From Colwellia psychrerythraea 34H (lineage in GTDB: Bacteria; Pseudomonadota; Gammaproteobacteria; Enterobacterales; Alteromonadaceae): 64,000 bases of DNA. Positions 1 to 64,000 of this stretch are shown here, piece after piece. How positions within the stretch are numbered: the first letter of the stretch is position 1; every line of letters starts with the position of its first letter. Made by a program: the position numbers and the translations under genes. The DNA is taken from positions 1,798,001 through 1,862,000 of the forward strand of contig NC_003910.7 in the NCBI RefSeq assembly GCF_000012325.1, in the 5' to 3' direction. The notes below the pieces were generated by a model, which made no database searches, was not told the DNA's origin, and worked only from the letters and a program-made list of their open reading frames with translations.

Positions 1-1188
1 GGCAAAACCAGGTAGCATTTGTGCTAGCGGTAAGAAGAACACACCAGCAGCAAATAACAAACCGATAGTAACGGCAGTAAGGCCAGTTCGGCCACCCGCA
101 GCAACACCAGCAGCAGACTCAACATACGAGGTAACAGGAGGACAACCAAAAGCGGTACCGATAACAGATGAAATAGAATCAGCTTTTAAAGATTTGCTTA
201 AACCTTCAATTTTACCATTTTCGTCTTGCAAGTTAGCACGCTCAGCAACACCCATTAAGGTACCCGCAGTATCGAAGATGTTAACAAATAAGAAGGTAAC
301 GATGACAGGAATTAAAGCAACTTCAAAAGCGCCAACAATATCAGCTTTCCACAAAATAGGTTCAAGCGCAGAAAACTCAGGAATGGCTAGTAGCCCTTTA
401 TAGGCAACAAAACCAGAAGCGGGGGCAAATGATTTCGCCGCTTCAGCAACAACGAAGAAATCAGTAGGGAGTACCCAAGTCATCGCAAAGGCAATGAACG
501 TTGTTACTGCTATACCGATGAGTACCGCACCAAATACTTTACGGTAGCTTAAGATAGCGATTAATAGGAAACTTAGGAAGCCTAATGCAGGGGCTTCAGG
601 TCCAAATTGACCAAAACCAAAATGTGTCATATCAGCTAATGCAACAACATTGTCAGGGTTCGCTACAACAATGCCGGTGAAACGTAAACCTATGAAACCT
701 AAGAAGAGACCAACACCTGCAGTCATGGCAAGGCGCAAACTCATGGGGATGCTATCAAGCATCCATTCCCTAAGTCGAGTGACACTCATTAAGACGAAAA
801 TAACACCAGAAAGGAATACTGCACCTAAGGCTATTTGCCAACTGTAACCCATGGAACCAACGACTGAGAAGGTGAAAAAGGCATTTAATCCCATGCCTGG
901 CGCAAGACCTACCGGCCAGTTAGCGTACATCCCCATTAAGATGGTTGCAATTGCAGCACCTAAACACGTTGCTAGAAATAATCCATCAAATGGCATGCCA
1001 GTTTTAGACATAATGATTGGGTTTAAAAACATAATGTAAGACATGGTCACGAAGGTGGTAAGACCGGCCATGAGTTCAGTTTTTACAGTGGTTTTATGCT
1101 GTGATAGTTTAAAAAGACGCTCTAACAGACCGACGCCTTCAGTTTGCTCTTCAGCTTTATTTTCGTGAGATTTGCTAACCTGTTCCAT
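1..1188 (-). CDS. AzgA/NCS2-type purine (guanine/hypoxanthine/adenine) permease, partial
   Basis: Inner-membrane permease that probably imports purine bases by proton symport. The minus strand reads openly for 396 codons from the ATG at 1188 and runs off the left edge, so the C-terminus is missing. AzgA proteins are usually 430-470 residues, so perhaps 35-70 are lost. After a short hydrophilic N-terminus come many hydrophobic helices. Family hallmarks include the early TTFVTMSYIMFLNP segment, GLAPGMGLNAFF, and FVNIFDTAGTLMGVAERA, where the acidic and polar residues contribute to the substrate site. The precise base transported cannot be told from the sequence. It is transcribed away from the SulP gene, so the two share the gap to its right. 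No frameshift is seen. Confidence 0.9.
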   Translation of the reverse strand, partial: MEQVSKSHENKAEEQTEGVGLLERLFKLSQHKTTVKTELMAGLTTFVTMSYIMFLNPIIMSKTGMPFDGLFLATCLGAAIATILMGMYANWPVGLAPGMGLNAFFTFSVVGSMGYSWQIALGAVFLSGVIFVLMSVTRLREWMLDSIPMSLRLAMTAGVGLFLGFIGLRFTGIVVANPDNVVALADMTHFGFGQFGPEAPALGFLSFLLIAILSYRKVFGAVLIGIAVTTFIAFAMTWVLPTDFFVVAEAAKSFAPASGFVAYKGLLAIPEFSALEPILWKADIVGAFEVALIPVIVTFLFVNIFDTAGTLMGVAERANLQDENGKIEGLSKSLKADSISSVIGTAFGCPPVTSYVESAAGVAAGGRTGLTAVTIGLLFAAGVFFLPLAQMLPGFA

Positions 1189-1870
1189 AACTACAGTTCT
1201 CTAGTTGATTTATATTTAAGGTCGTTTATTTGTGTTTTTTTAAGTTTGACCTGCTTGTAATAATTTTAAAACTTATCTTTCCTATCGCTGTTCTATCAAT
1301 TAAAGCCGATAATGCCAGCGGTTGCTAATTCATTGAAAGAGACTGTGTTGTATCCAACCTCAGTGAAGCTGATTTATTAATACATAAATACTAAGCAAAG
1401 TTAACAAGTAAAACACTTTGTCAATTCCATATAGTGAAACCTGGTTAGATTTTAAGATGTTTGCTATATCTTATAAAATTAGAGGTAACTAGAGAAAATG
1501 GTGAAAGGTAAAATAGTCAAATTTTACCTCGTAAGACCTTGTTAGCTTTAATTATAAGTAATCTAAAGGTATCCGTACAGCTTCCTTAATCGTTTTACTT
1601 TACTAATATCTTTATTGGTATTTAATGTGCCTAACTAATGAACAACCCATTAATCCTATACCTAAACTAGAAAACTTGTCAATAGTGTCAAGAAATGGTT
1701 TTTAGTGTACAGTTAGTGTCTGGTTCTCTCTTGAGAGGTCGTAACAATTGTTGAGCGCTTTTTAACTGAATATTTTTATAGCACTTGTAATTTCGACTAA
1801 AATATCTAGCACGTAATACCTGAAACAGGATTAATAGTGCCATTAACTAAAACATTTAAATTAGGTAAGC
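1189..1870. other. Intergenic region between divergent transporter genes
   Basis: This 682-base AT-rich gap must carry the promoters of the purine permease (minus) and the SulP gene (plus). I looked for a PurR-like palindrome and a purine riboswitch fold and saw neither. No open reading frame of convincing composition is present. Confidence 0.5.
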
Positions 1871-3481
1871 ATGCTCTCTTTATCACATTTTAATCGACAA
1901 ACAATTAAAGGCGACATTTTTGGTGCATTAACATCAACCATTGTTGCTTTACCTTTTGCTTTGGCTTTCGGGGTTACTTCGGGCGCTGGTGCAAGTGCAG
2001 GGATTTATTGTGCAATTTTAACAGGGTTATTCGCCTCATTATTTGGCGGAACAAATCAACAAATTTCTGGCCCTAACACCGGCTTAACGGTTGCCATGGT
2101 TGCCATTTTAACTAGCTTTGTAGCGCAGTCTCCTGATAACGGCATAGCGGCGGCATTTACCGTGGTGAGTTTGGCGGGGCTATTTCAAATGCTCTTCGGT
2201 ATTTTTAAGCTAGGAAAGTACTTTATTCTTGTTTCCTACCCGGTTATTTCAGGTTTTACCTCGGGTATTGGCGTATTAATTATCCTTTCCCAGCTAGAGC
2301 CATTATTTGGTCATTCATTACCAGAATTGCAGTTGTCATTAAGCACATTAACAAGTACCAATACTTTATTGGGGCTGGCTTGTTTGGTCATTTTGTTTTT
2401 ATGGCCACAACGATTTAGCCGTATAGTACCTGCCAGTATTATTGCAGTTACAGGGGCAACGATATTTTTTGTTTTTTCGGGTGCTGAAATGCCTGTAGTT
2501 GGTGCTATTTCCAGCGAACTACCTTCGTTTAATATGCCTATTTGGGACAATGTCTTAGCCAGTGAAATGATTAAATCAGCGTTATTAATTGCGACCTTAA
2601 GTACCTTAGATTCATTAATGACTTCGTTAACAGTTGACAGTATTACCAATGAATTACATGACTCTGACCAAGAGCTGGTTGGTCAAGGCATCGGTAATAT
2701 TGTTGCGGGCTTATTCGGTGCCTTACCAGGTGGTGGAGCAACCATGCGTACGGTAACCAATTTAAGGGCTGGTGGTACTACGCCGTTGTCAGGCATTCTT
2801 CATGCTATTTTTATTTTAGCCATTGTTTTGTGGGCAGGGGAGTACACTGCGTATATTCCTGTGGCTGTTTTAGCCGCTATTTTGACTCATGTGGGTATCA
2901 GCATTATTGATTGGAATTTTCTTAAGCGACTTCATCAAGTTCCGTTGTTTAGTGCTGGTTTGATGCTTTCGACTTTAGTTATGTCAGTCGCTTTTGACTT
3001 AGTTACAGCAGTATTAGTTGGCGTGTTTTTAGCAAACTTAGTAACTATTCGTCGCTTATCAGAAATACAGCTTGATAATATTAAGTTGTGCACGGCTAAA
3101 GAAGCGGAGCATTTATCAGCCCCGGAAAGAGAATTACTTGCTTCAATGGACGATAGCGTTTTATTGCTCAATATCTCTGGACCTATCGGTTTTGGCGTAG
3201 CTCGCGGATTGAAACAAAGCGTTTCAGAGTCGGATCAAAATAAAACCTTGTTGATCGATTTAACGGATGCTCGTTTTGTTGGCATTACCAGTACCATTGC
3301 CATTGAAGAAATTATTGTCAGCTATCGAAATCAAGGGCGGGACATTTTACTGTCAAGCGTTTGCGAGCGAGTGAAAGCTGATTTCGATAAATTGAAGTTA
3401 CTCGATAAAATATCAGCAGAACATGTCTTTTCTACTCGGTTAGAGGCACTGACTTATTTATCAGAGCAAGCAAAAAGTTAA
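1871..3481 (+). CDS. SulP family inorganic anion transporter with C-terminal STAS domain
   Basis: Inner-membrane anion transporter of the SLC26/SulP family; substrates in the family include sulfate, bicarbonate and dicarboxylates. Residues about 1-400 are hydrophobic helices. The N-terminus (FGALTSTIVALPFALAFG) and the TM3 region (GGTNQQISGPNTG) match the SulP core that lines the substrate site. Residues about 410-536 form a STAS domain (for example LLIDLTDARFVGITST), which tethers to cytoplasmic partners. At 536 residues it is typical for compact bacterial SulPs. The start has a weak AGGT ribosome site a few bases upstream. It is a single-gene unit closed by the terminator just downstream. 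Bicarbonate transport is possible but not shown. Confidence 0.9.
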   Translation: MLSLSHFNRQTIKGDIFGALTSTIVALPFALAFGVTSGAGASAGIYCAILTGLFASLFGGTNQQISGPNTGLTVAMVAILTSFVAQSPDNGIAAAFTVVSLAGLFQMLFGIFKLGKYFILVSYPVISGFTSGIGVLIILSQLEPLFGHSLPELQLSLSTLTSTNTLLGLACLVILFLWPQRFSRIVPASIIAVTGATIFFVFSGAEMPVVGAISSELPSFNMPIWDNVLASEMIKSALLIATLSTLDSLMTSLTVDSITNELHDSDQELVGQGIGNIVAGLFGALPGGGATMRTVTNLRAGGTTPLSGILHAIFILAIVLWAGEYTAYIPVAVLAAILTHVGISIIDWNFLKRLHQVPLFSAGLMLSTLVMSVAFDLVTAVLVGVFLANLVTIRRLSEIQLDNIKLCTAKEAEHLSAPERELLASMDDSVLLLNISGPIGFGVARGLKQSVSESDQNKTLLIDLTDARFVGITSTIAIEEIIVSYRNQGRDILLSSVCERVKADFDKLKLLDKISAEHVFSTRLEALTYLSEQAKS

Positions 3482-3530
3482 AAACCTAAGTTAATTGCTT
3501 ACGATTGATTAAATCGTAATTTTGAGACAT

Positions 3531-3568
3531 AAAAAGCACCTTGGAATATGATTACAAGGTGCTTTTTT
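3531..3568 (+). terminator. Rho-independent terminator of the SulP gene
   Basis: The arms AAAAGCACCTTG and CAAGGTGCTTTT flank an 11-base loop and are followed by a T run. It lies 50 bases after the SulP stop. Confidence 0.9.
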
Positions 3569-3738
3569 GTTGAAGGTGTTGCTGCTTATCGACCAAATGT
3601 AAAATAAATATCACTTCTTTGACTGTTATTTAGAAAATTAATACAAGTTTTCCAAGACTATTGCGGTAAAAAATCCGATAATTAGCGCCATAAAGCTCAA
3701 TACGCCGATTGGCCGTAAATAACTGTGGAAATTATTCA

Positions 3739-5925
3739 ATGGAAATCAAAGTTAACTTTCTCGACAACCTTAGACTTGAAGCCAAGTTTGACGATTTTAG
3801 TGTCATCGCTGATCAGCCTATTCGCTATAAAGGTGATGGCTCAGCACCAGGTCCTTTTGATTATTTCTTAGCGTCATCAGCTATGTGTGCCGCATACTTT
3901 GTTAAGGTTTATTGTAATTCTCGTGATATTCCGACAGAGAATATTCGTTTATCACAAAACAATATTGTTGACCCAGAAGACAGACATAACCAAATCTTTC
4001 AAATTCAAGTTGAGTTGCCGGAAAGTATTTCTGAAAAAGACAAAAAAGGTATTTTAAGATCAATTGACCGCTGCACCGTGAAAAAAGTAGTTCAGCAAGG
4101 GCCAGAGTTTAAAGTTGAGGCTGTTACTAGCCTTGAAGACGATGCCCAAGCAATGTTGATGCAACAACCTGATGACGGTGTTAGCACCTTTATTTTAGGT
4201 AAAGATTTACCACTAGAAGAAACCATCGCCAATATGTCAAAGTTATTGGCTGACCTTGGTATGAAAATTGAAATTTCTTCGTGGCGTAATATTGTACCTA
4301 ATGTTTGGTCTCTACATATTCGTGATGCCGCATCCCCTATGTGTTTTACTAACGGTAAAGGCGCAACGAAAGAGAGTGCACTTGCTTCAGCTTTAGGTGA
4401 ATTCATTGAGCGCCTTAATTGTAATTTCTTTTATAACGATCAATTTTTCGGTACTGACATTGCCACCAGTGATTTTGTGCATTACCCCAATGAAAAATGG
4501 TTTAAAGCGGGCGCAGATGATGCACTACCAAGCGATATTTTAGATGATTATTGTTTAGCTATTTACAACCCAGACGATGAACTACGTGCTTCAAACCTGA
4601 TTGATACTAACTCAGGTATGACTGAACGCGGTATCTGTTCAATTCCTTATGTGCGTCAATCAGACAGTGAAACGGTTTATTTCCCTTCAAATCTTATTGA
4701 GAATTTATTCTTAAGTAATGGCATGAGTGCAGGTAACAACTTACCTGAAGCACAAGTGCAATGTTTGTCAGAAATATTTGAACGCGCAGTTAAAAAACAA
4801 ATCATTGCTGAAGAAATTGTTTTACCTGATGTACCTAAAGACGTTATCGCTAAATACCCAGCTATATTAGCAGGCATTGAAGGTCTAGAAGCGCAGGGCT
4901 TTCCTGTGGTAGTAAAAGATGCCTCGTTAGGCGGAAAATTCCCAGTAATGTGCGTTACTTTGATGAATCCGAAAACGGGCGGTGTTTTTGCCTCATTTGG
5001 AGCACATCCAAGTTTTGAAGTAGCGCTTGAACGCAGCTTAACTGAGTTATTACAAGGTCGAAGCTTTGAAGGTTTAAACGATGTACCTAAACCTACCTTT
5101 AATAGCATGGCAGTGACTGAGCCTGAAAACTTTGTTGACCACTTTATTGACTCAACGGGTGTAGTTTCATGGCGTTTCTTTAGTGCTAAGCATGATTATG
5201 AATTTGTTGAATGGGATTTTTCTGGTACGAATGAAGAAGAAAATGCCGGTTTAATGGACATTTTAAAAGATTTAGACAAAGAAGTGTATATAGCTGAGTT
5301 CAATCAATTGGGCGCTACCGCATGTCGTATTCTAGTTCCTGATTATTCAGAAGTGTATCCAGTAGAAGATCTTATTTGGGATAATACCAACAAATCATTA
5401 GATTACCGCGAAGATATCTTAAATCTTCATCGTTTAGATGATGAAGCATTAACAGGTTTGTTTGATCGTTTAGAAGAAAGCCAACAAGATAACTACATCG
5501 ACATTCGCACGTTAATTGGTATTGAGTTTGATGAAAATACTGTTTGGGGCCAGCTTACTATTCTTGAATTGAAAATTCTTATTTGTTTAGCTTTAGGTGC
5601 ACTTGAAGATGCGACTGAGCTAGTGGGTGAGTTTTTACAATATAATGATAATACCGTTGAACGTGGTTTATTTTATCAAGCCGTTCATGCTGTTCTTGAA
5701 GTTACGCTTGATGAAGAGATGGAACTCGAAGACTATCTGGGTAACTTTAATAGAATGTTTGGTGCAGAAAACATGGAGCAAGTAGTTGGCTCAGTATACG
5801 GTGAGGTTAGATTCTATGGTCTAACGCCAACCAGCATGAAATTAGAAGGTTTAGATAAACATTTAAGATTGATTGAAAGCTACAAGAAGTTGCATCAAGC
5901 ACGTAAACTGGCTGCACAAAAGTAA
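3739..5925 (+). CDS. ycaO: OsmC domain/YcaO domain fusion protein
   Basis: Two-domain cytoplasmic protein of 728 residues. Residues about 1-125 are OsmC-like, with the two conserved cysteines (in SAMCAAYF and DRCTVKK) that act in organic peroxide reduction in OsmC/Ohr proteins. Residues about 160-560 are a YcaO ATP-dependent cyclodehydratase-type domain, with the acidic ATP/Mg helices KGATKESALASALGEFIERL and AQVQCLSEIFERA. A helical tail follows. E. coli YcaO (586 residues) lacks the OsmC part and is reported to support beta-methylthiolation of ribosomal protein S12, the reaction of RimO, whose gene is also in this window. I chose the ATG at 3739 because the upstream in-frame TTG at 3709 has no ribosome site, whereas 3739 follows GTGGA. 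Confidence 0.88.
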   Translation: MEIKVNFLDNLRLEAKFDDFSVIADQPIRYKGDGSAPGPFDYFLASSAMCAAYFVKVYCNSRDIPTENIRLSQNNIVDPEDRHNQIFQIQVELPESISEKDKKGILRSIDRCTVKKVVQQGPEFKVEAVTSLEDDAQAMLMQQPDDGVSTFILGKDLPLEETIANMSKLLADLGMKIEISSWRNIVPNVWSLHIRDAASPMCFTNGKGATKESALASALGEFIERLNCNFFYNDQFFGTDIATSDFVHYPNEKWFKAGADDALPSDILDDYCLAIYNPDDELRASNLIDTNSGMTERGICSIPYVRQSDSETVYFPSNLIENLFLSNGMSAGNNLPEAQVQCLSEIFERAVKKQIIAEEIVLPDVPKDVIAKYPAILAGIEGLEAQGFPVVVKDASLGGKFPVMCVTLMNPKTGGVFASFGAHPSFEVALERSLTELLQGRSFEGLNDVPKPTFNSMAVTEPENFVDHFIDSTGVVSWRFFSAKHDYEFVEWDFSGTNEEENAGLMDILKDLDKEVYIAEFNQLGATACRILVPDYSEVYPVEDLIWDNTNKSLDYREDILNLHRLDDEALTGLFDRLEESQQDNYIDIRTLIGIEFDENTVWGQLTILELKILICLALGALEDATELVGEFLQYNDNTVERGLFYQAVHAVLEVTLDEEMELEDYLGNFNRMFGAENMEQVVGSVYGEVRFYGLTPTSMKLEGLDKHLRLIESYKKLHQARKLAAQK

Positions 5926-5939
5926 AGGTTGAGCTAATC

Positions 5940-5975
5940 AAAAGCTAATTTCAACTATTGTTATTAGCTTTTAGT
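5940..5975 (+). terminator. Terminator after OsmC-YcaO
   Basis: A perfect stem of AAAAGCTAAT and ATTAGCTTTT with a 13-base loop follows the stop codon by 15 bases and runs into T-rich sequence. Confidence 0.75.
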
Positions 5976-6258
5976 TTCCAATAAAGTGTCTTTGCCATTA
6001 TGGATATAAGCTCGTTGCTAATTAACGAGTCTGTTACAGCGTTTCTAAGTATATCGAGTAGAAACTATCTGAAATTGAGCTTTATCATCATAGATGAATA
6101 AAACTCGACTATTATTAAGAGTAGCTTGCCAAATCTAACTTCATTGACCATTTTATATTGCTTTGAATATTGGAGTATGTCGGTGATGTTTCATTTTATT
6201 CAAAGGTCAATATCTTAAGCCTAACTCAATTGATTATTATAAGGTTTACTTCATTCTT

Positions 6259-7536
6259 ATGAGTAGTTCTCAAAATAAAGTGCTGAGTTTCTTTGCATTG
6301 TTCTTTATTTTAATGGCCATCATTTCATTAATCGCTATTCAAAAGTTGGAATATTCAGCCTCAAGAGCGCTTGCCTCAAGAACCGCTGAAGTTCTGGCTT
6401 CAGCTATAAATCAAGCAAGAGTTTCTTACAGTGTTAATGCTGCTGCCAAAATAAGATTACACCCCGATATTCACGTTCAAGCTAATTACCGTGACCATAA
6501 TCTAGCCATTCCTAACCCTGCTACTTTTGCTATTGAGTTAGGTCAGTCAATATCAAGGCCAGATGAAGGCTTCATTCTCAGTACTTACAGTAAATATCCA
6601 TTTAAAGGGCGAAAAAATTCTGCGGGTCCACAAGATGACTTTCAACAATATGCACTCGAAAAATTATCAACGAAAAACAATGTTTTTGAACGAGTAGAAA
6701 CACTTAATGGGCTTCCTGTTTTGCGTCGCGCTGAAGCTATCTTTATGAAGGAAAGCTGCATAGGTTGCCATAATAGTCATTTATCAAGCCCAAGAAAGGA
6801 TTGGCAAGTAGGTGATGTACGCGGTGCTCTTGATATAACTATTCCATTAACCGCTGATACTGATGATGTTGCTATGACTGTTGGTTACGCTTATGTGATG
6901 TTTACCTCTTTTTCTGGGATTGGTTTATTTTGTATGTTTTTTACCTTAAAGCGATCAAATAACCTCACCAAAGAACTTGAACTGAAAGTGGAAGAAAGAA
7001 CCCTGCTACTCAACGAATTAGCCTATACAGATGCGTTAACAAAAATTGCTAACCGACGGTATTTTGATGAGGTTAGTAAGGCAATGATTAATGATGTAGA
7101 TCCGATACTGCCAATTGCTTTGATTTTTTATGATTTAGACTATTTCAAGGCTGTTAACGATTGTTTTGGTCATGATATTGGTGATGAGTGTTTAGTCGCT
7201 GTTGTTAATGCTGTTTCGAAGGCGCTAAGACAAAAAAGTGACTTCCACGCACGTATTGGTGGTGACGAGTTTGCTATTATCTTGAAAAATGTATCTAAGG
7301 ATGAATTAGAAAAAATAATAGTACGAATTCTCGATAACATCAGATTGGTGAACATACCCAATGAACCAACGCTTTCGTTAACATGCAGCATAGGTTCAAG
7401 TTTTATCACGAAATTTAGTGAAGGGACAACTATAAATCAAGTGTTAAAAGTGGCTGATCAAGCGCTATATCAGGCAAAAAATCAGGGACGAAACCAATGG
7501 GTAAACAAAGAATTTAGCACTATTACTATGGATTAA
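6259..7536 (+). CDS. Membrane-anchored diguanylate cyclase with periplasmic c-type haem (DUF3365-like) sensor
   Basis: Predicted to make cyclic di-GMP in response to a periplasmic signal. Residues about 8-26 are a membrane segment. A periplasmic domain follows, with a CIGCH haem c attachment motif near residue 166, as in DUF3365/Tll0287-type haem sensors. A second membrane helix lies near 211-235, then a short coiled coil (LTKELELKVEERTLLLNEL) and a GGDEF domain with intact GGDEF near residue 334. The autoinhibitory RxxD site is absent, because the aligned position reads QKSD. No EAL domain is present, so it should be a cyclase only. The upstream gap is about 330 bases and shows only a terminator. 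Redox or gas sensing is inferred from the haem motif. Confidence 0.88.
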   Translation: MSSSQNKVLSFFALFFILMAIISLIAIQKLEYSASRALASRTAEVLASAINQARVSYSVNAAAKIRLHPDIHVQANYRDHNLAIPNPATFAIELGQSISRPDEGFILSTYSKYPFKGRKNSAGPQDDFQQYALEKLSTKNNVFERVETLNGLPVLRRAEAIFMKESCIGCHNSHLSSPRKDWQVGDVRGALDITIPLTADTDDVAMTVGYAYVMFTSFSGIGLFCMFFTLKRSNNLTKELELKVEERTLLLNELAYTDALTKIANRRYFDEVSKAMINDVDPILPIALIFYDLDYFKAVNDCFGHDIGDECLVAVVNAVSKALRQKSDFHARIGGDEFAIILKNVSKDELEKIIVRILDNIRLVNIPNEPTLSLTCSIGSSFITKFSEGTTINQVLKVADQALYQAKNQGRNQWVNKEFSTITMD

Positions 7537-7546
7537 GTCTTAAGGT

Positions 7547-7602
7547 TTGTCATTTTTCTTTCATCGTTAAGTCATTATTCTGCCATGTAGATTACCTAGT
7601 CT
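7547..7602 (+). promoter_or_regulatory. Double Pho box with -10 element
   Basis: Four heptamers recur with exact 11-base phasing: TTGTCAT at 7547, CTTTCAT at 7558, AAGTCAT at 7569 and CTGCCAT at 7580. This is the direct-repeat layout of PhoB sites (consensus near CTGTCAT, 4-base spacers). A -10 candidate TAGTCT begins 10 bases after the last heptamer, the spacing used at E. coli phoA. It lies directly upstream of the lipoprotein gene at 7641, which is therefore predicted to belong to the phosphate-starvation regulon. Confidence 0.8.
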
Positions 7603-7630
7603 TATCTCATTTAAGTAATGAGATAAGACT
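7598..7630. repeat. Perfect 14-bp inverted repeat in the lipoprotein leader
   Basis: AGTCTTATCTCATT and its exact reverse complement are separated by 5 bases. It sits between the Pho box and the ribosome site GAGG of the gene at 7641. No T run follows, so it is not an ordinary terminator. It overlaps the predicted -10 and start point, so it may be an operator or an RNA hairpin. Confidence 0.75.
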
Positions 7631-7640
7631 GAGGCAACAA

Positions 7641-9506
7641 ATGTTTAAAAATAATAGCTATAAAGTAGGCGTGTTAGCGCTGGCGTTATCAATGGCATTA
7701 ACCGGCTGTGTTAGTGACGGTGATGATGGCGAACAAGGATTGAAGGGCGAGCAAGGAGCACCAGGTGTTGTAGGTGTTGATGGCAATGACGGTAAAAGTT
7801 TACCCCGCGATCTGAATGTTGAAGTTGTTGGCCGTTTTGCTACGGGTATTTACGGTAAAAGTGCCGCAGAAATAGTACAGTTCCATAAAAGCTCAAACGC
7901 TGCTTTTGCCATTAATGGCGCTTCCAATCAAATAGAAGTTATTAGCTTAACTAACCTTTCAACAACTGCAGTCGGTAATCCAGTTGCTGATGAAAGTTTG
8001 ACTTCAAACGCTTTTATTTTTCCACTCAATGTGTCAGTAACAAACAGTGCTGGCGTTGAAAAAGACATGTCACTAGGCGCCGTTAATTCCATTGCGATTA
8101 AAAAAGACTTATTAGCCATAGCTGTTGAAGGTGAGATTAAACAAGCGCATGGCGCTATTTTGTTTTATAGCTTGAATGAACTAGGAGAAGGGACTTTTAT
8201 TAAAGCGGTAGAAGTTGGTGCTTTACCTGATATGGTGACTTTTACCCCTGACGGTAGTAAAGCATTAGTGGCTAATGAAGGCGAGCCAAACACTGATTAT
8301 ACCAATGACCCTGAGGGCTCTATCTCCGTTATTTCTGTTGTTGATTTAATGCCTGCTAATGTTGCCAAAACAATTAATTTGAGTACAGACATCGTCTTTA
8401 GTGATGATAACTTAGTGCCCGAAGATTTTGATACCGATGCAAAGCGCTTGGCTATTTTGTCTAAAGCAGGTGTTAAGTTTGCAGGGCCAGCGGGCAATAC
8501 TGTCGCTAAAGATTTAGAGCCAGAATATATTACTACCTCAAGTAACAGCAAAATGGCTTATGTATCTCTGCAAGAAAATAATGCCATTGGCATTATCAAC
8601 CTTGAAGAGTTAACTATTGAAGTGAAAGCCCTCGGTTATAAAGATTGGGGTAAATACCAACTAGATTTTAGTAATAAAGATGAAGTGCCTGAGTTTAAAA
8701 GTATTCAAGGTCTTTATGGCATGTATCAACCTGATACGCTTGCATCATATACTTGGAATGACACAACATTCATCGTTTCAGCAAACGAAGGCGATGCTAG
8801 AGACTATGACGGTTTCTCTGAAGAAGTTCGCGTTAAAGATATTATTGATACTGACGAATTAAACCAAACACTCTCAAGTGAGTTACAAAGTCAATATGAC
8901 GTTTCAGGGGGTAAAAATTACCTAGGACGCTTGAAAGTTACTACCGCATTAGGTGATGAAGATCAAAATGGCGAATTTGAAAAGTTATTCGCTTATGGAG
9001 CTCGTTCATTTTCTATCTGGGATAAAAATGCTAATTTAGTTTTTGATTCGGGCGATGATTTCGGCAAAATTTCTGCAGCAATAATGGGAGATAATTTCAA
9101 TGCTGCTCATACAAAAAATAAAGGTGATAACCGCTCTGATGACAAAGGTGGCGAGCCTGAAGCCATTGATGTTGGTGAAATAGCGGGGAGAACTTACGCT
9201 TTTATTGCGCAAGAGCGAGCGGGTGATTTATTTGTTTATGATATCACTAACCCATTTAAAACAGCTTTTGTCACACATTACAACAACCGTGACTTTACTG
9301 TTGATTACGAAATGGATGATGATTTAGCTGACCCTTGTGATAGCAGCGAAGGTATGGATTGTACTAAGGTAAACAGTGCGGGTGATTTAGGCCCTGAAAG
9401 TATCAAGTTTGTATCGGCTATTGATAGTCCAACGAGTAAACCATTATTAATTATTGGTAATGAAGTATCAGGAACGGTTACGGTTTATCAAATCACAGAG
9501 CAATAG
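7641..9506 (+). CDS. Choice-of-anchor I family lipoprotein (beta-propeller-like)
   Basis: Secreted lipoprotein of 621 residues. A signal peptide ends in the lipobox LTGC. It is followed by about eight collagen-like Gly-X-Y triplets (GLKGEQGAPG) and then a long domain with repeated strands (PDMVTFTPDGSKALVANEGEP; NEGDARDYDGF; GGEPEAIDVG). These are signatures of the choice-of-anchor I family, whose members resemble LVIVD/YVTN beta-propellers and often accompany alkaline phosphatases. The ribosome site GAGGCA precedes the ATG. Its Pho box makes a role in phosphate acquisition likely, but no catalytic residues can be assigned. The collagen-like stretch probably acts as a stalk holding the domain off the outer membrane. 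It is a single gene. Confidence 0.85.
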   Translation: MFKNNSYKVGVLALALSMALTGCVSDGDDGEQGLKGEQGAPGVVGVDGNDGKSLPRDLNVEVVGRFATGIYGKSAAEIVQFHKSSNAAFAINGASNQIEVISLTNLSTTAVGNPVADESLTSNAFIFPLNVSVTNSAGVEKDMSLGAVNSIAIKKDLLAIAVEGEIKQAHGAILFYSLNELGEGTFIKAVEVGALPDMVTFTPDGSKALVANEGEPNTDYTNDPEGSISVISVVDLMPANVAKTINLSTDIVFSDDNLVPEDFDTDAKRLAILSKAGVKFAGPAGNTVAKDLEPEYITTSSNSKMAYVSLQENNAIGIINLEELTIEVKALGYKDWGKYQLDFSNKDEVPEFKSIQGLYGMYQPDTLASYTWNDTTFIVSANEGDARDYDGFSEEVRVKDIIDTDELNQTLSSELQSQYDVSGGKNYLGRLKVTTALGDEDQNGEFEKLFAYGARSFSIWDKNANLVFDSGDDFGKISAAIMGDNFNAAHTKNKGDNRSDDKGGEPEAIDVGEIAGRTYAFIAQERAGDLFVYDITNPFKTAFVTHYNNRDFTVDYEMDDDLADPCDSSEGMDCTKVNSAGDLGPESIKFVSAIDSPTSKPLLIIGNEVSGTVTVYQITEQ

Positions 9507-9541
9507 GTCATATAGCCGCTACCATTCAAAGTGCAAGATTT

Positions 9542-9642
9542 CAGTGGGAATTAAAATGACTTTAGCCAAGGAGAATAATTTAAGCATAGTCATTCTATCG
9601 TTTGATTATTTAACGCCGTATAAAGTCATTATAAACCCATCG
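9542..9642. repeat. Fold-back (imperfect palindromic) intergenic element
   Basis: Left arm 9542-9589 and right arm 9595-9642 are imperfect inverted copies around a 5-base centre. For example AATGACTTTA on the left matches TAAAGTCATT on the right, and GGGAATT matches AAACCC with minor changes. The arms may extend outward to about 9525-9670. It resembles the non-coding mobile-like repeats found between genes in Alteromonadales; that it is dispersed is inference. No protein-coding reading is convincing here. Confidence 0.6.
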
Positions 9643-9808
9643 AAGAAGCGCTTGAGAAATATCACTTCATCGTTGCAGTGATTTACAATGGAAAAACCAT
9701 TACGTCATCACAGCGCCTTGAATTGAAATAGCTCAAACACTCTGAAACCTGCATATTGATTGGTAACGAGTATATAATTACCAACGAGTAGTGCAAACTA
9801 TTGTAGAT

Positions 9809-9837
9809 AAAAAGCCTGCTAAATGCAGGCTTTTATT
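9809..9837 (+). terminator. Intergenic terminator hairpin
   Basis: GCCTGC and GCAGGC arms flank the loop TAAAT, with A run before and TTTTATTT after. It is the only clear transcription stop in the 650-base gap after the lipoprotein; the rest of that gap holds the fold-back element and AT-rich sequence. Confidence 0.75.
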
Positions 9838-10158
9838 TGGGTGAAAGTAAGTTAAGCGACCGTCATTTATAATGTGAATAAAATCAATGGCCCAGACCAT
9901 TAATTTGCACCATAGAGGTGCTTTTGCCTCAAAATAAACCGCAAACTAGCTCATCGTTGTATAAATCATTTTTTAAATAGTCAAAAAATAAAAAATGTTA
10001 TTGTATTATAAGGATATTTTAATTTTCTTTACCTGTTTTTTTTATGGTCTGTAATGTGCAAGATACTAATAAAAAAATGAATTCATCAATTTTTTTTCGT
10101 CGACATAAGCATTGATAAATTATTGATGTAACTTTTCAGGTTAACTTCAGGAGACATA

Positions 10159-11763
10159 ATGGACTCTATTCTTGTAATCATCGCCATATCACTGACAATT
10201 GCTAGCGTTATAAATATTATACTAACCAAATTTTCTATTTCTCATATTATTGGCTACATTATTACGGGCACTGTGGTTAGCACTCTTTTTGACTTTAATG
10301 GCAGTAAAAATCTTCATTCCCTAGATCTCATTGGCGAATTTGGCATTGTTTTTCTCATGTTTACTATTGGTTTAGAAATGTCTTTTTCTAAATTGGATAA
10401 AATGAAAAAATTGATATTTTATAATGGCTTTGTGCAAATGGCATTCAGTGCCTTAATTATTTTTATCATAGCGTTTTATGCTTTCACTCTTGATGCGGTA
10501 TCGTCACTCGTTATTGCGCTTTCATTTAGTTTGTCTTCAACGGCGATAGTATTACCTTACCTTAAAAAATCAAAAGATATTGTTACCCCTTACGGTGAAA
10601 GGTCTGTTGCTATTTTAGTCTTTCAAGATTTAGCTGTTATTCCTATTTTATTGCTGATGAGTTTCCTTTCGAATAATGAATTATCACTGACAGATGTCTT
10701 ATTAAAAACATTGTTATATGCCAGCGGCATTATTATCTTCATGTTCACGATAGGTAAAAAAATTATTGCTTGGTTACTTCATTTCTCCTCTAAAGCTCGA
10801 ATGGAGGAGTTGTTTTTAAGCTCTGTTTTTACAATCGTTTTAGGTGCATCATTATTTGCTCATGAAATGGGCTTTACCTATTCACTAGGCGCATTTATCG
10901 CAGGTATGATCATTGCTGAAACTAAGTTTCACATAAAAGTAGAGTCTGATATTTCTTCTTATAAAGATTTACTCTTAGGGGCTTTTTTCTTTTCAATTGG
11001 AACAAAAATTAATATTGAATATTTTATCAGCCACTTACATTGGGTGCTGGGGATTTTAGTATTGGTTATGATGATCAAAGCGATCATCATTTATATGCTG
11101 ATGAGAAAGCAGCTGAATAAAAGTGACTCAATTAAGTCTGCGGTTGCTTTATGCCAAGTAGGTGAGTTTTCGTTCGCTATTTTTGCTCTGGCAATGAATC
11201 AAGATATTATTGCCGATGAATTAGGCAGTTTCCTGATATTGATTACAGTGTTATCGATGATTTTAACGCCTTTCATGGTTAATAATATTTATAAAATAGC
11301 ATCAGTTTTTGTGGTCGAATACTTTGAAGCAGACAATATTGCCACGGTAAAAACTACTAATCATACTATCGTGTGTGGGTTTGCAGTTTTAGGGAGAATT
11401 GTCGCTAAAGAACTATCAAAACGTGAGGCTAAATTTTTAATTATTTCTGATAATTTACAACATGTATTACTCGCTAGAAAGCGTGGTTATGATGCCTATT
11501 TTGGACATTTAGATAAACTCCCCGTATTGGAGTCACTCAATGTAGATCAGACCAGTAGTATTATTATTACTGTTAACACATTAAAAAATAAGCAAATAAT
11601 TTGTGAGTCTGTGCTTGATTACTATCCTGATGCTAATTTAGTGGTTAAAGTAAATACGATTGAAGAAAAGGCTGCTTTGGCAGATATAAATATTAGATCT
11701 TTCGTTCATGCTCAACAAGAAACTGCTGAACTTTTGGTTAAGCAAAGTATTGTTGAATTCTAA
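10159..11763 (+). CDS. CPA2-family cation:proton antiporter with RCK_N domain (Kef-like)
   Basis: Membrane protein of 534 residues, related to KefB/KefC and other monovalent cation/proton antiporters. Residues about 1-370 hold 11-13 hydrophobic helices with conserved FGIVFLMFTIGLEM and LSLSSTAIVLPYL segments and the FQDLAVIP motif carrying the ion-coupling Asp. Residues about 385-510 are a TrkA/RCK N-terminal Rossmann domain (HTIVCGFAVLGRIVAKEL). The second glycine of the usual GxGxxG loop is alanine here, so nucleotide binding may differ. No TrkA_C domain follows. The ribosome site AGGAGA precedes the ATG. K+ efflux or pH/ion homeostasis is the likely role. Confidence 0.87.
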   Translation: MDSILVIIAISLTIASVINIILTKFSISHIIGYIITGTVVSTLFDFNGSKNLHSLDLIGEFGIVFLMFTIGLEMSFSKLDKMKKLIFYNGFVQMAFSALIIFIIAFYAFTLDAVSSLVIALSFSLSSTAIVLPYLKKSKDIVTPYGERSVAILVFQDLAVIPILLLMSFLSNNELSLTDVLLKTLLYASGIIIFMFTIGKKIIAWLLHFSSKARMEELFLSSVFTIVLGASLFAHEMGFTYSLGAFIAGMIIAETKFHIKVESDISSYKDLLLGAFFFSIGTKINIEYFISHLHWVLGILVLVMMIKAIIIYMLMRKQLNKSDSIKSAVALCQVGEFSFAIFALAMNQDIIADELGSFLILITVLSMILTPFMVNNIYKIASVFVVEYFEADNIATVKTTNHTIVCGFAVLGRIVAKELSKREAKFLIISDNLQHVLLARKRGYDAYFGHLDKLPVLESLNVDQTSSIIITVNTLKNKQIICESVLDYYPDANLVVKVNTIEEKAALADINIRSFVHAQQETAELLVKQSIVEF

Positions 11764-12085
11764 GTACTAATTTTCCCTTAAACTTTTATGAGTCTTATCA
11801 ATTCTTCATGGGGTATATTGAAAAATTTGTATTGAATCTGATGTTTTTAGTGTCGACAGTCATCATTTCAGTAATACCTTCTAAAGGGCTCTGTGATGAT
11901 ATTAAAGGTCAATTTTCAATTCAATGGATTGGCCATCTAGTGATCGACTGAATAATAGTAATAGACAATGTAGAATCGAATAAATGGTTTGGAGATGTAG
12001 TCAAAAATATCATCATAAAACAATACGATAATTTGATTTATCTATGTTATTATCCTGTTAATTATTAATGTTATCAAGGGATAAG
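11764..12085. other. Intergenic region before the CsgG-like operon
   Basis: AT-rich gap of about 320 bases with no convincing ORF or hairpin terminator. It must hold the promoter for the four-gene lipoprotein operon; I could not place -35 and -10 boxes with confidence. Confidence 0.4.
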
Positions 12086-13060
12086 ATGAATCATAAAACA
12101 CTAATGCTAGCAATGTCGGTTAGTCTAATATTTACTGGCTGTGCAACCGTTGAGAAAAAGGAAATCCACACAACACCTGTACAAGCTCCTGCTATAAGTA
12201 AAACAATCACAGCAACTGCCGATCAAACTAAATATCTCAAAAGAAAAGTAGCGATTGGTCGTTTCACCAACGAAACAACCTACGGACAGAGCTTTTTTAT
12301 TGATAGCGATAATAATCGTATTGGTAAACAAGCAATGGATATCCTTTCATCTAAATTATTTGAAACAGGTAAGTTCATCATGCTTGAGCGTGCTGACTTA
12401 AGTAAAATTGAAAAAGAACTTTCTATGTCTGGTAGTTCGGCACTAAAAAATGCCGCTGATTTTATAATTGTTGGTTCAATTACTGAGTTTGGACGCAAAG
12501 AAGTTAGCGATGTCGGGGTTTTCTCTCGTGTTAAACGTCAAGAAGCCAATGCTACTGTGAACATTCGCATTATTGATGTATCTACAGGTCAAATTATCTA
12601 TTCAGAAAAAGGTAAAGGCATCGCTTATTCAGAAGCCGGTACTGTGCTCGGTGTAGGTGACAAAGCGGCTTACGATAGCTCATTAAATGACAAAGTAATA
12701 GATGTTGCTATTACAGATTTAGCCTCAAATATTGTTGAAAATATGTTAGGTAAAGCATGGCGCTCTTATGTTCTTTCTTATGATGAAGGTAATTTAATAA
12801 TCTCTGGTGGTAAGTCTCAAAATATTAAACCAGGGTCAACTTTTGAAGTAGTCAAGTCAGGTAAAAAAGTTAAAAATCCACAAACAGGTATGTTTATCAC
12901 CTTACCCGGTAAAACGATCGCCAAAGTTAAAGTGACTAGCTCATTTGGTGAGACACCGGAATCAGAAGTTTCATTTAGCCAAATAATTGAAGGCAACTTG
13001 GATTCCTATATCAAAGCAAATGATTATACAAATTTGTTTATTCAAGAAATTATTAAATAA
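12086..13060 (+). CDS. CsgG/HfaB-family lipoprotein
   Basis: Outer-membrane-associated lipoprotein of 324 residues. The signal peptide ends at the lipobox FTGC. The body matches the CsgG fold: KRKVAIGRFTNET, a central segment ADFIIVGSITEFG, and VNIRIIDVSTGQIIYSEKGKG. In curli systems CsgG is the secretion pore, and in Caulobacter HfaB exports the holdfast anchor. No curlin subunits occur here, so a general envelope role is more likely. The start at 12086 follows AAGGGA; an in-frame ATG at 12068 lies upstream but has no ribosome site. It heads a four-gene operon of lipoproteins with gaps of 6 to about 40 bases. Confidence 0.85.
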   Translation: MNHKTLMLAMSVSLIFTGCATVEKKEIHTTPVQAPAISKTITATADQTKYLKRKVAIGRFTNETTYGQSFFIDSDNNRIGKQAMDILSSKLFETGKFIMLERADLSKIEKELSMSGSSALKNAADFIIVGSITEFGRKEVSDVGVFSRVKRQEANATVNIRIIDVSTGQIIYSEKGKGIAYSEAGTVLGVGDKAAYDSSLNDKVIDVAITDLASNIVENMLGKAWRSYVLSYDEGNLIISGGKSQNIKPGSTFEVVKSGKKVKNPQTGMFITLPGKTIAKVKVTSSFGETPESEVSFSQIIEGNLDSYIKANDYTNLFIQEIIK

Positions 13061-13078
13061 CAACATAAGGACATTAAA

Positions 13079-13396
13079 ATGAATATCATTCGGACATTAT
13101 TTATATTTTCACTACTGGCTATTACATCAGCTTGCAGTAGCTACAATACTTATAGTTCAGGTCAAACGACTGCTGAACCAGTATCCTATCTTTATTTCTC
13201 AGGAAATATTACTGGCGCTGAAGTTTCTATTGATGATGCCCCATCATTTATAGTGACAAAAGCCGGTCCTAAACAGCAATATAAAGTAACACCAGGTAAG
13301 CATACAATTATAGTCACTAAACAAGGTAAGGTAGTTGTTCAGCGTAACGTCTTGCTTGGTGATGGTCATGAGAAAGAAATAAATATTCCTCAATAA
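13079..13396 (+). CDS. Small PEGA-like lipoprotein
   Basis: A 105-residue predicted lipoprotein with signal peptide and lipobox TSAC. The mature part (ITGAEVSIDDAP, then TPGKHTIIVTKQGKVVVQRNVLLGDG) resembles a single PEGA-type beta domain, a surface or cell-wall associated fold. It sits 18 bases after the CsgG-like gene with ribosome site AAGGACA and is probably co-transcribed. Its exact function is unknown. In other genomes CsgG/DUF4810/DUF799 trios are common; this extra member is less usual. Confidence 0.65.
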   Translation: MNIIRTLFIFSLLAITSACSSYNTYSSGQTTAEPVSYLYFSGNITGAEVSIDDAPSFIVTKAGPKQQYKVTPGKHTIIVTKQGKVVVQRNVLLGDGHEKEINIPQ

Positions 13397-13436
13397 AAAT
13401 ACCAATAACAAAAATAAAAATCATCATAGGATCAAC

Positions 13437-13787
13437 ATGAAATTAGTATTAACACTTTTGATATTTACCGCTTTCCTTAGTGGCTGTAAATCAACACCAC
13501 CAATGTATATGTATGAAAATTACTCTGAAAGTTTTTATGCCTTAAAAAAAGAAAGTGGTCATGAAAGTGATGCTCAATGGCAGAGTTCATTAGAAAGTAT
13601 CGTTCAAAAATCAAATGCGAAAGCGGTAAGAGTTCCACCAGGAATTTACGCGAACTTAGGTTATATTCAATTAAAATCAAACAATTACCCAAAAGCGATT
13701 GAATTTTTTGAACAAGAAAAAAGTATTTACCCTGAATCAAGCCGATTTATGGAAAACTTAATTAAAAAAGCAAAAGTGAAAGGGTAA
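13437..13787 (+). CDS. DUF4810 domain-containing lipoprotein
   Basis: A 116-residue lipoprotein with lipobox LSGC. The sequence has an early MYMYENYSESFYALKK motif and a TPR-like second half (GIYANLGYIQLKSNNYPKAIEFFEQEKSIYPES) typical of DUF4810 proteins, which are encoded beside CsgG- and DUF799-type lipoproteins. It probably acts as a periplasmic or outer-membrane partner of these neighbours. The next gene follows after 6 bases. Confidence 0.8.
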   Translation: MKLVLTLLIFTAFLSGCKSTPPMYMYENYSESFYALKKESGHESDAQWQSSLESIVQKSNAKAVRVPPGIYANLGYIQLKSNNYPKAIEFFEQEKSIYPESSRFMENLIKKAKVKG

Positions 13788-13793
13788 TAGAAA

Positions 13794-14510
13794 ATGAATT
13801 ACATTGAAAAAATAAAAACTTCACTACTAATCCTATCTATATTATTTCTTAGTGGCTGCGTAGCGCCAACTTACATAACAAAAGGGGAAGAGTTCCCTAA
13901 AATGTACGAAGAAAAGCCACGTTCACTGCTTGTTATGCCGCCAATAAATCTAAGTACTGATGCTGAAGCAAAGGATTATTATTCAACGACTGTTGAAATG
14001 CCTATTGCTTTACATGGTTATTATACTTTTCCTTATCAACTTACTGCTGATGTATTAAGACAACAAGGGATTTATGATAGTGAGTTAGTTTATGATGTAC
14101 CGCTAAATAAGTTTCATGAATACTTTGGTGCCGACGCAGTGCTTTTTACAAAAATTGTTAGTTGGGATACGTCATATACTGTTTTAGCCTCAACACTGAC
14201 TGTTTCTATCAATGCAGAGATAAAATCAACTAAAACCTCAGAGGTTTTATGGCAATACAATGGTACGGTTGTCGTCGATTTAGCAGTAAATGGTGGCGGC
14301 GGAATAGCTGGCCTTCTTGTTAGTGCAATAGCAACAGCAATCAATACCGCAGCAGCGGATTATACTACTTATGCAAAACAAGCGAATGGTAGATTTATTG
14401 GTAGTATGCCAGTTGGGCCATATCATCCAATGTACATGAAAGACCAACAAGTTAAATTGTTAAAACAAAGCAAGGCATCGGATTCAGATAAAACAGCAAC
14501 GACTGAATAG
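13794..14510 (+). CDS. DUF799 (GNA1162-like) lipoprotein
   Basis: A 238-residue lipoprotein with lipobox LSGC. Family hallmarks are RSLLVMPPINLSTDAEAKDYY, FPYQLTADVLRQQG and HEYFGADAVLFTKIVSWDT. The Neisseria homologue GNA1162 has a TolB-N/CsgG-like fold and is an outer-membrane lipoprotein. It is the last gene of the operon and is followed by a strong hairpin. The set probably forms an envelope complex; the substrate or cue is unknown. Confidence 0.85.
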   Translation: MNYIEKIKTSLLILSILFLSGCVAPTYITKGEEFPKMYEEKPRSLLVMPPINLSTDAEAKDYYSTTVEMPIALHGYYTFPYQLTADVLRQQGIYDSELVYDVPLNKFHEYFGADAVLFTKIVSWDTSYTVLASTLTVSINAEIKSTKTSEVLWQYNGTVVVDLAVNGGGGIAGLLVSAIATAINTAAADYTTYAKQANGRFIGSMPVGPYHPMYMKDQQVKLLKQSKASDSDKTATTE

Positions 14511-14523
14511 ATTACAATGCTAT

Positions 14524-14562
14524 CAGTGGACTTGTCATCGTTCGATAAGTCCACTGTTTTAA
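14524..14562 (+). terminator. Terminator of the lipoprotein operon
   Basis: The 10-bp perfect arms CAGTGGACTT and AAGTCCACTG flank a 13-base loop, with TTTTAATT following, 13 bases after the DUF799 stop. Confidence 0.85.
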
Positions 14563-14993
14563 TTAGAATAATTAGAAAAACTACAGTTGCCTCAATACAA
14601 TTATATTCACTTCTTATGTTTCTATTACTCTCAACTTAAAACGCAGTTATTAATACAAAACCTATTATTTAATGCTAACTCTGTTCGTATTATTGACTAT
14701 TTTCCGTTATTTCCGCCAATGGTATGAAATTATATAGAGTCAACTTCCATAACATTAGGATCTATTCCTAAGCCGCTTTCTTCTCAATAAAAACCTAATT
14801 AACACCAGTAACGAATACGAATATTATCCCCTCTTAATTAAGTTCAAATATATTGAACTCAAAGAACAAATCATTGCGTTATTTTTTGACTTAGATTTCT
14901 TTTAATATGCCTCCATCAAATTGATACCACTTAAAAAAAAGGCGTTATGCCCTTAGGTTAAATAAAATGTTAAATAAACTTTGGAGAAAAATA
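14563..14993. promoter_or_regulatory. Intergenic region with a 19-bp palindrome upstream of the NmrA-like gene
   Basis: AT-rich gap of about 430 bases. The only clear structure is the perfect palindrome AGTTCAAATATATTGAACT at 14841-14859, about 135 bases before the NmrA start. It is built from the same GTTCAA/TTGAAC half-sites as the LysR-doxX operator, in the opposite order, so it may be a binding site for the same LysR protein. No ORF is credible here. Confidence 0.5.
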
Positions 14994-15869
14994 ATGAACA
15001 ATCAAACTATCTTAATTATTGGTGCTGCTGGTAACAATGGTATGGCAACTATCGAGTCTTTAGTAAGTAAACAACCTAAAGACACTATTGTTGCCGCAGT
15101 TCGTAGTACTGATAAAGCAACGCTATTAAAGAAAAAATTCCCATCAATCAAAACAGTTATCATTGACCTTGATAAACCTGAAACATTAACCGCGGCTTAT
15201 GAAGGTGTTACAAAAGTATTCATGATACCGGGTAATGTTGAAGAAAGAGAACAGCATGCTAAAAACGCCATTGATGCCGCAGTACAAGCGGGCACTGTTA
15301 AGCAGTTCTTATTCTATTCTGTTGTTGGCGCTGAATATGAAGCGATATTATTTGCTCAACAATTTAGAGCGGGTGAGAAATATTTAGAGCAATCAGGCCT
15401 TAACTGGACCCACTTACGCACTATTTTCTTTCAAGATAACTTTTTCGGTTGGGCTGATGGTGTTAAACAAGGTGGCTTATATTTTGGGATCCGTGAAGGT
15501 AGCTTCGCTCCGTTAAATGTTGCTGATATTGGCGAAATGGCAGCGAATATTTTAACCACATCAGGTCATGAGCATAAAGCTTACAATATCACTGGCTCAG
15601 AATTATTAAGTGGTGAAGAAATGGCGAAAGTATTTACCGATGTTACAGGGAAGACCGTAGCGTATATTTCACCTACAAAACAGCAAACCTTAGATTCACT
15701 TTTATCGACAGGTTGGCCACAATGGCAAGCAGAAGGTATGTTAGAATTATTTGAAGTATTTGCAACGAATCAAGCGGCTGTTGTAAGCCCGGATGGTGAG
15801 CAACTATTAGGTCGCCCATTAACAACATTAAAAGATTTTATTGCCAGTAATAAAGCGGCGTTTGTTTAA
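14994..15869 (+). CDS. NmrA-family NAD(P)-binding protein
   Basis: Cytoplasmic 291-residue Rossmann protein of the atypical SDR/NmrA type. The N-terminus ILIIGAAGNNGMATIESL is the dinucleotide loop, followed by VVAAVRSTDKATLLKK-like and LDKPETLTAAYEG segments. Family members are NAD(P)H redox sensors or quinone reductases (QorB-like). I chose the ATG at 14994 after GGAGAA; the same TTTGGAGAA leader precedes both DoxX genes nearby, which suggests shared expression. A bidirectional hairpin separates it from the convergent LysR gene. A role in quinone or electrophile stress is inferred from neighbours. Confidence 0.8.
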   Translation: MNNQTILIIGAAGNNGMATIESLVSKQPKDTIVAAVRSTDKATLLKKKFPSIKTVIIDLDKPETLTAAYEGVTKVFMIPGNVEEREQHAKNAIDAAVQAGTVKQFLFYSVVGAEYEAILFAQQFRAGEKYLEQSGLNWTHLRTIFFQDNFFGWADGVKQGGLYFGIREGSFAPLNVADIGEMAANILTTSGHEHKAYNITGSELLSGEEMAKVFTDVTGKTVAYISPTKQQTLDSLLSTGWPQWQAEGMLELFEVFATNQAAVVSPDGEQLLGRPLTTLKDFIASNKAAFV

Positions 15870-15896
15870 AGTCGTCGAAATAATTTAGTTGTAACC

Positions 15897-15930
15897 TAAA
15901 AACCAGTCTATAAATATAGGCTGGTTTTGT
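15897..15930. terminator. Bidirectional terminator between NmrA and LysR genes
   Basis: AAAACCAG and CTGGTTTT arms with an inner CTAT/ATAG pair give a stem with A run on one side and T run on the other, which can stop both convergent genes. Confidence 0.85.
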
Positions 15931-15964
15931 AATATTTAATAATGCTACTTTTACCATAGTTCGA

Positions 15965-16864
15965 TCAAATTAACTTAACAGCCATTTGTTGGATATTGCT
16001 AACAAACCAAGCCAGTGCTTTACCTTGATTATCATTACGCCAGGCCATACATAATTCGCTATTTCTGTTTTCGGTAGTTTCTAAAGCTAAGATAACGAGC
16101 TGCCCCGATTCTAATTGTGATTTAATGCGATGAATCGGCAGGAATCCTACACCTAAACCTAGCAGCTGTGCTTCTATCTTTTTTTCAATACTTGATACCG
16201 TAATACGCGATTGTCCATCGAGTAAACCTGCAGAACGACCTGGTAGATTTCTTGAGCTGTCGGCCACCACTACAGAAGGATATTTTTTTATTATTTCATT
16301 TGAAAGAGGCTGTTGCTCTTTAATTAATGCATGATCTTTTGCTACGACAAAAACAAAGTCCACATTGCCTAATTTATAAAGAGAAAAGTCACTATTGTAT
16401 GGTTCACCTGTGGCACCAATAATAAGATCAGATCTGCCAGCAACCAATGCATCCCATGTACCACCAAACACTTCTTCTGTTACACGGATATTAATCCATG
16501 GGTATTCCTGCTGAAATTGTGCGATTAAGGTGTAAATGGGTTGAAACAGTAAAATGCTATCAATACAAATGCGTAGTTCCAGCTCCCACCCCTCAGCTGA
16601 TTGTTTTGCCATATGAGTCAGCTCGTCGGTGGCTTTTAATATCAGTCTTCCTTGCTCTACGAGCATAATGCCAACAGATGTCAGCTCTGCTTTGCGCTTA
16701 CTGCGATCAAATAATGCGATACCAAGATCGTCTTCAAGTTTATTTACTGTATAGGAAATGGCTGACGGCACTCTAAATAACTCATCGGCAGCAGCGGCAA
16801 AACTTTTTTTACGCTCAATGGCATCAAGCACCTTTAAAGCATCAAGTGTTATCGGGGAAGTCAT
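15965..16864 (-). CDS. yhaJ: LysR-family regulator, YhaJ-like
   Basis: Transcription factor of 299 residues. The N-terminal winged HTH (LKVLDAIERKKSFAAAADELFRVPSAISYTVNKLEDDLGIALFD, given here in parts: SFAAAADEL, PSAISYTV) and the RDR-type effector domain match LysR. The N-terminal reading is close to E. coli YhaJ, which activates yqjF (DoxX family) in response to nitroaromatic or quinone-type compounds. The surrounding genes are homologues of that same E. coli neighbourhood (yqjF, yqjG, yhaK). The start is preceded on its strand by AAAAGGAT. It is divergent from doxX copy 1, and the gap holds a TTGAAC-N5-GTTCAA palindrome. Confidence 0.85.
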   Translation of the reverse strand: MTSPITLDALKVLDAIERKKSFAAAADELFRVPSAISYTVNKLEDDLGIALFDRSKRKAELTSVGIMLVEQGRLILKATDELTHMAKQSAEGWELELRICIDSILLFQPIYTLIAQFQQEYPWINIRVTEEVFGGTWDALVAGRSDLIIGATGEPYNSDFSLYKLGNVDFVFVVAKDHALIKEQQPLSNEIIKKYPSVVVADSSRNLPGRSAGLLDGQSRITVSSIEKKIEAQLLGLGVGFLPIHRIKSQLESGQLVILALETTENRNSELCMAWRNDNQGKALAWFVSNIQQMAVKLI

Positions 16865-16876
16865 ACATCAATCCTT

Positions 16877-16893
16877 TTGAACTAATTGTTCAA
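16877..16893. promoter_or_regulatory. Candidate LysR operator between lysR and doxX copy 1
   Basis: TTGAAC-TAATT-GTTCAA is a perfect 17-bp palindrome containing the T-N11-A core of LysR sites. It lies 13 bases upstream of the LysR start codon and 92 bases before doxX. The same block recurs with one change at 19633-19649. Confidence 0.65.
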
Positions 16894-16984
16894 ATTTAAC
16901 CGTTATTATTCGTTATAGCCTTTAAATATAATAGCTTCATTAAACAAAAACAACGAACTTTAATAACAAACTTTGGAGAATACA

Positions 16985-17431
16985 ATGAACACCTCTTTTA
17001 TAAAAACACTTATGACAACTAATGCGGGTTTTGCTGCGTTAGCCCTTAGAATTCCAACCGCTATTATTTTTATCGCTCATGGCGCACAAAAATTGTTTGG
17101 CTCATTTGGCGGTTATGGTTTAGAAGGAACCGGTCAGTGGATGGCATCAATAGGGCTTGAGCCAGGGTATCAATTGGCGTTATTAGCCGGTAGTGCAGAG
17201 TTTTTCGGCGGTATTGCTTTATTAATCGGTTTACTGGTTCGCCCAGCAGCGTTAATGCTTAGCGTTACCATGGTAGTCGCCATTTTTAGTGTGCATTTTG
17301 CCAATGGTTTATTTATGACGAATAACGGTTATGAATTTGCGCTTGCCTTATTAGCGGTATCATTTTCATTAATGTTTAGTGGTGCAGGTAAGCTTTCTCT
17401 AGATAATTTATTAGCGGAAAAGTTAGCTTAA
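16985..17431 (+). CDS. DoxX family membrane protein, copy 1 (YqjF-like)
   Basis: A 148-residue membrane protein with four hydrophobic helices. Motifs ALRIPTAIIFIAHGAQKLFGSFGG and GSAEFFGGIALLIGLLVRPAA are typical DoxX/YqjF. E. coli YqjF sits next to the hydroquinone reductase gene yqjG and is controlled by YhaJ; the counterpart genes are close by here. DoxX proteins are linked to redox or sulfur-quinone chemistry, but the reaction is not established. The ATG at 16985 follows TTTGGAGAA; the in-frame TTG at 16973 is part of the ribosome site. A hairpin overlaps the stop (17427-17454). Confidence 0.88.
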   Translation: MNTSFIKTLMTTNAGFAALALRIPTAIIFIAHGAQKLFGSFGGYGLEGTGQWMASIGLEPGYQLALLAGSAEFFGGIALLIGLLVRPAALMLSVTMVVAIFSVHFANGLFMTNNGYEFALALLAVSFSLMFSGAGKLSLDNLLAEKLA

Positions 17432-17483
17432 TTCACTAAAAGTAGTGAATTAAGAGACCATCAGTAAAGTATAAATTTAGTAT

Positions 17484-17507
17484 CTAGGGTGGTGAATACT
17501 ACCCTAG
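17484..17507. repeat. Inverted repeat between doxX copy 1 and pirin gene
   Basis: CTAGGGT and ACCCTAG arms with an inner near-match stem, 30 bases before the pirin start. It has no T run. It could be an operator or an mRNA processing hairpin. Confidence 0.45.
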
Positions 17508-17537
17508 TGCACGATTAAAGTTATTCAGGAGCAAAAA

Positions 17538-18371
17538 ATGATTGTAGTAAATAAAGTCAATTCACAACCAACACAAGATGGCGATGGCGTCAAAATTTCA
17601 CGTATTGCTGATTTTACTGGTAAATACTTTGACCCCTATTTGATGATTGATGAGTTAAAGTCTGATGATAAAAATGATTTTATTGGTGGCTTTCCGGCAC
17701 ACCCTCACCGTGGTATTGAAACCTTTACATATATGATCAAAGGTGGCTTTGAACACAAAGACCAACTGGGTAATAGCGCTTTAATTACAGCGGGTAATGT
17801 TCAGTGGATGAGTACCGGTTACGGGGTAATTCACTCTGAAATGCCAATAACTGATGAAAACGATGGTATGCACGGTTTTCAAATATGGTTGAATATGCCA
17901 GCGAAAGACAAATTACGTCCTGCACGTTATCAAGATTCAACAAGTTTACCGAATTTAACCAATACAACAGGAGCAAGTCTTAAATTAATGGCGGGTCAAT
18001 GGACGTTTGGTGGAGAAACCGCTTCATCGCCGCTAACTGAGTTGGCTGCAAATGCTGCACTCGCAGATTTAACGCTTGAGAGTAACGCTAAAGCTGAGTT
18101 TGATTTATCTGATGCCGAGCAAGTATTAGTTTATGTGCACAGCGGGCGTTTTTCTAGCCCTCGTTTAAACGCAGGAGAATTAGCGATTGTGGATGCCCAG
18201 CAAGCATTAGCGATTACAGCAAGTGATGACGGTGCAGGTGCACTTATTTTAGTTGGCAATAAAATCAAAGAAAAAATTGTTCACATGGGACCTTTTGTGA
18301 TGAATACAGAACAAGAAATTCGTCAAGCGGTAGAAGATTATCAGCAGGGCAAGTTTGGCAGCATTGCTTAA
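17538..18371 (+). CDS. Pirin family protein (YhaK-like bicupin)
   Basis: Cytoplasmic bicupin of 277 residues. The N-terminal cupin carries the metal ligands in FPAHPHRGIETFTYMI (two His), a His in FEHKDQLG and a Glu in GVIHSEMP. Pirins include quercetin 2,3-dioxygenases and redox sensors; E. coli YhaK is in the yhaJ/yqjG neighbourhood. The GNVQWMSTGYGV segment is also conserved. The ribosome site CAGGAG precedes the ATG by 7 bases. It is probably part of the YhaJ-like response, although its promoter is not obvious. Confidence 0.88.
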   Translation: MIVVNKVNSQPTQDGDGVKISRIADFTGKYFDPYLMIDELKSDDKNDFIGGFPAHPHRGIETFTYMIKGGFEHKDQLGNSALITAGNVQWMSTGYGVIHSEMPITDENDGMHGFQIWLNMPAKDKLRPARYQDSTSLPNLTNTTGASLKLMAGQWTFGGETASSPLTELAANAALADLTLESNAKAEFDLSDAEQVLVYVHSGRFSSPRLNAGELAIVDAQQALAITASDDGAGALILVGNKIKEKIVHMGPFVMNTEQEIRQAVEDYQQGKFGSIA

Positions 18372-18445
18372 TCTTACTGTGAGTATTAAACAGTAATGTG
18401 AATTAAAATTTTATACAGGTAATTTTACAAATACAGTCAGGTCAG

Positions 18446-18481
18446 AATAATCGAATCTTACCAGGGTAATATTCGATTATT
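18446..18481. repeat. 11-bp perfect inverted repeat before the hypothetical gene at 18512
   Basis: AATAATCGAAT and ATTCGATTATT flank a 14-base loop, 75 bases after the pirin stop and 31 before the next start. It is followed by CGGTCTTATG rather than a T run, so it may be a weak terminator or an operator. Confidence 0.45.
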
Positions 18482-18511
18482 CGGTCTTATGAAATAAACC
18501 GGAGTTATTAA

Positions 18512-19153
18512 ATGAGTAATGTAGCGAATATCGAGCACTCGTTCTTTGCGGCTAGTCAGGAATTTGAAAACGCATGGGAAAACCCAAGAAATACACGTTT
18601 TGAATTACCGGCACCTGATGTTAACAAGGTACTAAGTGAATGTTATGAGGTTGGAAAACCTGTTCACCTTACGGGCAATATGGTCTGGGATATGGAGCTT
18701 AAGAAGGCGTGGAACCCTGCTAACTACATTCCATATGTTGTCTCTCGAGACCATGCGTGGGGTCGTTATTCTTTCGACGATGACAGTGAATATTTCGTGA
18801 GAGAGATAGAAGCAAAGGCTTGGATAATTGAAGATGCGATCGGACCAGTATTTGAAGAAGTTTTCATTAGTCACAAAGAACGACGAATGATTTTTCTTGG
18901 TCGAGATAAACTGACAGATGAGACTGGAAAAACTATACGTACCAACGAATATCAGCCTTTATTCCATGTTGAACATGGCGTCGCAGGTACTGAAGATGCT
19001 CCTTTAAATACTTGGCGCATTGTGATTTTGACCGAGAATAATGATCCACTATATCATCAGCCATTCGAGGAAATGGTCAAAGCAGGCGGGCTGCCAGGAT
19101 TCCTAGAAATATATATTAATAGAGACCTAGACGCTCAATTAAGTCGGAAATAA
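18512..19153 (+). CDS. Hypothetical protein, unrecognised family
   Basis: A 213-residue soluble protein with no signal peptide or membrane helix. It is rich in acidic and aromatic residues (FDDDSEYFVREIEAKAWIIEDAIGPVFEEV; shorter landmarks HAWGRYSF and YQPLFHVEHG). I do not recognise a family. The ribosome site CCGGAG precedes the ATG. It stands between the pirin gene and a degraded stretch, and its base composition looks a little higher in GC than its neighbours, which may point to acquisition. I assign no function. Confidence 0.65.
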   Translation: MSNVANIEHSFFAASQEFENAWENPRNTRFELPAPDVNKVLSECYEVGKPVHLTGNMVWDMELKKAWNPANYIPYVVSRDHAWGRYSFDDDSEYFVREIEAKAWIIEDAIGPVFEEVFISHKERRMIFLGRDKLTDETGKTIRTNEYQPLFHVEHGVAGTEDAPLNTWRIVILTENNDPLYHQPFEEMVKAGGLPGFLEIYINRDLDAQLSRK

Positions 19154-19623
19154 AGAAGAGTTTTCAGTTAAATTTAGCGATTTAATCGCTCAGATTAGGT
19201 TTTTAATTTTGAGCACTGACAATAGAGATAGAAACCGCAGACACAAAATCAAAAACTTTATAAACACTGGGTATGTTTATAAAGTTATCTACGTACAAGG
19301 TATATGAGTTTGACTACTTATATCTCGTAGGTAACTTACCCAAATTCCCATCAATAATTCAGCTTGTGCGGCTTTTTCAAGGCCGTCTAAGCCAGCCCGC
19401 AAGATACCAAACACGGCTTCTGCTACTCGTGTATTGAACCTCAGTTACTCCTGTATCGTTAGTGCTTTGCTTTGCTTTGCCATAAGTATCAACTCGTTAT
19501 TGGCGGACTTGTTCAGCGCTCGCGTTTACCGTATTAAAATAACTTGAGGTCAAGGCTCTTCTTAGCTTACGTTCAGTATCCTATACCTGTAAGGCACTAA
19601 ATGTCATTGGAGCGGGCTTTACA
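19154..19623 (-). pseudogene. Degraded region with a coding remnant on the minus strand
   Basis: This 470-base gap ends at the doxX duplication. On the minus strand about 19340-19430 reads as a short open stretch with protein-like composition (VFGILRAGLDGLEKAAQAEL), interrupted on both sides. The plus strand has no usable ORF. A 10-bp inverted repeat (CTTTATAAAC/GTTTATAAAG) lies at 19256-19284 and could end the preceding gene. The parent gene of the remnant is not identified. Confidence 0.35.
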
Positions 19624-20161
19624 TCAATACTTTTGAACTAATTGTTCAGATTTAACCGTTATTATTCGTTAGAGTCTTTAAATATAATAGCTTCATTGAA
19701 CAACAACAACGAACTTTAATAACAAACTTTGGAGAATAAAATGAACACCTCTTTTATAAAAACACTTATGACAACTAATGCTGGTTTTGCTGCGTTAGCC
19801 CTTAGAATTCCAACCGCTATTATTTTTATCGCTCATGGCGCACAAAAATTGTTTGGCTCATTTGGCGGTTATGGTTTAGAAGGAACTGGTCAGTGGATGG
19901 CATCAATAGGGCTTGAGCCAGGATATCAATTGGCGTTATTAGCCGGTTGTGCAGAGTTTTTCGGCGGTATCGCTTTATTAATTGGTTTACTGGTTCGCCC
20001 AGCAGCATTGATGCTTAGCATCACCATGGTAGTCGCCATCTTTAGTGTGCATTTTGCCAATGGACTATTTATGACGAATAACGGTTATGAGTTCGCACTT
20101 GCTTTGTTCGCTATATCAATTTCGTTGATGTTTAGTGGTGCAGGTAAGTTAGCACTAGATA
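19624..20161 (+). repeat. Second copy of the lysR-doxX intergenic plus doxX segment
   Basis: This stretch repeats 16868-17405 at an offset of 2756 bases, in direct orientation and nearly identical. The duplicated unit begins just outside the LysR start codon, so it includes the LysR ribosome site relic and operator but no LysR coding sequence. Similarity fades in the last codons of doxX. Confidence 0.9.
19633..19649. promoter_or_regulatory. Duplicated LysR operator upstream of doxX copy 2
   Basis: TTGAAC-TAATT-GTTCAG keeps 16 of 17 bases of the first operator and has the same distance to the doxX start. Confidence 0.6.
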
Positions 20162-20187
20162 ACGTATTGAAACAGCGCTTAGGTTAA
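19741..20187 (+). CDS. DoxX family membrane protein, copy 2
   Basis: A 148-residue near-duplicate of the DoxX protein at 16985. The first about 125 residues differ at only a few positions (for example AGSAEF versus AGCAEF). The C-terminus has diverged (LALDNVLKQRLG). It has the same four-helix layout and the same ribosome site. It lies 54 bases upstream of the glutathionyl-hydroquinone reductase gene, the arrangement seen for E. coli yqjF-yqjG, so this copy may be the ancestral partner or may have been placed there by the duplication. Probably co-transcribed with the next gene. Confidence 0.88.
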   Translation: MNTSFIKTLMTTNAGFAALALRIPTAIIFIAHGAQKLFGSFGGYGLEGTGQWMASIGLEPGYQLALLAGCAEFFGGIALLIGLLVRPAALMLSITMVVAIFSVHFANGLFMTNNGYEFALALFAISISLMFSGAGKLALDNVLKQRLG

Positions 20188-20241
20188 TAAAGCAAATAAT
20201 TCCTTTTAATATTTATTCACATATAACAGAGAGATACTACA

Positions 20242-21225
20242 ATGAAATCAGTAAAAAACAGTTGGAACAGCAGTATAAAAGATGGTGAATACCAACGTAA
20301 AGAATCACAGTTTAGAAACTGGATCACCACTGATGGCAGTGCTGGCATAACAGGACGCGGTGGGTTTCAAGCTGAGGCTGGCCGTTATCATTTATACGTA
20401 TCACTTGCTTGCCCATGGGCACATCGCACATTGATTTTCCGCCAATTAAAAGGGCTAGAAGATTTAATTACCGTAAGTGTGGTTCATCCAGATATGCATG
20501 AAAATGGCTGGAGTTTTAAGCATGATGAAGAGTCCGCCAAGCTCTATGGCACAACGGGAGATAATTTATATGACGGAAAATTTATCTCTGAAAAATACCT
20601 AGCCCAAGATCCTGATTACAGCGGTGTTAATAGTGTTCCTGTGTTATGGGATAAGAAAGATAAAGTGATTGTAAATAATGAATCATCTGAGATCATTCGT
20701 ATGTTTAATAGTGCTTTTAATGACATTACGGGTAATACACTAGACTTTTATCCTGAACACTTACGTGAAAAAATTGATCATGAAAATGAGTTGGTCTATC
20801 ACAAAATTAATAATGGCGTGTATAAAACTGGCTTTGCGACAACGCAAGAAGCCTATGACAAAAATGTAAACGAATTATTTGCCGCATTAGAACAGATTGA
20901 TGAAAAGTTATCAAAACAACGTTATTTAACAGGTGATGAAATCACCGAGGCTGATTGGCGCTTGTGGGCAACATTAGTTCGATTTGATTCGGTATATCAT
21001 ACGCATTTTAAATGTAACTTAAAATTGATCAAAGAATTTAGCAACATCTACAATTATATGTTGGAACTGTTTCAAGTACCTAACGTCGCTAAAACGGTAA
21101 ATGAAGCGCACATTAAACGTCATTATTATGCGAGTCATGTGGCGATTAACCCTTATGGCATTGTTCCTATTGCTCACCAGCAAGATTGGACCGCCCAGCA
21201 CAACCGAGATAAGCAATTTAGTTAG
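20242..21225 (+). CDS. yqjG: Glutathionyl-hydroquinone reductase (Xi-class GST, YqjG-like)
   Basis: Cytoplasmic enzyme of 327 residues that reduces glutathionyl-hydroquinones with glutathione. The catalytic Cys57 lies in the CPWAHR motif characteristic of Xi-class GSTs. Further conserved parts are NNESSEIIRMFN (glutathione site) and the helical domain ending in RHYYASHVAINPYGIVP. The length matches E. coli YqjG (328). It is downstream of doxX copy 2 and likely under the YhaJ-like regulator, so the cluster would form a quinone detoxification response. A terminator follows. Confidence 0.92.
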   Translation: MKSVKNSWNSSIKDGEYQRKESQFRNWITTDGSAGITGRGGFQAEAGRYHLYVSLACPWAHRTLIFRQLKGLEDLITVSVVHPDMHENGWSFKHDEESAKLYGTTGDNLYDGKFISEKYLAQDPDYSGVNSVPVLWDKKDKVIVNNESSEIIRMFNSAFNDITGNTLDFYPEHLREKIDHENELVYHKINNGVYKTGFATTQEAYDKNVNELFAALEQIDEKLSKQRYLTGDEITEADWRLWATLVRFDSVYHTHFKCNLKLIKEFSNIYNYMLELFQVPNVAKTVNEAHIKRHYYASHVAINPYGIVPIAHQQDWTAQHNRDKQFS

Positions 21226-21277
21226 TTTGTTATTTAAAGAATTTTTGTGCAGTAACAATAAGCTTATAAATCAACCC

Positions 21278-21312
21278 AACTTACGTCAGTTAACCGTGAC
21301 GTAAGTTTTTTT
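21278..21312 (+). terminator. Terminator after yqjG
   Basis: AACTTACGTCA and TGACGTAAGTT arms (11 bp, perfect) with an 8-base loop and a T run. Confidence 0.92.
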
Positions 21313-21659
21313 GCTTATCCATATCTGGCCCTTGCTGATTTTAAGTTACATTTATAAGCGTATCGTTACTTTAACGTGTTAAGAGTCTAGCGGTTCATTT
21401 TGATTGGCAGTGGGTATTGGCTATAGAAGATGATGTAATGCTTATGTGTTATTCAAACGTTTGATTTTGTTTGCTTTTAATTTGTTATTGAACTCAGGCA
21501 TTACATGGGGTGCTGTTTATTCGTTTATAAGACATTAGCGGAATCAAATAAAGCTGTTGATAGAGTATATAAAGCAAGGTTACCATAATCTAAATCATTA
21601 TATTTAATGCTATTAATCAAACAAACTTTATTAAACTTCGAATTGAGCCTAACGATCTT
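21313..21659. other. Intergenic region before modF
   Basis: About 350 AT-rich bases with no ORF, repeat or convincing promoter box seen. Confidence 0.4.
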
Positions 21660-23039
21660 ATGATAAACATTACAAATTTTGAACACACCAAGTTAGCGAT
21701 TAAAAACTGGCAAGTACTTGAAAATGAAAGTTGGTGTATTTTGGGGCGAAATGGCTCAGGAAAACAATACCTTGATCAGCTTTTAACGGGTACTTTACAG
21801 CCAGATTCAGTCGATGAATTTAAAATACCCCATGCAGATAAGGTCGGAATGGTTTCTTTTGAAAGCCAACAAGAGGTTTATGAGCATGAATTAAAAATGG
21901 ATGCTTCTGATTATACCGATGCCAATGATATTGGTACTAAAGCTAAAGACTTTTTACCTAAAGATAAACTTAATGATGTGCTGATCAGTGAATTTGGTTT
22001 GAGCCACCGACTTGAAAGTGGTTATCGACAGTTAAGTACAGGTGAGGGGAGAAAGCTCTTAATCTTACAGGCGATATTTAATGGCGTAGAGCTTCTTGTA
22101 TGCGATAACCCTTTTGATAGCTTAGATGAAGCTTCCTGTATCGCTTTGTCAAATGCATTAGAACGCTTATCGAAAACAGGCATTAATGTGTTACTGATGC
22201 TAAATAATCGACAAGATATTCCTGCGTGGTGTAACAATATCGCCTTTATTGAACGAGGACAGTTTGATGTTGTCGGCAAACTAGAAAGTGACGAAACCAA
22301 ACGACAGTTAGACGCATTGTTAATGCCAGTATCTGACAATGTTAGTTGGCCAACTAACATGCAAGAATTGTGTGACTTCAAGCACGACTATCTAGTAAAA
22401 CTATGTAAGGGTAAAGTTCAGTACAAAGGGGTAAGCGTTTTTGAAAATTTAGATGTTTACATCAAACCATTGCAGCATACCTTGATCACAGGTCCAAACG
22501 GCAGTGGTAAATCTACCTTAATGCAGTTAATTACTGGGGATTGCACCCAATGTTATAGTAATGACATTCATGTTTTAGGCTATAAACGAGGCTCAGGTGA
22601 AAGTATTTGGGAACTCAAGAAAGACATGGGTATTGTCAGTGCTGAATTACACCGACAATATCGCGTAAACGGCGATCTGCTAACGGTAGTTCTTTCAGGT
22701 TTTTATGATTCTATTGGTCTTTATCAACAAGCTGATCAGCATAAAATTGAAATTGCTCGACAGTGGTTAGAAAAAATTGGCTTATTAGCACACCAACATA
22801 GTTCTTTTCGCAGCTTAAGTTATGGAGAACAACGGTTAGCTTTAATTGCTAGAGCTTTGGTTAAATCTCCCTATTTATTGATATTAGATGAGCCGACACA
22901 AGGTTTAGATGAGCTTAATCGACATAGAGTACTTAATTTTTTAGAACACTTATCCGAACAAAAGCACAGTACCATGTTATTAGTGAGTCATCGTAAAGAT
23001 GAGTACTTATCAATTTTTGAGCAGCATATAAAATTGTAA
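21660..23039 (+). CDS. modF: ModF-like tandem ABC ATPase
   Basis: Cytoplasmic protein of 459 residues with two ABC nucleotide-binding domains and no membrane part. Domain 1 has Walker A GRNGSGKQ, where the usual S/T after the lysine is Q, and signature LSTGEGRK. Domain 2 has a canonical GPNGSGKST, signature LSYGEQRL and Walker B LLILDEPTQGLDE. This matches ModF/PhrA (E. coli, 490 residues), encoded next to molybdate regulators in enterics; no mod genes are adjacent here. The degenerate first P-loop suggests only the second site hydrolyses ATP. The start has no clear ribosome site, so a slightly later start is possible. Confidence 0.85.
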   Translation: MINITNFEHTKLAIKNWQVLENESWCILGRNGSGKQYLDQLLTGTLQPDSVDEFKIPHADKVGMVSFESQQEVYEHELKMDASDYTDANDIGTKAKDFLPKDKLNDVLISEFGLSHRLESGYRQLSTGEGRKLLILQAIFNGVELLVCDNPFDSLDEASCIALSNALERLSKTGINVLLMLNNRQDIPAWCNNIAFIERGQFDVVGKLESDETKRQLDALLMPVSDNVSWPTNMQELCDFKHDYLVKLCKGKVQYKGVSVFENLDVYIKPLQHTLITGPNGSGKSTLMQLITGDCTQCYSNDIHVLGYKRGSGESIWELKKDMGIVSAELHRQYRVNGDLLTVVLSGFYDSIGLYQQADQHKIEIARQWLEKIGLLAHQHSSFRSLSYGEQRLALIARALVKSPYLLILDEPTQGLDELNRHRVLNFLEHLSEQKHSTMLLVSHRKDEYLSIFEQHIKL

Positions 23040-23086
23040 GTTCTGCATTCACTAGTTAGATCCAGAACGAGTATCTGTTAGCGAGA

Positions 23087-23117
23087 AAGGTAAGGGAGTA
23101 ATCACTCCTTTACCTTA
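23087..23117. terminator. Bidirectional terminator between modF and the OYE gene
   Basis: AAGGTAAGGGAGT and ACTCCTTTACCTT arms with a 4-base loop stand between convergent genes. Confidence 0.85.
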
Positions 23118-23161
23118 TATCTTTATGTTATTGGAATCACAGCATAATAACTATCGAGTCG

Positions 23162-24319
23162 TTAAGGTAATATTTCCGCTGTTGGTTTTGTACTATCATT
23201 GCTTTGCGCAACTGAAGCTTGATCTGAATAACGTGGATAATCGGTATAACCACGCGCATCGCCGCCAAATAATGTTGATGGGTCAGTAATGTCGTTTAAT
23301 GGCAGATCATGCTTAAAACGATAAGGTAAATCTGGGTTAGCTAAAAATTTTCGACCATAAGCAATAAAATCGACTAAGCCAGAATCGATTAAATCCGCGC
23401 CGGTTTTTGCTGTGTAATTACCTGCAACAACAATGCTACCGTTGAAGTTTAACCGTAAAGCCTGTCTAAATTGGTCACTCACTAGCGGTGCATCATCCCA
23501 ATCTGCCTCAGAAAGGTGGATGTAAGCTAAGCCCAAATCATTAAACTTCTTACTAGCAAGTAAAATGGCATCAATTGCTTCAATATCATGCATACCACGT
23601 TGAGTAATAAATGGGGCAAGACGAATGCCGACTTTATTTGCGCCAATTTCGTCACTCACCGCTTCAACAACCTCCATAACAAAGCGTAATCTATTAGTAA
23701 TTGAACCACCGTATTCATCGTTACGTTTGTTTGAACTACGACGTAAAAATTGATCAATCAAGTAACCATTCCCGCCATGAATTTCAATACCATCAAAACC
23801 TGCTTCTATGGCGTTGCTTGCAGCGAGACGGTAATCTAGAACAATATCCTTAATATCTTGCTTTGATAATTCACGTGGAACGGGGCAATCTACCATGCGT
23901 CCTATTCCATCCTCACCCACAACCCATACTTGTGCATCAGGCGCAATTGCAGAAGGAGCCACAGGCAGTCCATCAACATGAAAGGAAGCATGAGACATAC
24001 GGCCAACATGCCATAATTGAGAAACAATATGGCCATCAGCTTGGTGAACTGCTTGGGTTACTTTTTTCCAACCAGTGACTTGTTCAGGGGTAAACATACC
24101 AGGCGTAAATGAATAACCTTTTCCCTGAGAAGATATTTGTGTTGCTTCAGTTATAATAAAGCCTGCGCTGGCGCGTTGCGCATAATACTCTGCCATTAAA
24201 TCCGTTGGCACATCGTCAGGTTGAGCAGTACGAGAACGTGTCATTGGCGCCAATACAACGCGATTGCTCGCTTCAAATGTACCTAGTTTTTTTGCGTTAA
24301 ATAGAATTGAGTTTTTCAT
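23162..24319 (-). CDS. Old Yellow Enzyme family alkene reductase (NemA-like)
   Basis: FMN-dependent reductase of 385 residues that reduces activated C=C bonds and nitro compounds with NAD(P)H. The start LFNAKKLGTFEASNRVVLAPMTRSR, LWHVGRMSH, HGGNGYLIDQFLRRSSNKR and the ending YGRKFLANPDLPYRF are typical of the class. The substrate-binding pair reads H and N in HGGNGYL. It overlaps the preceding VOC gene by an ATGA junction, so the two are translationally coupled. A divergent LysR gene lies upstream, the usual regulator arrangement for such reductases. Confidence 0.9.
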   Translation of the reverse strand: MKNSILFNAKKLGTFEASNRVVLAPMTRSRTAQPDDVPTDLMAEYYAQRASAGFIITEATQISSQGKGYSFTPGMFTPEQVTGWKKVTQAVHQADGHIVSQLWHVGRMSHASFHVDGLPVAPSAIAPDAQVWVVGEDGIGRMVDCPVPRELSKQDIKDIVLDYRLAASNAIEAGFDGIEIHGGNGYLIDQFLRRSSNKRNDEYGGSITNRLRFVMEVVEAVSDEIGANKVGIRLAPFITQRGMHDIEAIDAILLASKKFNDLGLAYIHLSEADWDDAPLVSDQFRQALRLNFNGSIVVAGNYTAKTGADLIDSGLVDFIAYGRKFLANPDLPYRFKHDLPLNDITDPSTLFGGDARGYTDYPRYSDQASVAQSNDSTKPTAEILP

Positions 24320-24756
24320 AATATTTTGCCTCCTAAAAAATCAAAATTTTCGTTAGTTTCATAAACAAGAGTTTGTTTTTTCTCTGTTAGTTCCTGATGT
24401 TCGTCAAGTGGGAAAAGCATTTCTACCGTTAAACCATCAGGGCCAATAATAAATAGCTGTCGTTCGTTTGAAATAGGCAAAGCTTTTTCGGTATAGGAAT
24501 AAGCGCTATTATCAAGTCGTTTGAGTAATGCGTTGTAATTAGCCCCTTCAAGAGCAACATGGGCAATTGAACCATTACCAAAGGCTGAAGAGGGTTGCTC
24601 TGCAATATGTATAAGCGGATTGTCATCGCTATATAGCCATAGACCATTAAATGGAAAAGGTGGCCGCTTTCCTTCGTGTAAACCAATCAGATCTACCCAA
24701 AAACACTCCATTGCTCTAAGGTCTGTCGTTAGTACTAATACGTGATTAATATTCAT
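24316..24756 (-). CDS. VOC (glyoxalase/bleomycin-resistance) family protein
   Basis: A 146-residue cytoplasmic protein with a vicinal-oxygen-chelate fold: MNINHVLVLTTDLRAMECFW at the N-terminus, then GLWLYSDDNPLIHIAE, and FIIGPDGLTVEMLFP carrying the terminal Glu ligand. Members are metal-dependent lyases or dioxygenases; the substrate is unknown. I chose the start at 24756 because it follows AAGAAGGT; an upstream in-frame ATG at 24834 has none. First gene of a two-gene operon with the OYE reductase. Confidence 0.8.
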   Translation of the reverse strand: MNINHVLVLTTDLRAMECFWVDLIGLHEGKRPPFPFNGLWLYSDDNPLIHIAEQPSSAFGNGSIAHVALEGANYNALLKRLDNSAYSYTEKALPISNERQLFIIGPDGLTVEMLFPLDEHQELTEKKQTLVYETNENFDFLGGKIL

Positions 24757-24888
24757 GTAATACCTTCTTAAATGCTCGTGATGAGTTTTGTTAATGAAAT
24801 AATAGGTCTTGCTCATAAACAAAACAATTGCCATAATTATTAAAACATTCTTCCTTAATTCGGAATAATATGAGCGGTATAAAATAAT

Positions 24889-25809
24889 ATGGATAAACTC
24901 GGTGATATTGAATTGTTTGTGCGGGTCATAAAAAATGAAGGTTTAGCTGCAGCAGGTAGAGAAGTTGGGCTTTCACCGGCAAGAATGACTGCGCGTATAA
25001 ATGGCTTAGAAGAAAGGTACGGCGTTAGATTGTTAAACCGAACAACTCGCCGGATTTCACTAACCGATGAAGGACGTAAGTTTTACGTTTCCTGCGAGCG
25101 AATTTTAGCGGAAGTAGAGCAGGCCGAAACTTCATTACAAACGGGTCAAACAAGCTTTACAGGCGCACTACGCATAACTGCACCATCTGATCTTGGACAA
25201 CAACACATAGCACCCGTGTTATCAAGGTTTGTAGAAGAGCATCCTAGCATCACACCTTATCTCTTTCTTTCTGACAGTGTTGTCGACCTAGTAGGGAACG
25301 GTTTTGATTTAGGGATCCGCTTCGGCAGTTTGAAAGACAGCACGCTGATAGCACGTCGATTGGCGAGTAATCGTCGAGTATTGTGTGCTTCACCTGATTA
25401 TCTGAAGCGTAAAGGCATACCTGTGCTTCCTGAAGAGTTAATACAGCATGATTGTTTGACCATGGTTCGTATGGCTGAACCACTAACTACTTGGCACTTT
25501 CAAGGTACCGCTGGTAACAGTTCAATTTCAATTCAAGGGACGAGAGCGTCCAATGACGGTGCTTTGATTAGGCGCTGGGCCATTGAAGGGGCCGGTATTG
25601 CATTAAAATCATATTGGGATATTGCTGAGGATCTAAAAGCAAAACGCTTAGTGACGGTTATGGATAATTACCAATATGACTTTAATCGAACAGGAACCAC
25701 CGGAGGGGCTGATCTCCATGTTATATACCCGAATAGAAAGTTCATTTCACTAAGAACCACCGCGTTTATTGAAGCTTTGAAGCAGCACTTTACTTCGGTA
25801 GACAGTTAA
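24889..25809 (+). CDS. LysR-family transcriptional regulator
   Basis: A 306-residue regulator with N-terminal HTH (IELFVRVIKNEGLAAAGREVGLSPARMTARI) and a substrate-binding domain of the CrgA/DsdC-type subgroup (LRITAPSDLGQQHIAPVLSRF; GFDLGIRFG). It is divergent from the VOC-OYE operon with a 130-base gap, so it probably controls that operon. The gap holds no palindrome that I can single out. The effector is unknown; an electrophile or quinone is plausible from the target genes. Confidence 0.88.
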   Translation: MDKLGDIELFVRVIKNEGLAAAGREVGLSPARMTARINGLEERYGVRLLNRTTRRISLTDEGRKFYVSCERILAEVEQAETSLQTGQTSFTGALRITAPSDLGQQHIAPVLSRFVEEHPSITPYLFLSDSVVDLVGNGFDLGIRFGSLKDSTLIARRLASNRRVLCASPDYLKRKGIPVLPEELIQHDCLTMVRMAEPLTTWHFQGTAGNSSISIQGTRASNDGALIRRWAIEGAGIALKSYWDIAEDLKAKRLVTVMDNYQYDFNRTGTTGGADLHVIYPNRKFISLRTTAFIEALKQHFTSVDS

Positions 25810-26185
25810 TTTATTAAACTAATGATTAATCTTCTCTAATCGAGATTGGAAATCTACTAAAAATCAGTGATTTAATTCAATGGAAAATATAATTTTAGAC
25901 ATCTCTACTCTAATTATTTAAATACAATACCAACCTGTACCTAACTTGCTTTGCTATAAACACTACTATTTACGTGTGTGTTTTGTACTACTCGAATTTT
26001 CTGCTATTTTTAGTATATTATAATTATACATATGGGGTTGAGTGAACCTTTTATGCTTAGTATAACTAGTTAGTATTCATTGTTGATAAGTCGTAGCTTT
26101 GGAGATACAAGCTAAACCCCATTAACGAGGACTTTTTCAGAATGATATCTTCTAAATTAATAGATTGTTACTAAGGGAAATAGTT
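25810..26185. other. Intergenic region before the lipase gene
   Basis: About 375 AT-rich bases. No ORF, no clear terminator and no repeat seen. Confidence 0.4.
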
Positions 26186-27019
26186 ATGAATTATTACGAT
26201 AAGTTCCAAGGAATAAAGCAAACCGATTCTTACGATGAAAAAACGTCGTTGTCTTTAGCAATCGCATGTGATTTAGCTTATGAAAAAGATGAAAATAAAA
26301 TAGCTTCAGTAGTCGAAAGTTGGGGGTATCAATTTAATGGTGCAATTGAAATTGTAAAAAAACCAGATGTAGATACTCAATGTTATGTTATGTCGAATGC
26401 AGATAATATTGTAGCGGTTTTTCGAGGTAGCGACGCCTTAAAAGACTGGTTTGCAAACTTTCAGGCTGTTTATGACCCTGGACCTTTAAAGGGTACTAAA
26501 GCTCATGAAGGTTTTCAAGATTCCCTATTTCCTGCGGTTATAGGCATTACCAACTTGCTAGATAGTGTGTTATCAAAAAATAAAAAAACATGGATCACAG
26601 GACATAGTCTTGGTGGCGCATTAAGCTCTCTTTATGCTGGTATGTTGATAGAAAATAAATATAGAGTATATGGGATATATACTTTCGCTAGCCTTAGACC
26701 TGGAAATGAAGCTTTTAAGGTGGGTTTAAATAATAAAATTATAGGTCCTCATTTTAGAGTCGTAAATTTTGGTGATGTTGTTCCTCATATACCACCTGAA
26801 CCATTTTATAGCCACCCAGGTGCTCGGGTAATACTGAAAGAAGAGGTGAGAGAGCATTCTGATGAATCATGGTTCTCTCAGCGAATAGAGGCTCTAAGAG
26901 TATTTATTTGTAATGCAACTGAAGTCTTAGATGTTGCTGATAATCATAGGCTTAGTGCTGACGAAGAAAGTTACATACCTAGACTAATAAAAGATTTAGA
27001 AAGATCTGATAATAAATAA
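26186..27019 (+). CDS. Lipase class 3 family protein
   Basis: An alpha/beta hydrolase of 277 residues of the fungal-lipase-like class 3 family. The nucleophile elbow is TGHSLGGALSS. The oxyanion region is VAVFRGSDALKDWFANF. The Asp and His of the triad are likely in NFGDVVPHIP and in the C-terminal NHRLSADEESYI or the HPG segment. No signal peptide is seen, so it is cytoplasmic or exported by another route. The ATG at 26186 follows AAGGGA and is preferred over an in-frame start 21 bases upstream. It is a single gene followed by a terminator. Confidence 0.83.
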   Translation: MNYYDKFQGIKQTDSYDEKTSLSLAIACDLAYEKDENKIASVVESWGYQFNGAIEIVKKPDVDTQCYVMSNADNIVAVFRGSDALKDWFANFQAVYDPGPLKGTKAHEGFQDSLFPAVIGITNLLDSVLSKNKKTWITGHSLGGALSSLYAGMLIENKYRVYGIYTFASLRPGNEAFKVGLNNKIIGPHFRVVNFGDVVPHIPPEPFYSHPGARVILKEEVREHSDESWFSQRIEALRVFICNATEVLDVADNHRLSADEESYIPRLIKDLERSDNK

Positions 27020-27214
27020 ATATTTTAATAATTAAATCAGGCTATTTAGTCATCCTCTATTTTGGAAATTGAGTTCTTCTTAATTGACGGAGGAAACTGA
27101 TAAGCTTTGTTATTTACTAAAAAGATACCTACGAGGACGAAACGAGAAAATAATAAACTGACTAACTGTGCAGTAATTCGAATAATTACGGTATAAGTTT
27201 ACATTTTATATAAT

Positions 27215-27248
27215 CAAAAAAGCACTAATAAATAGTGCTTTATATTTT
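27215..27248 (+). terminator. Terminator downstream of the lipase gene
   Basis: AAAGCACTA and TAGTGCTTT arms with a 5-base loop, A run before and T-rich sequence after. Confidence 0.8.
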
Positions 27249-27540
27249 ACATATTTTTTACAAGTGCAATAATTATTACCCATTAAAAAATCTGAATAAC
27301 CCCACACATTAAATAAGAGCCTTCGGTAGCAGCTTGAGTGTGTAATAAATACAATTAAACCACGATTTATGATACTGCCGTTCTTTTGATTAGATACTTT
27401 AAAAGTAACATTTCAAAAGTTTAAGGTTTTTTAGAATCATCTGGCAATAGAGTGATTCGAAAAAAGCCCAAACAACTTGACCCAGCACCGAACAATCAGG
27501 TTAGACATTCCTCTAAAAATTTTTGAAGCGCAACACTTTA
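27249..27540 (+). pseudogene. rimO relic: promoter region and first codons
   Basis: This stretch aligns with the region upstream of and into the intact rimO (about 32024-32325). Shared blocks include TTGATTAGATACTT (27387 and 32163), ATTTATGA (27365 and 32141) and, near the end, TTAGACATTCCTCTAAAA against TTAGATATTCCCTCTAAAA (rimO residues LDIPSK), then GAAGCGCAACAC against CAGAGCAACATC. The -10 box of the true promoter is degraded here. Several small indels separate the blocks. It stops about 105 bases before pntA. Confidence 0.65.
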
Positions 27541-27646
27541 GTAAGCTATGCTTTTAAATATATCTTGCAATTTAGTAACTTATTGTATTAATTTTGAACA
27601 AGTCACATCAGCAAAAAATATTCATATATATACTAAGGAAATTCAA

Positions 27647-29176
27647 ATGATAATAGGTATACCCAAAGAATCTTTTTTAGGTGAGCGTCGGGTTGCAGCA
27701 GCACCAAGCTCGGTTAGTGCATTAATTAAATTAGGTTTTACTGTGCAAGTACAAAAAGGCGCGGGTACTAAGGCGAGTTTTACAGATCAAGAGTTTAGCG
27801 ATGCTAATGCAGAAATTGTCACGAAGAAAGCCTGCTGGCAAAGCGAAATACTCTTTAAAGTAAACGCACCCACACTAGAAGAAGTTGAGTTAATGAATGA
27901 TGGCTCAACACTCCTTAGTTTTATTGCGCCAGCGCAAAGTTCCGAATTATTAGAAGCCCTGCGAAGCAAGTCAATTACTACCTTAGCCATGGAAATGGTA
28001 CCTCGGATGACCCGTTCTCAACCAATGGATGCTTTAAGCTCAATGGCAAATATTGCGGGCTACCGTGCTGTTATTGAAGCGTCTCACCATTTCGGTCGTT
28101 TTTTTACAGGACAAATAACCGCAGCGGGTAAAATGCCGCCAGCTAAAGTGATGATAATTGGTGCAGGAGTTGCCGGTCTAGCCGCACTTGGTACCGCAGG
28201 TAGTTTAGGTGCAATTGTACGCGCTTTTGATACGCGTCCTGAAGTTAAAGAGCAAATAGAAAGCATGGGAGCTGAATTTCTTGAACTCGACTATGAAGAG
28301 CCAGAAGATACTGGCTCGGGTGATGGTTACGCCAAAGAAATGAGTAAAGCATTTATTGATGCCGAAATGGTGTTGTTTGCAGAGCAAGCCAAGGATGTTG
28401 ATATAATTATTACTACCGCGATGATTCCGGGTAGACCAGCGCCGAAATTAATCACTGAAAAAATGGTTGAATCAATGAAGGCAGGCAGTGTGATTGTAGA
28501 TTTAGCTGCTGCAGGTGGTGGTAACTGTGAATGTACCGTCGTGGGTAAAGTTGTTGATACGTATGGTGTAAAAGTGATTGGTTATACTGACTTAGTGTCA
28601 CGTTTACCTAATCAGGCTTCACAGCTTTATGCTAATAATTTAATGAATCTAACTAAGTTATTGTGTAAGAACAAAGATGGAACGCTTGATATTGATTTTG
28701 ATGATGTAGTCATTCGTAATATGACAGTAGTTAAAGAGAATGAAATTACTTTTCCACCTCCGCCTATTCAAGTAAGTGCAGCGCCCGTGAAAAAGGCAAC
28801 AGTTGAAGCTGCTGAGCCGATTGAAGAAGCCGCTTCTCCAATTAAAAAATATGCTTTTATAGGGGCTGGAATAGCGTTATTTGGCTGGGTGGCTAGTATT
28901 GCTCCTGCAGATTTCCTTACTCACTTTACTGTTTTTGTACTTGCTTGTGTTATTGGCTATTACGTGGTTTGGAACGTCAGTCATTCGTTGCATACACCTT
29001 TGATGAGTGTCACCAATGCGATTTCTGGCATTATTATTGTTGGGGCATTATTACAAATAGGCTCGGACAATATTGTAGTACAGATACTCGCCACATTAGC
29101 GACTTTAGTGGCAACTATCAATATTGTCGGTGGCTTTAAAGTCACTAGTCGTATGTTAAAAATGTTTAGTAAGTAG
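27647..29176 (+). CDS. pntA: NAD(P) transhydrogenase subunit alpha
   Basis: Proton-translocating transhydrogenase alpha subunit, 509 residues (E. coli 510). It couples the proton gradient to hydride transfer from NADH to NADP+. The N-terminal NAD(H)-binding domain I starts [20 protein letters not shown] and has the Rossmann loop [22 protein letters not shown] in part. Residues about 400-509 hold membrane helices. The start at 27647 follows TAAGGA; a longer in-frame extension upstream to 27548 overlaps rimO-like relic flank and is not family-like. It forms an operon with pntB, 9 bases downstream. Confidence 0.96.
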
Positions 29177-29185
29177 GGGAGTAGT

Positions 29186-30595
29186 ATGGAATCTACACAA
29201 ATAGCGTCTAATGGCTTCATTAGTGCAGCATACGTGATTGCTGCTTTATTATTTATTTTCAGTTTAGCAGGTTTAAGCAAACAAGAATCGGCTCAAAGGG
29301 GGAACTTATTTGGTATGGCTGGTATGGCTATCGCTTTACTTGCCACCATTATTGATCCAAGGGTTTCTAATGTCTTTATCATTATTATTGCGATGGTTGT
29401 TGGTTCAGGAATTGGACTGAGATTAGCGAATAAAGTTGAAATGACACAAATGCCTGAGCTTGTTGCAATCTTGCATAGTTTTGTAGGTTTAGCTGCCATG
29501 TTAGTTGGTTTTAATAGCTATTTTGATTCGGGGCATAGTGTTGTGCTTACGGCAGCCCAGCACACCGCTATGAAAATACACTTAAGTGAAATTTTCATCG
29601 GAATATTTATTGGTGCTGTGACTTTTACTGGCTCTATTGTCGCTTTTGCGAAACTACGTGGAACGATAAGCTCTAGTGCTTTAATGTTACCTCATCGTCA
29701 TAAAATGAATTTAGCCGCAGGGATTTTCAGCTTTTTATTGCTACTTTCTTTTGTCAATCATGACGGTTCAAATATAGCCTTATTCTTAATGACTATTACT
29801 GCTTTGGTCTTTGGTTGGCATTTGGTTGCTTCAATTGGCGGTGCAGATATGCCAGTTGTTGTCTCTATGTTAAATTCTTATTCAGGTTGGGCAGCAGCTG
29901 CTGCTGGTTTTATGTTAAGTAATGATTTGCTTATCATTACGGGGGCTTTGGTTGGCTCGTCAGGGGCTATTTTATCTTACATTATGTGTAAGGCAATGAA
30001 TCGCTCTTTTATCAGTGTCATTGCCGGAGGTTTTGGTACAGACGTTGTTATTGATAACGATAAAGACTACGGTGAGCACACAGAAGTGCATGCGGAAGCG
30101 GTTGCTGACTTATTACGTAATGCCAAATCTGTCATTATCGCCCCAGGTTACGGTATGGCTGTTTCTCAAGCGCAATATCCTGTTTATGAGCTGACCCAAC
30201 AACTTATGAATAAAGGAATAAAGGTTCGTTTCGCTATACATCCGGTGGCTGGTCGTCTACCCGGACATATGAATGTATTACTGGCTGAAGCAAAAGTGCC
30301 TTATGATATCGTTTTAGGTATGGATGAAATCAATGATGATTTTGTTGAGGCTGATGTAGTATTGGTTATTGGCGCTAATGATACCGTTAACCCAGCTGCT
30401 GCCGAAGACCCAACTAGCCCTATCGCAGGAATGCCGGTGCTTGAAGTTTGGAATGCTAAAGAAGTTATTGTGTTCAAGCGCTCAATGAGTACGGGTTATG
30501 CAGGAGTGCAAAACCCATTGTTCTTTAAGGACAATACTCAAATGCTATTTGGTGATGCTAAAGATAGTGTGGAGCAAATATTTAGAGCGCTTTAA
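29186..30595 (+). CDS. pntB: NAD(P) transhydrogenase subunit beta
   Basis: Beta subunit of 469 residues (E. coli 462). The first about 270 residues are membrane helices that form the proton channel with PntA. The C-terminal domain III binds NADP(H): [36 protein letters not shown] and [19 protein letters not shown]. The ribosome site GGGGAG precedes the ATG. A stem-loop follows the stop. The enzyme in the inner membrane supplies NADPH, which would also serve the reductases elsewhere in the window. Confidence 0.96.
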
Positions 30596-30614
30596 TACGA
30601 GGCATTAATAAATA

Positions 30615-30660
30615 AACCAGTTTATATTTATTCTCCGTTATAAACTGGTTCGTTTCATTT
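30615..30660 (+). terminator. Terminator of pntAB
   Basis: AACCAGTTTAT and ATAAACTGGTT arms (11 bp, perfect), 14-base loop, followed by CGTTTCATTTTT. Confidence 0.8.
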
Positions 30661-30675
30661 TTCAGCGGATGCAAA

Positions 30676-30740
30676 TAAAGACTCAAATTGCGCTGTGAAG
30701 ATGGGTTTTGTATCTCTTGGCTTCCTAAACTAATTCATCC
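30676..30740 (+). pseudogene. rimO relic: codons around the first cysteine cluster
   Basis: One frame reads KMGFVSLGFLN followed by a stop, against [12 protein letters not shown] of intact rimO. Codons agree mostly with third-position changes (GGT, CTT, GGC identical). The Cys codon is replaced. It lies just after the pntB terminator and appears to continue the relic that stops before pntA. Confidence 0.55.
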
Positions 30741-31181
30741 GTTACTTTGCAGCGGAAAAGCCACTACCGCATTTCAATAATACTTCAAAAATTCTCCAGT
30801 CTGCTCAAAATACTCTGATTAACTGACCAATTTCACTGCCTTTTGTATTCTTATCTTTAAAAGCACTAATGCCACTACTGACTGATTGTTTATCATTCGA
30901 ACCGGGTATGTAGTTGTGGCACTTTTTACTTAGGAAGGTAGCGAAGGAGGGGATAAACCAGTGGGAATTATCAAAATCAGTAGTTGATTTTAATGCTCTT
31001 ATAATTAACCTACTTGAACAACGGTCTAATTAAGCGGTGTCGAGTAATGTAATTGACTGATGCTTTGTTTGAATAGTTTTCTAGCATAACTGGCTTATTG
31101 GGTATGAGTAATAAGCGTAAGTTACTGTCGAAGTAGTGTTTTGAGCAAACGATTAGGGGGAATTTAACTAAATTACAGGCA
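30741..31181. other. Intergenic region downstream of pntAB
   Basis: About 440 bases with many stops in all frames. No further rimO similarity and no other gene were recognised. Confidence 0.4.
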
Positions 31182-31213
31182 ATAAAAAAGCACCACTATC
31201 TATGGTGCTTTGT
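31182..31213 (-). terminator. Terminator of the first PEP-CTERM gene
   Basis: GCACCA and TGGTGC arms with a 7-base loop. Read on the minus strand it is followed by a T run, 20 bases after the gene's stop. Confidence 0.8.
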
Positions 31214-31233
31214 TTAAAAGTGAGTAGTTTGGC

Positions 31234-31821
31234 TTATTGTTTCTTAAATCTTCGTGCAGCTAAACCCATAATGCCTAATGCAAAGATCGCAAGGGTAGAA
31301 GGCTCTGGGACTGATGTAATCCCAGTAGTGCTTATTTCATACGAACCAGGGGCACTCAAAGTAGCTACAAGTAAGGTGTAAGTGCCTGTAGAAGATAAGG
31401 ATAAATTAAACCGTGGATCTCCAAAAGGACCTCCAAACGAATCATTTTCCGTATCATCCTGAGTATCTATTACTGTTAATGGGCCAAAAACACCATTTGA
31501 TACAAGGAGCCCATTGATTAAACCGTCAGGGCTAAGTGAATCGACATCCAACCCTGTAACATCACCAAAAAATAGAGTAGCAATTAAATCTGGTGATGCT
31601 TCAGTTCTGTTAATATCAATATCAATTATGTCACCTGCGGCTCCATTAAAAGTCCAATAATCACCGAGTGAAGCTATAAAACTATCATCGTCACCGATGA
31701 CAGTACCAGAAAATACAGTACCATCTTCTAAGTTACCTAATGGAATAACTCCAGCATTAGCAAAACCACTAATAGATAAAATCAAGCCAGCCAAAGCCGC
31801 TTTTAACATTTTCATATTCAT
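31234..31821 (-). CDS. PEP-CTERM sorting domain protein 1
   Basis: Exported protein of 195 residues. A signal peptide (AALAGLILSISGFANA) leads to a beta-rich, acidic domain (YWTFNGAAGDIIDIDINRTE) similar to pre-peptidase C-terminal or DVUA0089-type domains. The C-terminus is a textbook PEP-CTERM signal: VPEPSTLAIFALGIMGLAARR, that is the PEP motif, a membrane helix and a basic tail. Exosortase EpsH/XrtA would cleave it, usually linked to exopolysaccharide. No exosortase gene is in this window. The ATG at 31821 follows AAGGGAAAA. Its C-terminus is nearly the same as that of the gene at 35310. Confidence 0.88.
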   Translation of the reverse strand: MNMKMLKAALAGLILSISGFANAGVIPLGNLEDGTVFSGTVIGDDDSFIASLGDYWTFNGAAGDIIDIDINRTEASPDLIATLFFGDVTGLDVDSLSPDGLINGLLVSNGVFGPLTVIDTQDDTENDSFGGPFGDPRFNLSLSSTGTYTLLVATLSAPGSYEISTTGITSVPEPSTLAIFALGIMGLAARRFKKQ

Positions 31822-32046
31822 CGTATTTTCCCTTGTAATACATTCCTGAGAATAGAAATGGATTCTAGTTATTGTACCTTTGTGTAGCATTAATTGAGCC
31901 AGCTATATTTAATTGTTAATTTTCACTATGATAGCTGAGTGTTTATCGAGCACAACATCCTTAGTGTAAAGTAATCGGACACTATGATGTTTGTAAGATG
32001 TTGTTTTAAAATTGCTTTCTTTACATTGTTTTTACTTGTACGATTA

Positions 32047-32076
32047 TTACCATCCAACAAAACATTCCTGTATAAT
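32047..32076 (+). promoter_or_regulatory. rimO promoter
   Basis: TTACCA, an 18-base spacer and TGTATAAT (extended -10) lie about 145 bases before the rimO start. Confidence 0.55.
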
Positions 32077-32219
32077 CCCGCGCATTGAACAATCGCCTAA
32101 GCAAACACCCTGAGTTTGCAATAAAGGCGTTAAAACCACCATTTATGACGCTGCTCTTCTCTTGATTAGATACTTGAAAAAGCACCTGTTACAAAAAATT
32201 AGAGTAAGTTGAGAGCAAT

Positions 32220-33674
32220 ATGACCGTAGAACAATTCGACCCGCAAACACCAAAGAAAAGCAGTAATTCAGCCGCAAGCCAAACAACGACTTTAGATATT
32301 CCCTCTAAAATGATTGCAGAGCAACATCAAGCCGTTGTTGACTCAGGCGCATCAAAAAAAGGCGCTAAAGTTGGTTTCGTTTCACTTGGCTGCCCAAAAA
32401 ACTTAGTTGATAGTGAGCGTATACTTACGCAACTTCGTACTGAAGGTTATGACGTAACCAATAGCTACGATGATGCGGAATTAGTGATTGTAAATACTTG
32501 TGGTTTTATTGATAGCGCAGTACAAGAATCTTTAGATACCATCGGCGAAGCGTTAGCTGCAAATGGTAAAGTGTTGGTTACTGGTTGTTTAGGCGTTAAG
32601 AAAGATGAAATTATTGAGTTACACCCCAATGTATTAGGTGTTACGGGTCCTCATGCTTATGATGAAGTATTGGCTCAAGTACATGAACATGTCGCTAAAC
32701 CTGAACATAACCCATTTATTGATTTAGTACCGCCGCAAGGGGTTAAGCTTACGCCTAAGCATTATGCTTATTTAAAAATATCAGAAGGCTGTAATCACCG
32801 CTGTACGTTCTGCATTATTCCATCAATGCGCGGCGATTTAGACTCTCGTCCAGTGGGTGATGTATTAGGTGAAGCAAAACGCTTAGTTGATTCGGGTGTA
32901 AAAGAGTTATTAGTGATCTCACAAGATACTTCTGCTTATGGCGTTGATGTTAAACACAAAACAGATTTCTGGGATGGCATGCCCGTTAAAACACATATGC
33001 AGCAGCTATGTGAAGAATTAGCAAAGCAGGGCGTTTGGATTCGTCTTCATTATGTTTATCCGTATCCGCATGTTGATAAAATCATTCCATTGATGGCGGA
33101 AGGTAAAATATTACCTTATTTAGATATTCCTTTTCAGCATGCGAACAAACGCATTCTTAAATTAATGAAACGTCCTGGTAGCTCAGACCGAGTATTAGAG
33201 CGTATTGCTAAATGGCGAGAAATTTGTCCTGAATTGGTGATAAGATCAACTTTTATTGTTGGTTTCCCGGGTGAGACAGAAGAAGAATTTGAAGAGTTAT
33301 TAAACTTTTTAGAAGAAGCACAATTAGACCGAGTTGGTTGTTTTAAATATTCACCTGTTGAAGGTGCTACCGCTAATGCGTTACCTGATCATGTTTCAGA
33401 TGAAGTAATGGAAGACCGTCTGCAACGTTTTATGGCAGTGCAAGCGAAAATCAGTAGCGATAAATTACAAGTACGCATTGGTCAAGAATACCTTATTCTT
33501 GTTGATGAAGTGAATGGTTTAGGTATTGTAGGCCGTTCATATATGGATGCACCAGAAGTTGACGGTAAAGTTTATTTGTCAGATGATTATGATGCCAAAC
33601 CAGGCGACCAAATTTGGGTACAAATCATTCATGCCGATGAACATGATGTTTGGGGCGTTCGCGTAGAAGATTAA
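32220..33674 (+). CDS. rimO: Ribosomal protein S12 methylthiotransferase RimO
   Basis: Radical-SAM enzyme of 484 residues that adds a methylthio group to the conserved Asp of ribosomal protein S12. The N-terminal UPF0004 domain has three cysteines ([32 protein letters not shown]) for the auxiliary Fe-S cluster. The radical-SAM core has [20 protein letters not shown]-terminal TRAM domain ends in [10 protein letters not shown]. It is about 40 residues longer than E. coli RimO (441), owing to a polar N-terminal extension. The window also carries three rimO-derived fragments, so this is the only intact copy seen. The YcaO protein at 3739 is a known genetic partner of RimO in E. coli. Confidence 0.96.
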
Positions 33675-33868
33675 TCGTATTAAGTTAGGCTTAACTCAAT
33701 TTAAGCCTAACTATTATTGCCACTTGTACTAATTGAAATACTCCAAAGCCGAGTTGATCTAGACAGAATGGATTCACTTTAATAATTTATTGATGTCGTA
33801 GTGTATAGTTAATTTAAAATACGGATAGACAATAAATTTAGGCATCAAGATATTGATAAGGCTACTAT

Positions 33869-34555
33869 ATGAAAGTTATAGCGTTTATTAGAGAAAAGAG
33901 AAAAAATTTACAACACCAAAATGATCAGTTTATCGCCAAGTTAGAGCCTAAATTTAAGAACTTATCAAATTTATTCAATAACAAAATCACCATGCCTTTT
34001 AGAAATACGCTAAATAACCCTTGGTTCTCTCAATTTAGTCCTGTAGATGCGGAAGAAAGTAAACCCGAGGAGGTATTGATACAAGTACCACAAGCAGAAA
34101 AAACCTACAAAAGCCTGCTTGAAAAAATCGATACAGTAACATTTGTAGGTGATTGGCATGAGGTAGAGCAAGAGTGTATTGATCAATTTGCCGAAGTTAC
34201 AGGTGATAAACAATGGATTCATACCGATCCGATACGTGCAGCGAAAGAGTCTCCCTTTAAAGCGACAATAGCGCACGGGTTTTTAACCTTGTCATTAATT
34301 CCCAAGTTAACTAATTCAGTAGATTTAGATAGTAACCCTTATCCAGAAGCAAAGATGGTTATTAATTTTGGTTTGAATCAAGTGCGCTTTCCTTATCCGG
34401 TTAAAGCGGGTACTCGAGTTAGGGCCAGTATTAAACTAGTTAATTTAGTTCCTATGAAGCGTAGTATCGAAGTTGTTAATGAAGTAAGTATTGAAGTTGA
34501 AAACAGTAAGCGTTTAGCCTGTGTGGCTGAAACCGTGTTACGTTTATATTTTTAG
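33869..34555 (+). CDS. MaoC-like hydratase domain protein
   Basis: A 228-residue cytoplasmic protein. Residues about 95-225 form a hot-dog MaoC domain. The hydratase motif is seen as QFAEVTGDKQWIHTDPIRA and SPFKATIAHGFLTLSL, with the catalytic Asp and His pair. Such proteins are (R)-specific enoyl-CoA hydratases or nodN-like. The first about 80 residues are a charged extension without known domain. It lies between the rimO stop and a rimO tail relic, so it seems to have been inserted into, or kept from, a rearranged rimO locus. Confidence 0.82.
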   Translation: MKVIAFIREKRKNLQHQNDQFIAKLEPKFKNLSNLFNNKITMPFRNTLNNPWFSQFSPVDAEESKPEEVLIQVPQAEKTYKSLLEKIDTVTFVGDWHEVEQECIDQFAEVTGDKQWIHTDPIRAAKESPFKATIAHGFLTLSLIPKLTNSVDLDSNPYPEAKMVINFGLNQVRFPYPVKAGTRVRASIKLVNLVPMKRSIEVVNEVSIEVENSKRLACVAETVLRLYF

Positions 34556-34618
34556 GACTTCGTTTTGAATAAAACGCTTAAATATTTTTAGTCTAATCTG
34601 TTAACTTACATGCCAAGC

Positions 34619-34692
34619 TTGGCGAGCAACTTTGGGTGCAAATTATTCATGCTGATGATCATGATGTTTGGAGTATGAGAGTTGAAGATTAA
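34619..34692 (+). pseudogene. rimO 3'-end relic
   Basis: The reading [20 protein letters not shown] followed by VED and a stop matches the last 24 residues of RimO ([23 protein letters not shown]). Third-position differences are frequent, so it is an old copy. It has no start and nothing upstream of it matches. Confidence 0.85.
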
Positions 34693-34763
34693 TATTGCTT
34701 TTACTTTATTTTATTTTGGTTGGCTTGACCTTAGTTAACCTTAGTTATGAATTAGCGCATATC

Positions 34764-34797
34764 AAAAAGCCCAACTTTAATTAAGCTGGGCTTTTTT
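34764..34797. terminator. Bidirectional hairpin terminator
   Basis: AAAAAGCCCA and TGGGCTTTTTT arms around a TTAATTAA-rich loop give a stem with A run before and T run after. It follows the rimO tail relic. Confidence 0.85.
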
Positions 34798-34974
34798 GTG
34801 TCTGAAACAATTTAGCAAAAATTAAACGTTAACAGCATCTTTTAATGTCTTAACCGCTTTTATAGTAAGAATTTGGATCTATGCGCCTGTTTGATGATTA
34901 CGATAAAATGATGATAGTCCAGGAGCGTAAATTGTACGTAATTAACGCTCCTATTAAATAGTGTATACAGAGAA

Positions 34975-35253
34975 CTATTTCATTACAGATTCAGCGTTAT
35001 CCAGAACCTTGTCATTAAACGTTTTAGCTCCCTTATACCCAAGGAACATTGATACTAACCATATAATAAAAGCTAAAGGCGAGGCAATAACTGTTATTGC
35101 AAGTACAATAACAAGAATAAGGTTAATAGCTCCCCATAGTACGTTTCCTGCATACATTTGAGCTGCCCCTGGGATAAAAAAACCTAAAGCCAATGCGACA
35201 ATTGGGTTTTTCATTTTGTTTTGTAATCTTGCTTGCTGAATAGTGTCACTCAT
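34975..35253 (-). CDS. Small TM2-like membrane protein
   Basis: A 92-residue protein with two to three hydrophobic helices. The sequence NPIVALALGFFIPGAAQMYAG has the GxxxPGxxxxYxG pattern of TM2-domain proteins; a second helix pair (LILVIVLAITVIASPLAFII) follows. The function of such proteins is unknown. The start is preceded on its strand by AAGGAAA. It forms the first of several small envelope genes read leftward between 35 and 36.7 kb. Confidence 0.7.
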   Translation of the reverse strand: MSDTIQQARLQNKMKNPIVALALGFFIPGAAQMYAGNVLWGAINLILVIVLAITVIASPLAFIIWLVSMFLGYKGAKTFNDKVLDNAESVMK

Positions 35254-35309
35254 TTTAAGTTTCCTTATGAATTGAAAGTGGTTACATTAAAACTGATTTA
35301 CATAATTTA

Positions 35310-35984
35310 TTAGTTTTTTTTCTTAAATTTACGAGCGGCTAATCCGAACATGCCTAAAGCGAAAATAGTTAAGGTTGAAGGTTCAGGCACAGTAGCTAAA
35401 CTTTTATTTTTCACCAGCATGGTTGAATACACTAAACTAGTATTATTACTGAGATAATCAAAACTCATATGATCGTAAAAGTCCACTTGATCATGGCTTC
35501 TACTTTTTCGGAAACTCCCCACCAAATCATAAGTTTTAAACAAGGATAAGCCATCATCACCTTGAAAAAGTCCTGTAGCGTATTTTATTTCAAATGCATT
35601 CCCTTGATTATCTACTTGGTTGTAACCCATTTTTTCGAATAGGTTATCTAAAACTGACACTGACTTATTTTTCCCATCTCCAACGGTTGAGCGACCATAA
35701 CTATCAAGATGTGAGATATAATCAGCAGTTAAAGTTAAAAATGTGTTTGAATACAGAGAATATACGTCATCTTTGGTAGCTAATCGCCATCCTTCATATT
35801 CATCACGAGTATCTAGTTGCGATGCCACATAGTCATAGGTATCTTTGTTATTAACACCAAAATCCATCCATTCTAGGCCAGTAGTTTGATCAATGAAGCT
35901 ATCATTAGTAGTGTCAATTAAACCAGCAGAAGCAGTAAATGACAGGATTAAAAATCCAATTGCAGTTAAAGTTTTCTTAAACAT
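35310..35984 (-). CDS. PEP-CTERM sorting domain protein 2
   Basis: Exported 224-residue protein. Signal peptide (TAIGFLILSFTASA), then a domain starting IDTTNDSFIDQTTGLEWMDFG with EYEGWRLATKDDVYSL, resembling DUF1566/lectin-like repeats found in many PEP-CTERM proteins. The C-terminus is VPEPSTLTIFALGMFGLAARK, nearly identical to that of PEP-CTERM protein 1. The ribosome site AAGGA precedes the ATG. Probably released by an exosortase encoded elsewhere; the two proteins may go to the same surface matrix. Confidence 0.88.
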   Translation of the reverse strand: MFKKTLTAIGFLILSFTASAGLIDTTNDSFIDQTTGLEWMDFGVNNKDTYDYVASQLDTRDEYEGWRLATKDDVYSLYSNTFLTLTADYISHLDSYGRSTVGDGKNKSVSVLDNLFEKMGYNQVDNQGNAFEIKYATGLFQGDDGLSLFKTYDLVGSFRKSRSHDQVDFYDHMSFDYLSNNTSLVYSTMLVKNKSLATVPEPSTLTIFALGMFGLAARKFKKKN

Positions 35985-36014
35985 GGAGTGTCCTTGTTAT
36001 TTTAAATAATAAAA

Positions 36015-36347
36015 TTAAATATTTACGCCAGTGATGATGAAATCACCATCTACTTTTTCAACTACAATTGGCAGTGAAAACACCTTGTCACCTAAAAGAA
36101 AAATATATTTATCTTCAGATAATTTTTTTACTTTTTTACCACAAGTAGTACTCTTCCTTTCTGAGTCTGACATCAAGTTATATTCGGCAAGGTTTGGATC
36201 ATTGGTGAGTGTTTTAAGCGTGTCAATATCGTTACTTTTAAATGCATCACAATAATCTGCTATCAATGATTTTGCTTGTTCTTCAGGAGTACTACACGCA
36301 GTTAAAAATGTGGTTGCCGCTAATAGTAAAATGGTTTTAATTTTCAT
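36015..36347 (-). CDS. Small DUF4878-like lipoprotein
   Basis: A 110-residue lipoprotein with lipobox LTAC. The mature part (LIADYCDAFKSNDIDTLKTLTND, ending VVEKVDGDFIITGVNI) looks like a small cystatin/NTF2-type fold of the DUF4878 kind. The start at 36347 follows AAGGAT and lies 25 bases after the upstream gene. It belongs with the next gene and with the broken gene at 60722. Function unknown. Confidence 0.65.
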   Translation of the reverse strand: MKIKTILLLAATTFLTACSTPEEQAKSLIADYCDAFKSNDIDTLKTLTNDPNLAEYNLMSDSERKSTTCGKKVKKLSEDKYIFLLGDKVFSLPIVVEKVDGDFIITGVNI

Positions 36348-36372
36348 AAAAATATCCTTTGAAAGTGATGTG

Positions 36373-36744
36373 TTAATCAATATCTACGACCAGATAAAGG
36401 TCGTTTATTTCTTTAATAACTAGGCTGAAAGCACCTTGTTCAAAGTAAAACTTGGTTTTACCTTTTAGCTCTTTTACTGTCTTAATTGTGCACGTCATTT
36501 TTTCTGATAGTTGGCTCCATGAATCAGAATTTTTTTCATACTTTTTTTGAAGTTTATTAAAGTGCTTATCGTCAAGGATCACTTTCAATTGTTCAAAATT
36601 AGCTGCAACAATCTCTTCACAAGCTTTTGTCGCAAAATTTTCTTTTGATAATCCACTTAATTCTTTTGCTGTAAGCGAGTTATCGCTACATGCAAACAAA
36701 GCTATGCTGAGTAATGGAACGGTTAAAAATATCTTGTTTTTCAT
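36373..36744 (-). CDS. Small lipoprotein
   Basis: A 123-residue lipoprotein with lipobox LFAC. The mature domain ends in KFYFEQGAFSLVIKEINDLYLVVDID, a pattern shared with its downstream neighbour and with the pseudogene at 60722 (GGFVVSFKKHNSYEIKEVDGDL). It is the first gene of a two-gene operon. Function unknown. Confidence 0.65.
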   Translation of the reverse strand: MKNKIFLTVPLLSIALFACSDNSLTAKELSGLSKENFATKACEEIVAANFEQLKVILDDKHFNKLQKKYEKNSDSWSQLSEKMTCTIKTVKELKGKTKFYFEQGAFSLVIKEINDLYLVVDID

Positions 36745-36788
36745 ATTTACTCCTTAAATCATTTAGCATCACTATGGTTTGTATTTGA

Positions 36789-37228
36789 TACAGCCCTAGC
36801 GTACTTGTTGGTTATTTTAAAACTGGGTATAGAATATAGGTAGGATGAAATGGAGGTAGATACGTAATTTTTTATGAATAATGCAATCCTAATAAATAAA
36901 AACAAATTTTAATAATAGTTTGAATACCATAGGTTTTTAGGTAACTATACGTTCATAGGTATAGGAAAATAAAAATTAAGTTTTAGGTTAATACATGATG
37001 TGTTCTATTACAGCCCTAACGCACTTGTTGGTGATTTTTAAAGCTGTTTGTAGAATATAGAAAGGATGAAATTGAGATAGATACGTATTTTATTATTAAT
37101 AATGCAATACGAATAAATACATAATAAAAATTTAAATAATTGTCTGAATATTATAGGTTTTTACGTAACTATACGTTCATATATATAGGGAAATAAAACT
37201 CAAGTTTTATATTAATACATGAAGTCTA
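36789..37228 (+). repeat. 220-bp tandem duplication of the sigma-gene promoter region
   Basis: Two direct copies, 36789-37008 and 37009-37228, begin with TACAGCCCTA and end with TTAATACATGA followed by the sigma start. Conserved blocks include AGGATGAAAT, TAGATACGTA, AATAATGCAAT and AACTATACGTTCATA. The second copy carries the true ATG of the sigma gene at 37219. The first copy keeps a relic start (ATGATG) that reads into only 19 codons. This region must hold the promoter of the left arm, perhaps autoregulated by the sigma factor. Confidence 0.85.
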
Positions 37229-37797
37229 CTATTAATGAAAAAGCACCAGTAACAGAGTTAATTGTTGAATGGAAGAAAGGCAGTAGTACTTCATTCAATG
37301 AATTATTCGAAATCTGTTATCAGCATTTTAAACATGAAGTTAGAAAACAAAAATTAAAAAAAACAAGTAATATTAAGCAATTAGATTTTTGTATTCAAAC
37401 AACTACTTCAATTGTTCATGACGCTTATCTAAAATTATCCGCTCATAGAGAACAAACAGTCTGCAATCGTAAAGATTTATATGTATTAATTTCTCAAGTC
37501 GTTAAATCTATTCTTTACGATCAGTATCGAAAAGCCGCTTCACAAAAAAGAAATTCAAGTAACAATTTACCACCTGAAAATCTTGAAGGAGCATCTTCAG
37601 AATTATTAGCAAAATTAGTATTAGCTGATAAGTCCTTATCAAAAGAAAAATCGCGCTGTAATAACGTCTTAAATCTTAGTCTGTTTGCTGCATTACCGGT
37701 AGAAGAAATAGCATCCTTATTAAATATATCTGTTCGTACTGTTCATAATGATTTGAACTTTGCGAAAGCCTGGTATTTAGATGAATTGAGCGCTTAG
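37219..37797 (+). CDS. ECF-type sigma factor, left arm
   Basis: A 192-residue RNA polymerase sigma factor of the ECF type often encoded with Ser/Thr kinases (Sig-70_X6/ECF43-like). The region 2 segment is about residues 20-110 (VVKSILYDQYRKAASQKR), and region 4 near 150-190 ends in a helix-turn-helix (VEEIASLLNISVRTVHNDLNF). No anti-sigma gene is adjacent. Instead a kinase starts 6 bases after the stop, as for Vibrio EcfP/PknT, where phosphorylation of region 2 activates the sigma factor. It likely controls the left-arm operon; promoter targets are unknown. A homologue stands at 59058. Confidence 0.87.
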   Translation: MKSTINEKAPVTELIVEWKKGSSTSFNELFEICYQHFKHEVRKQKLKKTSNIKQLDFCIQTTTSIVHDAYLKLSAHREQTVCNRKDLYVLISQVVKSILYDQYRKAASQKRNSSNNLPPENLEGASSELLAKLVLADKSLSKEKSRCNNVLNLSLFAALPVEEIASLLNISVRTVHNDLNFAKAWYLDELSA

Positions 37798-37803
37798 GCT
37801 ATT

Positions 37804-38487
37804 ATGAACGACTTATATGCATTATTTCAAAAGCTTGCCCTTATTGAGAAACCTTTACAGTCAAACTGCTTTAGTCAACTCGAGAATGAATCTCCTAAAA
37901 AAGCCCAACAGTTAGCACAATTATTAAAGCAACGGAATGTGTCAACAGGCGTTTTGATTGAAAAAATATTTTCTCCTTTAACCTTTTTAGACAAGCCAGA
38001 ACTGAGGTTAGGTAGGATAATTGATAATAAATACAAAATCGTTGAGCTAATTGGTCAAGGTGGTATGAGTGATGTGTATAAAGCCATAAGGTGTGATGGG
38101 TTAATAGAACATATCGTAGCGGTTAAATATTTTTCGCTTGCCGACACCTTTGAAACAGCCTTACAAATGATAAAAAAAGAAGCACAAATATTGGCTCAAC
38201 TAGACCATCATTACATCGCTAGCTTCATAGATATTGGTTATGACGATAATGGCGAACCTAATATCATGATGGAATATGTGCAAGGTCAAACGCTTTTCGC
38301 ATTTTTAAAAACAAAACCTGATGAGACGGTTTTATCTCAGGTTTATGCCACATTAGACGAGGCGAAAGGGTACGTAGTAAAACAAGGCGTAACTCATGGC
38401 GATATCAGTTTAAACAACGTATTAGTCGATAAAAATGGCAATGCCAATATTATTGATTTTGATATAGCTCAGTATAAAACTCAGTAA
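37804..38487 (+). CDS. Minimal Hanks-type Ser/Thr kinase, left arm
   Basis: A 227-residue kinase. Residues about 1-70 are an N-terminal helical part. The kinase has a glycine loop GQGGMSDVYKA, the ATP lysine in VAVKYF, the catalytic loop HGDISLNN (HRD replaced by HGD) and DFD in place of DFG. The protein ends about 8 residues after DFD, so the activation segment and most of the C-lobe are missing. Bud32/WaaP-type small kinases have a similar HGD and short end. Both kinases in the window share this architecture, so it is not a truncation. It probably phosphorylates the adjacent sigma factor (inference). Confidence 0.83.
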   Translation: MNDLYALFQKLALIEKPLQSNCFSQLENESPKKAQQLAQLLKQRNVSTGVLIEKIFSPLTFLDKPELRLGRIIDNKYKIVELIGQGGMSDVYKAIRCDGLIEHIVAVKYFSLADTFETALQMIKKEAQILAQLDHHYIASFIDIGYDDNGEPNIMMEYVQGQTLFAFLKTKPDETVLSQVYATLDEAKGYVVKQGVTHGDISLNNVLVDKNGNANIIDFDIAQYKTQ

Positions 38488-38528
38488 TAAAATTAATTTA
38501 TTCTAATAATTAATAGATAGGTACCTGT

Positions 38529-41500
38529 ATGATTAGTGAAATGTTAGTTAGAACATTTTTTGATAATAATTCTCTTAAATGTTCAACCTCCGCTTTAGAT
38601 TACGGTATTGCCAGCCAAAAAGACGTGTTTTTGCCTGTGGTTTTGGCTTATATAAAGTTTGCATTAAAAGACACCTCGTTTGAAAATTCTTGCTTAGTCT
38701 GTACGTTATCAAAAACAACAGAATCATTGACCTACTTAAAAGTAGATAAATTCGACTTGTTAGATGAAAGACTTGCTCATCATGTACTTAAGGTATTGGG
38801 TGGCTATCAATCTTTACAATGGTTTGAAAGTCAATTGGATGGAGATATTGATATTACACTTGTTGTTGAATATTTTCGAGAACACTTAAAAATAGTACCT
38901 GAAGGTGAAGAGTTAAATGACGGGGCTTATTTAGATGAATTGTTTTCTGTGGTTTTATCAAAAAACATTGATAAAAATCGCTTAGTTAAAGATCTAGAAC
39001 AATTTATTGCTAATCGAGATGCTGAACTAAAGGAATCTGAACACAATATTGATGCACCATCCCCGGTAACAGAAAACACGATAAACGAGCAGCAGACAGC
39101 GTTTATACTTGAAAAAGATTATATCTCTTTAGATCGTAAGCTTAAAAATTTCTTCAATGAAATGACATTCATTGCTTGCGCGAAATACTTGTCTTCATCA
39201 CCAGAAGCTAAAATACAAGAAATTAATACCAATAATTTACCTACAATAGACACTGAAATATTGTTATCAGCCATCATAGGCACGCCAGAATTACTTAAGG
39301 TACTTGCTGACGAGTTTGATTGTCAGCCTTCTCAAATTGTTATGCCATCTGTCATTTATAAAAACCGTGAATTACTTAAAGATTCAGTAGGCACGCGTAC
39401 CCTGCAAGATAGTGCAAATAATACAAAAAGTTGGTATCAGCTTGCAGAAAAGTACACAACTAAACTTGATATAAAAACCGATATTAAAAACTGTTTAAGC
39501 ATAGCTTTTAATGAAAAAAAATTGAACCTACTCACATTTGTTAAAGCTTTATTAGATCTAAAAAGTGAGAGTATAGAGAGCTTATCACGCTCAAATAAGT
39601 TAGTTAATCACACAATAAAATCAATGTTTGTTCAACAAAATTTAACCGAGTATCTAAACAGTAAAATTACCGGTCAACAACAAGCGATAGAACATTTAGC
39701 TAACGGCTATTTAACCTCATGTATAAGCAAGGTAAATGGCCCACGCTTAATTTATACATTTGCAGGGCCATCAGGTGTAGGTAAAACCTTTTTAGCTAAT
39801 GTTTTCAGTGATTACTTAAATGAATGTGAGCATTCTGGCTATGCTATTAGTACATTCAATATGGAACAGTTTAATAATGAAAAAAATAGCGCAAGATTAT
39901 TTGGCTCTGGCTCTGAATACATAGATTCAGGCGTTGGTGTATTAACCGGCACGGTAAAAGCACAACCAAGGCATATCTTATTATTCGATGAAATAGAAAA
40001 AGCGCATTCAAATGTTATTCAATCGCTTCTTACACTATTAGATAGTGGCGTTGCTATTGACCAAACGCTTACTTTACCCGTTGATTTTACCCAATGTATT
40101 GTTATTTTTACCACTAACCTTGGCCAAGATGTCTTAGCTAAAAATGCACAAAATCATCAGGTAAATATATTTGATGTACTAAGAAATGCTGAAAACCCAG
40201 CGACCAAAACTAAATTATCAATTGAATTCATTAACCGTTTATCAAAAGGTTATTCAATTCCATTTTCCACTTTAAAAACAAACCATTTGATTTCGCTTGC
40301 TGAAAAAGCGTTGAATAATAAAAGTGAGAATATCGCAGGTGTACAATTTAGTTGGCCGACAAGTTTTTCTTCATTTTTGTTAAAGCGTTTATCCCCAGAA
40401 GTTACCGTAAGGCAATTAACAACGTGTGTAGCTAAACTTAAATCAGAAATTTTGACCAAGTCAGCTCCAAATGTAGGTGAGCATACAACAGCACTAAAAT
40501 ATATTATCAATGTTGAAGACAATGAAGAGTCGCTAGTAGCCCAAAGTATATTACTTTTTGATAATGACAATCGGCTGCAAAATGAATTGTCAATCTCACA
40601 TTCAGACAAGAATATTCATGTAATGAATAATTCTGACGAAATTGCGCAAATGTTAAAGCTTCATCGACCTGACGCTTTTTTAATTGATACTGAATCAGTT
40701 GATCATGCTGTTGAGTCGTTAAATGACATCATTAATAAAGTTCATGCTGTTAACTCTATTATTCCCTTGTTTTCATACCGAATTATCGGAGAGAGTAATA
40801 TTGACTCAGTACCTCGAGATCAAAACATAAGGGAGCACTTTGAACTAGCACTAAATCATTTAGATACTACTTTTTACGAAATGTTAGAAAGAATTAACTA
40901 TTATTTAACCACTGAAAAATCATTGTCTAGCATGTTAAGTAGAAACGAAAAACTAAACTACCAATGTAAAATAACAAATCAGCAGTTAGAAAACGATGAG
41001 CAAGAGCAAGTTGGTAAAATAGAAAACTTTGATGTTTCATTTCATCAATTGTCAGTTAATCAAGTTATTGAATCTAAAGATATACAAGAAACTAGCTTCT
41101 TTAATCAGAGTTTACCTACAGAAAAACTTGATGATGTTATTGGTTTGCAGCGAGCTAAAAATCGACTGTTAGATGTAATTGAATGGATGAAATTTCCTGA
41201 TAAGTTACAAAACTTCGACGTAAAAATACCAACAGGATTTTTATTTGCAGGTCCGCCGGGTACGGGAAAAACCTTTTTAGCAAAAGCTGTTGCTGGCGAA
41301 TGTGGCTTACCTTTTTTCAGTGTTTCTGCGTCTGAACTTTCATCAACAATAATTGGAGGTTCATCTGAAAAAATAATGGCGTTATTTTCAGTTGCTAGAA
41401 AATATGCACCATCAATAGTTTTTATTGATGAGATTGACGCAATAGCTTCACAAAGATCAGAAGACAGTCAAGGTAACTCACGAGAACGTAATGCAATAGT

Positions 41501-42434
41501 AAATACACTGTTAACTGAAATGGATGGTTTTTCATCTTCTGAATCACCTGTCTTTGTAATGGCGGCAACCAATTACCCACAATTATTAGACAAAGCCATT
41601 TTGCGACCAGGGCGCTTTGACGAAACGATTTTTTGTGATTTACCCAACAGTGAAGCGCGCACCATATTTTTTGAAAAATTCGCCCAAAAACAGAACCTGC
41701 AATGGCAACAATCAGACTTAACCGCGCTTGTATCATCTTCGCAAGGTATGTCGTCGGCTGAAATAGACCAAGTATTGCGAGAAGCCATATATCAAGCCGT
41801 AGGTACCGAGAAACCGTTAACCATTGAGCATATTAAGCAAACCATAGTAAGAGTTGTATATGGCTCTCCGTCTGAAAATATTAAATTAGGTAAAGAAGAA
41901 AAACGCCGAACAGCTTTTCACGAAGCCGCGCATTTGCTCACTTATAAACTGCTATTTCCGAATCAAATAATTGATTTTGCAACCATAGAACCAAGAAACC
42001 AATCACTCGGTTTTGTCGCTACGCGTGCTTCTGAAGAATACGAAAGCTATTCGAAAACCCGAGTAATGAATAAATTACAAGTTTTACTTGCTGGCCGTGT
42101 GGCAGAAAAGCTTTGCACTAATAATGCTGATGAAATTAGCACGGGCGCATCAAACGATATTGAAAAAGCGACACAACTTGCCATGCATGCTATTTACGAT
42201 GGCGGTATAGAAGAAAGTGTAGGCCCCGTAAATGTGGGCATATTAACCAAATTTGAAGAAAGCGAGTTGCTAGCAAAGGCACAAAAAGCTGTTCAGCAAT
42301 GGTTAATTACAGCAGAGCAAAGTGTAGAAAAATTATTAAATGATAATTGCCACCAACTTGAGTTAGTTGCTAATACATTATTAGAGAAAGAATCTCTGTT
42401 GAGTGACGAAATTAATACACTATTTATTCAGTAG
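38529..42434 (+). CDS. Giant Clp-AAA / receiver-like / FtsH-type AAA / M41 metalloprotease fusion, copy 1
   Basis: A 1301-residue soluble protein with no membrane helix. Residues about 1-370 are unrecognised. A ClpA/B-type AAA_2 module follows, with Walker A GPSGVGKT near 412 and Walker B LLFDEIEKAH near 486. Residues about 670-790 look like a degenerate receiver (LLFDNDNRL; PDAFLIDTES). An FtsH-type AAA has Walker A GPPGTGKT near 907 and SRH NYPQLLDKAILRPGRFDE. The M41 peptidase has zinc motif HEAAH near 1131 and third ligand Asp in GASNDIEKA. Ordinary FtsH is membrane-bound and lacks the Clp part. It is probably an ATP-dependent protease of conflict or stress signalling. It follows the kinase by 41 bases. 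Confidence 0.85.
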   Translation: MISEMLVRTFFDNNSLKCSTSALDYGIASQKDVFLPVVLAYIKFALKDTSFENSCLVCTLSKTTESLTYLKVDKFDLLDERLAHHVLKVLGGYQSLQWFESQLDGDIDITLVVEYFREHLKIVPEGEELNDGAYLDELFSVVLSKNIDKNRLVKDLEQFIANRDAELKESEHNIDAPSPVTENTINEQQTAFILEKDYISLDRKLKNFFNEMTFIACAKYLSSSPEAKIQEINTNNLPTIDTEILLSAIIGTPELLKVLADEFDCQPSQIVMPSVIYKNRELLKDSVGTRTLQDSANNTKSWYQLAEKYTTKLDIKTDIKNCLSIAFNEKKLNLLTFVKALLDLKSESIESLSRSNKLVNHTIKSMFVQQNLTEYLNSKITGQQQAIEHLANGYLTSCISKVNGPRLIYTFAGPSGVGKTFLANVFSDYLNECEHSGYAISTFNMEQFNNEKNSARLFGSGSEYIDSGVGVLTGTVKAQPRHILLFDEIEKAHSNVIQSLLTLLDSGVAIDQTLTLPVDFTQCIVIFTTNLGQDVLAKNAQNHQVNIFDVLRNAENPATKTKLSIEFINRLSKGYSIPFSTLKTNHLISLAEKALNNKSENIAGVQFSWPTSFSSFLLKRLSPEVTVRQLTTCVAKLKSEILTKSAPNVGEHTTALKYIINVEDNEESLVAQSILLFDNDNRLQNELSISHSDKNIHVMNNSDEIAQMLKLHRPDAFLIDTESVDHAVESLNDIINKVHAVNSIIPLFSYRIIGESNIDSVPRDQNIREHFELALNHLDTTFYEMLERINYYLTTEKSLSSMLSRNEKLNYQCKITNQQLENDEQEQVGKIENFDVSFHQLSVNQVIESKDIQETSFFNQSLPTEKLDDVIGLQRAKNRLLDVIEWMKFPDKLQNFDVKIPTGFLFAGPPGTGKTFLAKAVAGECGLPFFSVSASELSSTIIGGSSEKIMALFSVARKYAPSIVFIDEIDAIASQRSEDSQGNSRERNAIVNTLLTEMDGFSSSESPVFVMAATNYPQLLDKAILRPGRFDETIFCDLPNSEARTIFFEKFAQKQNLQWQQSDLTALVSSSQGMSSAEIDQVLREAIYQAVGTEKPLTIEHIKQTIVRVVYGSPSENIKLGKEEKRRTAFHEAAHLLTYKLLFPNQIIDFATIEPRNQSLGFVATRASEEYESYSKTRVMNKLQVLLAGRVAEKLCTNNADEISTGASNDIEKATQLAMHAIYDGGIEESVGPVNVGILTKFEESELLAKAQKAVQQWLITAEQSVEKLLNDNCHQLELVANTLLEKESLLSDEINTLFIQ

Positions 42435-42486
42435 CATTACAGTATGTTATTTGAAATAAATACGATAAATGGAATGAAGTATAAAG

Positions 42487-45327
42487 ATGCTTGAATGTTT
42501 TATAAGTTATAAGGTAAAGGCCGATGATAATGTCGCCCTTCAGTTATCTCGTTTTTTGCAAGACAATGATTTTAAAGTTTTTGTTGATAAAAAATCATTA
42601 CTGCCCGGACAAAATTGGGTCGATGAATTACAACACTCGGTTACTCAATCCGATTATGTTTTTGCAATTTTTACTCAAGATTACATTGCTAGAGTGGTTG
42701 AAGGTAATTGTAATGGCGATAATTTTATTATTGAAGAGCTGAACTGGGCACTTAAAGATAATAAACTTATTCCTATTGGTATAGGTGTAACAGTAGAAGA
42801 AATAAAAACGTGTTTTGACTTAGTACCTTCCTTGAAACCCATACAATTCCAAATGTTTCCTACAGACTTATCAGAACAATGCTTTCATATAATATTAAAT
42901 AAACTGTATAAACGTATTTATTCAAAAGATTCAAAAGCAAAAAGTATTTTACCCGTATCGCACTCTGTTAACGTGTCTGGTACAGCATTGTCGAGCGAAG
43001 ATGCATATTTAAAATTAGACATGCCTTGGAACGATAGTGATGCAATTGAATATAAAAACACATTAAAGCGTAAGGTGTTAAAAAGCGCGATGGACTATGT
43101 TGTGTTGGCTAAATTTCATATAAAAGGCCGGTTTGGATTAAAAATATCAACTGAAATTGCTTATCATCATTTTGAAAATGAAGCTAGAAACAATTGTAGA
43201 GAAGCTTTTTTTGAATTAGGGCAAATTTATGAAGCCGATGATAATCAATATGGTTGCGATGAAGATAAAGCCACCGAATATTATACTAAAGCACATGAGC
43301 TAGGTGACATGCGGGCTACATATCACCTAGGCTTGTTATTCGACGATAATATTGAAAATAAAAACTGCCCAACCCAGTTTTTAAAAGAAAAGTACGGCAT
43401 AGAACATTCAAATAAGTTTGTCACCGAAATCTCACAAAAAATAAAATATTACAATGAGTTAACTACGGCTGAAAAATATGTATTTTGTTTAACACAAATT
43501 TCAGTAAACAAAAATACCGAACAGGCTATTAAACAAATAGAAAAATTGGCTGTTTTAGGATATTTGCCTGCTATTTATTGGTTAGCTTGTAAGCATTTCG
43601 ACTATGACATAGAAGATTATCAGACAATCAATAGCATACCTGCACTAGATATACGAGAAAGCTTGAACTACCTACAGGCGGGTGAAGAACAAGGGTGTTG
43701 TCGGTCAAGAAAACGCCTTGCCAATTGGCATTTATTCTTCGAGGGAACAAAGGGAGGATTCACTGCTAATCATGAATTTGGAATAAGGAAACATCAAGAA
43801 AACATAGCATTAAATTATTTTGATAGTGCTTATGATTTGATACGTTTGTTAAGTAAATATGACTATTATAGGACCCTAAAATTTAATCCTTCACATTTCT
43901 CTATTGATGAAGGTCATTTATCAATAGAGGAACAGATATCAATGCTTGAATGTGGCGCTGCTTTTGGCAACGCTAAGTGCCGCCGTAAATTGGTCACTTT
44001 ATACAGCAAGAGCAATAATCCCGATATGATTCCTTTGATGATAGAAGATATAGGTAAAGGGGATCTTTCAATAATTGATGAATATATTGATAATAACATT
44101 TATAGCTTTCATTTTGATGAAGCTGATTATCAAAAATTTTACGCATTATTGTTTATGTATTATAAAGATTTACCTGAAAAGTCTTTTAAAAAGTCACTGA
44201 TGGACGTGCCATTCATGATGTTTTCATTGTTTCATAATAAGTTGGATGATGCATTAAGGATAATAAAAGTTGACGCGGTGGTGGATTACGCTTACGTAGT
44301 ATCTATTATTTTAAATGACAAGCATATTGACGCTAGGGAAGAGCTTTCCTTCCAAATTTTAAAATATGGTGCTAAGAATGGATGTGAGAAAAGTAATGAC
44401 TGGTTATTGATGATAGTTTTAAATGTTGGCGATGTGAAACCAATGTGCAGACCCCAATTTTTAAATGAAAACCTCAATGATGTATTTTGGCGTGAGTTTC
44501 TACAAAGTAATCTAAATAAAAACAGGGAGGTAAAAGGTCAGTATACATTTACTAATGAAACTGGAGAATCAGATAGTTGCACATTGTCTTCAAGTTTTAT
44601 TAAAAGCATTCTTGAATTATATACCTTTGCTATAAAATGTGAAGAAAGTCTTCTTACATTAGATCCTAACAGTAGGGAATTATTAGATTTATACAGAGAA
44701 TTAACCGTTGGAAAGTTCGCCAATTTTACAAGCGGACCTCTACCTTTTAACAAGGAGTATAAAGATTTATATAATTTAAAAACTGCTTTTATTAATAAAC
44801 TATTCCGTGATGTGAAAAATATGGATGATATGACTGCGATGTCTGCTTTATGTATTCATCTCACCTCTACAATAAAAAGGCATAAAGATTTAGAACTAAG
44901 TCAGAAATTATTCCAATGGTGTTTGCTACGGCTGAAACTCTTTATAGAGAAAACATCTTTTTATCATTCATCGAGCACAACTGGTAGACCCTCCAGGAAG
45001 TTATATGTACCCCATGGAATCACTTTCAAGGAGGACTTTACGTATGCCTACGAAGCCTTTTTTTCAGATGGTGTTCAAAAGGCGATGATAAATTATGATT
45101 CAATTACAATAGATGACAAAAAACAGTTTCAATATGATGAGAACCAAAGATTTGACTTTGATGAAGTCGCATTTGATTTCTACAGACAGCAGCTCTGTAT
45201 TCTTTCAGATAAATTAGAATTGTATCAAAGTAACTATGCTCATTCGATTAATCAGGCACGACTAAATGATTACTTAAATGATTTAGACAATATTTATGAG
45301 GATGACAGCTATTGGTTAGATTTGTAA
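42487..45327 (+). CDS. TIR-Sel1 repeat protein
   Basis: A 946-residue soluble protein. Residues 1-140 are a TIR domain: CFISYKVKADDNVALQL, FVDKKSLLPGQNWVDEL, VFAIFTQDYI and the putative catalytic Glu in FIIEELNWAL. Bacterial TIRs of this kind are NAD+-consuming immune effectors. The middle has Sel1-like repeats (CREAFFELGQIYEADDNQYG; MRATYHLGLLFDD; AIYWLACKHFDYD), used for protein interaction or sensing. The last 400 residues are not recognised. It starts 52 bases after protease 1 and is probably in the same operon. The target that triggers it is unknown; Sel1 repeats may receive the signal. Confidence 0.85.
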   Translation: MLECFISYKVKADDNVALQLSRFLQDNDFKVFVDKKSLLPGQNWVDELQHSVTQSDYVFAIFTQDYIARVVEGNCNGDNFIIEELNWALKDNKLIPIGIGVTVEEIKTCFDLVPSLKPIQFQMFPTDLSEQCFHIILNKLYKRIYSKDSKAKSILPVSHSVNVSGTALSSEDAYLKLDMPWNDSDAIEYKNTLKRKVLKSAMDYVVLAKFHIKGRFGLKISTEIAYHHFENEARNNCREAFFELGQIYEADDNQYGCDEDKATEYYTKAHELGDMRATYHLGLLFDDNIENKNCPTQFLKEKYGIEHSNKFVTEISQKIKYYNELTTAEKYVFCLTQISVNKNTEQAIKQIEKLAVLGYLPAIYWLACKHFDYDIEDYQTINSIPALDIRESLNYLQAGEEQGCCRSRKRLANWHLFFEGTKGGFTANHEFGIRKHQENIALNYFDSAYDLIRLLSKYDYYRTLKFNPSHFSIDEGHLSIEEQISMLECGAAFGNAKCRRKLVTLYSKSNNPDMIPLMIEDIGKGDLSIIDEYIDNNIYSFHFDEADYQKFYALLFMYYKDLPEKSFKKSLMDVPFMMFSLFHNKLDDALRIIKVDAVVDYAYVVSIILNDKHIDAREELSFQILKYGAKNGCEKSNDWLLMIVLNVGDVKPMCRPQFLNENLNDVFWREFLQSNLNKNREVKGQYTFTNETGESDSCTLSSSFIKSILELYTFAIKCEESLLTLDPNSRELLDLYRELTVGKFANFTSGPLPFNKEYKDLYNLKTAFINKLFRDVKNMDDMTAMSALCIHLTSTIKRHKDLELSQKLFQWCLLRLKLFIEKTSFYHSSSTTGRPSRKLYVPHGITFKEDFTYAYEAFFSDGVQKAMINYDSITIDDKKQFQYDENQRFDFDEVAFDFYRQQLCILSDKLELYQSNYAHSINQARLNDYLNDLDNIYEDDSYWLDL

Positions 45328-45461
45328 TGTGATTTATTCAAGTAGAAACAGTGAATATAGCAGAAGTAATGAATCAGGTTATATCCTATCTTTTAGATTA
45401 AACGGGCATCCCTATAATAATTTTAAAAGGGATGCTAAATAACAATAAATGGAATTTTCAT

Positions 45462-45629
45462 ATGTTTAACTCAAAAACGTTTAGATTATTTATAAGCTCA
45501 ACTTTTAGTGACTTTAAAAGAGAAAGGGAGATACTACAAAGTAACGTCTTCCCGCATATAAAAGAATATGCTGCTCAGAATGTTTCTCCTTTCATAGTAG
45601 GTATGTTTCAATTAAAAATCTATATGTAA
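45462..45629 (+). pseudogene. Truncated DUF4062 gene fragment
   Basis: The 55-residue frame begins NSKTFRLFISSTFSDFKRERE and matches the N-terminus of the STAND protein at 50427 (REIRVFISSTFNDMNEEREY). After AAQNV it jumps to SPFIVGM, which corresponds to PPFFIGM about 45 residues further in the intact protein, so there is an internal deletion. It then stops. It marks a lost STAND gene next to protease copy 1. Confidence 0.8.
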
Positions 45630-45712
45630 ATATTCTCCAAAGCTGTGAAATGTAAGTTTAGACAGCAGGTTTGACTTATATATTCGATATAAATTTACAA
45701 GAGGATCCACGC

Positions 45713-45763
45713 TTGACATTAAATTGACACGAAATTGACATTTTAAAACATAAGCGGCACAAT
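45713..45763 (+). promoter_or_regulatory. Triple TTGACA direct repeat and promoter of the YqhA gene
   Basis: TTGACA occurs at 45713, 45724 and 45735 with exact 11-base phasing. The last one has a CACAAT -10 box after a 17-base spacer, giving a sigma-70 promoter 41 bases before the start codon. The phased repeats resemble sites of OmpR/PhoB-family regulators. Confidence 0.65.
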
Positions 45764-45804
45764 CATGCTATTGAAAAATAAAGTTATTTTTATAAGGATG
45801 TTAA

Positions 45805-46299
45805 ATGGAAAAGCGTTTTGAGTCTTTGCTTTGGAGTAGCAGATTACTTCTACTTTTTGGTGTTGTTTGTTGTGTGATCACAGCGGCAACTTTAATCTTA
45901 TTAGGTTGTGTCGAGGTGTTTCACTTATTACAAGGAATGTTCTCCTACCTAATTACTCATAGTTCAGATGTTTCCCGAGATAATCTAGTACTCATGGTGA
46001 TCGAGATCCTTGATACATTCTTACTTTCTTCTATCCTCTTTATCTTTGCCTTTGGTTTGTATGAACTATTTATCAGTTCTATCGAAGAGTCTAATAAACA
46101 CCAGTCAAAGGCCTTTCAAATTAGTAGTATTGATGAGCTAAAAGCAAAATTGGGTAAGGTTATTGTGATGATTTTAGTCATAAAGCTATTCTCATATCTT
46201 GTTGAAATCAAGCCTCAAAATATTGTTGAAATTTTATATATGGCCATCATAGTTCTACTAGTATCAGTTAGCCTTTGGCTTGGGCACGCCAAAAAATAA
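45805..46299 (+). CDS. YqhA family (UPF0114) inner-membrane protein
   Basis: A 164-residue membrane protein with four hydrophobic helices. MEKRFESLLWSSRLLLLFGV, LDTFLLSSILFIFAFGLYELF and the ISSIDELKAKLGKVIVMILVIK stretch are hallmarks of UPF0114. The function of the family is unknown. It has its own promoter (see the entry at 45713) and ribosome site AAGGAT. The gene sits between the broken DUF4062 fragment and protease copy 2, so it looks like a passenger in the island rather than a part of the core system. Confidence 0.88.
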   Translation: MEKRFESLLWSSRLLLLFGVVCCVITAATLILLGCVEVFHLLQGMFSYLITHSSDVSRDNLVLMVIEILDTFLLSSILFIFAFGLYELFISSIEESNKHQSKAFQISSIDELKAKLGKVIVMILVIKLFSYLVEIKPQNIVEILYMAIIVLLVSVSLWLGHAKK

Positions 46300-46351
46300 G
46301 TATCTGAACTATCCCCCACTCTAAGTACACCCGAAATTAGAGATAATCACA

Positions 46352-49300
46352 ATGAATCTAAAAAAATTACTTAACACTTTTTTTGAATATCGCGAAGTAC
46401 AATGCTCGGAAATGCTAATGGATAATTCTATGTTAGAGCAATCTGATGTAGTTCTGCCGTTGGTTTTACTTTATATCAAGTTGGCTATCAAAAACACCAA
46501 GCTTGAAGGTAAAGTATTGAAATGTCAGTTAGTTAAGCAAACAGAATCATTGTGTTATTTGGCCGCAGAAAATATTGAATTTATCGATGAATATATTGCG
46601 CTAAATATTATTGAAGAATTGGGAGGTTATAATGCAATTGAGCAGATTGAAGATAACCGTCCCTGTTTTGTAGAGATAGAGTCTTTAGTAACAATGTTTC
46701 GTAAGTATTTGCAAAATATACCAGAAAGACAAAGTTTAGACGATAATGCAGAGTTTTATCAGCATTATTTGCAAGTTTTCAAGCTGGAGTTAGATGAAGA
46801 CTTTATTGAAACACAAATAGAAGTAGCAGAAAGTTATTGGTATAAGGATAATCTATCAGTAAATGGCGACATAGAAGGTGGTGAAGCGCTTAAACGACAA
46901 CCGTTTAAGCTGAAAGAGCAGTATGTAAGGCTAAAATCATCTACGCAGAATTTTTTTGAAGAACTGTCAGTTTTAGCTTGTTCAACCTACCTATCCGTAC
47001 ATCCATCAGTTGAAGTACAAAATATTAAGGTAACAGATCTACCTGAAATTGACTGTGAACTGGTGCTTTCTGCACTTATTGGTACTCCAAGCTTTTTGGC
47101 AGCCTTGGCAAGCCAATTTCAGTGCCAGCCAAGTCAAGTGTTAATGCCTGACGATGTTTACCATGCGCGGAAAAATCTAAAACATAAGGCTGTTACCCGA
47201 AGTTTTTCGGTAAACAATGACACGACTAAAAACTGGTATCAAATAACAAAAAGCTTTGCTTCTAAACTTGTACTCAATGAAAACTTAAAATCTTGCTGTG
47301 ATTTTTCTTTTATTGATAACGAGTTTAATGACTCATTATTTATTGAAGCATTATTAAAATGTAAACATCACATTATTGCGGAACTTGCGGTGTTAAATCA
47401 ATGCAGCAATCGTATTAGTAAAGCAATCAAAGTTGAACAACAACTCAAACTTGACTTAAACAAACAAGTTATAGGCCAGCGAGAGGCTATTGAAAGTTTA
47501 ACGAAAGGATACCTCACCTCCAACATTGCTTTAAGTGAAGGACCAAGGCTGATATTTACCTTCGCAGGGCCATCAGGTGTAGGTAAAACCTATCTCTCTT
47601 CTATTTTTTGTGATTTGCTAAATCAATATGAACAATCTGGATATGCTTTTACTACCTTCAATATGGAGCAGTATGCAGACAAGCAAGATGGGATGAAATT
47701 GTTTGGTAGCGGTTTACAATACAATGAGGCTAACCTTGGCGTTTTAACAAGTGCCGTAAGAGCACAACCAAGGCAGGTTTTACTTTTTGATGAAATAGAA
47801 AAAGCCCATTCAAATGTTACTCAATCACTACTTAGTATTTTGGATAAAGGCATAGCCCAAGATCAAACCAGTCAAGAATTTATCAGCTTTGACCAGTGTA
47901 TTGTTATTTTTACAACAAACCTCGGTCAGGAAGTACTAGCAAATAATCATCAAAAACATCAACTGAATATTTTTGATGTATTACGGCATGCAGAAAATCC
48001 GGCAACTAAAACCAAGCTCTCGGTTGAATTAATTAATAGGCTAGCTAAAGGCTATTCAGTAGCATTTTCTCCTTTACAGATTAATCATTTTGTTTATTTA
48101 GCAGAAAAAGAACTCAACAAAATCAATGACTACCAAGAGATGCTTGATTTTAAATGGCCAGAAAACTTTGCCTCATTTTTGTTGCAATCTTTGGCTCCTG
48201 AAATAACGGCAAGAAAATTAACAAGTTGCTTGGCCAAGCTCAAGGCTGACATTTTAGTTAAAGCAAGTAGCCTAATTACTGAAGATATGTCGCCAATTTC
48301 TTGTGCTGTCAGTGTAACTGAAAATATGCCAAATATTGATGTAAAAAAATTAGTGTTATTCGACAATGACACTAGACTTCAAGCCCAACTAGCACAGTCT
48401 GAATTTTCACTCTCAGCTAGCATTGTTGATAGTTTTGAAGATATAAGAGCCATGCTGGAGCAACATCGACCTGATGCCTTTTTAGTTGATATAGAATCGA
48501 TTGCCAATGGTCAATTGTCTTTAAATGAAATCACAGAGCACGTTCATTGCATTAACAGTCGCATACCAATATTCAGCTACCGCGTGGTAGATATACAAAT
48601 AGACAACCTGAAAGAACAAACACTAAATCATAATGTAAGAGAGCATTTTGAATTGGATTTAGCCACATTTTCTCTGTCGTTTCCAGCCATGCTTAAACGA
48701 ATTAACTATTTCCTTACTATGGAAAAAACTCTATTACGTATGACAACGCGTAATGAGACGCTAGAGTATCAATGTCGAGTAGAGCACAATAACAAGGTAC
48801 TCGATGTTTCATTTACCAACCTATCTTATCGTCAGGTTATACAATCCAAAGACTTGCAAGAAACCAGTTTATTTAATCATAGCCTGCCTGATAATTCACT
48901 TGATGATGTTATCGGCTTAGAAAGAGCTAAACGTCGCCTTATTGAGGTAGTTAGCTGGTTAAAGGCTCCGGAAAAACTGCTAAATTTTGGTATAAAAATA
49001 CCGACAGGTTTTTTATTTTCTGGCCCTCCCGGAACGGGAAAAACCCTGTTAGCAAAAGCTGTTGCAGGGGAGTGTGAGTTGCCTTTTTTTAGTGTTGCGG
49101 CTTCGGAGCTGTCAACGCCTCATAGCGGCGGTACAACGGAAAACATCAAACAATTATTTGCCACAGCGCGAAAATATGCACCCTCAATTATTTTTATTGA
49201 TGAAATAGATGCTATCGCCGCACAAAGAACCGATAATTCTGATGGCAGTTCAAGAGACAAAAATCTAACGGTTAATGCGTTACTTACTGAAATGGATGGT

Positions 49301-50206
49301 TTTTCAATCGCTGAAGTTCCTGTATTTGTTATGGCAGCTACTAATCATCCGCAGTTGCTTGATAGCGCTATTACTCGTCCGGGTCGATTTGATGAAACAA
49401 TTTATTGTGACTTACCCAATAAAAATGCCCGACTGATCTTTTTTAAGCGTTTTGCCAGCAAACATAAACTGAATTGGCAAGAAACAGAGCTACAACAATT
49501 AGTTTCGTCTGCACAAGGCATGTCATCAGCTGAAATAGATCAAGTGCTGCGTGAGTCGATTTATCAAGCCGTAGGCGAGAACCAACAATTAACCACTGAG
49601 CATATTAAACAAACCATGATCCGCATTGTTTACGGCGCTCCTTCTGACCATATTTTCTTAGGGGCAGAAGAAAAACGTCGTACTGCCTATCATGAAGCAG
49701 CACATTTATTAGCGTACAAATTACTCTTTCCTAAGCAGCCGATAGATTTTATTACCATCGAACCAAGAAACCAGGCGCTAGGTTTTGTTGCCACCCGTGC
49801 CTCAGAAGAATATGAAAGTTATTCAAAACGTAGGGTGATGCATAAACTGCAAGTATTGTTAGCGGGTAGGGTGGCTGAAAAACTTTGTACAGGAGACTGT
49901 GAAGAAGTCAGTACCGGGGCTTCAAACGATATAGAAAAAGCGACTCAGCTTGCCATGCATGCTATTTATGAAGGGGGCATTGAACCAACCGTTGGGCCAG
50001 TTAATATTGCCATGCTCACTAAGTTTGAAGAAAGTGACTTATTAGCTAATGCTCAACAGGCCGTTAAACAATGGCTAGACCAATCTGAGCAGCAGGTAGA
50101 GCAATTGCTAAAAGATCATTATCAACAGCTAACATTGGTGGCTGAAACCTTACTTGATAAAGAGTCATTATTAGGTGAGGAGATTAACCTCATATTTGAT
50201 AGATAA
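46352..50206 (+). CDS. Giant Clp-AAA / receiver-like / FtsH-type AAA / M41 metalloprotease fusion, copy 2
   Basis: A 1284-residue paralogue of the protein at 38529 with the same order: unrecognised N-terminal 370 residues, AAA_2 with GPSGVGKT near 405, receiver-like segment (LVLFDNDTRL; PDAFLVDIES), FtsH-type AAA with GPPGTGKT near 890, and M41 peptidase with HEAAH near 1112 and GASNDIEKA. All catalytic residues are intact. Parts are nearly identical to copy 1 even at the DNA level (the first P-loop). Divergence is greatest in the N-terminal 370 residues, where a substrate or sensor region may lie. It starts 53 bases after YqhA and precedes the STAND gene. Confidence 0.85.
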   Translation: MNLKKLLNTFFEYREVQCSEMLMDNSMLEQSDVVLPLVLLYIKLAIKNTKLEGKVLKCQLVKQTESLCYLAAENIEFIDEYIALNIIEELGGYNAIEQIEDNRPCFVEIESLVTMFRKYLQNIPERQSLDDNAEFYQHYLQVFKLELDEDFIETQIEVAESYWYKDNLSVNGDIEGGEALKRQPFKLKEQYVRLKSSTQNFFEELSVLACSTYLSVHPSVEVQNIKVTDLPEIDCELVLSALIGTPSFLAALASQFQCQPSQVLMPDDVYHARKNLKHKAVTRSFSVNNDTTKNWYQITKSFASKLVLNENLKSCCDFSFIDNEFNDSLFIEALLKCKHHIIAELAVLNQCSNRISKAIKVEQQLKLDLNKQVIGQREAIESLTKGYLTSNIALSEGPRLIFTFAGPSGVGKTYLSSIFCDLLNQYEQSGYAFTTFNMEQYADKQDGMKLFGSGLQYNEANLGVLTSAVRAQPRQVLLFDEIEKAHSNVTQSLLSILDKGIAQDQTSQEFISFDQCIVIFTTNLGQEVLANNHQKHQLNIFDVLRHAENPATKTKLSVELINRLAKGYSVAFSPLQINHFVYLAEKELNKINDYQEMLDFKWPENFASFLLQSLAPEITARKLTSCLAKLKADILVKASSLITEDMSPISCAVSVTENMPNIDVKKLVLFDNDTRLQAQLAQSEFSLSASIVDSFEDIRAMLEQHRPDAFLVDIESIANGQLSLNEITEHVHCINSRIPIFSYRVVDIQIDNLKEQTLNHNVREHFELDLATFSLSFPAMLKRINYFLTMEKTLLRMTTRNETLEYQCRVEHNNKVLDVSFTNLSYRQVIQSKDLQETSLFNHSLPDNSLDDVIGLERAKRRLIEVVSWLKAPEKLLNFGIKIPTGFLFSGPPGTGKTLLAKAVAGECELPFFSVAASELSTPHSGGTTENIKQLFATARKYAPSIIFIDEIDAIAAQRTDNSDGSSRDKNLTVNALLTEMDGFSIAEVPVFVMAATNHPQLLDSAITRPGRFDETIYCDLPNKNARLIFFKRFASKHKLNWQETELQQLVSSAQGMSSAEIDQVLRESIYQAVGENQQLTTEHIKQTMIRIVYGAPSDHIFLGAEEKRRTAYHEAAHLLAYKLLFPKQPIDFITIEPRNQALGFVATRASEEYESYSKRRVMHKLQVLLAGRVAEKLCTGDCEEVSTGASNDIEKATQLAMHAIYEGGIEPTVGPVNIAMLTKFEESDLLANAQQAVKQWLDQSEQQVEQLLKDHYQQLTLVAETLLDKESLLGEEINLIFDR

Positions 50207-50426
50207 TGAGCATTCGACTTCCCTGATTTTCACATGATAAAGAATCTAAAAAATTTAATGAAAAGGGTAAACCAAAAACAAGTTCCGAAATTAAGAAAAA
50301 AAGAAACGCTATTAATAGAGTTAGCAAAATAAGCCATGTTAGAAAATTCAAATTGGAGCTACTTTGAATCGCTCAGTGACTAACAACATAAAAAATAACT
50401 AGAAATTTGTGATAAGGATATTGAAA
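50207..50426. other. Gap with a possible coding relic
   Basis: A frame beginning near 50231 reads a lysine-rich stretch (NEKGKPKTSSEIKKKRNAIN) with no start codon. A 32-codon ORF at 50234-50332 in another frame has no ribosome site. Neither is called a gene. Confidence 0.3.
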
Positions 50427-53400
50427 ATGGTTAAAGAAGTTAATAGCAATCGTGAAATTAGAGTATTTATATCTTCAACGTTCAATGACATGAATGAAGA
50501 AAGGGAATATTTAATTAAAAATGTATTTCCTCAAATAAAAGATGAATGTTTAAAGCGAAACGTTGGTTTCACCGAAATTGACTTAAGATGGGGAATAACG
50601 GAAGAAGAGTCGAAAGTCGGTCAGGCAGTGAATATTTGCCTTGAAGAAATTGAACGGTGTAAAAAGTATCCACCTTTTTTCATCGGGATGTTAGGTGAAC
50701 GTTACGGCTGGGTTCCAGAGCAAGAAGATTTAGAACCCTTACTTTCAAATAAAGAACAACAGAACATTTCTAATGTATTAGGTAATAAAAATATTAGCGT
50801 TACTGAAATGGAGTTTCGTTATGGGTTATTACTAAGTGAACAAAGCAAGCTACAAACTCTTTTATATTTTCGTTCACCAGAATTAACTCAAAGTCTTTTT
50901 CTAAGATCACCTGATTTGAATAAAGCACTATTTTATGACGACAGTGGCGACTTATTACAGAAATTCAAACAAGAGTTATTTGAGACCAAAAAAGACAGTG
51001 TTGTTATAGATGGTTACCAGTCTGTCGAAGAGTTTGGAAACTCGGTAAAACAGCAGCTACTTAAAGCACTAGACGATAGGTTCCCTAATACTGAGCTCGT
51101 TGAAGAATCAATAGCTCGTAATAATCAGGTTTTTGCATATCAAAAGCTTAATAACTTCGTTCCACGACAGCTAGAAAGAGCCAAGGTGTTAACACATTGC
51201 AAAAACAGGCTAGATGAGGAAGAGCTTCGTTTATGTGTGGTTCAAGGAGAGTCAGGAACGGGTAAAAGTACATTAATGGCCGATCTAGTTAGATACCTAC
51301 CACAGCAAATATCAGACGCATTAGTTTTTGAGCATTATTTGGGTAATGACAATTGCATAAACTTGACACAATGGAGAAAAAATCTTCTTGTTGAATTATC
51401 CTCTCACCTAAATGTGGAGAATGATACTAAAGAGGGCTATTCAAATGAAGAGCTTTGGTTTTACCTGTCTACAAAGTTAAACGAAGTTTCATACAGTCGA
51501 GATGAAGCGCCTATTATTCTGATTCTTGATGCTGTAAATCAATTAGACGATCCCCAAGAGGCAATAAAAATAATACAGGGGTTAAAATTTTCAAAAAATA
51601 TCATTTTGATCATAAGCGCTACACTAGAGTTAGCGTTCGACGATACAAGTTTTGAGGTTTTTCAATGTGGAAAGTTATCTCTAGAAGAAAAAGTCGGCAT
51701 CATAAAAAATTATTCGACTAACTATAGAAAGTATCATTCTGCAGATAATTATGAGCAAATAGTAAACTCTGATGCTACTGATTTACCTTTGTATTTAAAT
51801 ATAATTCTCGAAGAGTTAAGGTTAAGGTCTAGTCATCATCGACTAGAGCTAGATATTGCAAATATCCTCGCTCATAAAGAAGTCCAGTCGCTATTTCAAC
51901 ATATATTGCAGGCGCTTGATGGAGAGTTTTCGGACGATAAACATCCCAATATTATTTCTAATTTAATGGCTTTATTAGCAGCCTCTCATAACGGATTAGA
52001 TGAAACAGTAATAGGTGCTTTACTGGCTGATAAAAGTGACGTTGCAAACAGCCATAGTAAATTACACCAAATTTCGCGTCACTATTTAAGTCGAGTTTTA
52101 AGCAGTGTAAGACCTTATTTATTCCGCTCTTTAGGTAAGGAAAAAATAATGCACAACGCACTTATTAGCGCTTCTTTATCAATGGTTGATGAAATGAAAG
52201 TTCGACAGACACTGATTGATTTTTGTTCATCAAATAGATCAGAAGATGTTACAGAGCGAATTTTTCAAAAGCTGCGGTTAATAGAGCTGAAGAAAAATGA
52301 TGAATTAGATATTTTTGAGCTCTTTGGCAATGATGTGACTGAGATCTCAAACCTTATCAAATGTTATCAACATAGCACTGCTGTTTTTAAAGAGCTATTA
52401 ACGGCTTTTGATAAAGACTCTAACGGGCATGCTGATTCATCAAAATATTTTATTCAAAACGTTCGCTTTGAAGAGTTAATGACAGACATTCTACCAACAG
52501 CTTTTAAATCTATGATAGATTATATTGCCTACAATAGAATGACTTGGATAGCTACAATGCTCACTCGGCGACTACTCGCTGAGCTATCAAAGGTATCAGA
52601 TACTTCTGCTGCTTTAATGTTTGAATATCAGTTGATATTTGTAGAAAATGAACTTTTATTTGGCGACATTCAAAATGCTGTTCAAGTAGCTAATTTTTTA
52701 TTGGAGCGAGTTAATCAGTTACCTGATTCTCAGCGCCTTATGGAAAATAAATTATATACGCTTGCTGCTTCAATAAATACAAAACAGGAAAGGTACGAGC
52801 AATCGTACCTTTTGTGCATTAAAGCTATTGCTTCTATAAGAAGTCTTAATGGCCAGGACATAGAAGAAGAAAATGCTACTTTACAATTGGCTATTGCCAT
52901 ATTCAAAATAATACAATCTAAGCAATCAAGGCCTAGAACAACTATTTGGGGACTTGAGGATCTTAAGCTCACCACATTATGTGGCACAGAACTATCTGAC
53001 AGTGAGTTATCCATTCATTTATTTAATGTAGCTATTGAGAAGTTATTGAAATCTTATGGTGAAAATCATGCGTACTTTATTCGGCCTCTATTTTACCTAG
53101 CGTGTCTACATATAGCATTAAATGATGATAAGAAAGCCGGTGAGTATCTGAACAAAAGCTGGAAAATAATGCTAGCGCAGCTTCCTCCTGGCAATCAGAC
53201 CTTTATTGAGCTTATTGACTTGTTCACCTCCGTAGCTGCAAGTTCTAATTTATATCCAGCATTTAAATCTCAATGTCATAAATTATTGGAAGATTGGCAA
53301 CAGCAACTTAGAAGTGACCATCCAACTATTGTCAAAGTTAAGACGCTACTAAGTAACTCTGAGACGAAAGATAAACGGTATATTATTGAGCAGTTCCCTA

Positions 53401-54152
53401 AAGACTTTGAATTTCTAAAAGCTCTTCATTATGCTGGTAAACATATTCAAGATACGCTTATGTACGATTTAGGTACATCGAATGATAATAAGCTTTCTAC
53501 TTGGCTTTATACTGGAAAAGAGTGTATATCGCCGGCCCACTTAGGGTTCAGATTGGGAACAAAACTTTATTTTGTGTTATTGGATCTTGTTGATACAGAG
53601 ACTCCCTATGGCAACTATCAACATTTTAGTGGGTTTTGTGAAAAAAACGGCTTAATCCCTTGTTTGATGAAAATGAAAAAAGAAGCTGAACACTACATAC
53701 CTATATATAGTGGCAGTGGATTAAGAAATGAAATTTCAATGGAGATAGTTGATCGATGTATCGAAGAGCCTTTGCCTTCTTCTGTTATGACTGCTTGGGA
53801 AAATTATGACTTTGCAATTCAAGTCGTGCGAAGTTATCTTGAACAGAAAAATTACAACATTTTATCTTATTCCCACGATCCTAACATAATACCATCTATT
53901 AACTTTTTAAATGAGGGGAATACTGCCGTCGTGAAAGTGACTGCAACTTTTCAATCTGAAAATGGCCAACAAGAGTCGATTAGTTGCGGTTACTTTTCTG
54001 AAAATGACGTATTGTCGACTCTATCTGGCGGTGTATTTGAAGCCAAAGTACACGTTTACAATGGCAACGATAAAAAACTCCCTCCAATTAGAGGTGAAGC
54101 ATTAGGTATAGATTTTGAAGGGATAGAGCCGCTAGTTATAGATGCTCAGTAG
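50427..54152 (+). CDS. DUF4062-NTPase (STAND/NACHT-like) protein
   Basis: A 1241-residue soluble protein. Residues about 1-110 are DUF4062 (REIRVFISSTFNDM; TEIDLRWGITEEES; FIGMLGERYGW), which resembles a TIR-like or Rossmann domain and is used in NPHP3- and TEP1-type proteins. A STAND-type NTPase has Walker A GESGTGKST near residue 273 and Walker B ILILDAVNQLDD near 365. The second half is helical and TPR-like (residues about 700-1000), with an unrecognised C-terminal domain (about 1050-1241). It is the expected shape of a ligand-triggered oligomerising immune sensor. The ATG at 50427 follows AAGGAT. It follows protease copy 2 by 220 bases. Confidence 0.83.
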   Translation: MVKEVNSNREIRVFISSTFNDMNEEREYLIKNVFPQIKDECLKRNVGFTEIDLRWGITEEESKVGQAVNICLEEIERCKKYPPFFIGMLGERYGWVPEQEDLEPLLSNKEQQNISNVLGNKNISVTEMEFRYGLLLSEQSKLQTLLYFRSPELTQSLFLRSPDLNKALFYDDSGDLLQKFKQELFETKKDSVVIDGYQSVEEFGNSVKQQLLKALDDRFPNTELVEESIARNNQVFAYQKLNNFVPRQLERAKVLTHCKNRLDEEELRLCVVQGESGTGKSTLMADLVRYLPQQISDALVFEHYLGNDNCINLTQWRKNLLVELSSHLNVENDTKEGYSNEELWFYLSTKLNEVSYSRDEAPIILILDAVNQLDDPQEAIKIIQGLKFSKNIILIISATLELAFDDTSFEVFQCGKLSLEEKVGIIKNYSTNYRKYHSADNYEQIVNSDATDLPLYLNIILEELRLRSSHHRLELDIANILAHKEVQSLFQHILQALDGEFSDDKHPNIISNLMALLAASHNGLDETVIGALLADKSDVANSHSKLHQISRHYLSRVLSSVRPYLFRSLGKEKIMHNALISASLSMVDEMKVRQTLIDFCSSNRSEDVTERIFQKLRLIELKKNDELDIFELFGNDVTEISNLIKCYQHSTAVFKELLTAFDKDSNGHADSSKYFIQNVRFEELMTDILPTAFKSMIDYIAYNRMTWIATMLTRRLLAELSKVSDTSAALMFEYQLIFVENELLFGDIQNAVQVANFLLERVNQLPDSQRLMENKLYTLAASINTKQERYEQSYLLCIKAIASIRSLNGQDIEEENATLQLAIAIFKIIQSKQSRPRTTIWGLEDLKLTTLCGTELSDSELSIHLFNVAIEKLLKSYGENHAYFIRPLFYLACLHIALNDDKKAGEYLNKSWKIMLAQLPPGNQTFIELIDLFTSVAASSNLYPAFKSQCHKLLEDWQQQLRSDHPTIVKVKTLLSNSETKDKRYIIEQFPKDFEFLKALHYAGKHIQDTLMYDLGTSNDNKLSTWLYTGKECISPAHLGFRLGTKLYFVLLDLVDTETPYGNYQHFSGFCEKNGLIPCLMKMKKEAEHYIPIYSGSGLRNEISMEIVDRCIEEPLPSSVMTAWENYDFAIQVVRSYLEQKNYNILSYSHDPNIIPSINFLNEGNTAVVKVTATFQSENGQQESISCGYFSENDVLSTLSGGVFEAKVHVYNGNDKKLPPIRGEALGIDFEGIEPLVIDAQ

Positions 54153-54224
54153 CAATAATCTAGGATGGTGTTTTGAGTCTGTAACTAAACCTGTTACAGG
54201 GTCACTATAAATTAATTAATGCAG

Positions 54225-54830
54225 GTAAACCCCCGGCTCTGCCGGGGAGACTCACATAGGTTCTACCTATACCGCGGTATAGGTATCCTTTAATCTCGAC
54301 CAAGAGAAAGAAGGAAAACCTATGCGAGATTATAGGAGTTTGTCCCATACAGGATGGGATTGTAAATACCATATTGTATTTATACCTACAAAAAGACGCA
54401 AAATGATATTTGGTTCAATCAGAAAACATTTAGGGGAAGTGTTCCATGAGTTGGCTCGTCAAAAATGCGTGATTATTGAGGAGGGACACTTAATGCCAGA
54501 TCATGTTCATATGTGCTTGAGTATTCCACCGAAGTTAGCAGTTTCCAATGTTGTTGGTTTTATAAAGGGAAAAAGTGCGATCTCAATAGCGAGAACATTT
54601 AAAGGAAAGCAAAGAAACTTTACTGGTGAAGCATTTTGGGCTAGAGGATATTTTGTATCCACGGTTGGGCTTGATGAAAATATGGTGAGGGAATATATCC
54701 GTAATCAAGAAAAACAGGACGTAGAGCGGGATCAGCTGAAGTTGGGGGGTTAATGCGCCTCGGGCGCTTACTTTAAGCCTTCTAGGCTGTCATCTAATAA
54801 GCCTCCGGCTCTGCCGGAGGTCATTTAACT
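54225..54830 (+). mobile_element. IS200/IS605-family element (tnpA only)
   Basis: A compact single-gene element. The left end carries a hairpin at 54231-54247 (CCCCGGC, TCT, GCCGGGG) and a 22-bp perfect palindrome at 54264-54285 centred on CCGCGG. The right end carries a hairpin at 54802-54820 (CCTCCGGC, TCT, GCCGGAGG) and a smaller one at 54755-54767. Subterminal hairpins and no inverted repeats at the ends are the IS200 plan. Exact borders are estimated. It lies between the two convergent arms of the island. Confidence 0.85.
54322..54753 (+). CDS. tnpA: IS200-type Y1 transposase TnpA
   Basis: A 143-residue HUH/Y1 transposase that moves single-stranded DNA. The HUH pair is His61 and His63 (MPDHVHMCLS) and the catalytic tyrosine is Tyr125 (VREYIRNQ). 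The WARGYFVSTVG segment is also standard. The gene looks intact. The leader contains the palindrome noted for the element, which in other IS200 copies blocks translation. The full-length frame and intact terminal hairpins suggest it may be recently active. Confidence 0.93.
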   Translation: MRDYRSLSHTGWDCKYHIVFIPTKRRKMIFGSIRKHLGEVFHELARQKCVIIEEGHLMPDHVHMCLSIPPKLAVSNVVGFIKGKSAISIARTFKGKQRNFTGEAFWARGYFVSTVGLDENMVREYIRNQEKQDVERDQLKLGG

Positions 54831-54997
54831 AAAATTATTAGTCCCAAATAAATTAGACTTGTCTAAATTCAATAAGCGCCCCTTAATATTGTTTGGCCGC
54901 TTCTAGCTTATTTTTTAATTAGCACCTCTCCTAAGTAAGTCCAATAATACTATTGAACTTTGCATAGAATCTCTTTGATAATTAAAATTTTAAATAG

Positions 54998-57178
54998 TTA
55001 TTTTTTATTTTTTAAATCACTTAATGACTCAAAGTGATTCCACTCTGCATGCTCTTGCATTGCTTCTTTTGCTAATTCAATTAGCAGATTTTCAATCGTT
55101 TCATTGTCCATATCTTCTGACGGTTGTTCTAAACCTATTTCAATTTTAGATAAAGCATCTTTGTATGCTGAATATAAGTCAGAACAATTACTTGGGTCAG
55201 TGTTTTTAATTTTCTTATTTAAAAATTTTAGCTCTTCAAGTACTTGATTATACTTTGAGCAAGGCTGAATATTTGAGTTTGTAATCTCTTGCGTTATAAG
55301 TTGATCAGCTCTTTTGTATAATTGAAGTAAATTTAAATAACCGTTGGCTGTATGTCCGTAGTTTGCGAGTTCATTCCATAAGGCAGTGACAGCTGTTAGT
55401 AGTAATGAAAATTGAATGCCAAACATTACCCAGTTTGATGTTGATAAATCGCCATTTTTAATAGTGTCATTTTGCAATAAAATAATTTGTGCTGCCCACA
55501 TGCTAATAACAGATAAACAAGTAATCCAAAACAAAATGGTAGTCCACTTTGTTAGCGTTACTTCAGCTCTGGCAGGTCGCTTATAAAAAAATGTTTTTAA
55601 TTTTGTCTTTATATTATTGGGATTAACTGAGCTTAATAACTTACTTATGGTGCTGCTATTAGGCTGTTCAGTATTTTTTGATAGGTCTAGCCTCGCTTGT
55701 AAAAAGCCAATTTGTCCATTTAACCAGTGTTTACTTACACTGTTTAGCTGTTGTTGTATTGGATTTTTCCACCAGTGTAATTCTGTTACTTCGATTGCAT
55801 GATTTAAAATAGGTAACTTTTTTCGGTATCTTCTTGGTATGAGTGGAGAACTAGTAGGTGCGATGTTCGCAAGATTCAAAAAGCCTCGCAGCCTCATGCT
55901 TTCAGCTATTCCTCTTGCGATTTGAAAGTGCCATTTGGATTGTTTTTTATTCGCAGCTCTCTTTATCAATAGACCGGTAATTATGGCAATAATAATCATT
56001 GAATTTAATATCAAGCCCAATGGCTTATCTAAAAAAGCAGATGTTAGCTCGTAACTAACAAAGCCTGATAATGCAAAAAATACAAACCAAAGTGTGATGC
56101 TTCTATAGTTAGTTTGGAGGTTTTCAGCCGTTTTATCTGCGCTTTTAAATGTGGAAAATGATTCACCAAGACTAATTTGTTGTACTTCGAGTTCTTCTTC
56201 ATCTTTAGGATTAACAGATGAAATATCAAAACTAGAGAGTTCTTGGTTATTATATTTGTTTAGTTGTAGGATTAATTCAACAAACTCCTCGGTCAAGAAT
56301 GTTTGATTGAGATTTGTTGATGACGAAATGTTCCCTTGAGCTATATTATGAGAAACATATAATTTACAGTCTTGGTGTTCAGTAGGAAAAACAGCTTTAC
56401 CCATTGACTTGTCAACACGCGTTAATTCAATATTATCAGCAGTTTTTTGCGTAATTTCCTTTCTTATTACAGGTATGTGGTGAACAACGCCTCCTAGTTG
56501 CCCATCAAAGTCGCTAAAATGGGATAATGCCTTATTTTCAGCGCCCTCTGGCCACTTAGCGTTAACTCCACATTTTATTTTAACGACATCACCTGTGCCG
56601 CCCAAACCATCAGACTTTTCATCATCCCACAGAGCTAATAAGACATTACTATATTTAGCAATAAATACACCTAAATTTAAATATAATGAGTTTCTCCATT
56701 CGCCGTAATTCATATCGGTTAATGCAAAATTATATTGTTCTTGCGTTAAACCGTGTCTGAGTAATATTTGATTGTTTTTATAGTCATCTAAAGTTTTTTC
56801 AAACTCTTTAACTGTAAATAGGCTATCTTCTGAAAAATCTTTAGTAAAAGCACTTTGTTCCATAGGTAGACATGGAATGATTCTAAAAGATTCTTTCGGC
56901 CATTCTTTATCATGCCAGAGTTCTTCTGCTGCCTGAATGGCTAGTAAATCCGCGCCATCAGCCATGCCTGACATGATCCAAATAGGAGTATTATTGGAAT
57001 CATTCTTTGGATCATTAAACTGATCTCGCCAATGTGTTAACGCGGCCTTTATTTGTTCTTTAATAGGCTCAAGGTTGACATGTGAAGTTTTATTGCTTTT
57101 AAGGCATAGCAGGTCTCTGTGCCCTGTTATACCAATAATGAAGGGTAATTTATTACTGTAATTTTTATTCAGTGTCAT
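54998..57178 (-). CDS. SLOG-like nucleotide-sensor protein with SLATT-like membrane region
   Basis: A 726-residue protein. Residues 1-300 look like a SLOG-family Rossmann domain: IGITGHRDLLCL, IWIMSGMADGADLLAIQAAEEL and FRIIPCLPM, with a glycine-rich nucleotide site. Two hydrophobic helices lie near 360-410 and two near 560-620, surrounded by helical segments. SLOG proteins paired with SLATT-type membrane domains are predicted ligand-gated pore effectors of CBASS-like or related systems. This call is by motif and layout, so the SLATT assignment is tentative. It is the last gene of the right arm, and convergent with the STAND gene across the IS. Confidence 0.7.
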   Translation of the reverse strand: MTLNKNYSNKLPFIIGITGHRDLLCLKSNKTSHVNLEPIKEQIKAALTHWRDQFNDPKNDSNNTPIWIMSGMADGADLLAIQAAEELWHDKEWPKESFRIIPCLPMEQSAFTKDFSEDSLFTVKEFEKTLDDYKNNQILLRHGLTQEQYNFALTDMNYGEWRNSLYLNLGVFIAKYSNVLLALWDDEKSDGLGGTGDVVKIKCGVNAKWPEGAENKALSHFSDFDGQLGGVVHHIPVIRKEITQKTADNIELTRVDKSMGKAVFPTEHQDCKLYVSHNIAQGNISSSTNLNQTFLTEEFVELILQLNKYNNQELSSFDISSVNPKDEEELEVQQISLGESFSTFKSADKTAENLQTNYRSITLWFVFFALSGFVSYELTSAFLDKPLGLILNSMIIIAIITGLLIKRAANKKQSKWHFQIARGIAESMRLRGFLNLANIAPTSSPLIPRRYRKKLPILNHAIEVTELHWWKNPIQQQLNSVSKHWLNGQIGFLQARLDLSKNTEQPNSSTISKLLSSVNPNNIKTKLKTFFYKRPARAEVTLTKWTTILFWITCLSVISMWAAQIILLQNDTIKNGDLSTSNWVMFGIQFSLLLTAVTALWNELANYGHTANGYLNLLQLYKRADQLITQEITNSNIQPCSKYNQVLEELKFLNKKIKNTDPSNCSDLYSAYKDALSKIEIGLEQPSEDMDNETIENLLIELAKEAMQEHAEWNHFESLSDLKNKK

Positions 57179-57213
57179 CTTGAGCCTTTAATGGTATTTA
57201 TTATTAAGTTTGC

Positions 57214-57534
57214 TTACTTTGAGTAATGAGCATTATTGTCGTAAACGTGAAAAATGATGCCTATAAGGCATAAACTTGGAAATATATAAGTAAAAAAGGG
57301 AAAGGTATGTGAAACAAATAACCCTAGACCAATGCTTGAGTACTTGAACCAAGTAAATATCACAGCGCCAATTGCACTTAAGATAAGTGATGTGATCGCT
57401 ATGACTAAAATTAAATCCATTGTTGGGTAAGGTTCATTTGGAAAAATGTCGTTGTGTAGCCAACCATGGAGAAACTTGATTAGAATAGCCAAAGGTATTC
57501 CCATATAAAATGCTTCTATAAACTCTACTCGCAT
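57214..57534 (-). CDS. Small membrane protein, right arm
   Basis: A 106-residue protein with three hydrophobic helices (LAILIKFLHGWL, LILVIAITSLILSAIGAVIF, HTFPFFTYIFPSLCLIGIIF). No known family. It lies between the signal peptidase and SLOG genes with 35- and 45-base gaps, so it is probably in the same operon. No function is assigned. Confidence 0.6.
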   Translation of the reverse strand: MRVEFIEAFYMGIPLAILIKFLHGWLHNDIFPNEPYPTMDLILVIAITSLILSAIGAVIFTWFKYSSIGLGLFVSHTFPFFTYIFPSLCLIGIIFHVYDNNAHYSK

Positions 57535-57579
57535 ACAACTTCCCTATGTGGTTAATTTTGTTCTTTTAATGCGTATAAG

Positions 57580-58341
57580 CTACGGGTTAAGCTGTTGCCA
57601 AAGCCTCAGCTTATCAATTTTTTGTTGTTGGGTTACTTTATTCCACAGTTGATGGTAGTTAAATAAAACACGGTCAATACTACCAACAATTTGTTCTCTT
57701 TCTATAGTGCCAAAATAACGTGAGTCGTGGCTCAGGTTACGGTTGTCTCCAATCATGAAGTACTTACCAATTGGAACAGTGAATTGAGGACTATTTGTGA
57801 CTAAGCTACTTTTAATATAATCAGGTAAGTCACTAGTAAAAATAATATTATAATTTTTCGTTTTTGAAGCAGATATATTGTTAGTTTCTTGGTATGCACT
57901 AAATGAATACTTACTTGAATAGGGCAGTTCTTTGTTTTTGATAACGTCCATTGTCGTGGCTTTCAAGGGGAGTATGCTGCCATTGATATAAAAATTATTG
58001 TCAATAATTTGTACTGTGTCACCGGGTATTGCCATTACTCGTTTAACAAATAATGACCCTTTATTGTCAAAAGCGACAATATCACCACGTTGTGGATTAT
58101 TTATCGGGAATATATTTTTACCCCAATAAGGAATTTTAATATCAAAAGCGAGTTTGTTTACTAAGACATAATCACCTTCAATTAGGTTGGGGTTCATTGA
58201 CGCAGACGGAATGTAATTCCAATTAATAAACGTACTTCGAATAAAAAATAACGCTAATAAAAACCAAATAAAGCCCATGTTACTGTGATAGAAACGTACC
58301 AGTAAATTTATAGCGTTATTTGGCGTCAAATTAACATTCAT
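57580..58341 (-). CDS. lepB: Signal peptidase I paralogue
   Basis: A 253-residue type I signal peptidase. One N-terminal membrane helix (about 23-40) is followed by the catalytic Ser48 in IPSASMNPNL, Lys100 in GSLFVKRVMAIPGD, and the box E sequence IGDNRNLSHDSRYFG. It is shorter than housekeeping LepB (324) and lacks the second helix. Its start overlaps the kinase stop as TAATG, so it is translationally coupled to the kinase. A signal peptidase in a sigma-kinase operon is unusual; it may process a secreted or membrane partner of the island. The housekeeping lep gene is not in this window. Confidence 0.88.
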   Translation of the reverse strand: MNVNLTPNNAINLLVRFYHSNMGFIWFLLALFFIRSTFINWNYIPSASMNPNLIEGDYVLVNKLAFDIKIPYWGKNIFPINNPQRGDIVAFDNKGSLFVKRVMAIPGDTVQIIDNNFYINGSILPLKATTMDVIKNKELPYSSKYSFSAYQETNNISASKTKNYNIIFTSDLPDYIKSSLVTNSPQFTVPIGKYFMIGDNRNLSHDSRYFGTIEREQIVGSIDRVLFNYHQLWNKVTQQQKIDKLRLWQQLNP

Positions 58342-59054
58342 TATACGCATAAAGGTTGTGTGTCATTCGTCGTTGAATCGCTAAAATTAGCGATATCAAA
58401 ATCGACGATGTTGGCGTTACCATTAATATCTACCAGTACATTGTTTTTACTTAAATCACCATGTTCAACACCTTTGCTTTTTGCATGTTCAATGGCCGCT
58501 TTTAAGCTAGTGTTAACCTGTTCTTTGGCTTCCTCACTTGGCGAAGTATTAAGGAACTCATATAAAGTAATACCGTCAATGTATTCCATCATAATGTTAG
58601 GCTCTTGATGATTATCATGGCTAATATCTATAAAACTCGCAATGTGATGGTGGTCTAAATCAGCGAGTATTTGTGCCTCTTTTTTTATCATCTTTAGTGC
58701 TGTGTTGTTTGAGTCAGCCAAGGCAAAATATTTTACGGCTATGGTGTGGTTAATTAAGCCATCTGTTCTTTCCGCTAGGTAAACATCACTCATACCACCT
58801 TGTCCGAGCAGTTTTGTAATTTTATATTTGTTGTTTATTAAGCGTCCGATACGAATACTTGTATCTTCGTTATTAATGATTCCTAAATGTAAGTATTCGA
58901 GCATCTCGTTAACTGAAGTACCACGGTAATCTAATAAGCGGGATAACTCGGTTGCTACTGTTGGATTTTGTTGGTGCAGTTGTGTCATTTTCTGCGCTAA
59001 TAATTCTTTTGGCAAACTAGAATATTCTGTAAATAATTTATAAAGCAAAGACAT
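58341..59054 (-). CDS. Minimal Hanks-type Ser/Thr kinase, right arm
   Basis: A 237-residue homologue of the kinase at 37804 with the same order: helical N-terminus, GQGGMSDVYLA loop, AVKYF lysine, HGDLSKNN catalytic loop and DFD. It again ends about 15 residues after DFD. The N-terminal about 75 residues are less alike than the kinase part. It starts 3 bases after the sigma gene and is coupled to the signal peptidase, so it sits between the regulator and an effector-like set. Confidence 0.83.
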   Translation of the reverse strand: MSLLYKLFTEYSSLPKELLAQKMTQLHQQNPTVATELSRLLDYRGTSVNEMLEYLHLGIINNEDTSIRIGRLINNKYKITKLLGQGGMSDVYLAERTDGLINHTIAVKYFALADSNNTALKMIKKEAQILADLDHHHIASFIDISHDNHQEPNIMMEYIDGITLYEFLNTSPSEEAKEQVNTSLKAAIEHAKSKGVEHGDLSKNNVLVDINGNANIVDFDIANFSDSTTNDTQPLCV

Positions 59055-59057
59055 AGG

Positions 59058-59651
59058 TTAAAACCCGTTGAAGTGGCTATGATACCAAGCATGCGCAAAT
59101 TTGAGTTCATTTTGTACTGTACGCAGAGATATATTGTACATATCAGCAATTTTCTTTGCATTTAATCCAGCAAAAACATTGAGCTGAAGAAGTTCTGCTG
59201 CCCGGGGTTTCTCCTGTACCAGCGCATTATAAACGCGTTCCAAGTCACACATTGTTTCTGCAATATTACAGTCGTATTCAGGCTGTTTTTCTTCCTGAGG
59301 TAGGGTGTTTTTCTGCGCATTTTTACTGCGAGATTGATCCTTCATTATTGAATAAACAACCTTGCCAATAAGTCGATAAAAATCTGCTCTGTTATCAAGT
59401 TTTGCACTGGTCACTTTGCCTAACCGAGGATAGAGGTGATTGATAATATCAGTGGTTGAATCAATACAAACAGAGACTTGATTGACATTAGTTTGTTGGT
59501 TATTTAGGTTTTGAATTTTGCTCTTGCGTATTTGATGTCGAAACTGTTGGTAGCATTGAATAAACAATTCATCGTATGCAGTTTCATCGCCATTTTGCCA
59601 TTGAGTGAGTAGTTCAGTTACCGGCACGTCTGATAAATATTTTATGTCCAT
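59058..59651 (-). CDS. ECF-type sigma factor, right arm
   Basis: A 197-residue homologue of the sigma factor at 37219 (DVPVTELLTQWQNGDETAYDELF against APVTELIVEWKKGSSTSFNELF). The region 4 HTH is LNAKKIADMYNISLRTVQNELKF. Same operon plan, kinase directly downstream. It is divergent from the membrane protein gene at 59845, with a 193-base gap containing the promoters of both. No anti-sigma factor is adjacent. Confidence 0.85.
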   Translation of the reverse strand: MDIKYLSDVPVTELLTQWQNGDETAYDELFIQCYQQFRHQIRKSKIQNLNNQQTNVNQVSVCIDSTTDIINHLYPRLGKVTSAKLDNRADFYRLIGKVVYSIMKDQSRSKNAQKNTLPQEEKQPEYDCNIAETMCDLERVYNALVQEKPRAAELLQLNVFAGLNAKKIADMYNISLRTVQNELKFAHAWYHSHFNGF

Positions 59652-59844
59652 ATATCTGTTTTTATTTGAGTTGTTATAAATATGCTAACACGTGACATTT
59701 AATGCTTCTAGTTTAATGGACGTTTATTTAACAAAAAATAAACATTATATTTTTTTCGTTTTTAGTTCATTACAACGTGTCTTTTCGTTTTAAAAATAAG
59801 AGTCTAAGGTGGCATCATAATTTTTGAGAAGGTAATCTGTAAAT

Positions 59845-60669
59845 ATGGAAAATCAACAAATCGTGAGCTACAAAAAAACTAATGCGTTAAGCCATTTTCA
59901 AGGGATGAACAAACTAGGAACCACTTTTTTCATACTTTTTATCGTAGGATCTTTCTTACCTTTGGCCGATTTAGGCGGTTGGTCTAATGAAACATTAAGT
60001 TTATACAATCTTGCCAACCCAATGGTGTTGTTGATTATTGCAGCCATTGGTGTGCTTGTTAACTTAACTGGCTTTAGCCGCACAGCTTCACGATGGGTAT
60101 CTTTAGTTTTTGTGGCTCTTGTTGTTGGTTGGTTTTTAACTCAGCTTTACGATATTTATGACTTGGCAAAATCAGCAAGAGAAATAAGAGGGCGTGACTT
60201 TGAGTTCAAACACTTTGTACGTTCAATAAAAGGTATGGTTCAAGGTTTGCCTATCAACAGTGCTGACGATTTAATATCACTGGCAAGTATATTATTAACA
60301 GTCGCGTTTGTCGGTATTAGCGGCTGTGTTTTTTCTCCTCGATATAAAGAGAATAAACAGTTAAAAGCTGCCATAACCGGCCAGCCAATTGATGAAAGCC
60401 AAGACGAAGTAACAAACATTCAAGCCAAGCTAGAAAGTAATAAAAAACCTTCCCTTGTAAACAGTGTTAAAGCGTTTGTTGTGTCGGTAATTACCAAGGC
60501 TATTGGAGCAATCAAATATATCTATCAAATCATCAAACCTTTGGTAAATGCACTGCTAGATAAAGCGGCAGATATTATTTGCCAGCAACAACCCAATCTC
60601 AAACGTGAACAAGTGAAAGTAGCAGTGTTCTCGGTATCGGTTGTGTTGCTTTATCTACTTATTTTTTAA
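59845..60669 (+). CDS. Membrane protein, unrecognised family
   Basis: A 274-residue protein with helices at about 27-45, 52-72, 82-102, 147-165 and 255-272. A cytoplasmic segment with a helical region (DESQDEVTNIQAKLESNKK) lies between. It starts ATG at 59845 after a weak site GAAGGT. It is divergent from the right-arm sigma gene, which suggests a role as a membrane target or sensor of the system, but nothing in it proves that. No family recognised. Confidence 0.65.
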   Translation: MENQQIVSYKKTNALSHFQGMNKLGTTFFILFIVGSFLPLADLGGWSNETLSLYNLANPMVLLIIAAIGVLVNLTGFSRTASRWVSLVFVALVVGWFLTQLYDIYDLAKSAREIRGRDFEFKHFVRSIKGMVQGLPINSADDLISLASILLTVAFVGISGCVFSPRYKENKQLKAAITGQPIDESQDEVTNIQAKLESNKKPSLVNSVKAFVVSVITKAIGAIKYIYQIIKPLVNALLDKAADIICQQQPNLKREQVKVAVFSVSVVLLYLLIF

Positions 60670-60721
60670 CCCTCGCATCAGCTTATTACGAAAACAACAT
60701 ATTTTAAAAGGATAAATTATT

Positions 60722-61071
60722 ATGAAAAAAACAATAATCATCTCGATTTTAGCTAGCTTAGCCTTAACGGCTTGTGGCGACCCAAAAGATGAAGCCAGTG
60801 AAATTGCACAACAAGCGTGTATCGCAGATAAAAATAGTGATTTAGGTGGTTTACGTGACTAGATGAATGAAGAAATGTTCGAAATTAACAAAGTCATGCA
60901 TGAAAGTGCTGACCCGCAAATGAAACGTATTTTAAAAATGCTTAATTGTGATTTAAAAAAACTGAAATATTAGAAGATGGAGGTTTTGTCGTTAGTTTTA
61001 AAAAACACAATAGTTATGAAATTAAAGAGGTTGATGGTGATTTAAAAGTTGTCGGTGAACAATATTTTTAG
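60722..61071 (+). pseudogene. Broken small lipoprotein gene
   Basis: A lipoprotein start with lipobox LTAC is followed by 46 codons and an in-frame TAG at 60860-60862. Reading resumes at the next ATG (NEEMFEINKVMHESAD) up to DLKK, then a frameshift in an A run gives TEILEDGGFVVSFKKHNSY and a final stop at 61071. The last part resembles the lipoproteins at 36015 and 36373. One stop and one frameshift make it a decayed member of that family. Confidence 0.75.
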
Positions 61072-61163
61072 ATTTATTAAACTAATTTTTATTTTTCAAG
61101 TTTTTAACAGTGTTACTGTATCTATCTAATAAAGATATGGAATTTATACTTAAAGGATTTAAT

Positions 61164-63134
61164 ATGCTCAAACACTTTGTGCGCTCAGCACTATTCATCA
61201 TTGTTGTAACTATCCCAGCTATAGCCTCTGCTGCTGAAGACCTAGATTTAAATAAGGAGCATGTGTATTTTCAAAGTGGATTCCATGAAAAGCCTTATTT
61301 ATTAGAACAAATGCTTTATTCTGATGGCAACCGTTGGAATTTTAATCAAGAATTAGGAACGCCCGTTACCATAACTTATGGTTTTACAGGCGACGAAATG
61401 GGCTATGTTTTTCCAGATGACATTCAGCGTGATTTTTATCAGTATGAAAAAGATGTCATTGTTGATGTTCTTACACACATCAGCGAAGTTTCTGGAATTA
61501 CTTTTGAAGAAAAATTTACTCGAGAAAATTCGGATTTTGTTTTTCGAATTGGAGCTTACACTGGGTCTGGTAGTAATGTTCCGCCAATAGATGAAGCTGA
61601 TTACATACGTTATAGTTATAGGCGAACCGTAACGTTTAGCCAGTCTCATGCATTACACTATTTAAATCCTAATCATGATTTTTATTTAAGAGTTAAAAAT
61701 GACGATATTGACTATAAGCATGATTTTGCTCGATCTAAAGCGGTTATACTCCGCGATATAAGCAGAATTATCGGTTTAACGAGATGGAATGATGGTCAAG
61801 AGAATAATAATGACTTTTATTCAGTGATGGCACCAAAAGCAACAGGTTTATCTTCTGAAACTTTTGCACCAACAACTTTAAAAAAGTATGACATTGTTAT
61901 GCTACAGCACCTTTATGGTAAACCTTTCAAAGTAGAAACTGATCCGAATATGACATACAACTATGATGATAGTTATGATTTTCATCAAATGATTGTTGAT
62001 AAGGATGGTGAAGATACCATCAGTGTGGTGAACTCTCAACGTAGTAATATTATAGATCTACACCCTGGCGCTTTTAGTTCCATAGCGTCTAGGCCAACTG
62101 GTTTCTTTGACCCTGATACTGAAAGTGAACACTTAAACCGCAGTTACAATAACCTATCCATAGATTATGGTACTCGTATTGAAAACGCAGAAGGCGGTAG
62201 CAATAATGATGTACTCATTGGTAATTATACGGCAAACAAGTTAAATGGAAATGCAGGGGATGATAAAATTCAAGGTTATGGTGGTAACGACTTGATAGAT
62301 GGTGGAGCAGGCATTGACACTGCTGTCTACGCAAATGAGAAAGTGCAATATGAAATCGAATATGTTGGAAATAGTGTAACTGTTTTAACTTTACCAAGTG
62401 GCAACGAAGGTTTAGACACCTTAACTAATATTGAATTCATTCAATTTTCAGATGAAACCATAGCCATTAATCAAGCTCCTGTGATTACTTTAGGAGAAAT
62501 TATTACCGTAAAAGAAACAGACCATGTGACTATTATAGCTGGAGTTTTAGACCATGAAGGTGATGAACTTACTTATACTTGGACTCAACTTAATGGTACA
62601 GATGTTGAGCTAACAAACACCGATACAGCAACTATTATATTTACTACTCCAAATGTAGATAGAGAAGAAACAATCACTTTACAGTTAGAAGTTTCAGATG
62701 GTTTAAATACAGTAACCAGTTCTATCGCAGTAGTAGTTACTCCTAATACCGCACCAGTTATTACGGATATTACGGTAGACCAAGCAGTCGATGAGCGCAC
62801 TACTGTGACACTAGCTATTAACGCTACAGATGCCGATAACGATACGCTTATTTATCGTTGGGTTGTGAATGGTGCAACAGTAACACTAATAGGTTCAACT
62901 ACTAATACTGTTACATTTACAGCTCCAAGCGTTACAAGCACAACAACACTAACCGTTGAAGTATTTGTTACAGACGGGATTGATGAAGTTAGTAGTGATA
63001 CACGAACTGTAACGGTTAATAATGTTGATACAGCACCTGAGCCAGAAGTTTCGCCCACTATAGAAAAAAGTAGTGGTGGCTCTTTTGGGTACTTTATTTT
63101 GCTAATTGCAGGTTTAAGATTATTTAGAAAGTAA
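61164..63134 (+). CDS. Serralysin-like pseudo-protease with RTX repeats, Ig-like domains and GlyGly-CTERM
   Basis: An exported 656-residue protein. A signal peptide is followed by an M10/serralysin-like region (to about 260). The expected zinc motif HExxHxxGxxH reads RDISRIIGLTR, so all three histidines and the catalytic glutamate are replaced, while the later YDIVMLQHLYG element is kept. RTX-type repeats (about 350-390) include NDVLIGNYTANKLNGNAGDDKIQG and GGNDLIDGG. Two PKD/cadherin-like domains follow (about 440-620). It ends in a GlyGly-CTERM tail (SGGSFGYFILLIAGLRLF plus RK), cleaved by rhombosortase. The ATG at 61164 follows AAAGGA. It is probably a binding or structural surface protein rather than an enzyme. 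Confidence 0.83.
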   Translation: MLKHFVRSALFIIVVTIPAIASAAEDLDLNKEHVYFQSGFHEKPYLLEQMLYSDGNRWNFNQELGTPVTITYGFTGDEMGYVFPDDIQRDFYQYEKDVIVDVLTHISEVSGITFEEKFTRENSDFVFRIGAYTGSGSNVPPIDEADYIRYSYRRTVTFSQSHALHYLNPNHDFYLRVKNDDIDYKHDFARSKAVILRDISRIIGLTRWNDGQENNNDFYSVMAPKATGLSSETFAPTTLKKYDIVMLQHLYGKPFKVETDPNMTYNYDDSYDFHQMIVDKDGEDTISVVNSQRSNIIDLHPGAFSSIASRPTGFFDPDTESEHLNRSYNNLSIDYGTRIENAEGGSNNDVLIGNYTANKLNGNAGDDKIQGYGGNDLIDGGAGIDTAVYANEKVQYEIEYVGNSVTVLTLPSGNEGLDTLTNIEFIQFSDETIAINQAPVITLGEIITVKETDHVTIIAGVLDHEGDELTYTWTQLNGTDVELTNTDTATIIFTTPNVDREETITLQLEVSDGLNTVTSSIAVVVTPNTAPVITDITVDQAVDERTTVTLAINATDADNDTLIYRWVVNGATVTLIGSTTNTVTFTAPSVTSTTTLTVEVFVTDGIDEVSSDTRTVTVNNVDTAPEPEVSPTIEKSSGGSFGYFILLIAGLRLFRK

Positions 63135-63142
63135 GTTATAAA

Positions 63143-63179
63143 ATACCAACAACCAGTGAGATTAACTGGTTGTTGGTAT
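63143..63179 (+). terminator. Hairpin after the serralysin-like gene
   Basis: A 15-bp perfect stem, left arm 63143-63157 and right arm 63165-63179, 8 bases after the stop. No T run follows directly, so it may act as a terminator or a 3' stabilising hairpin. Confidence 0.65.
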
Positions 63180-63447
63180 GATTAAAGAATGGTTTTTTTT
63201 TAAACAGAAAGTTGAATAAGTTTAATCATTTTATCTCCGTATTAAGTCTTCTTGGAGTACTCAGAGGTAAATACGCAAAGCAACAGAATTATTCTAACCT
63301 AGCCATACAAGAAAAATTAATATCAATAAATACGCTTTATAATTTTTTTTTGCAGAAAAATAGCGAGTATTCTTAATCAAACCAACTGGCTTAACTTCGC
63401 TGAAAGCGGCCAAAAAATTAACAAAGCCTTTAATAATAAAGCTCTCC

Positions 63448-64000
63448 GGTGGGATTGGTGTAAGTATGCTTAGCTGCCCGAAAAACTTGGTAGATTCGGA
63501 GCGTATTCTTACGCAACTTCGTACTGAAAGTTATGATGTAACTAATAGCTACGATGATGGAGAACAAGCCATCGTAAATACCTGTGGTTTTATTGACTCG
63601 GCAGTATAAGAATCTTTAGATACCATCGGCGAGCCGTTAGCTGCAGATGGTAAAGTGTTGGTTACTGGTCCTCATGCTTATGATGAAGTATTAAGCCAAG
63701 TACATCAGCATGTAGCTAAACCTAAACCTAAACCTAATCCATTTATTGATTTAGTACCTCCACAAGGTGTCAAATTAACGCCTAAACATTATGCTTATTT
63801 AAAAATATCTGAAGGCTGTAATCATCGTTGTACTTTCTGCATTATTCCATCAATGCGTGGTGATTTAGACTCACGTCCAGTGGGTGATGTGTTAGATGAG
63901 GCACAGCGTTTAGTAAAAGCTGGCGTTAAAGAGTTATTAGTTATCTCACAAGATACCTCTGCTTACGGTGTGGATGTTAAACACAAAACAGGTTTCTGGG
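63448..64000 (+). pseudogene. rimO pseudogene, 5' part, continues off the right edge
   Basis: The reading from [20 protein letters not shown] to the edge follows the intact rimO closely (roughly 85 percent identical at the DNA level by eye). It carries a TAA at 63607-63609, a 63-base in-frame deletion that removes the third cysteine (CLGVKK segment) and joins at a GTTAC(T/G)GGT repeat, and a two-codon insertion in the KPKPKPNPF segment. The radical-SAM motif CNHRCTFC is still intact. The N-terminal extension is missing. It is in the same orientation as rimO at 32220. Confidence 0.92.

Follow-up and report, generated by a model that had tools for sequence, protein, structure and literature searches.

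The feature at 36789..59651 of the window (the whole stretch of 64,000 nucleotides of Colwellia psychrerythraea 34H that was analysed) has two arms, one on the plus and one on the minus strand, each headed by an ECF sigma factor gene paired with a mini-kinase gene. Its cargo consists of a TIR and a DUF4062-STAND protein, a pair of Clp-D2/receiver-like/FtsH-M41 fusion proteases, a signal peptidase and, as membrane proteins, UPF0114, a small one and one with a SLOG domain. The original prediction had described a two-arm island with sigma-kinase pairs, fused Clp-FtsH proteases, TIR, STAND and SLOG proteins, and profile matches confirmed this observation. What we establish here is which parts make up the island, that their active-site residues are intact, that the set recurs elsewhere, and that near relatives lack it at this place. 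Tentatively, and with slightly less than an even chance of being right, we read the whole as a conflict island of immune type that is built of modules, moves horizontally and brings its own on-switch.

Layout and turnover of the island

The genes of the island and its borders are as follows.

34975..35253, minus strand: small membrane protein, 92 aa, TM2-like by eye, no Pfam match, likely an outlying part
36015-36380 and 36373-36744, minus strand: two small ORFs, lipoprotein-like by eye, divergent from sig1
37219..37797, plus strand: sig1, ECF sigma factor, ECF43-like (TIGR02999 193.3 bits; PF07638 E 3.6e-20)
37804..38487, plus strand: kin1, soluble mini-kinase, 227 aa (PF00069 E 4.5e-22, profile 1-146 of 263 only)
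38529..42434, plus strand: CF1, 1301 aa, N domain, Clp-D2-type AAA, receiver-like domain, FtsH AAA and M41 peptidase
42487..45327, plus strand: TIR protein, 946 aa, with a long C-terminal part (PF13676 E 1.1e-14)
45471..45566, plus strand: degenerate fragment of a second DUF4062 N-terminus (tblastn 56% over residues 14-45, E 3e-8)
45805..46299, plus strand: UPF0114 membrane protein, 164 aa (PF03350 E 1.6e-29)
46352..50206, plus strand: CF2, second Clp-D2/receiver-like/FtsH-M41 fusion, 1284 aa, 55% identity to CF1
50303..50395, plus strand: decayed remnant of a second SLOG protein C-terminus (tblastn 65% over residues 696-726, E 4e-9)
50409..54152, plus strand: DUF4062 (TIR-like), STAND NTPase and helical protein, 1247 aa (PF13271 E 5.8e-14; PF13191 E 1.3e-8; NPHP3_N E 1.4e-7)
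54322..54753, plus strand: IS200-type Y1 transposase at the meeting point of the arms (PF01797 E 3e-36), probably a passenger
54998..57178, minus strand: SLOG domain and transmembrane helical protein, 726 aa
57214..57534, minus strand: small membrane protein, 106 aa, 2 TM by hydropathy, no Pfam match
57580..58350, minus strand: extra signal peptidase I (TIGR02227 136.8 bits, cut-off 47)
58341..59054, minus strand: kin2, soluble mini-kinase, 237 aa (PF00069 E 7.2e-21, profile 1-153 of 263)
59058..59651, minus strand: sig2, ECF sigma factor, ECF43-like (TIGR02999 211.4 bits)
59845..60669, plus strand: mem274, membrane protein divergent from sig2, 5 TM by hydropathy

Behind sig1, gaps of 41-52 bases separate kin1 from CF1, CF1 from the TIR gene and UPF0114 from CF2 on the same strand; wider gaps in the plus arm are those between TIR and UPF0114 (477 bases) and between CF2 and STAND (202 bases). 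PADLOC gave no match spanning most of both protein and model for any of the ten island proteins scanned. Rfam (gathering threshold) and tRNA scans of the whole window gave no match, so no tRNA-end insertion site was seen.

Seven same-genus genomes do not have the island at this place: synteny with them breaks off at 34.55-34.90 kb, and the stretches examined in them showed no island DNA. The decayed second DUF4062 and SLOG copies and the IS200 element indicate turnover of the island. The sigma-kinase block of locus L026 in Shewanella showed 92% DNA identity over 3.8 kb with that of genome G152. The island is patchy and mobile-looking.

Sigma factors and mini-kinases

Both sigma factors score above the TIGR02999 cut-off (126.15 bits), a model which presumably stands for ECF43, and the kinase gene adjoins the sigma gene with a gap of 6 bases (sig1-kin1) or 3 bases (sig2-kin2). 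At the DAED position, QTTT is present in sig1 and DSTT in sig2 by eye, the first acid being kept in sig2. Kinase-activated ECF43 sigma factors, in the available text of PMC13147305 and PMC8999054, have lost DAED and carry Thr at the phosphosite (QTTA/STTA). Judged from their sequences, sig1 and sig2 carry this Thr motif.

The Hanks-type catalytic Lys, Asp and Asn and the Mg-binding Asp are present in kin1 and kin2, with HGD..NN and DFD motifs; the Lys and the helix-C Glu were read by eye. Both kinases lack the activation segment together with the remaining second half of the C-lobe, and the profile match stops at 146 and 153 of 263. Kin2 is 77% identical to a mini-kinase of genome G037, which ends just past the same DFD motif. 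That kin1 and kin2 are stumps left by a frameshift was rejected, since kin1, kin2 and the G037 copy all stop shortly after DFD. Unlike the membrane receptor kinases PknT and PknS, both lack a TM segment by hydropathy, so they have no outer sensor of their own.

A two-box motif common to six candidate upstream regions was searched for as promoter, and 14 of 20 shuffles reached the observed score; it was therefore discarded as evidence. The predicted kinase-sigma switch is supported by the Thr signature of the sigma factors and weakened by the missing half of the kinase C-lobe and by the lack of a shared promoter-like motif.

The genes divergent from the pairs also recur. Homologs of the lipoprotein-like ORFs run with a PEP-CTERM gene and mem274 in genome G003, and in G037 they are found with mem274, adjoining a sigma-kinase pair. 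Mem274 is present in three of 39 same-genus genomes, own included, and in G037 it is again divergent from the sigma-kinase pair.

Fusion proteases and their partners in other genomes

The Clp-D2/receiver-like/FtsH-M41 fusion is a rare, real family. With the own genome counted each time, it was found in 5 of 197 relatives (two divergent) and 4 of 394 genomes of the order; among 369 genomes of the class the own one alone had it. The named sequence closest to CF1 (91%) comes from Colwellia sp. BRX9-1. The M41 Zn ligands (H, E, H, D), both Walker sets and the Clp pore aromatic are kept in all 23 close members and the receiver acids D678, D680 and D720 in 22 of them, and the FtsH pore aromatic is lost in 17. 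CF1 scored 362.2 bits with the FtsH equivalog TIGR01241 (cut-off 600) and stayed below the cut-off of each NCBIfam model among the best 25 of 42.

The receiver-like domain has a strand-helix order in the predicted model. Its sequence had no match in PDB or Pfam; PF00072 was below its own cut-off in two of five divergent homologs and absent for CF1 among the matches listed, and the fold search with CF1 residues 1-870 gave solely Clp/Hsp104-type proteins, no receivers, among the matches listed. CF1 residues 1-357 had no Pfam match. As for an N-terminal membrane anchor, hydropathy gave no TM in CF1 and one weak hydrophobic stretch (235-253) in CF2. The IGF/IGL-like tripeptide of a ClpP loop was absent at 489-569 in CF1 and CF2, and a loose pattern of this kind was present in 2 of 23 aligned close-member rows. 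Plasmids searched with CF2 at E 1e-80 gave no match, and the best 80 matches in viral contigs covered the Clp part only (one starts earlier, at residue 293), with no fusion among them.

The TIR, DUF4062-STAND and SLOG proteins resemble known immune parts. The TIR protein is below the ThcB4 model (38.9 bits, cut-off 220), and its PADLOC ThsB match is limited to residues 4-65; a homolog of 949 aa (33% over 3-506) with TIR and Sel1 matches lies near a fusion in Alteromonas oceani. The DUF4062 domain reached 52.5 bits (cut-off 24.7) and is followed by STAND, with Walker A GESGTGKS, and weak helical matches only in Pfam; no portal-binding domain was recognised. The SLOG protein has a SLOG/DprA-like fold with GHR and GxAxGAD motifs, and the structural matches of the SLOG-membrane protein include TRPM2, an ADP-ribose-gated channel. 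One of its homologs is named DUF1273 and one DUF4231, which we take to be SLATT.

Relatives of TIR, DUF4062-STAND, SLOG, UPF0114, signal peptidase or the 106-aa protein were found near the close-type fusion at 5 of 8 other loci, and relatives of the same genes near none of 35 other strong sigma matches among relatives, which served as control (Fisher p 5.8e-5). Genome G037 (L076, with a signal-peptidase match) was tabulated apart because its sigma-kinase pair is kin to those of the window; with it included, the control would be 1/36. The seven same-genus MaoC sites had no relatives of island effectors or partners. UPF0114 adjoins the fusion also in L029 and G032/L030. In L029 the fusion has a signal peptidase homolog at its side as well, and a partial homolog of this peptidase adjoins the G037 sigma-kinase pair. 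Homologs of the 92-aa protein (68-69% identity) lie near the fusion in L026 (Shewanella) and G032/L030 (Colwellia), that is at 2/8 close-type loci, compared with 0/35 control and 0/14 divergent loci. Island-type partners were found for 1/14 and 0/2 divergent fusions, L037 and L044 of the 14 being matched in the FtsH part only. In Alishewanella (L032), a divergent fusion of 36% identity lies among a TIR-NPHP3-TPR protein, a SLOG relative and a TrkA_N/RyR-like protein. An indirect sign of co-occurrence is that the fusion and SLOG clusters have equal longest contigs (153660, 11073, 15380).

A sigma-kinase pair is near the fusion at three of the 8 other close-type loci, with a sigma type different from sig1 and sig2, and the order sigma-kinase-fusion on one strand is common to the window and L026. 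These cases have one sigma type, which falls below the TIGR02999 cut-off in G032 and G152, and so count as few independent events. In the three of 197 relatives with a close-type fusion, every TIGR02999 match under 1e-25 is near a fusion, at 0.7 and 8.9 kb (own), 7.2 kb (G032) and 10.6 kb (G152). Consistent absence of co-occurrence had been named as what would refute the prediction, and these counts (5/8 with partners, 3/8 with sigma-kinase) answered in its favour.

The other five close-type loci had no sigma-kinase pair on the DNA stretches examined; three of them (L027, L028, L031) also had no effector relative, L027 and L031 being near contig ends. Of 38 strong sigma matches in other genomes, only those in G032 and G152 had a fusion nearby and 35 had none, with G037 at a contig edge. 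The fusion and the sigma-kinase pair are thus independent of each other. The predicted regulated immune island is supported in part: the island is real, patchy and recurrent, and its fusion and its sigma-kinase pair also occur apart.

Possible working of the island and alternative explanations

By analogy with EcfP/PknT and EcfK/PknS, we infer that the mini-kinase would phosphorylate the Thr standing in for the acidic core-binding residue of the partner ECF sigma factor, which would then bind RNA polymerase and transcribe its own arm. The plus arm would deliver TIR and DUF4062-STAND, NADase-type effectors, of which the DUF4062-STAND protein may await its own trigger, and also two soluble proteases, each with a double ring. 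Their Clp ring, with its pore aromatic kept, would pull substrates through to the FtsH/M41 chamber, and the receiver-like hinge between the two motors could be phosphorylatable. The SLOG-membrane protein of the minus arm may be gated by ADP-ribose-type NADase products, as SLOG-ThsA and TM-macro ThsA in Thoeris. The protease substrate would most likely be a labile inhibitor of the effectors, or else foreign protein, and the outcome would be cell suicide against phage. A bolder version, which we hold to be improbable, is a new type of immune control, in which a soluble mini-kinase turns on the immune island in full by phosphorylating an ECF sigma factor, that TIR/DUF4062 NADase products would open a miniature-TRPM2-like SLOG-membrane protein, and a one-chain, phospho-gated Clp-receiver-FtsH protease would free the effectors by destroying their inhibitor.

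It is also quite conceivable, though we lean away from it, that unrelated conflict modules (TIR; DUF4062-STAND; SLOG; fusion protease), each with its own trigger, gathered in a hot spot, and that the sigma-kinase pairs serve neighbouring envelope genes only. The signs of turnover, the gene order that varies between fusion loci, the fusions without recognised partner (L027, L028) or next to a JetD-like gene (L035), and the many strong sigma matches without a fusion nearby are all consistent with such accretion, and in G037 a pair of this sort adjoins the envelope-type genes from which sig1 and sig2 each diverge here. The short gaps on one strand behind sig1, despite the two wider ones, argue against it, as does the recurrence of the same partner kinds across genera, even by the 36%-identical fusion of L032.

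A programme against envelope stress or predators is unlikely. Here the pair would sense envelope damage (as PknT, polymyxin) or amoebae (as PknS), and the proteases, signal peptidase and membrane proteins would serve repair or resistance. Characterised ECF43 pairs indeed answer polymyxin or turn on T6SS against amoebae, in the available text of PMC8999054 and PMC13147305. The signal peptidase, lipoprotein-like, PEP-CTERM and several membrane proteins around the pairs also fit. However, the kinases have no TM segment, and we know of no case in which a TIR, DUF4062-STAND or SLOG-membrane protein serves repair. That these are merely odd-looking housekeeping proteostasis genes is hardly credible: FtsH, Clp and signal peptidase I do belong to the housekeeping families, but FtsH-like and Clp-like genes of their own stand elsewhere in this genome, and we rejected this explanation on the rare distribution of the fusion.

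The conflict island, our preferred reading, can be compared with several known systems, each as given in the available part of its source. The ECF43 sigma-Hanks kinase pairs EcfP/PknT and EcfK/PknS (PMC13147305, PMC8999054) share the TIGR02999-type sigma factor, the adjacent kinase and the region 2.2 Thr replacing an acidic residue, but here the kinases are soluble and truncated, and immune-type neighbours take the place of genes for polymyxin resistance or T6SS. CapK/CapS and other Cap controllers (PMC13373217) are likewise kinase-substrate pairs adjoining immune genes and setting their expression; CapK, a kinase of the GHKL type, has a repressor as its target, whereas here a Hanks kinase would act on a sigma factor. 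In EACC2-caspase conflict neighbourhoods (PMC8195603), an ECF sigma gene beside conflict-type genes was noted and proposed as transcription regulator; these have TPR protein, caspase, EACC2 and TRADD-N domains, and the available text mentions no kinase partner, FtsH or SLOG. The Swarozyc DUF4062 NADases (PMC13174449) have the N-terminal DUF4062 in common, which here is fused to a STAND NTPase and a long helical part, with no such recognised portal-binding domain. Thoeris of the SIR2-SLOG and TM-macro types (PMC11204291) also combines a TIR-type enzyme with a nucleotide-sensing effector of SLOG fold or in the membrane, but the effector here is SLOG with membrane helices, in the other arm, and neither a ThsA nor a ThsB model fits. 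In FtsH ternary systems (PMC7159879), too, conflict genes surround a double AAA+ protein that has an FtsH-type domain; both of its ATPase domains are FtsH-type and its partners are vWA and MoxR, in contrast to Clp-D2, receiver-like, FtsH and M41 here, where no vWA or MoxR was among the Pfam matches listed for island proteins. Compared with the ClpA/ClpB D2 ring and FtsH, CF1 is one chain with a receiver-like insert and no membrane anchor. As the prediction had supposed for the gene set, no description of it or of the Clp-receiver-FtsH fusion was found, a weak result drawn from open-licence papers.

Published answers to the still open question of how bacteria hold back suicidal immune genes until they are required include repressors and kinase-repressor pairs (available text of PMC13373217). 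The fusion protease is a one-chain double-motor machine not met in the literature searched. If the sigma factors command the rest of the island, it would show a new mode of turning on bacterial immunity, in which a phospho-switched sigma factor would be the master key over two NADase-type effectors and a SLOG-membrane protein.

Composition of the island and turnover of its DNA

The window spans positions 1798001-1862000 of a 5.37-Mb genome assembled as one contig, and its G+C content is 30-41% in 2-kb steps. Gene calls and domain matches bore out the gene list of the original prediction. The plus arm carries an ECF43-like sigma gene (sig1), its mini-kinase gene (kin1), a Clp-FtsH fusion protease (CF1), TIR, UPF0114, a second fusion (CF2) and DUF4062-STAND, in this order; the minus arm carries sig2, kin2, signal peptidase I, a 106-aa membrane protein and SLOG. 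An IS200-type transposase lies between the two inward-facing arms. Within its own genome sig1 matched only the two island sigma genes at E 1e-3, and full-length fusion matches were CF1 and CF2 only.

Nineteen same-genus genomes have a close ortholog of the flanking MaoC gene, and seven were fetched beside it. Their DNA match ends at window 34.55-34.90 kb, just beyond the MaoC gene, and the 10-40 kb fetched from each showed no island DNA. Genome G003, fetched for the membrane protein gene mem274, gave a single short DNA match (window 36.0-36.4 kb). A 3.8-kb block encoding a sigma, a kinase, a metallophosphatase-like protein and a membrane protein is common to Shewanella locus L026 (5122-8904) and genome G152 (L013 3731-7506) at 92% DNA identity; we infer a recent transfer between Shewanella and G152, the latter apparently of another family.

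The lipoprotein-like, PEP-CTERM and mem274 genes flanking the arms are grouped together in G003, and those of genome G037 (mem274 and lipoprotein-like) are transcribed divergently from a sigma-kinase pair there. This suggests an envelope module that moves together with the switch. By eye, the G003 cluster (L118 1009-15905) is flanked by AbiH-like and ABC-three-component-like defence ORFs. Also by eye, window 60670-61109, between mem274 and an RTX gene, holds an apparent decayed copy of the 36015-36380 lipoprotein; blastx found no match at E 1e-2, and G037 DNA aligns there at 75%.

Recurrence of the fusion protease with island partners

One search of genome contigs gave 21 loci, and G152 was added from a separate survey of relatives. 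Close-type counts cover, from among a larger number of close-type clusters, the eight loci with neighbourhood DNA besides the window: L025 Alteromonas, L026 Shewanella, L027 and L028 Pseudoalteromonas, L029 Thalassotalea, G032 (L030) Colwellia, L031 Psychromonas and G152. As controls we took the DNA around every other sigma match below 1e-25 (35 loci), with G037 kept apart. Fetched lengths were 35-36 kb (G032, G152), 10-24 kb (other close-type loci) and 7-20 kb (controls). We scored relatives of the island TIR, DUF4062-STAND, SLOG, UPF0114, signal peptidase and 106-aa protein.

Partners were found at 5/8 close-type loci, counting a 94-aa TIR fragment in L026, versus 0/35 control loci (Fisher p 5.8e-5, a guide only because the loci share descent), at 0/7 MaoC sites, and at 1/14 and 0/2 divergent fusions. 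A sigma-kinase pair is near three of the eight (L026, G032, G152); these sigmas are of one type, unlike sig1 and sig2, and in G032 and G152 they score below the TIGR02999 cut-off. On a single strand G152 carries fusion, DUF4062-STAND, TrkA_N protein, SLOG, sigma and kinase. Alishewanella locus L032 has a 36%-identical fusion with TIR-NPHP3-TPR, SLOG-like and TrkA_N/RyR-like neighbours.

A TrkA_N-matching protein of 628-662 aa is near fusion proteases in three genomes, with a weak, below cut-off RyR match in two; no TrkA_N/RyR match was seen among the window island proteins scanned.
L026 828-2714, TrkA_N protein
L013 (G152) 9981-11969, TrkA_N protein
L032 13581-15527, TrkA_N protein

In Pseudidiomarina (L035 9740-18267) a JetD_C gene and large ORFs directly follow a divergent fusion and may be a Wadjet-type set, of which JetD_C alone matched. 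Three genes follow the Psychromonas fusion (L031 3860-9672), the last with a Phage_integrase match; they may be a recombinase trio moving such islands.

The Clp pore aromatic is retained in 23/23 close-type fusions and the FtsH one (CF1 residues 936-946) is lost in 17/23, which suggests the first (Clp) ring as the motor.

Sigma factors, mini-kinases and proposed control of the island

Both sigmas exceed the TIGR02999 cut-off of 126.15 bits (sig1 193.3, sig2 211.4). Ordinary ECF sigmas have DAED in region 2.2; by eye, this position reads QTTT in sig1 and DSTT in sig2 and the G037 copy. The ECF43 signature is QTTA/STTA, and phosphorylation of its Thr activates the sigma, according to excerpts of PMC13147305 and PMC8999054. 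The kinases are short, covering the Pkinase profile only up to 146 (kin1) and 153 (kin2) of 263, with HGD..NN and DFD motifs retained. Because all three kinases compared (kin1, kin2 and the G037 copy) stop soon after DFD, we regard this as a form and reject decay. A kinase-like neighbour of 445-983 aa occurs in 31/35 other sigma neighbourhoods; three have no recognised kinase (L078, L081, L110), and L082 ends at a contig end.

Upstream of sig1 (window 36815-37225), two imperfect direct repeats of 84 and 103 bases, 84-85% identical with spacing 221-224, occupy much of the region and are possibly a duplicated promoter region.

The island held up as real and, within the literature searched, where no description of it was found, as undescribed. 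Its plain accretion, favoured by decayed ends of a second DUF4062 gene and a second SLOG gene within the window, is a fair possibility, rated only somewhat below an integrated immune role. Against the recurrence behind an integrated immune reading, fetched DNA at 35/38 strong sigma matches in other genomes lacked a fusion relative, and some fusion loci have no partner. No promoter evidence for sigma control of the arms was found; such control, the weak link, is suggested by the sigma motif, by tight spacing in part of an arm and by what is known of ECF43 activation. Two precedents are similar in kind: CapK/CapS, in which a kinase and a repressor are encoded next to immune operons (PMC13373217), and the ECF sigma genes reported alongside caspase-type conflict genes (PMC8195603). 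An integrated immune role for the island is a tentative reading, which we place a little short of even.
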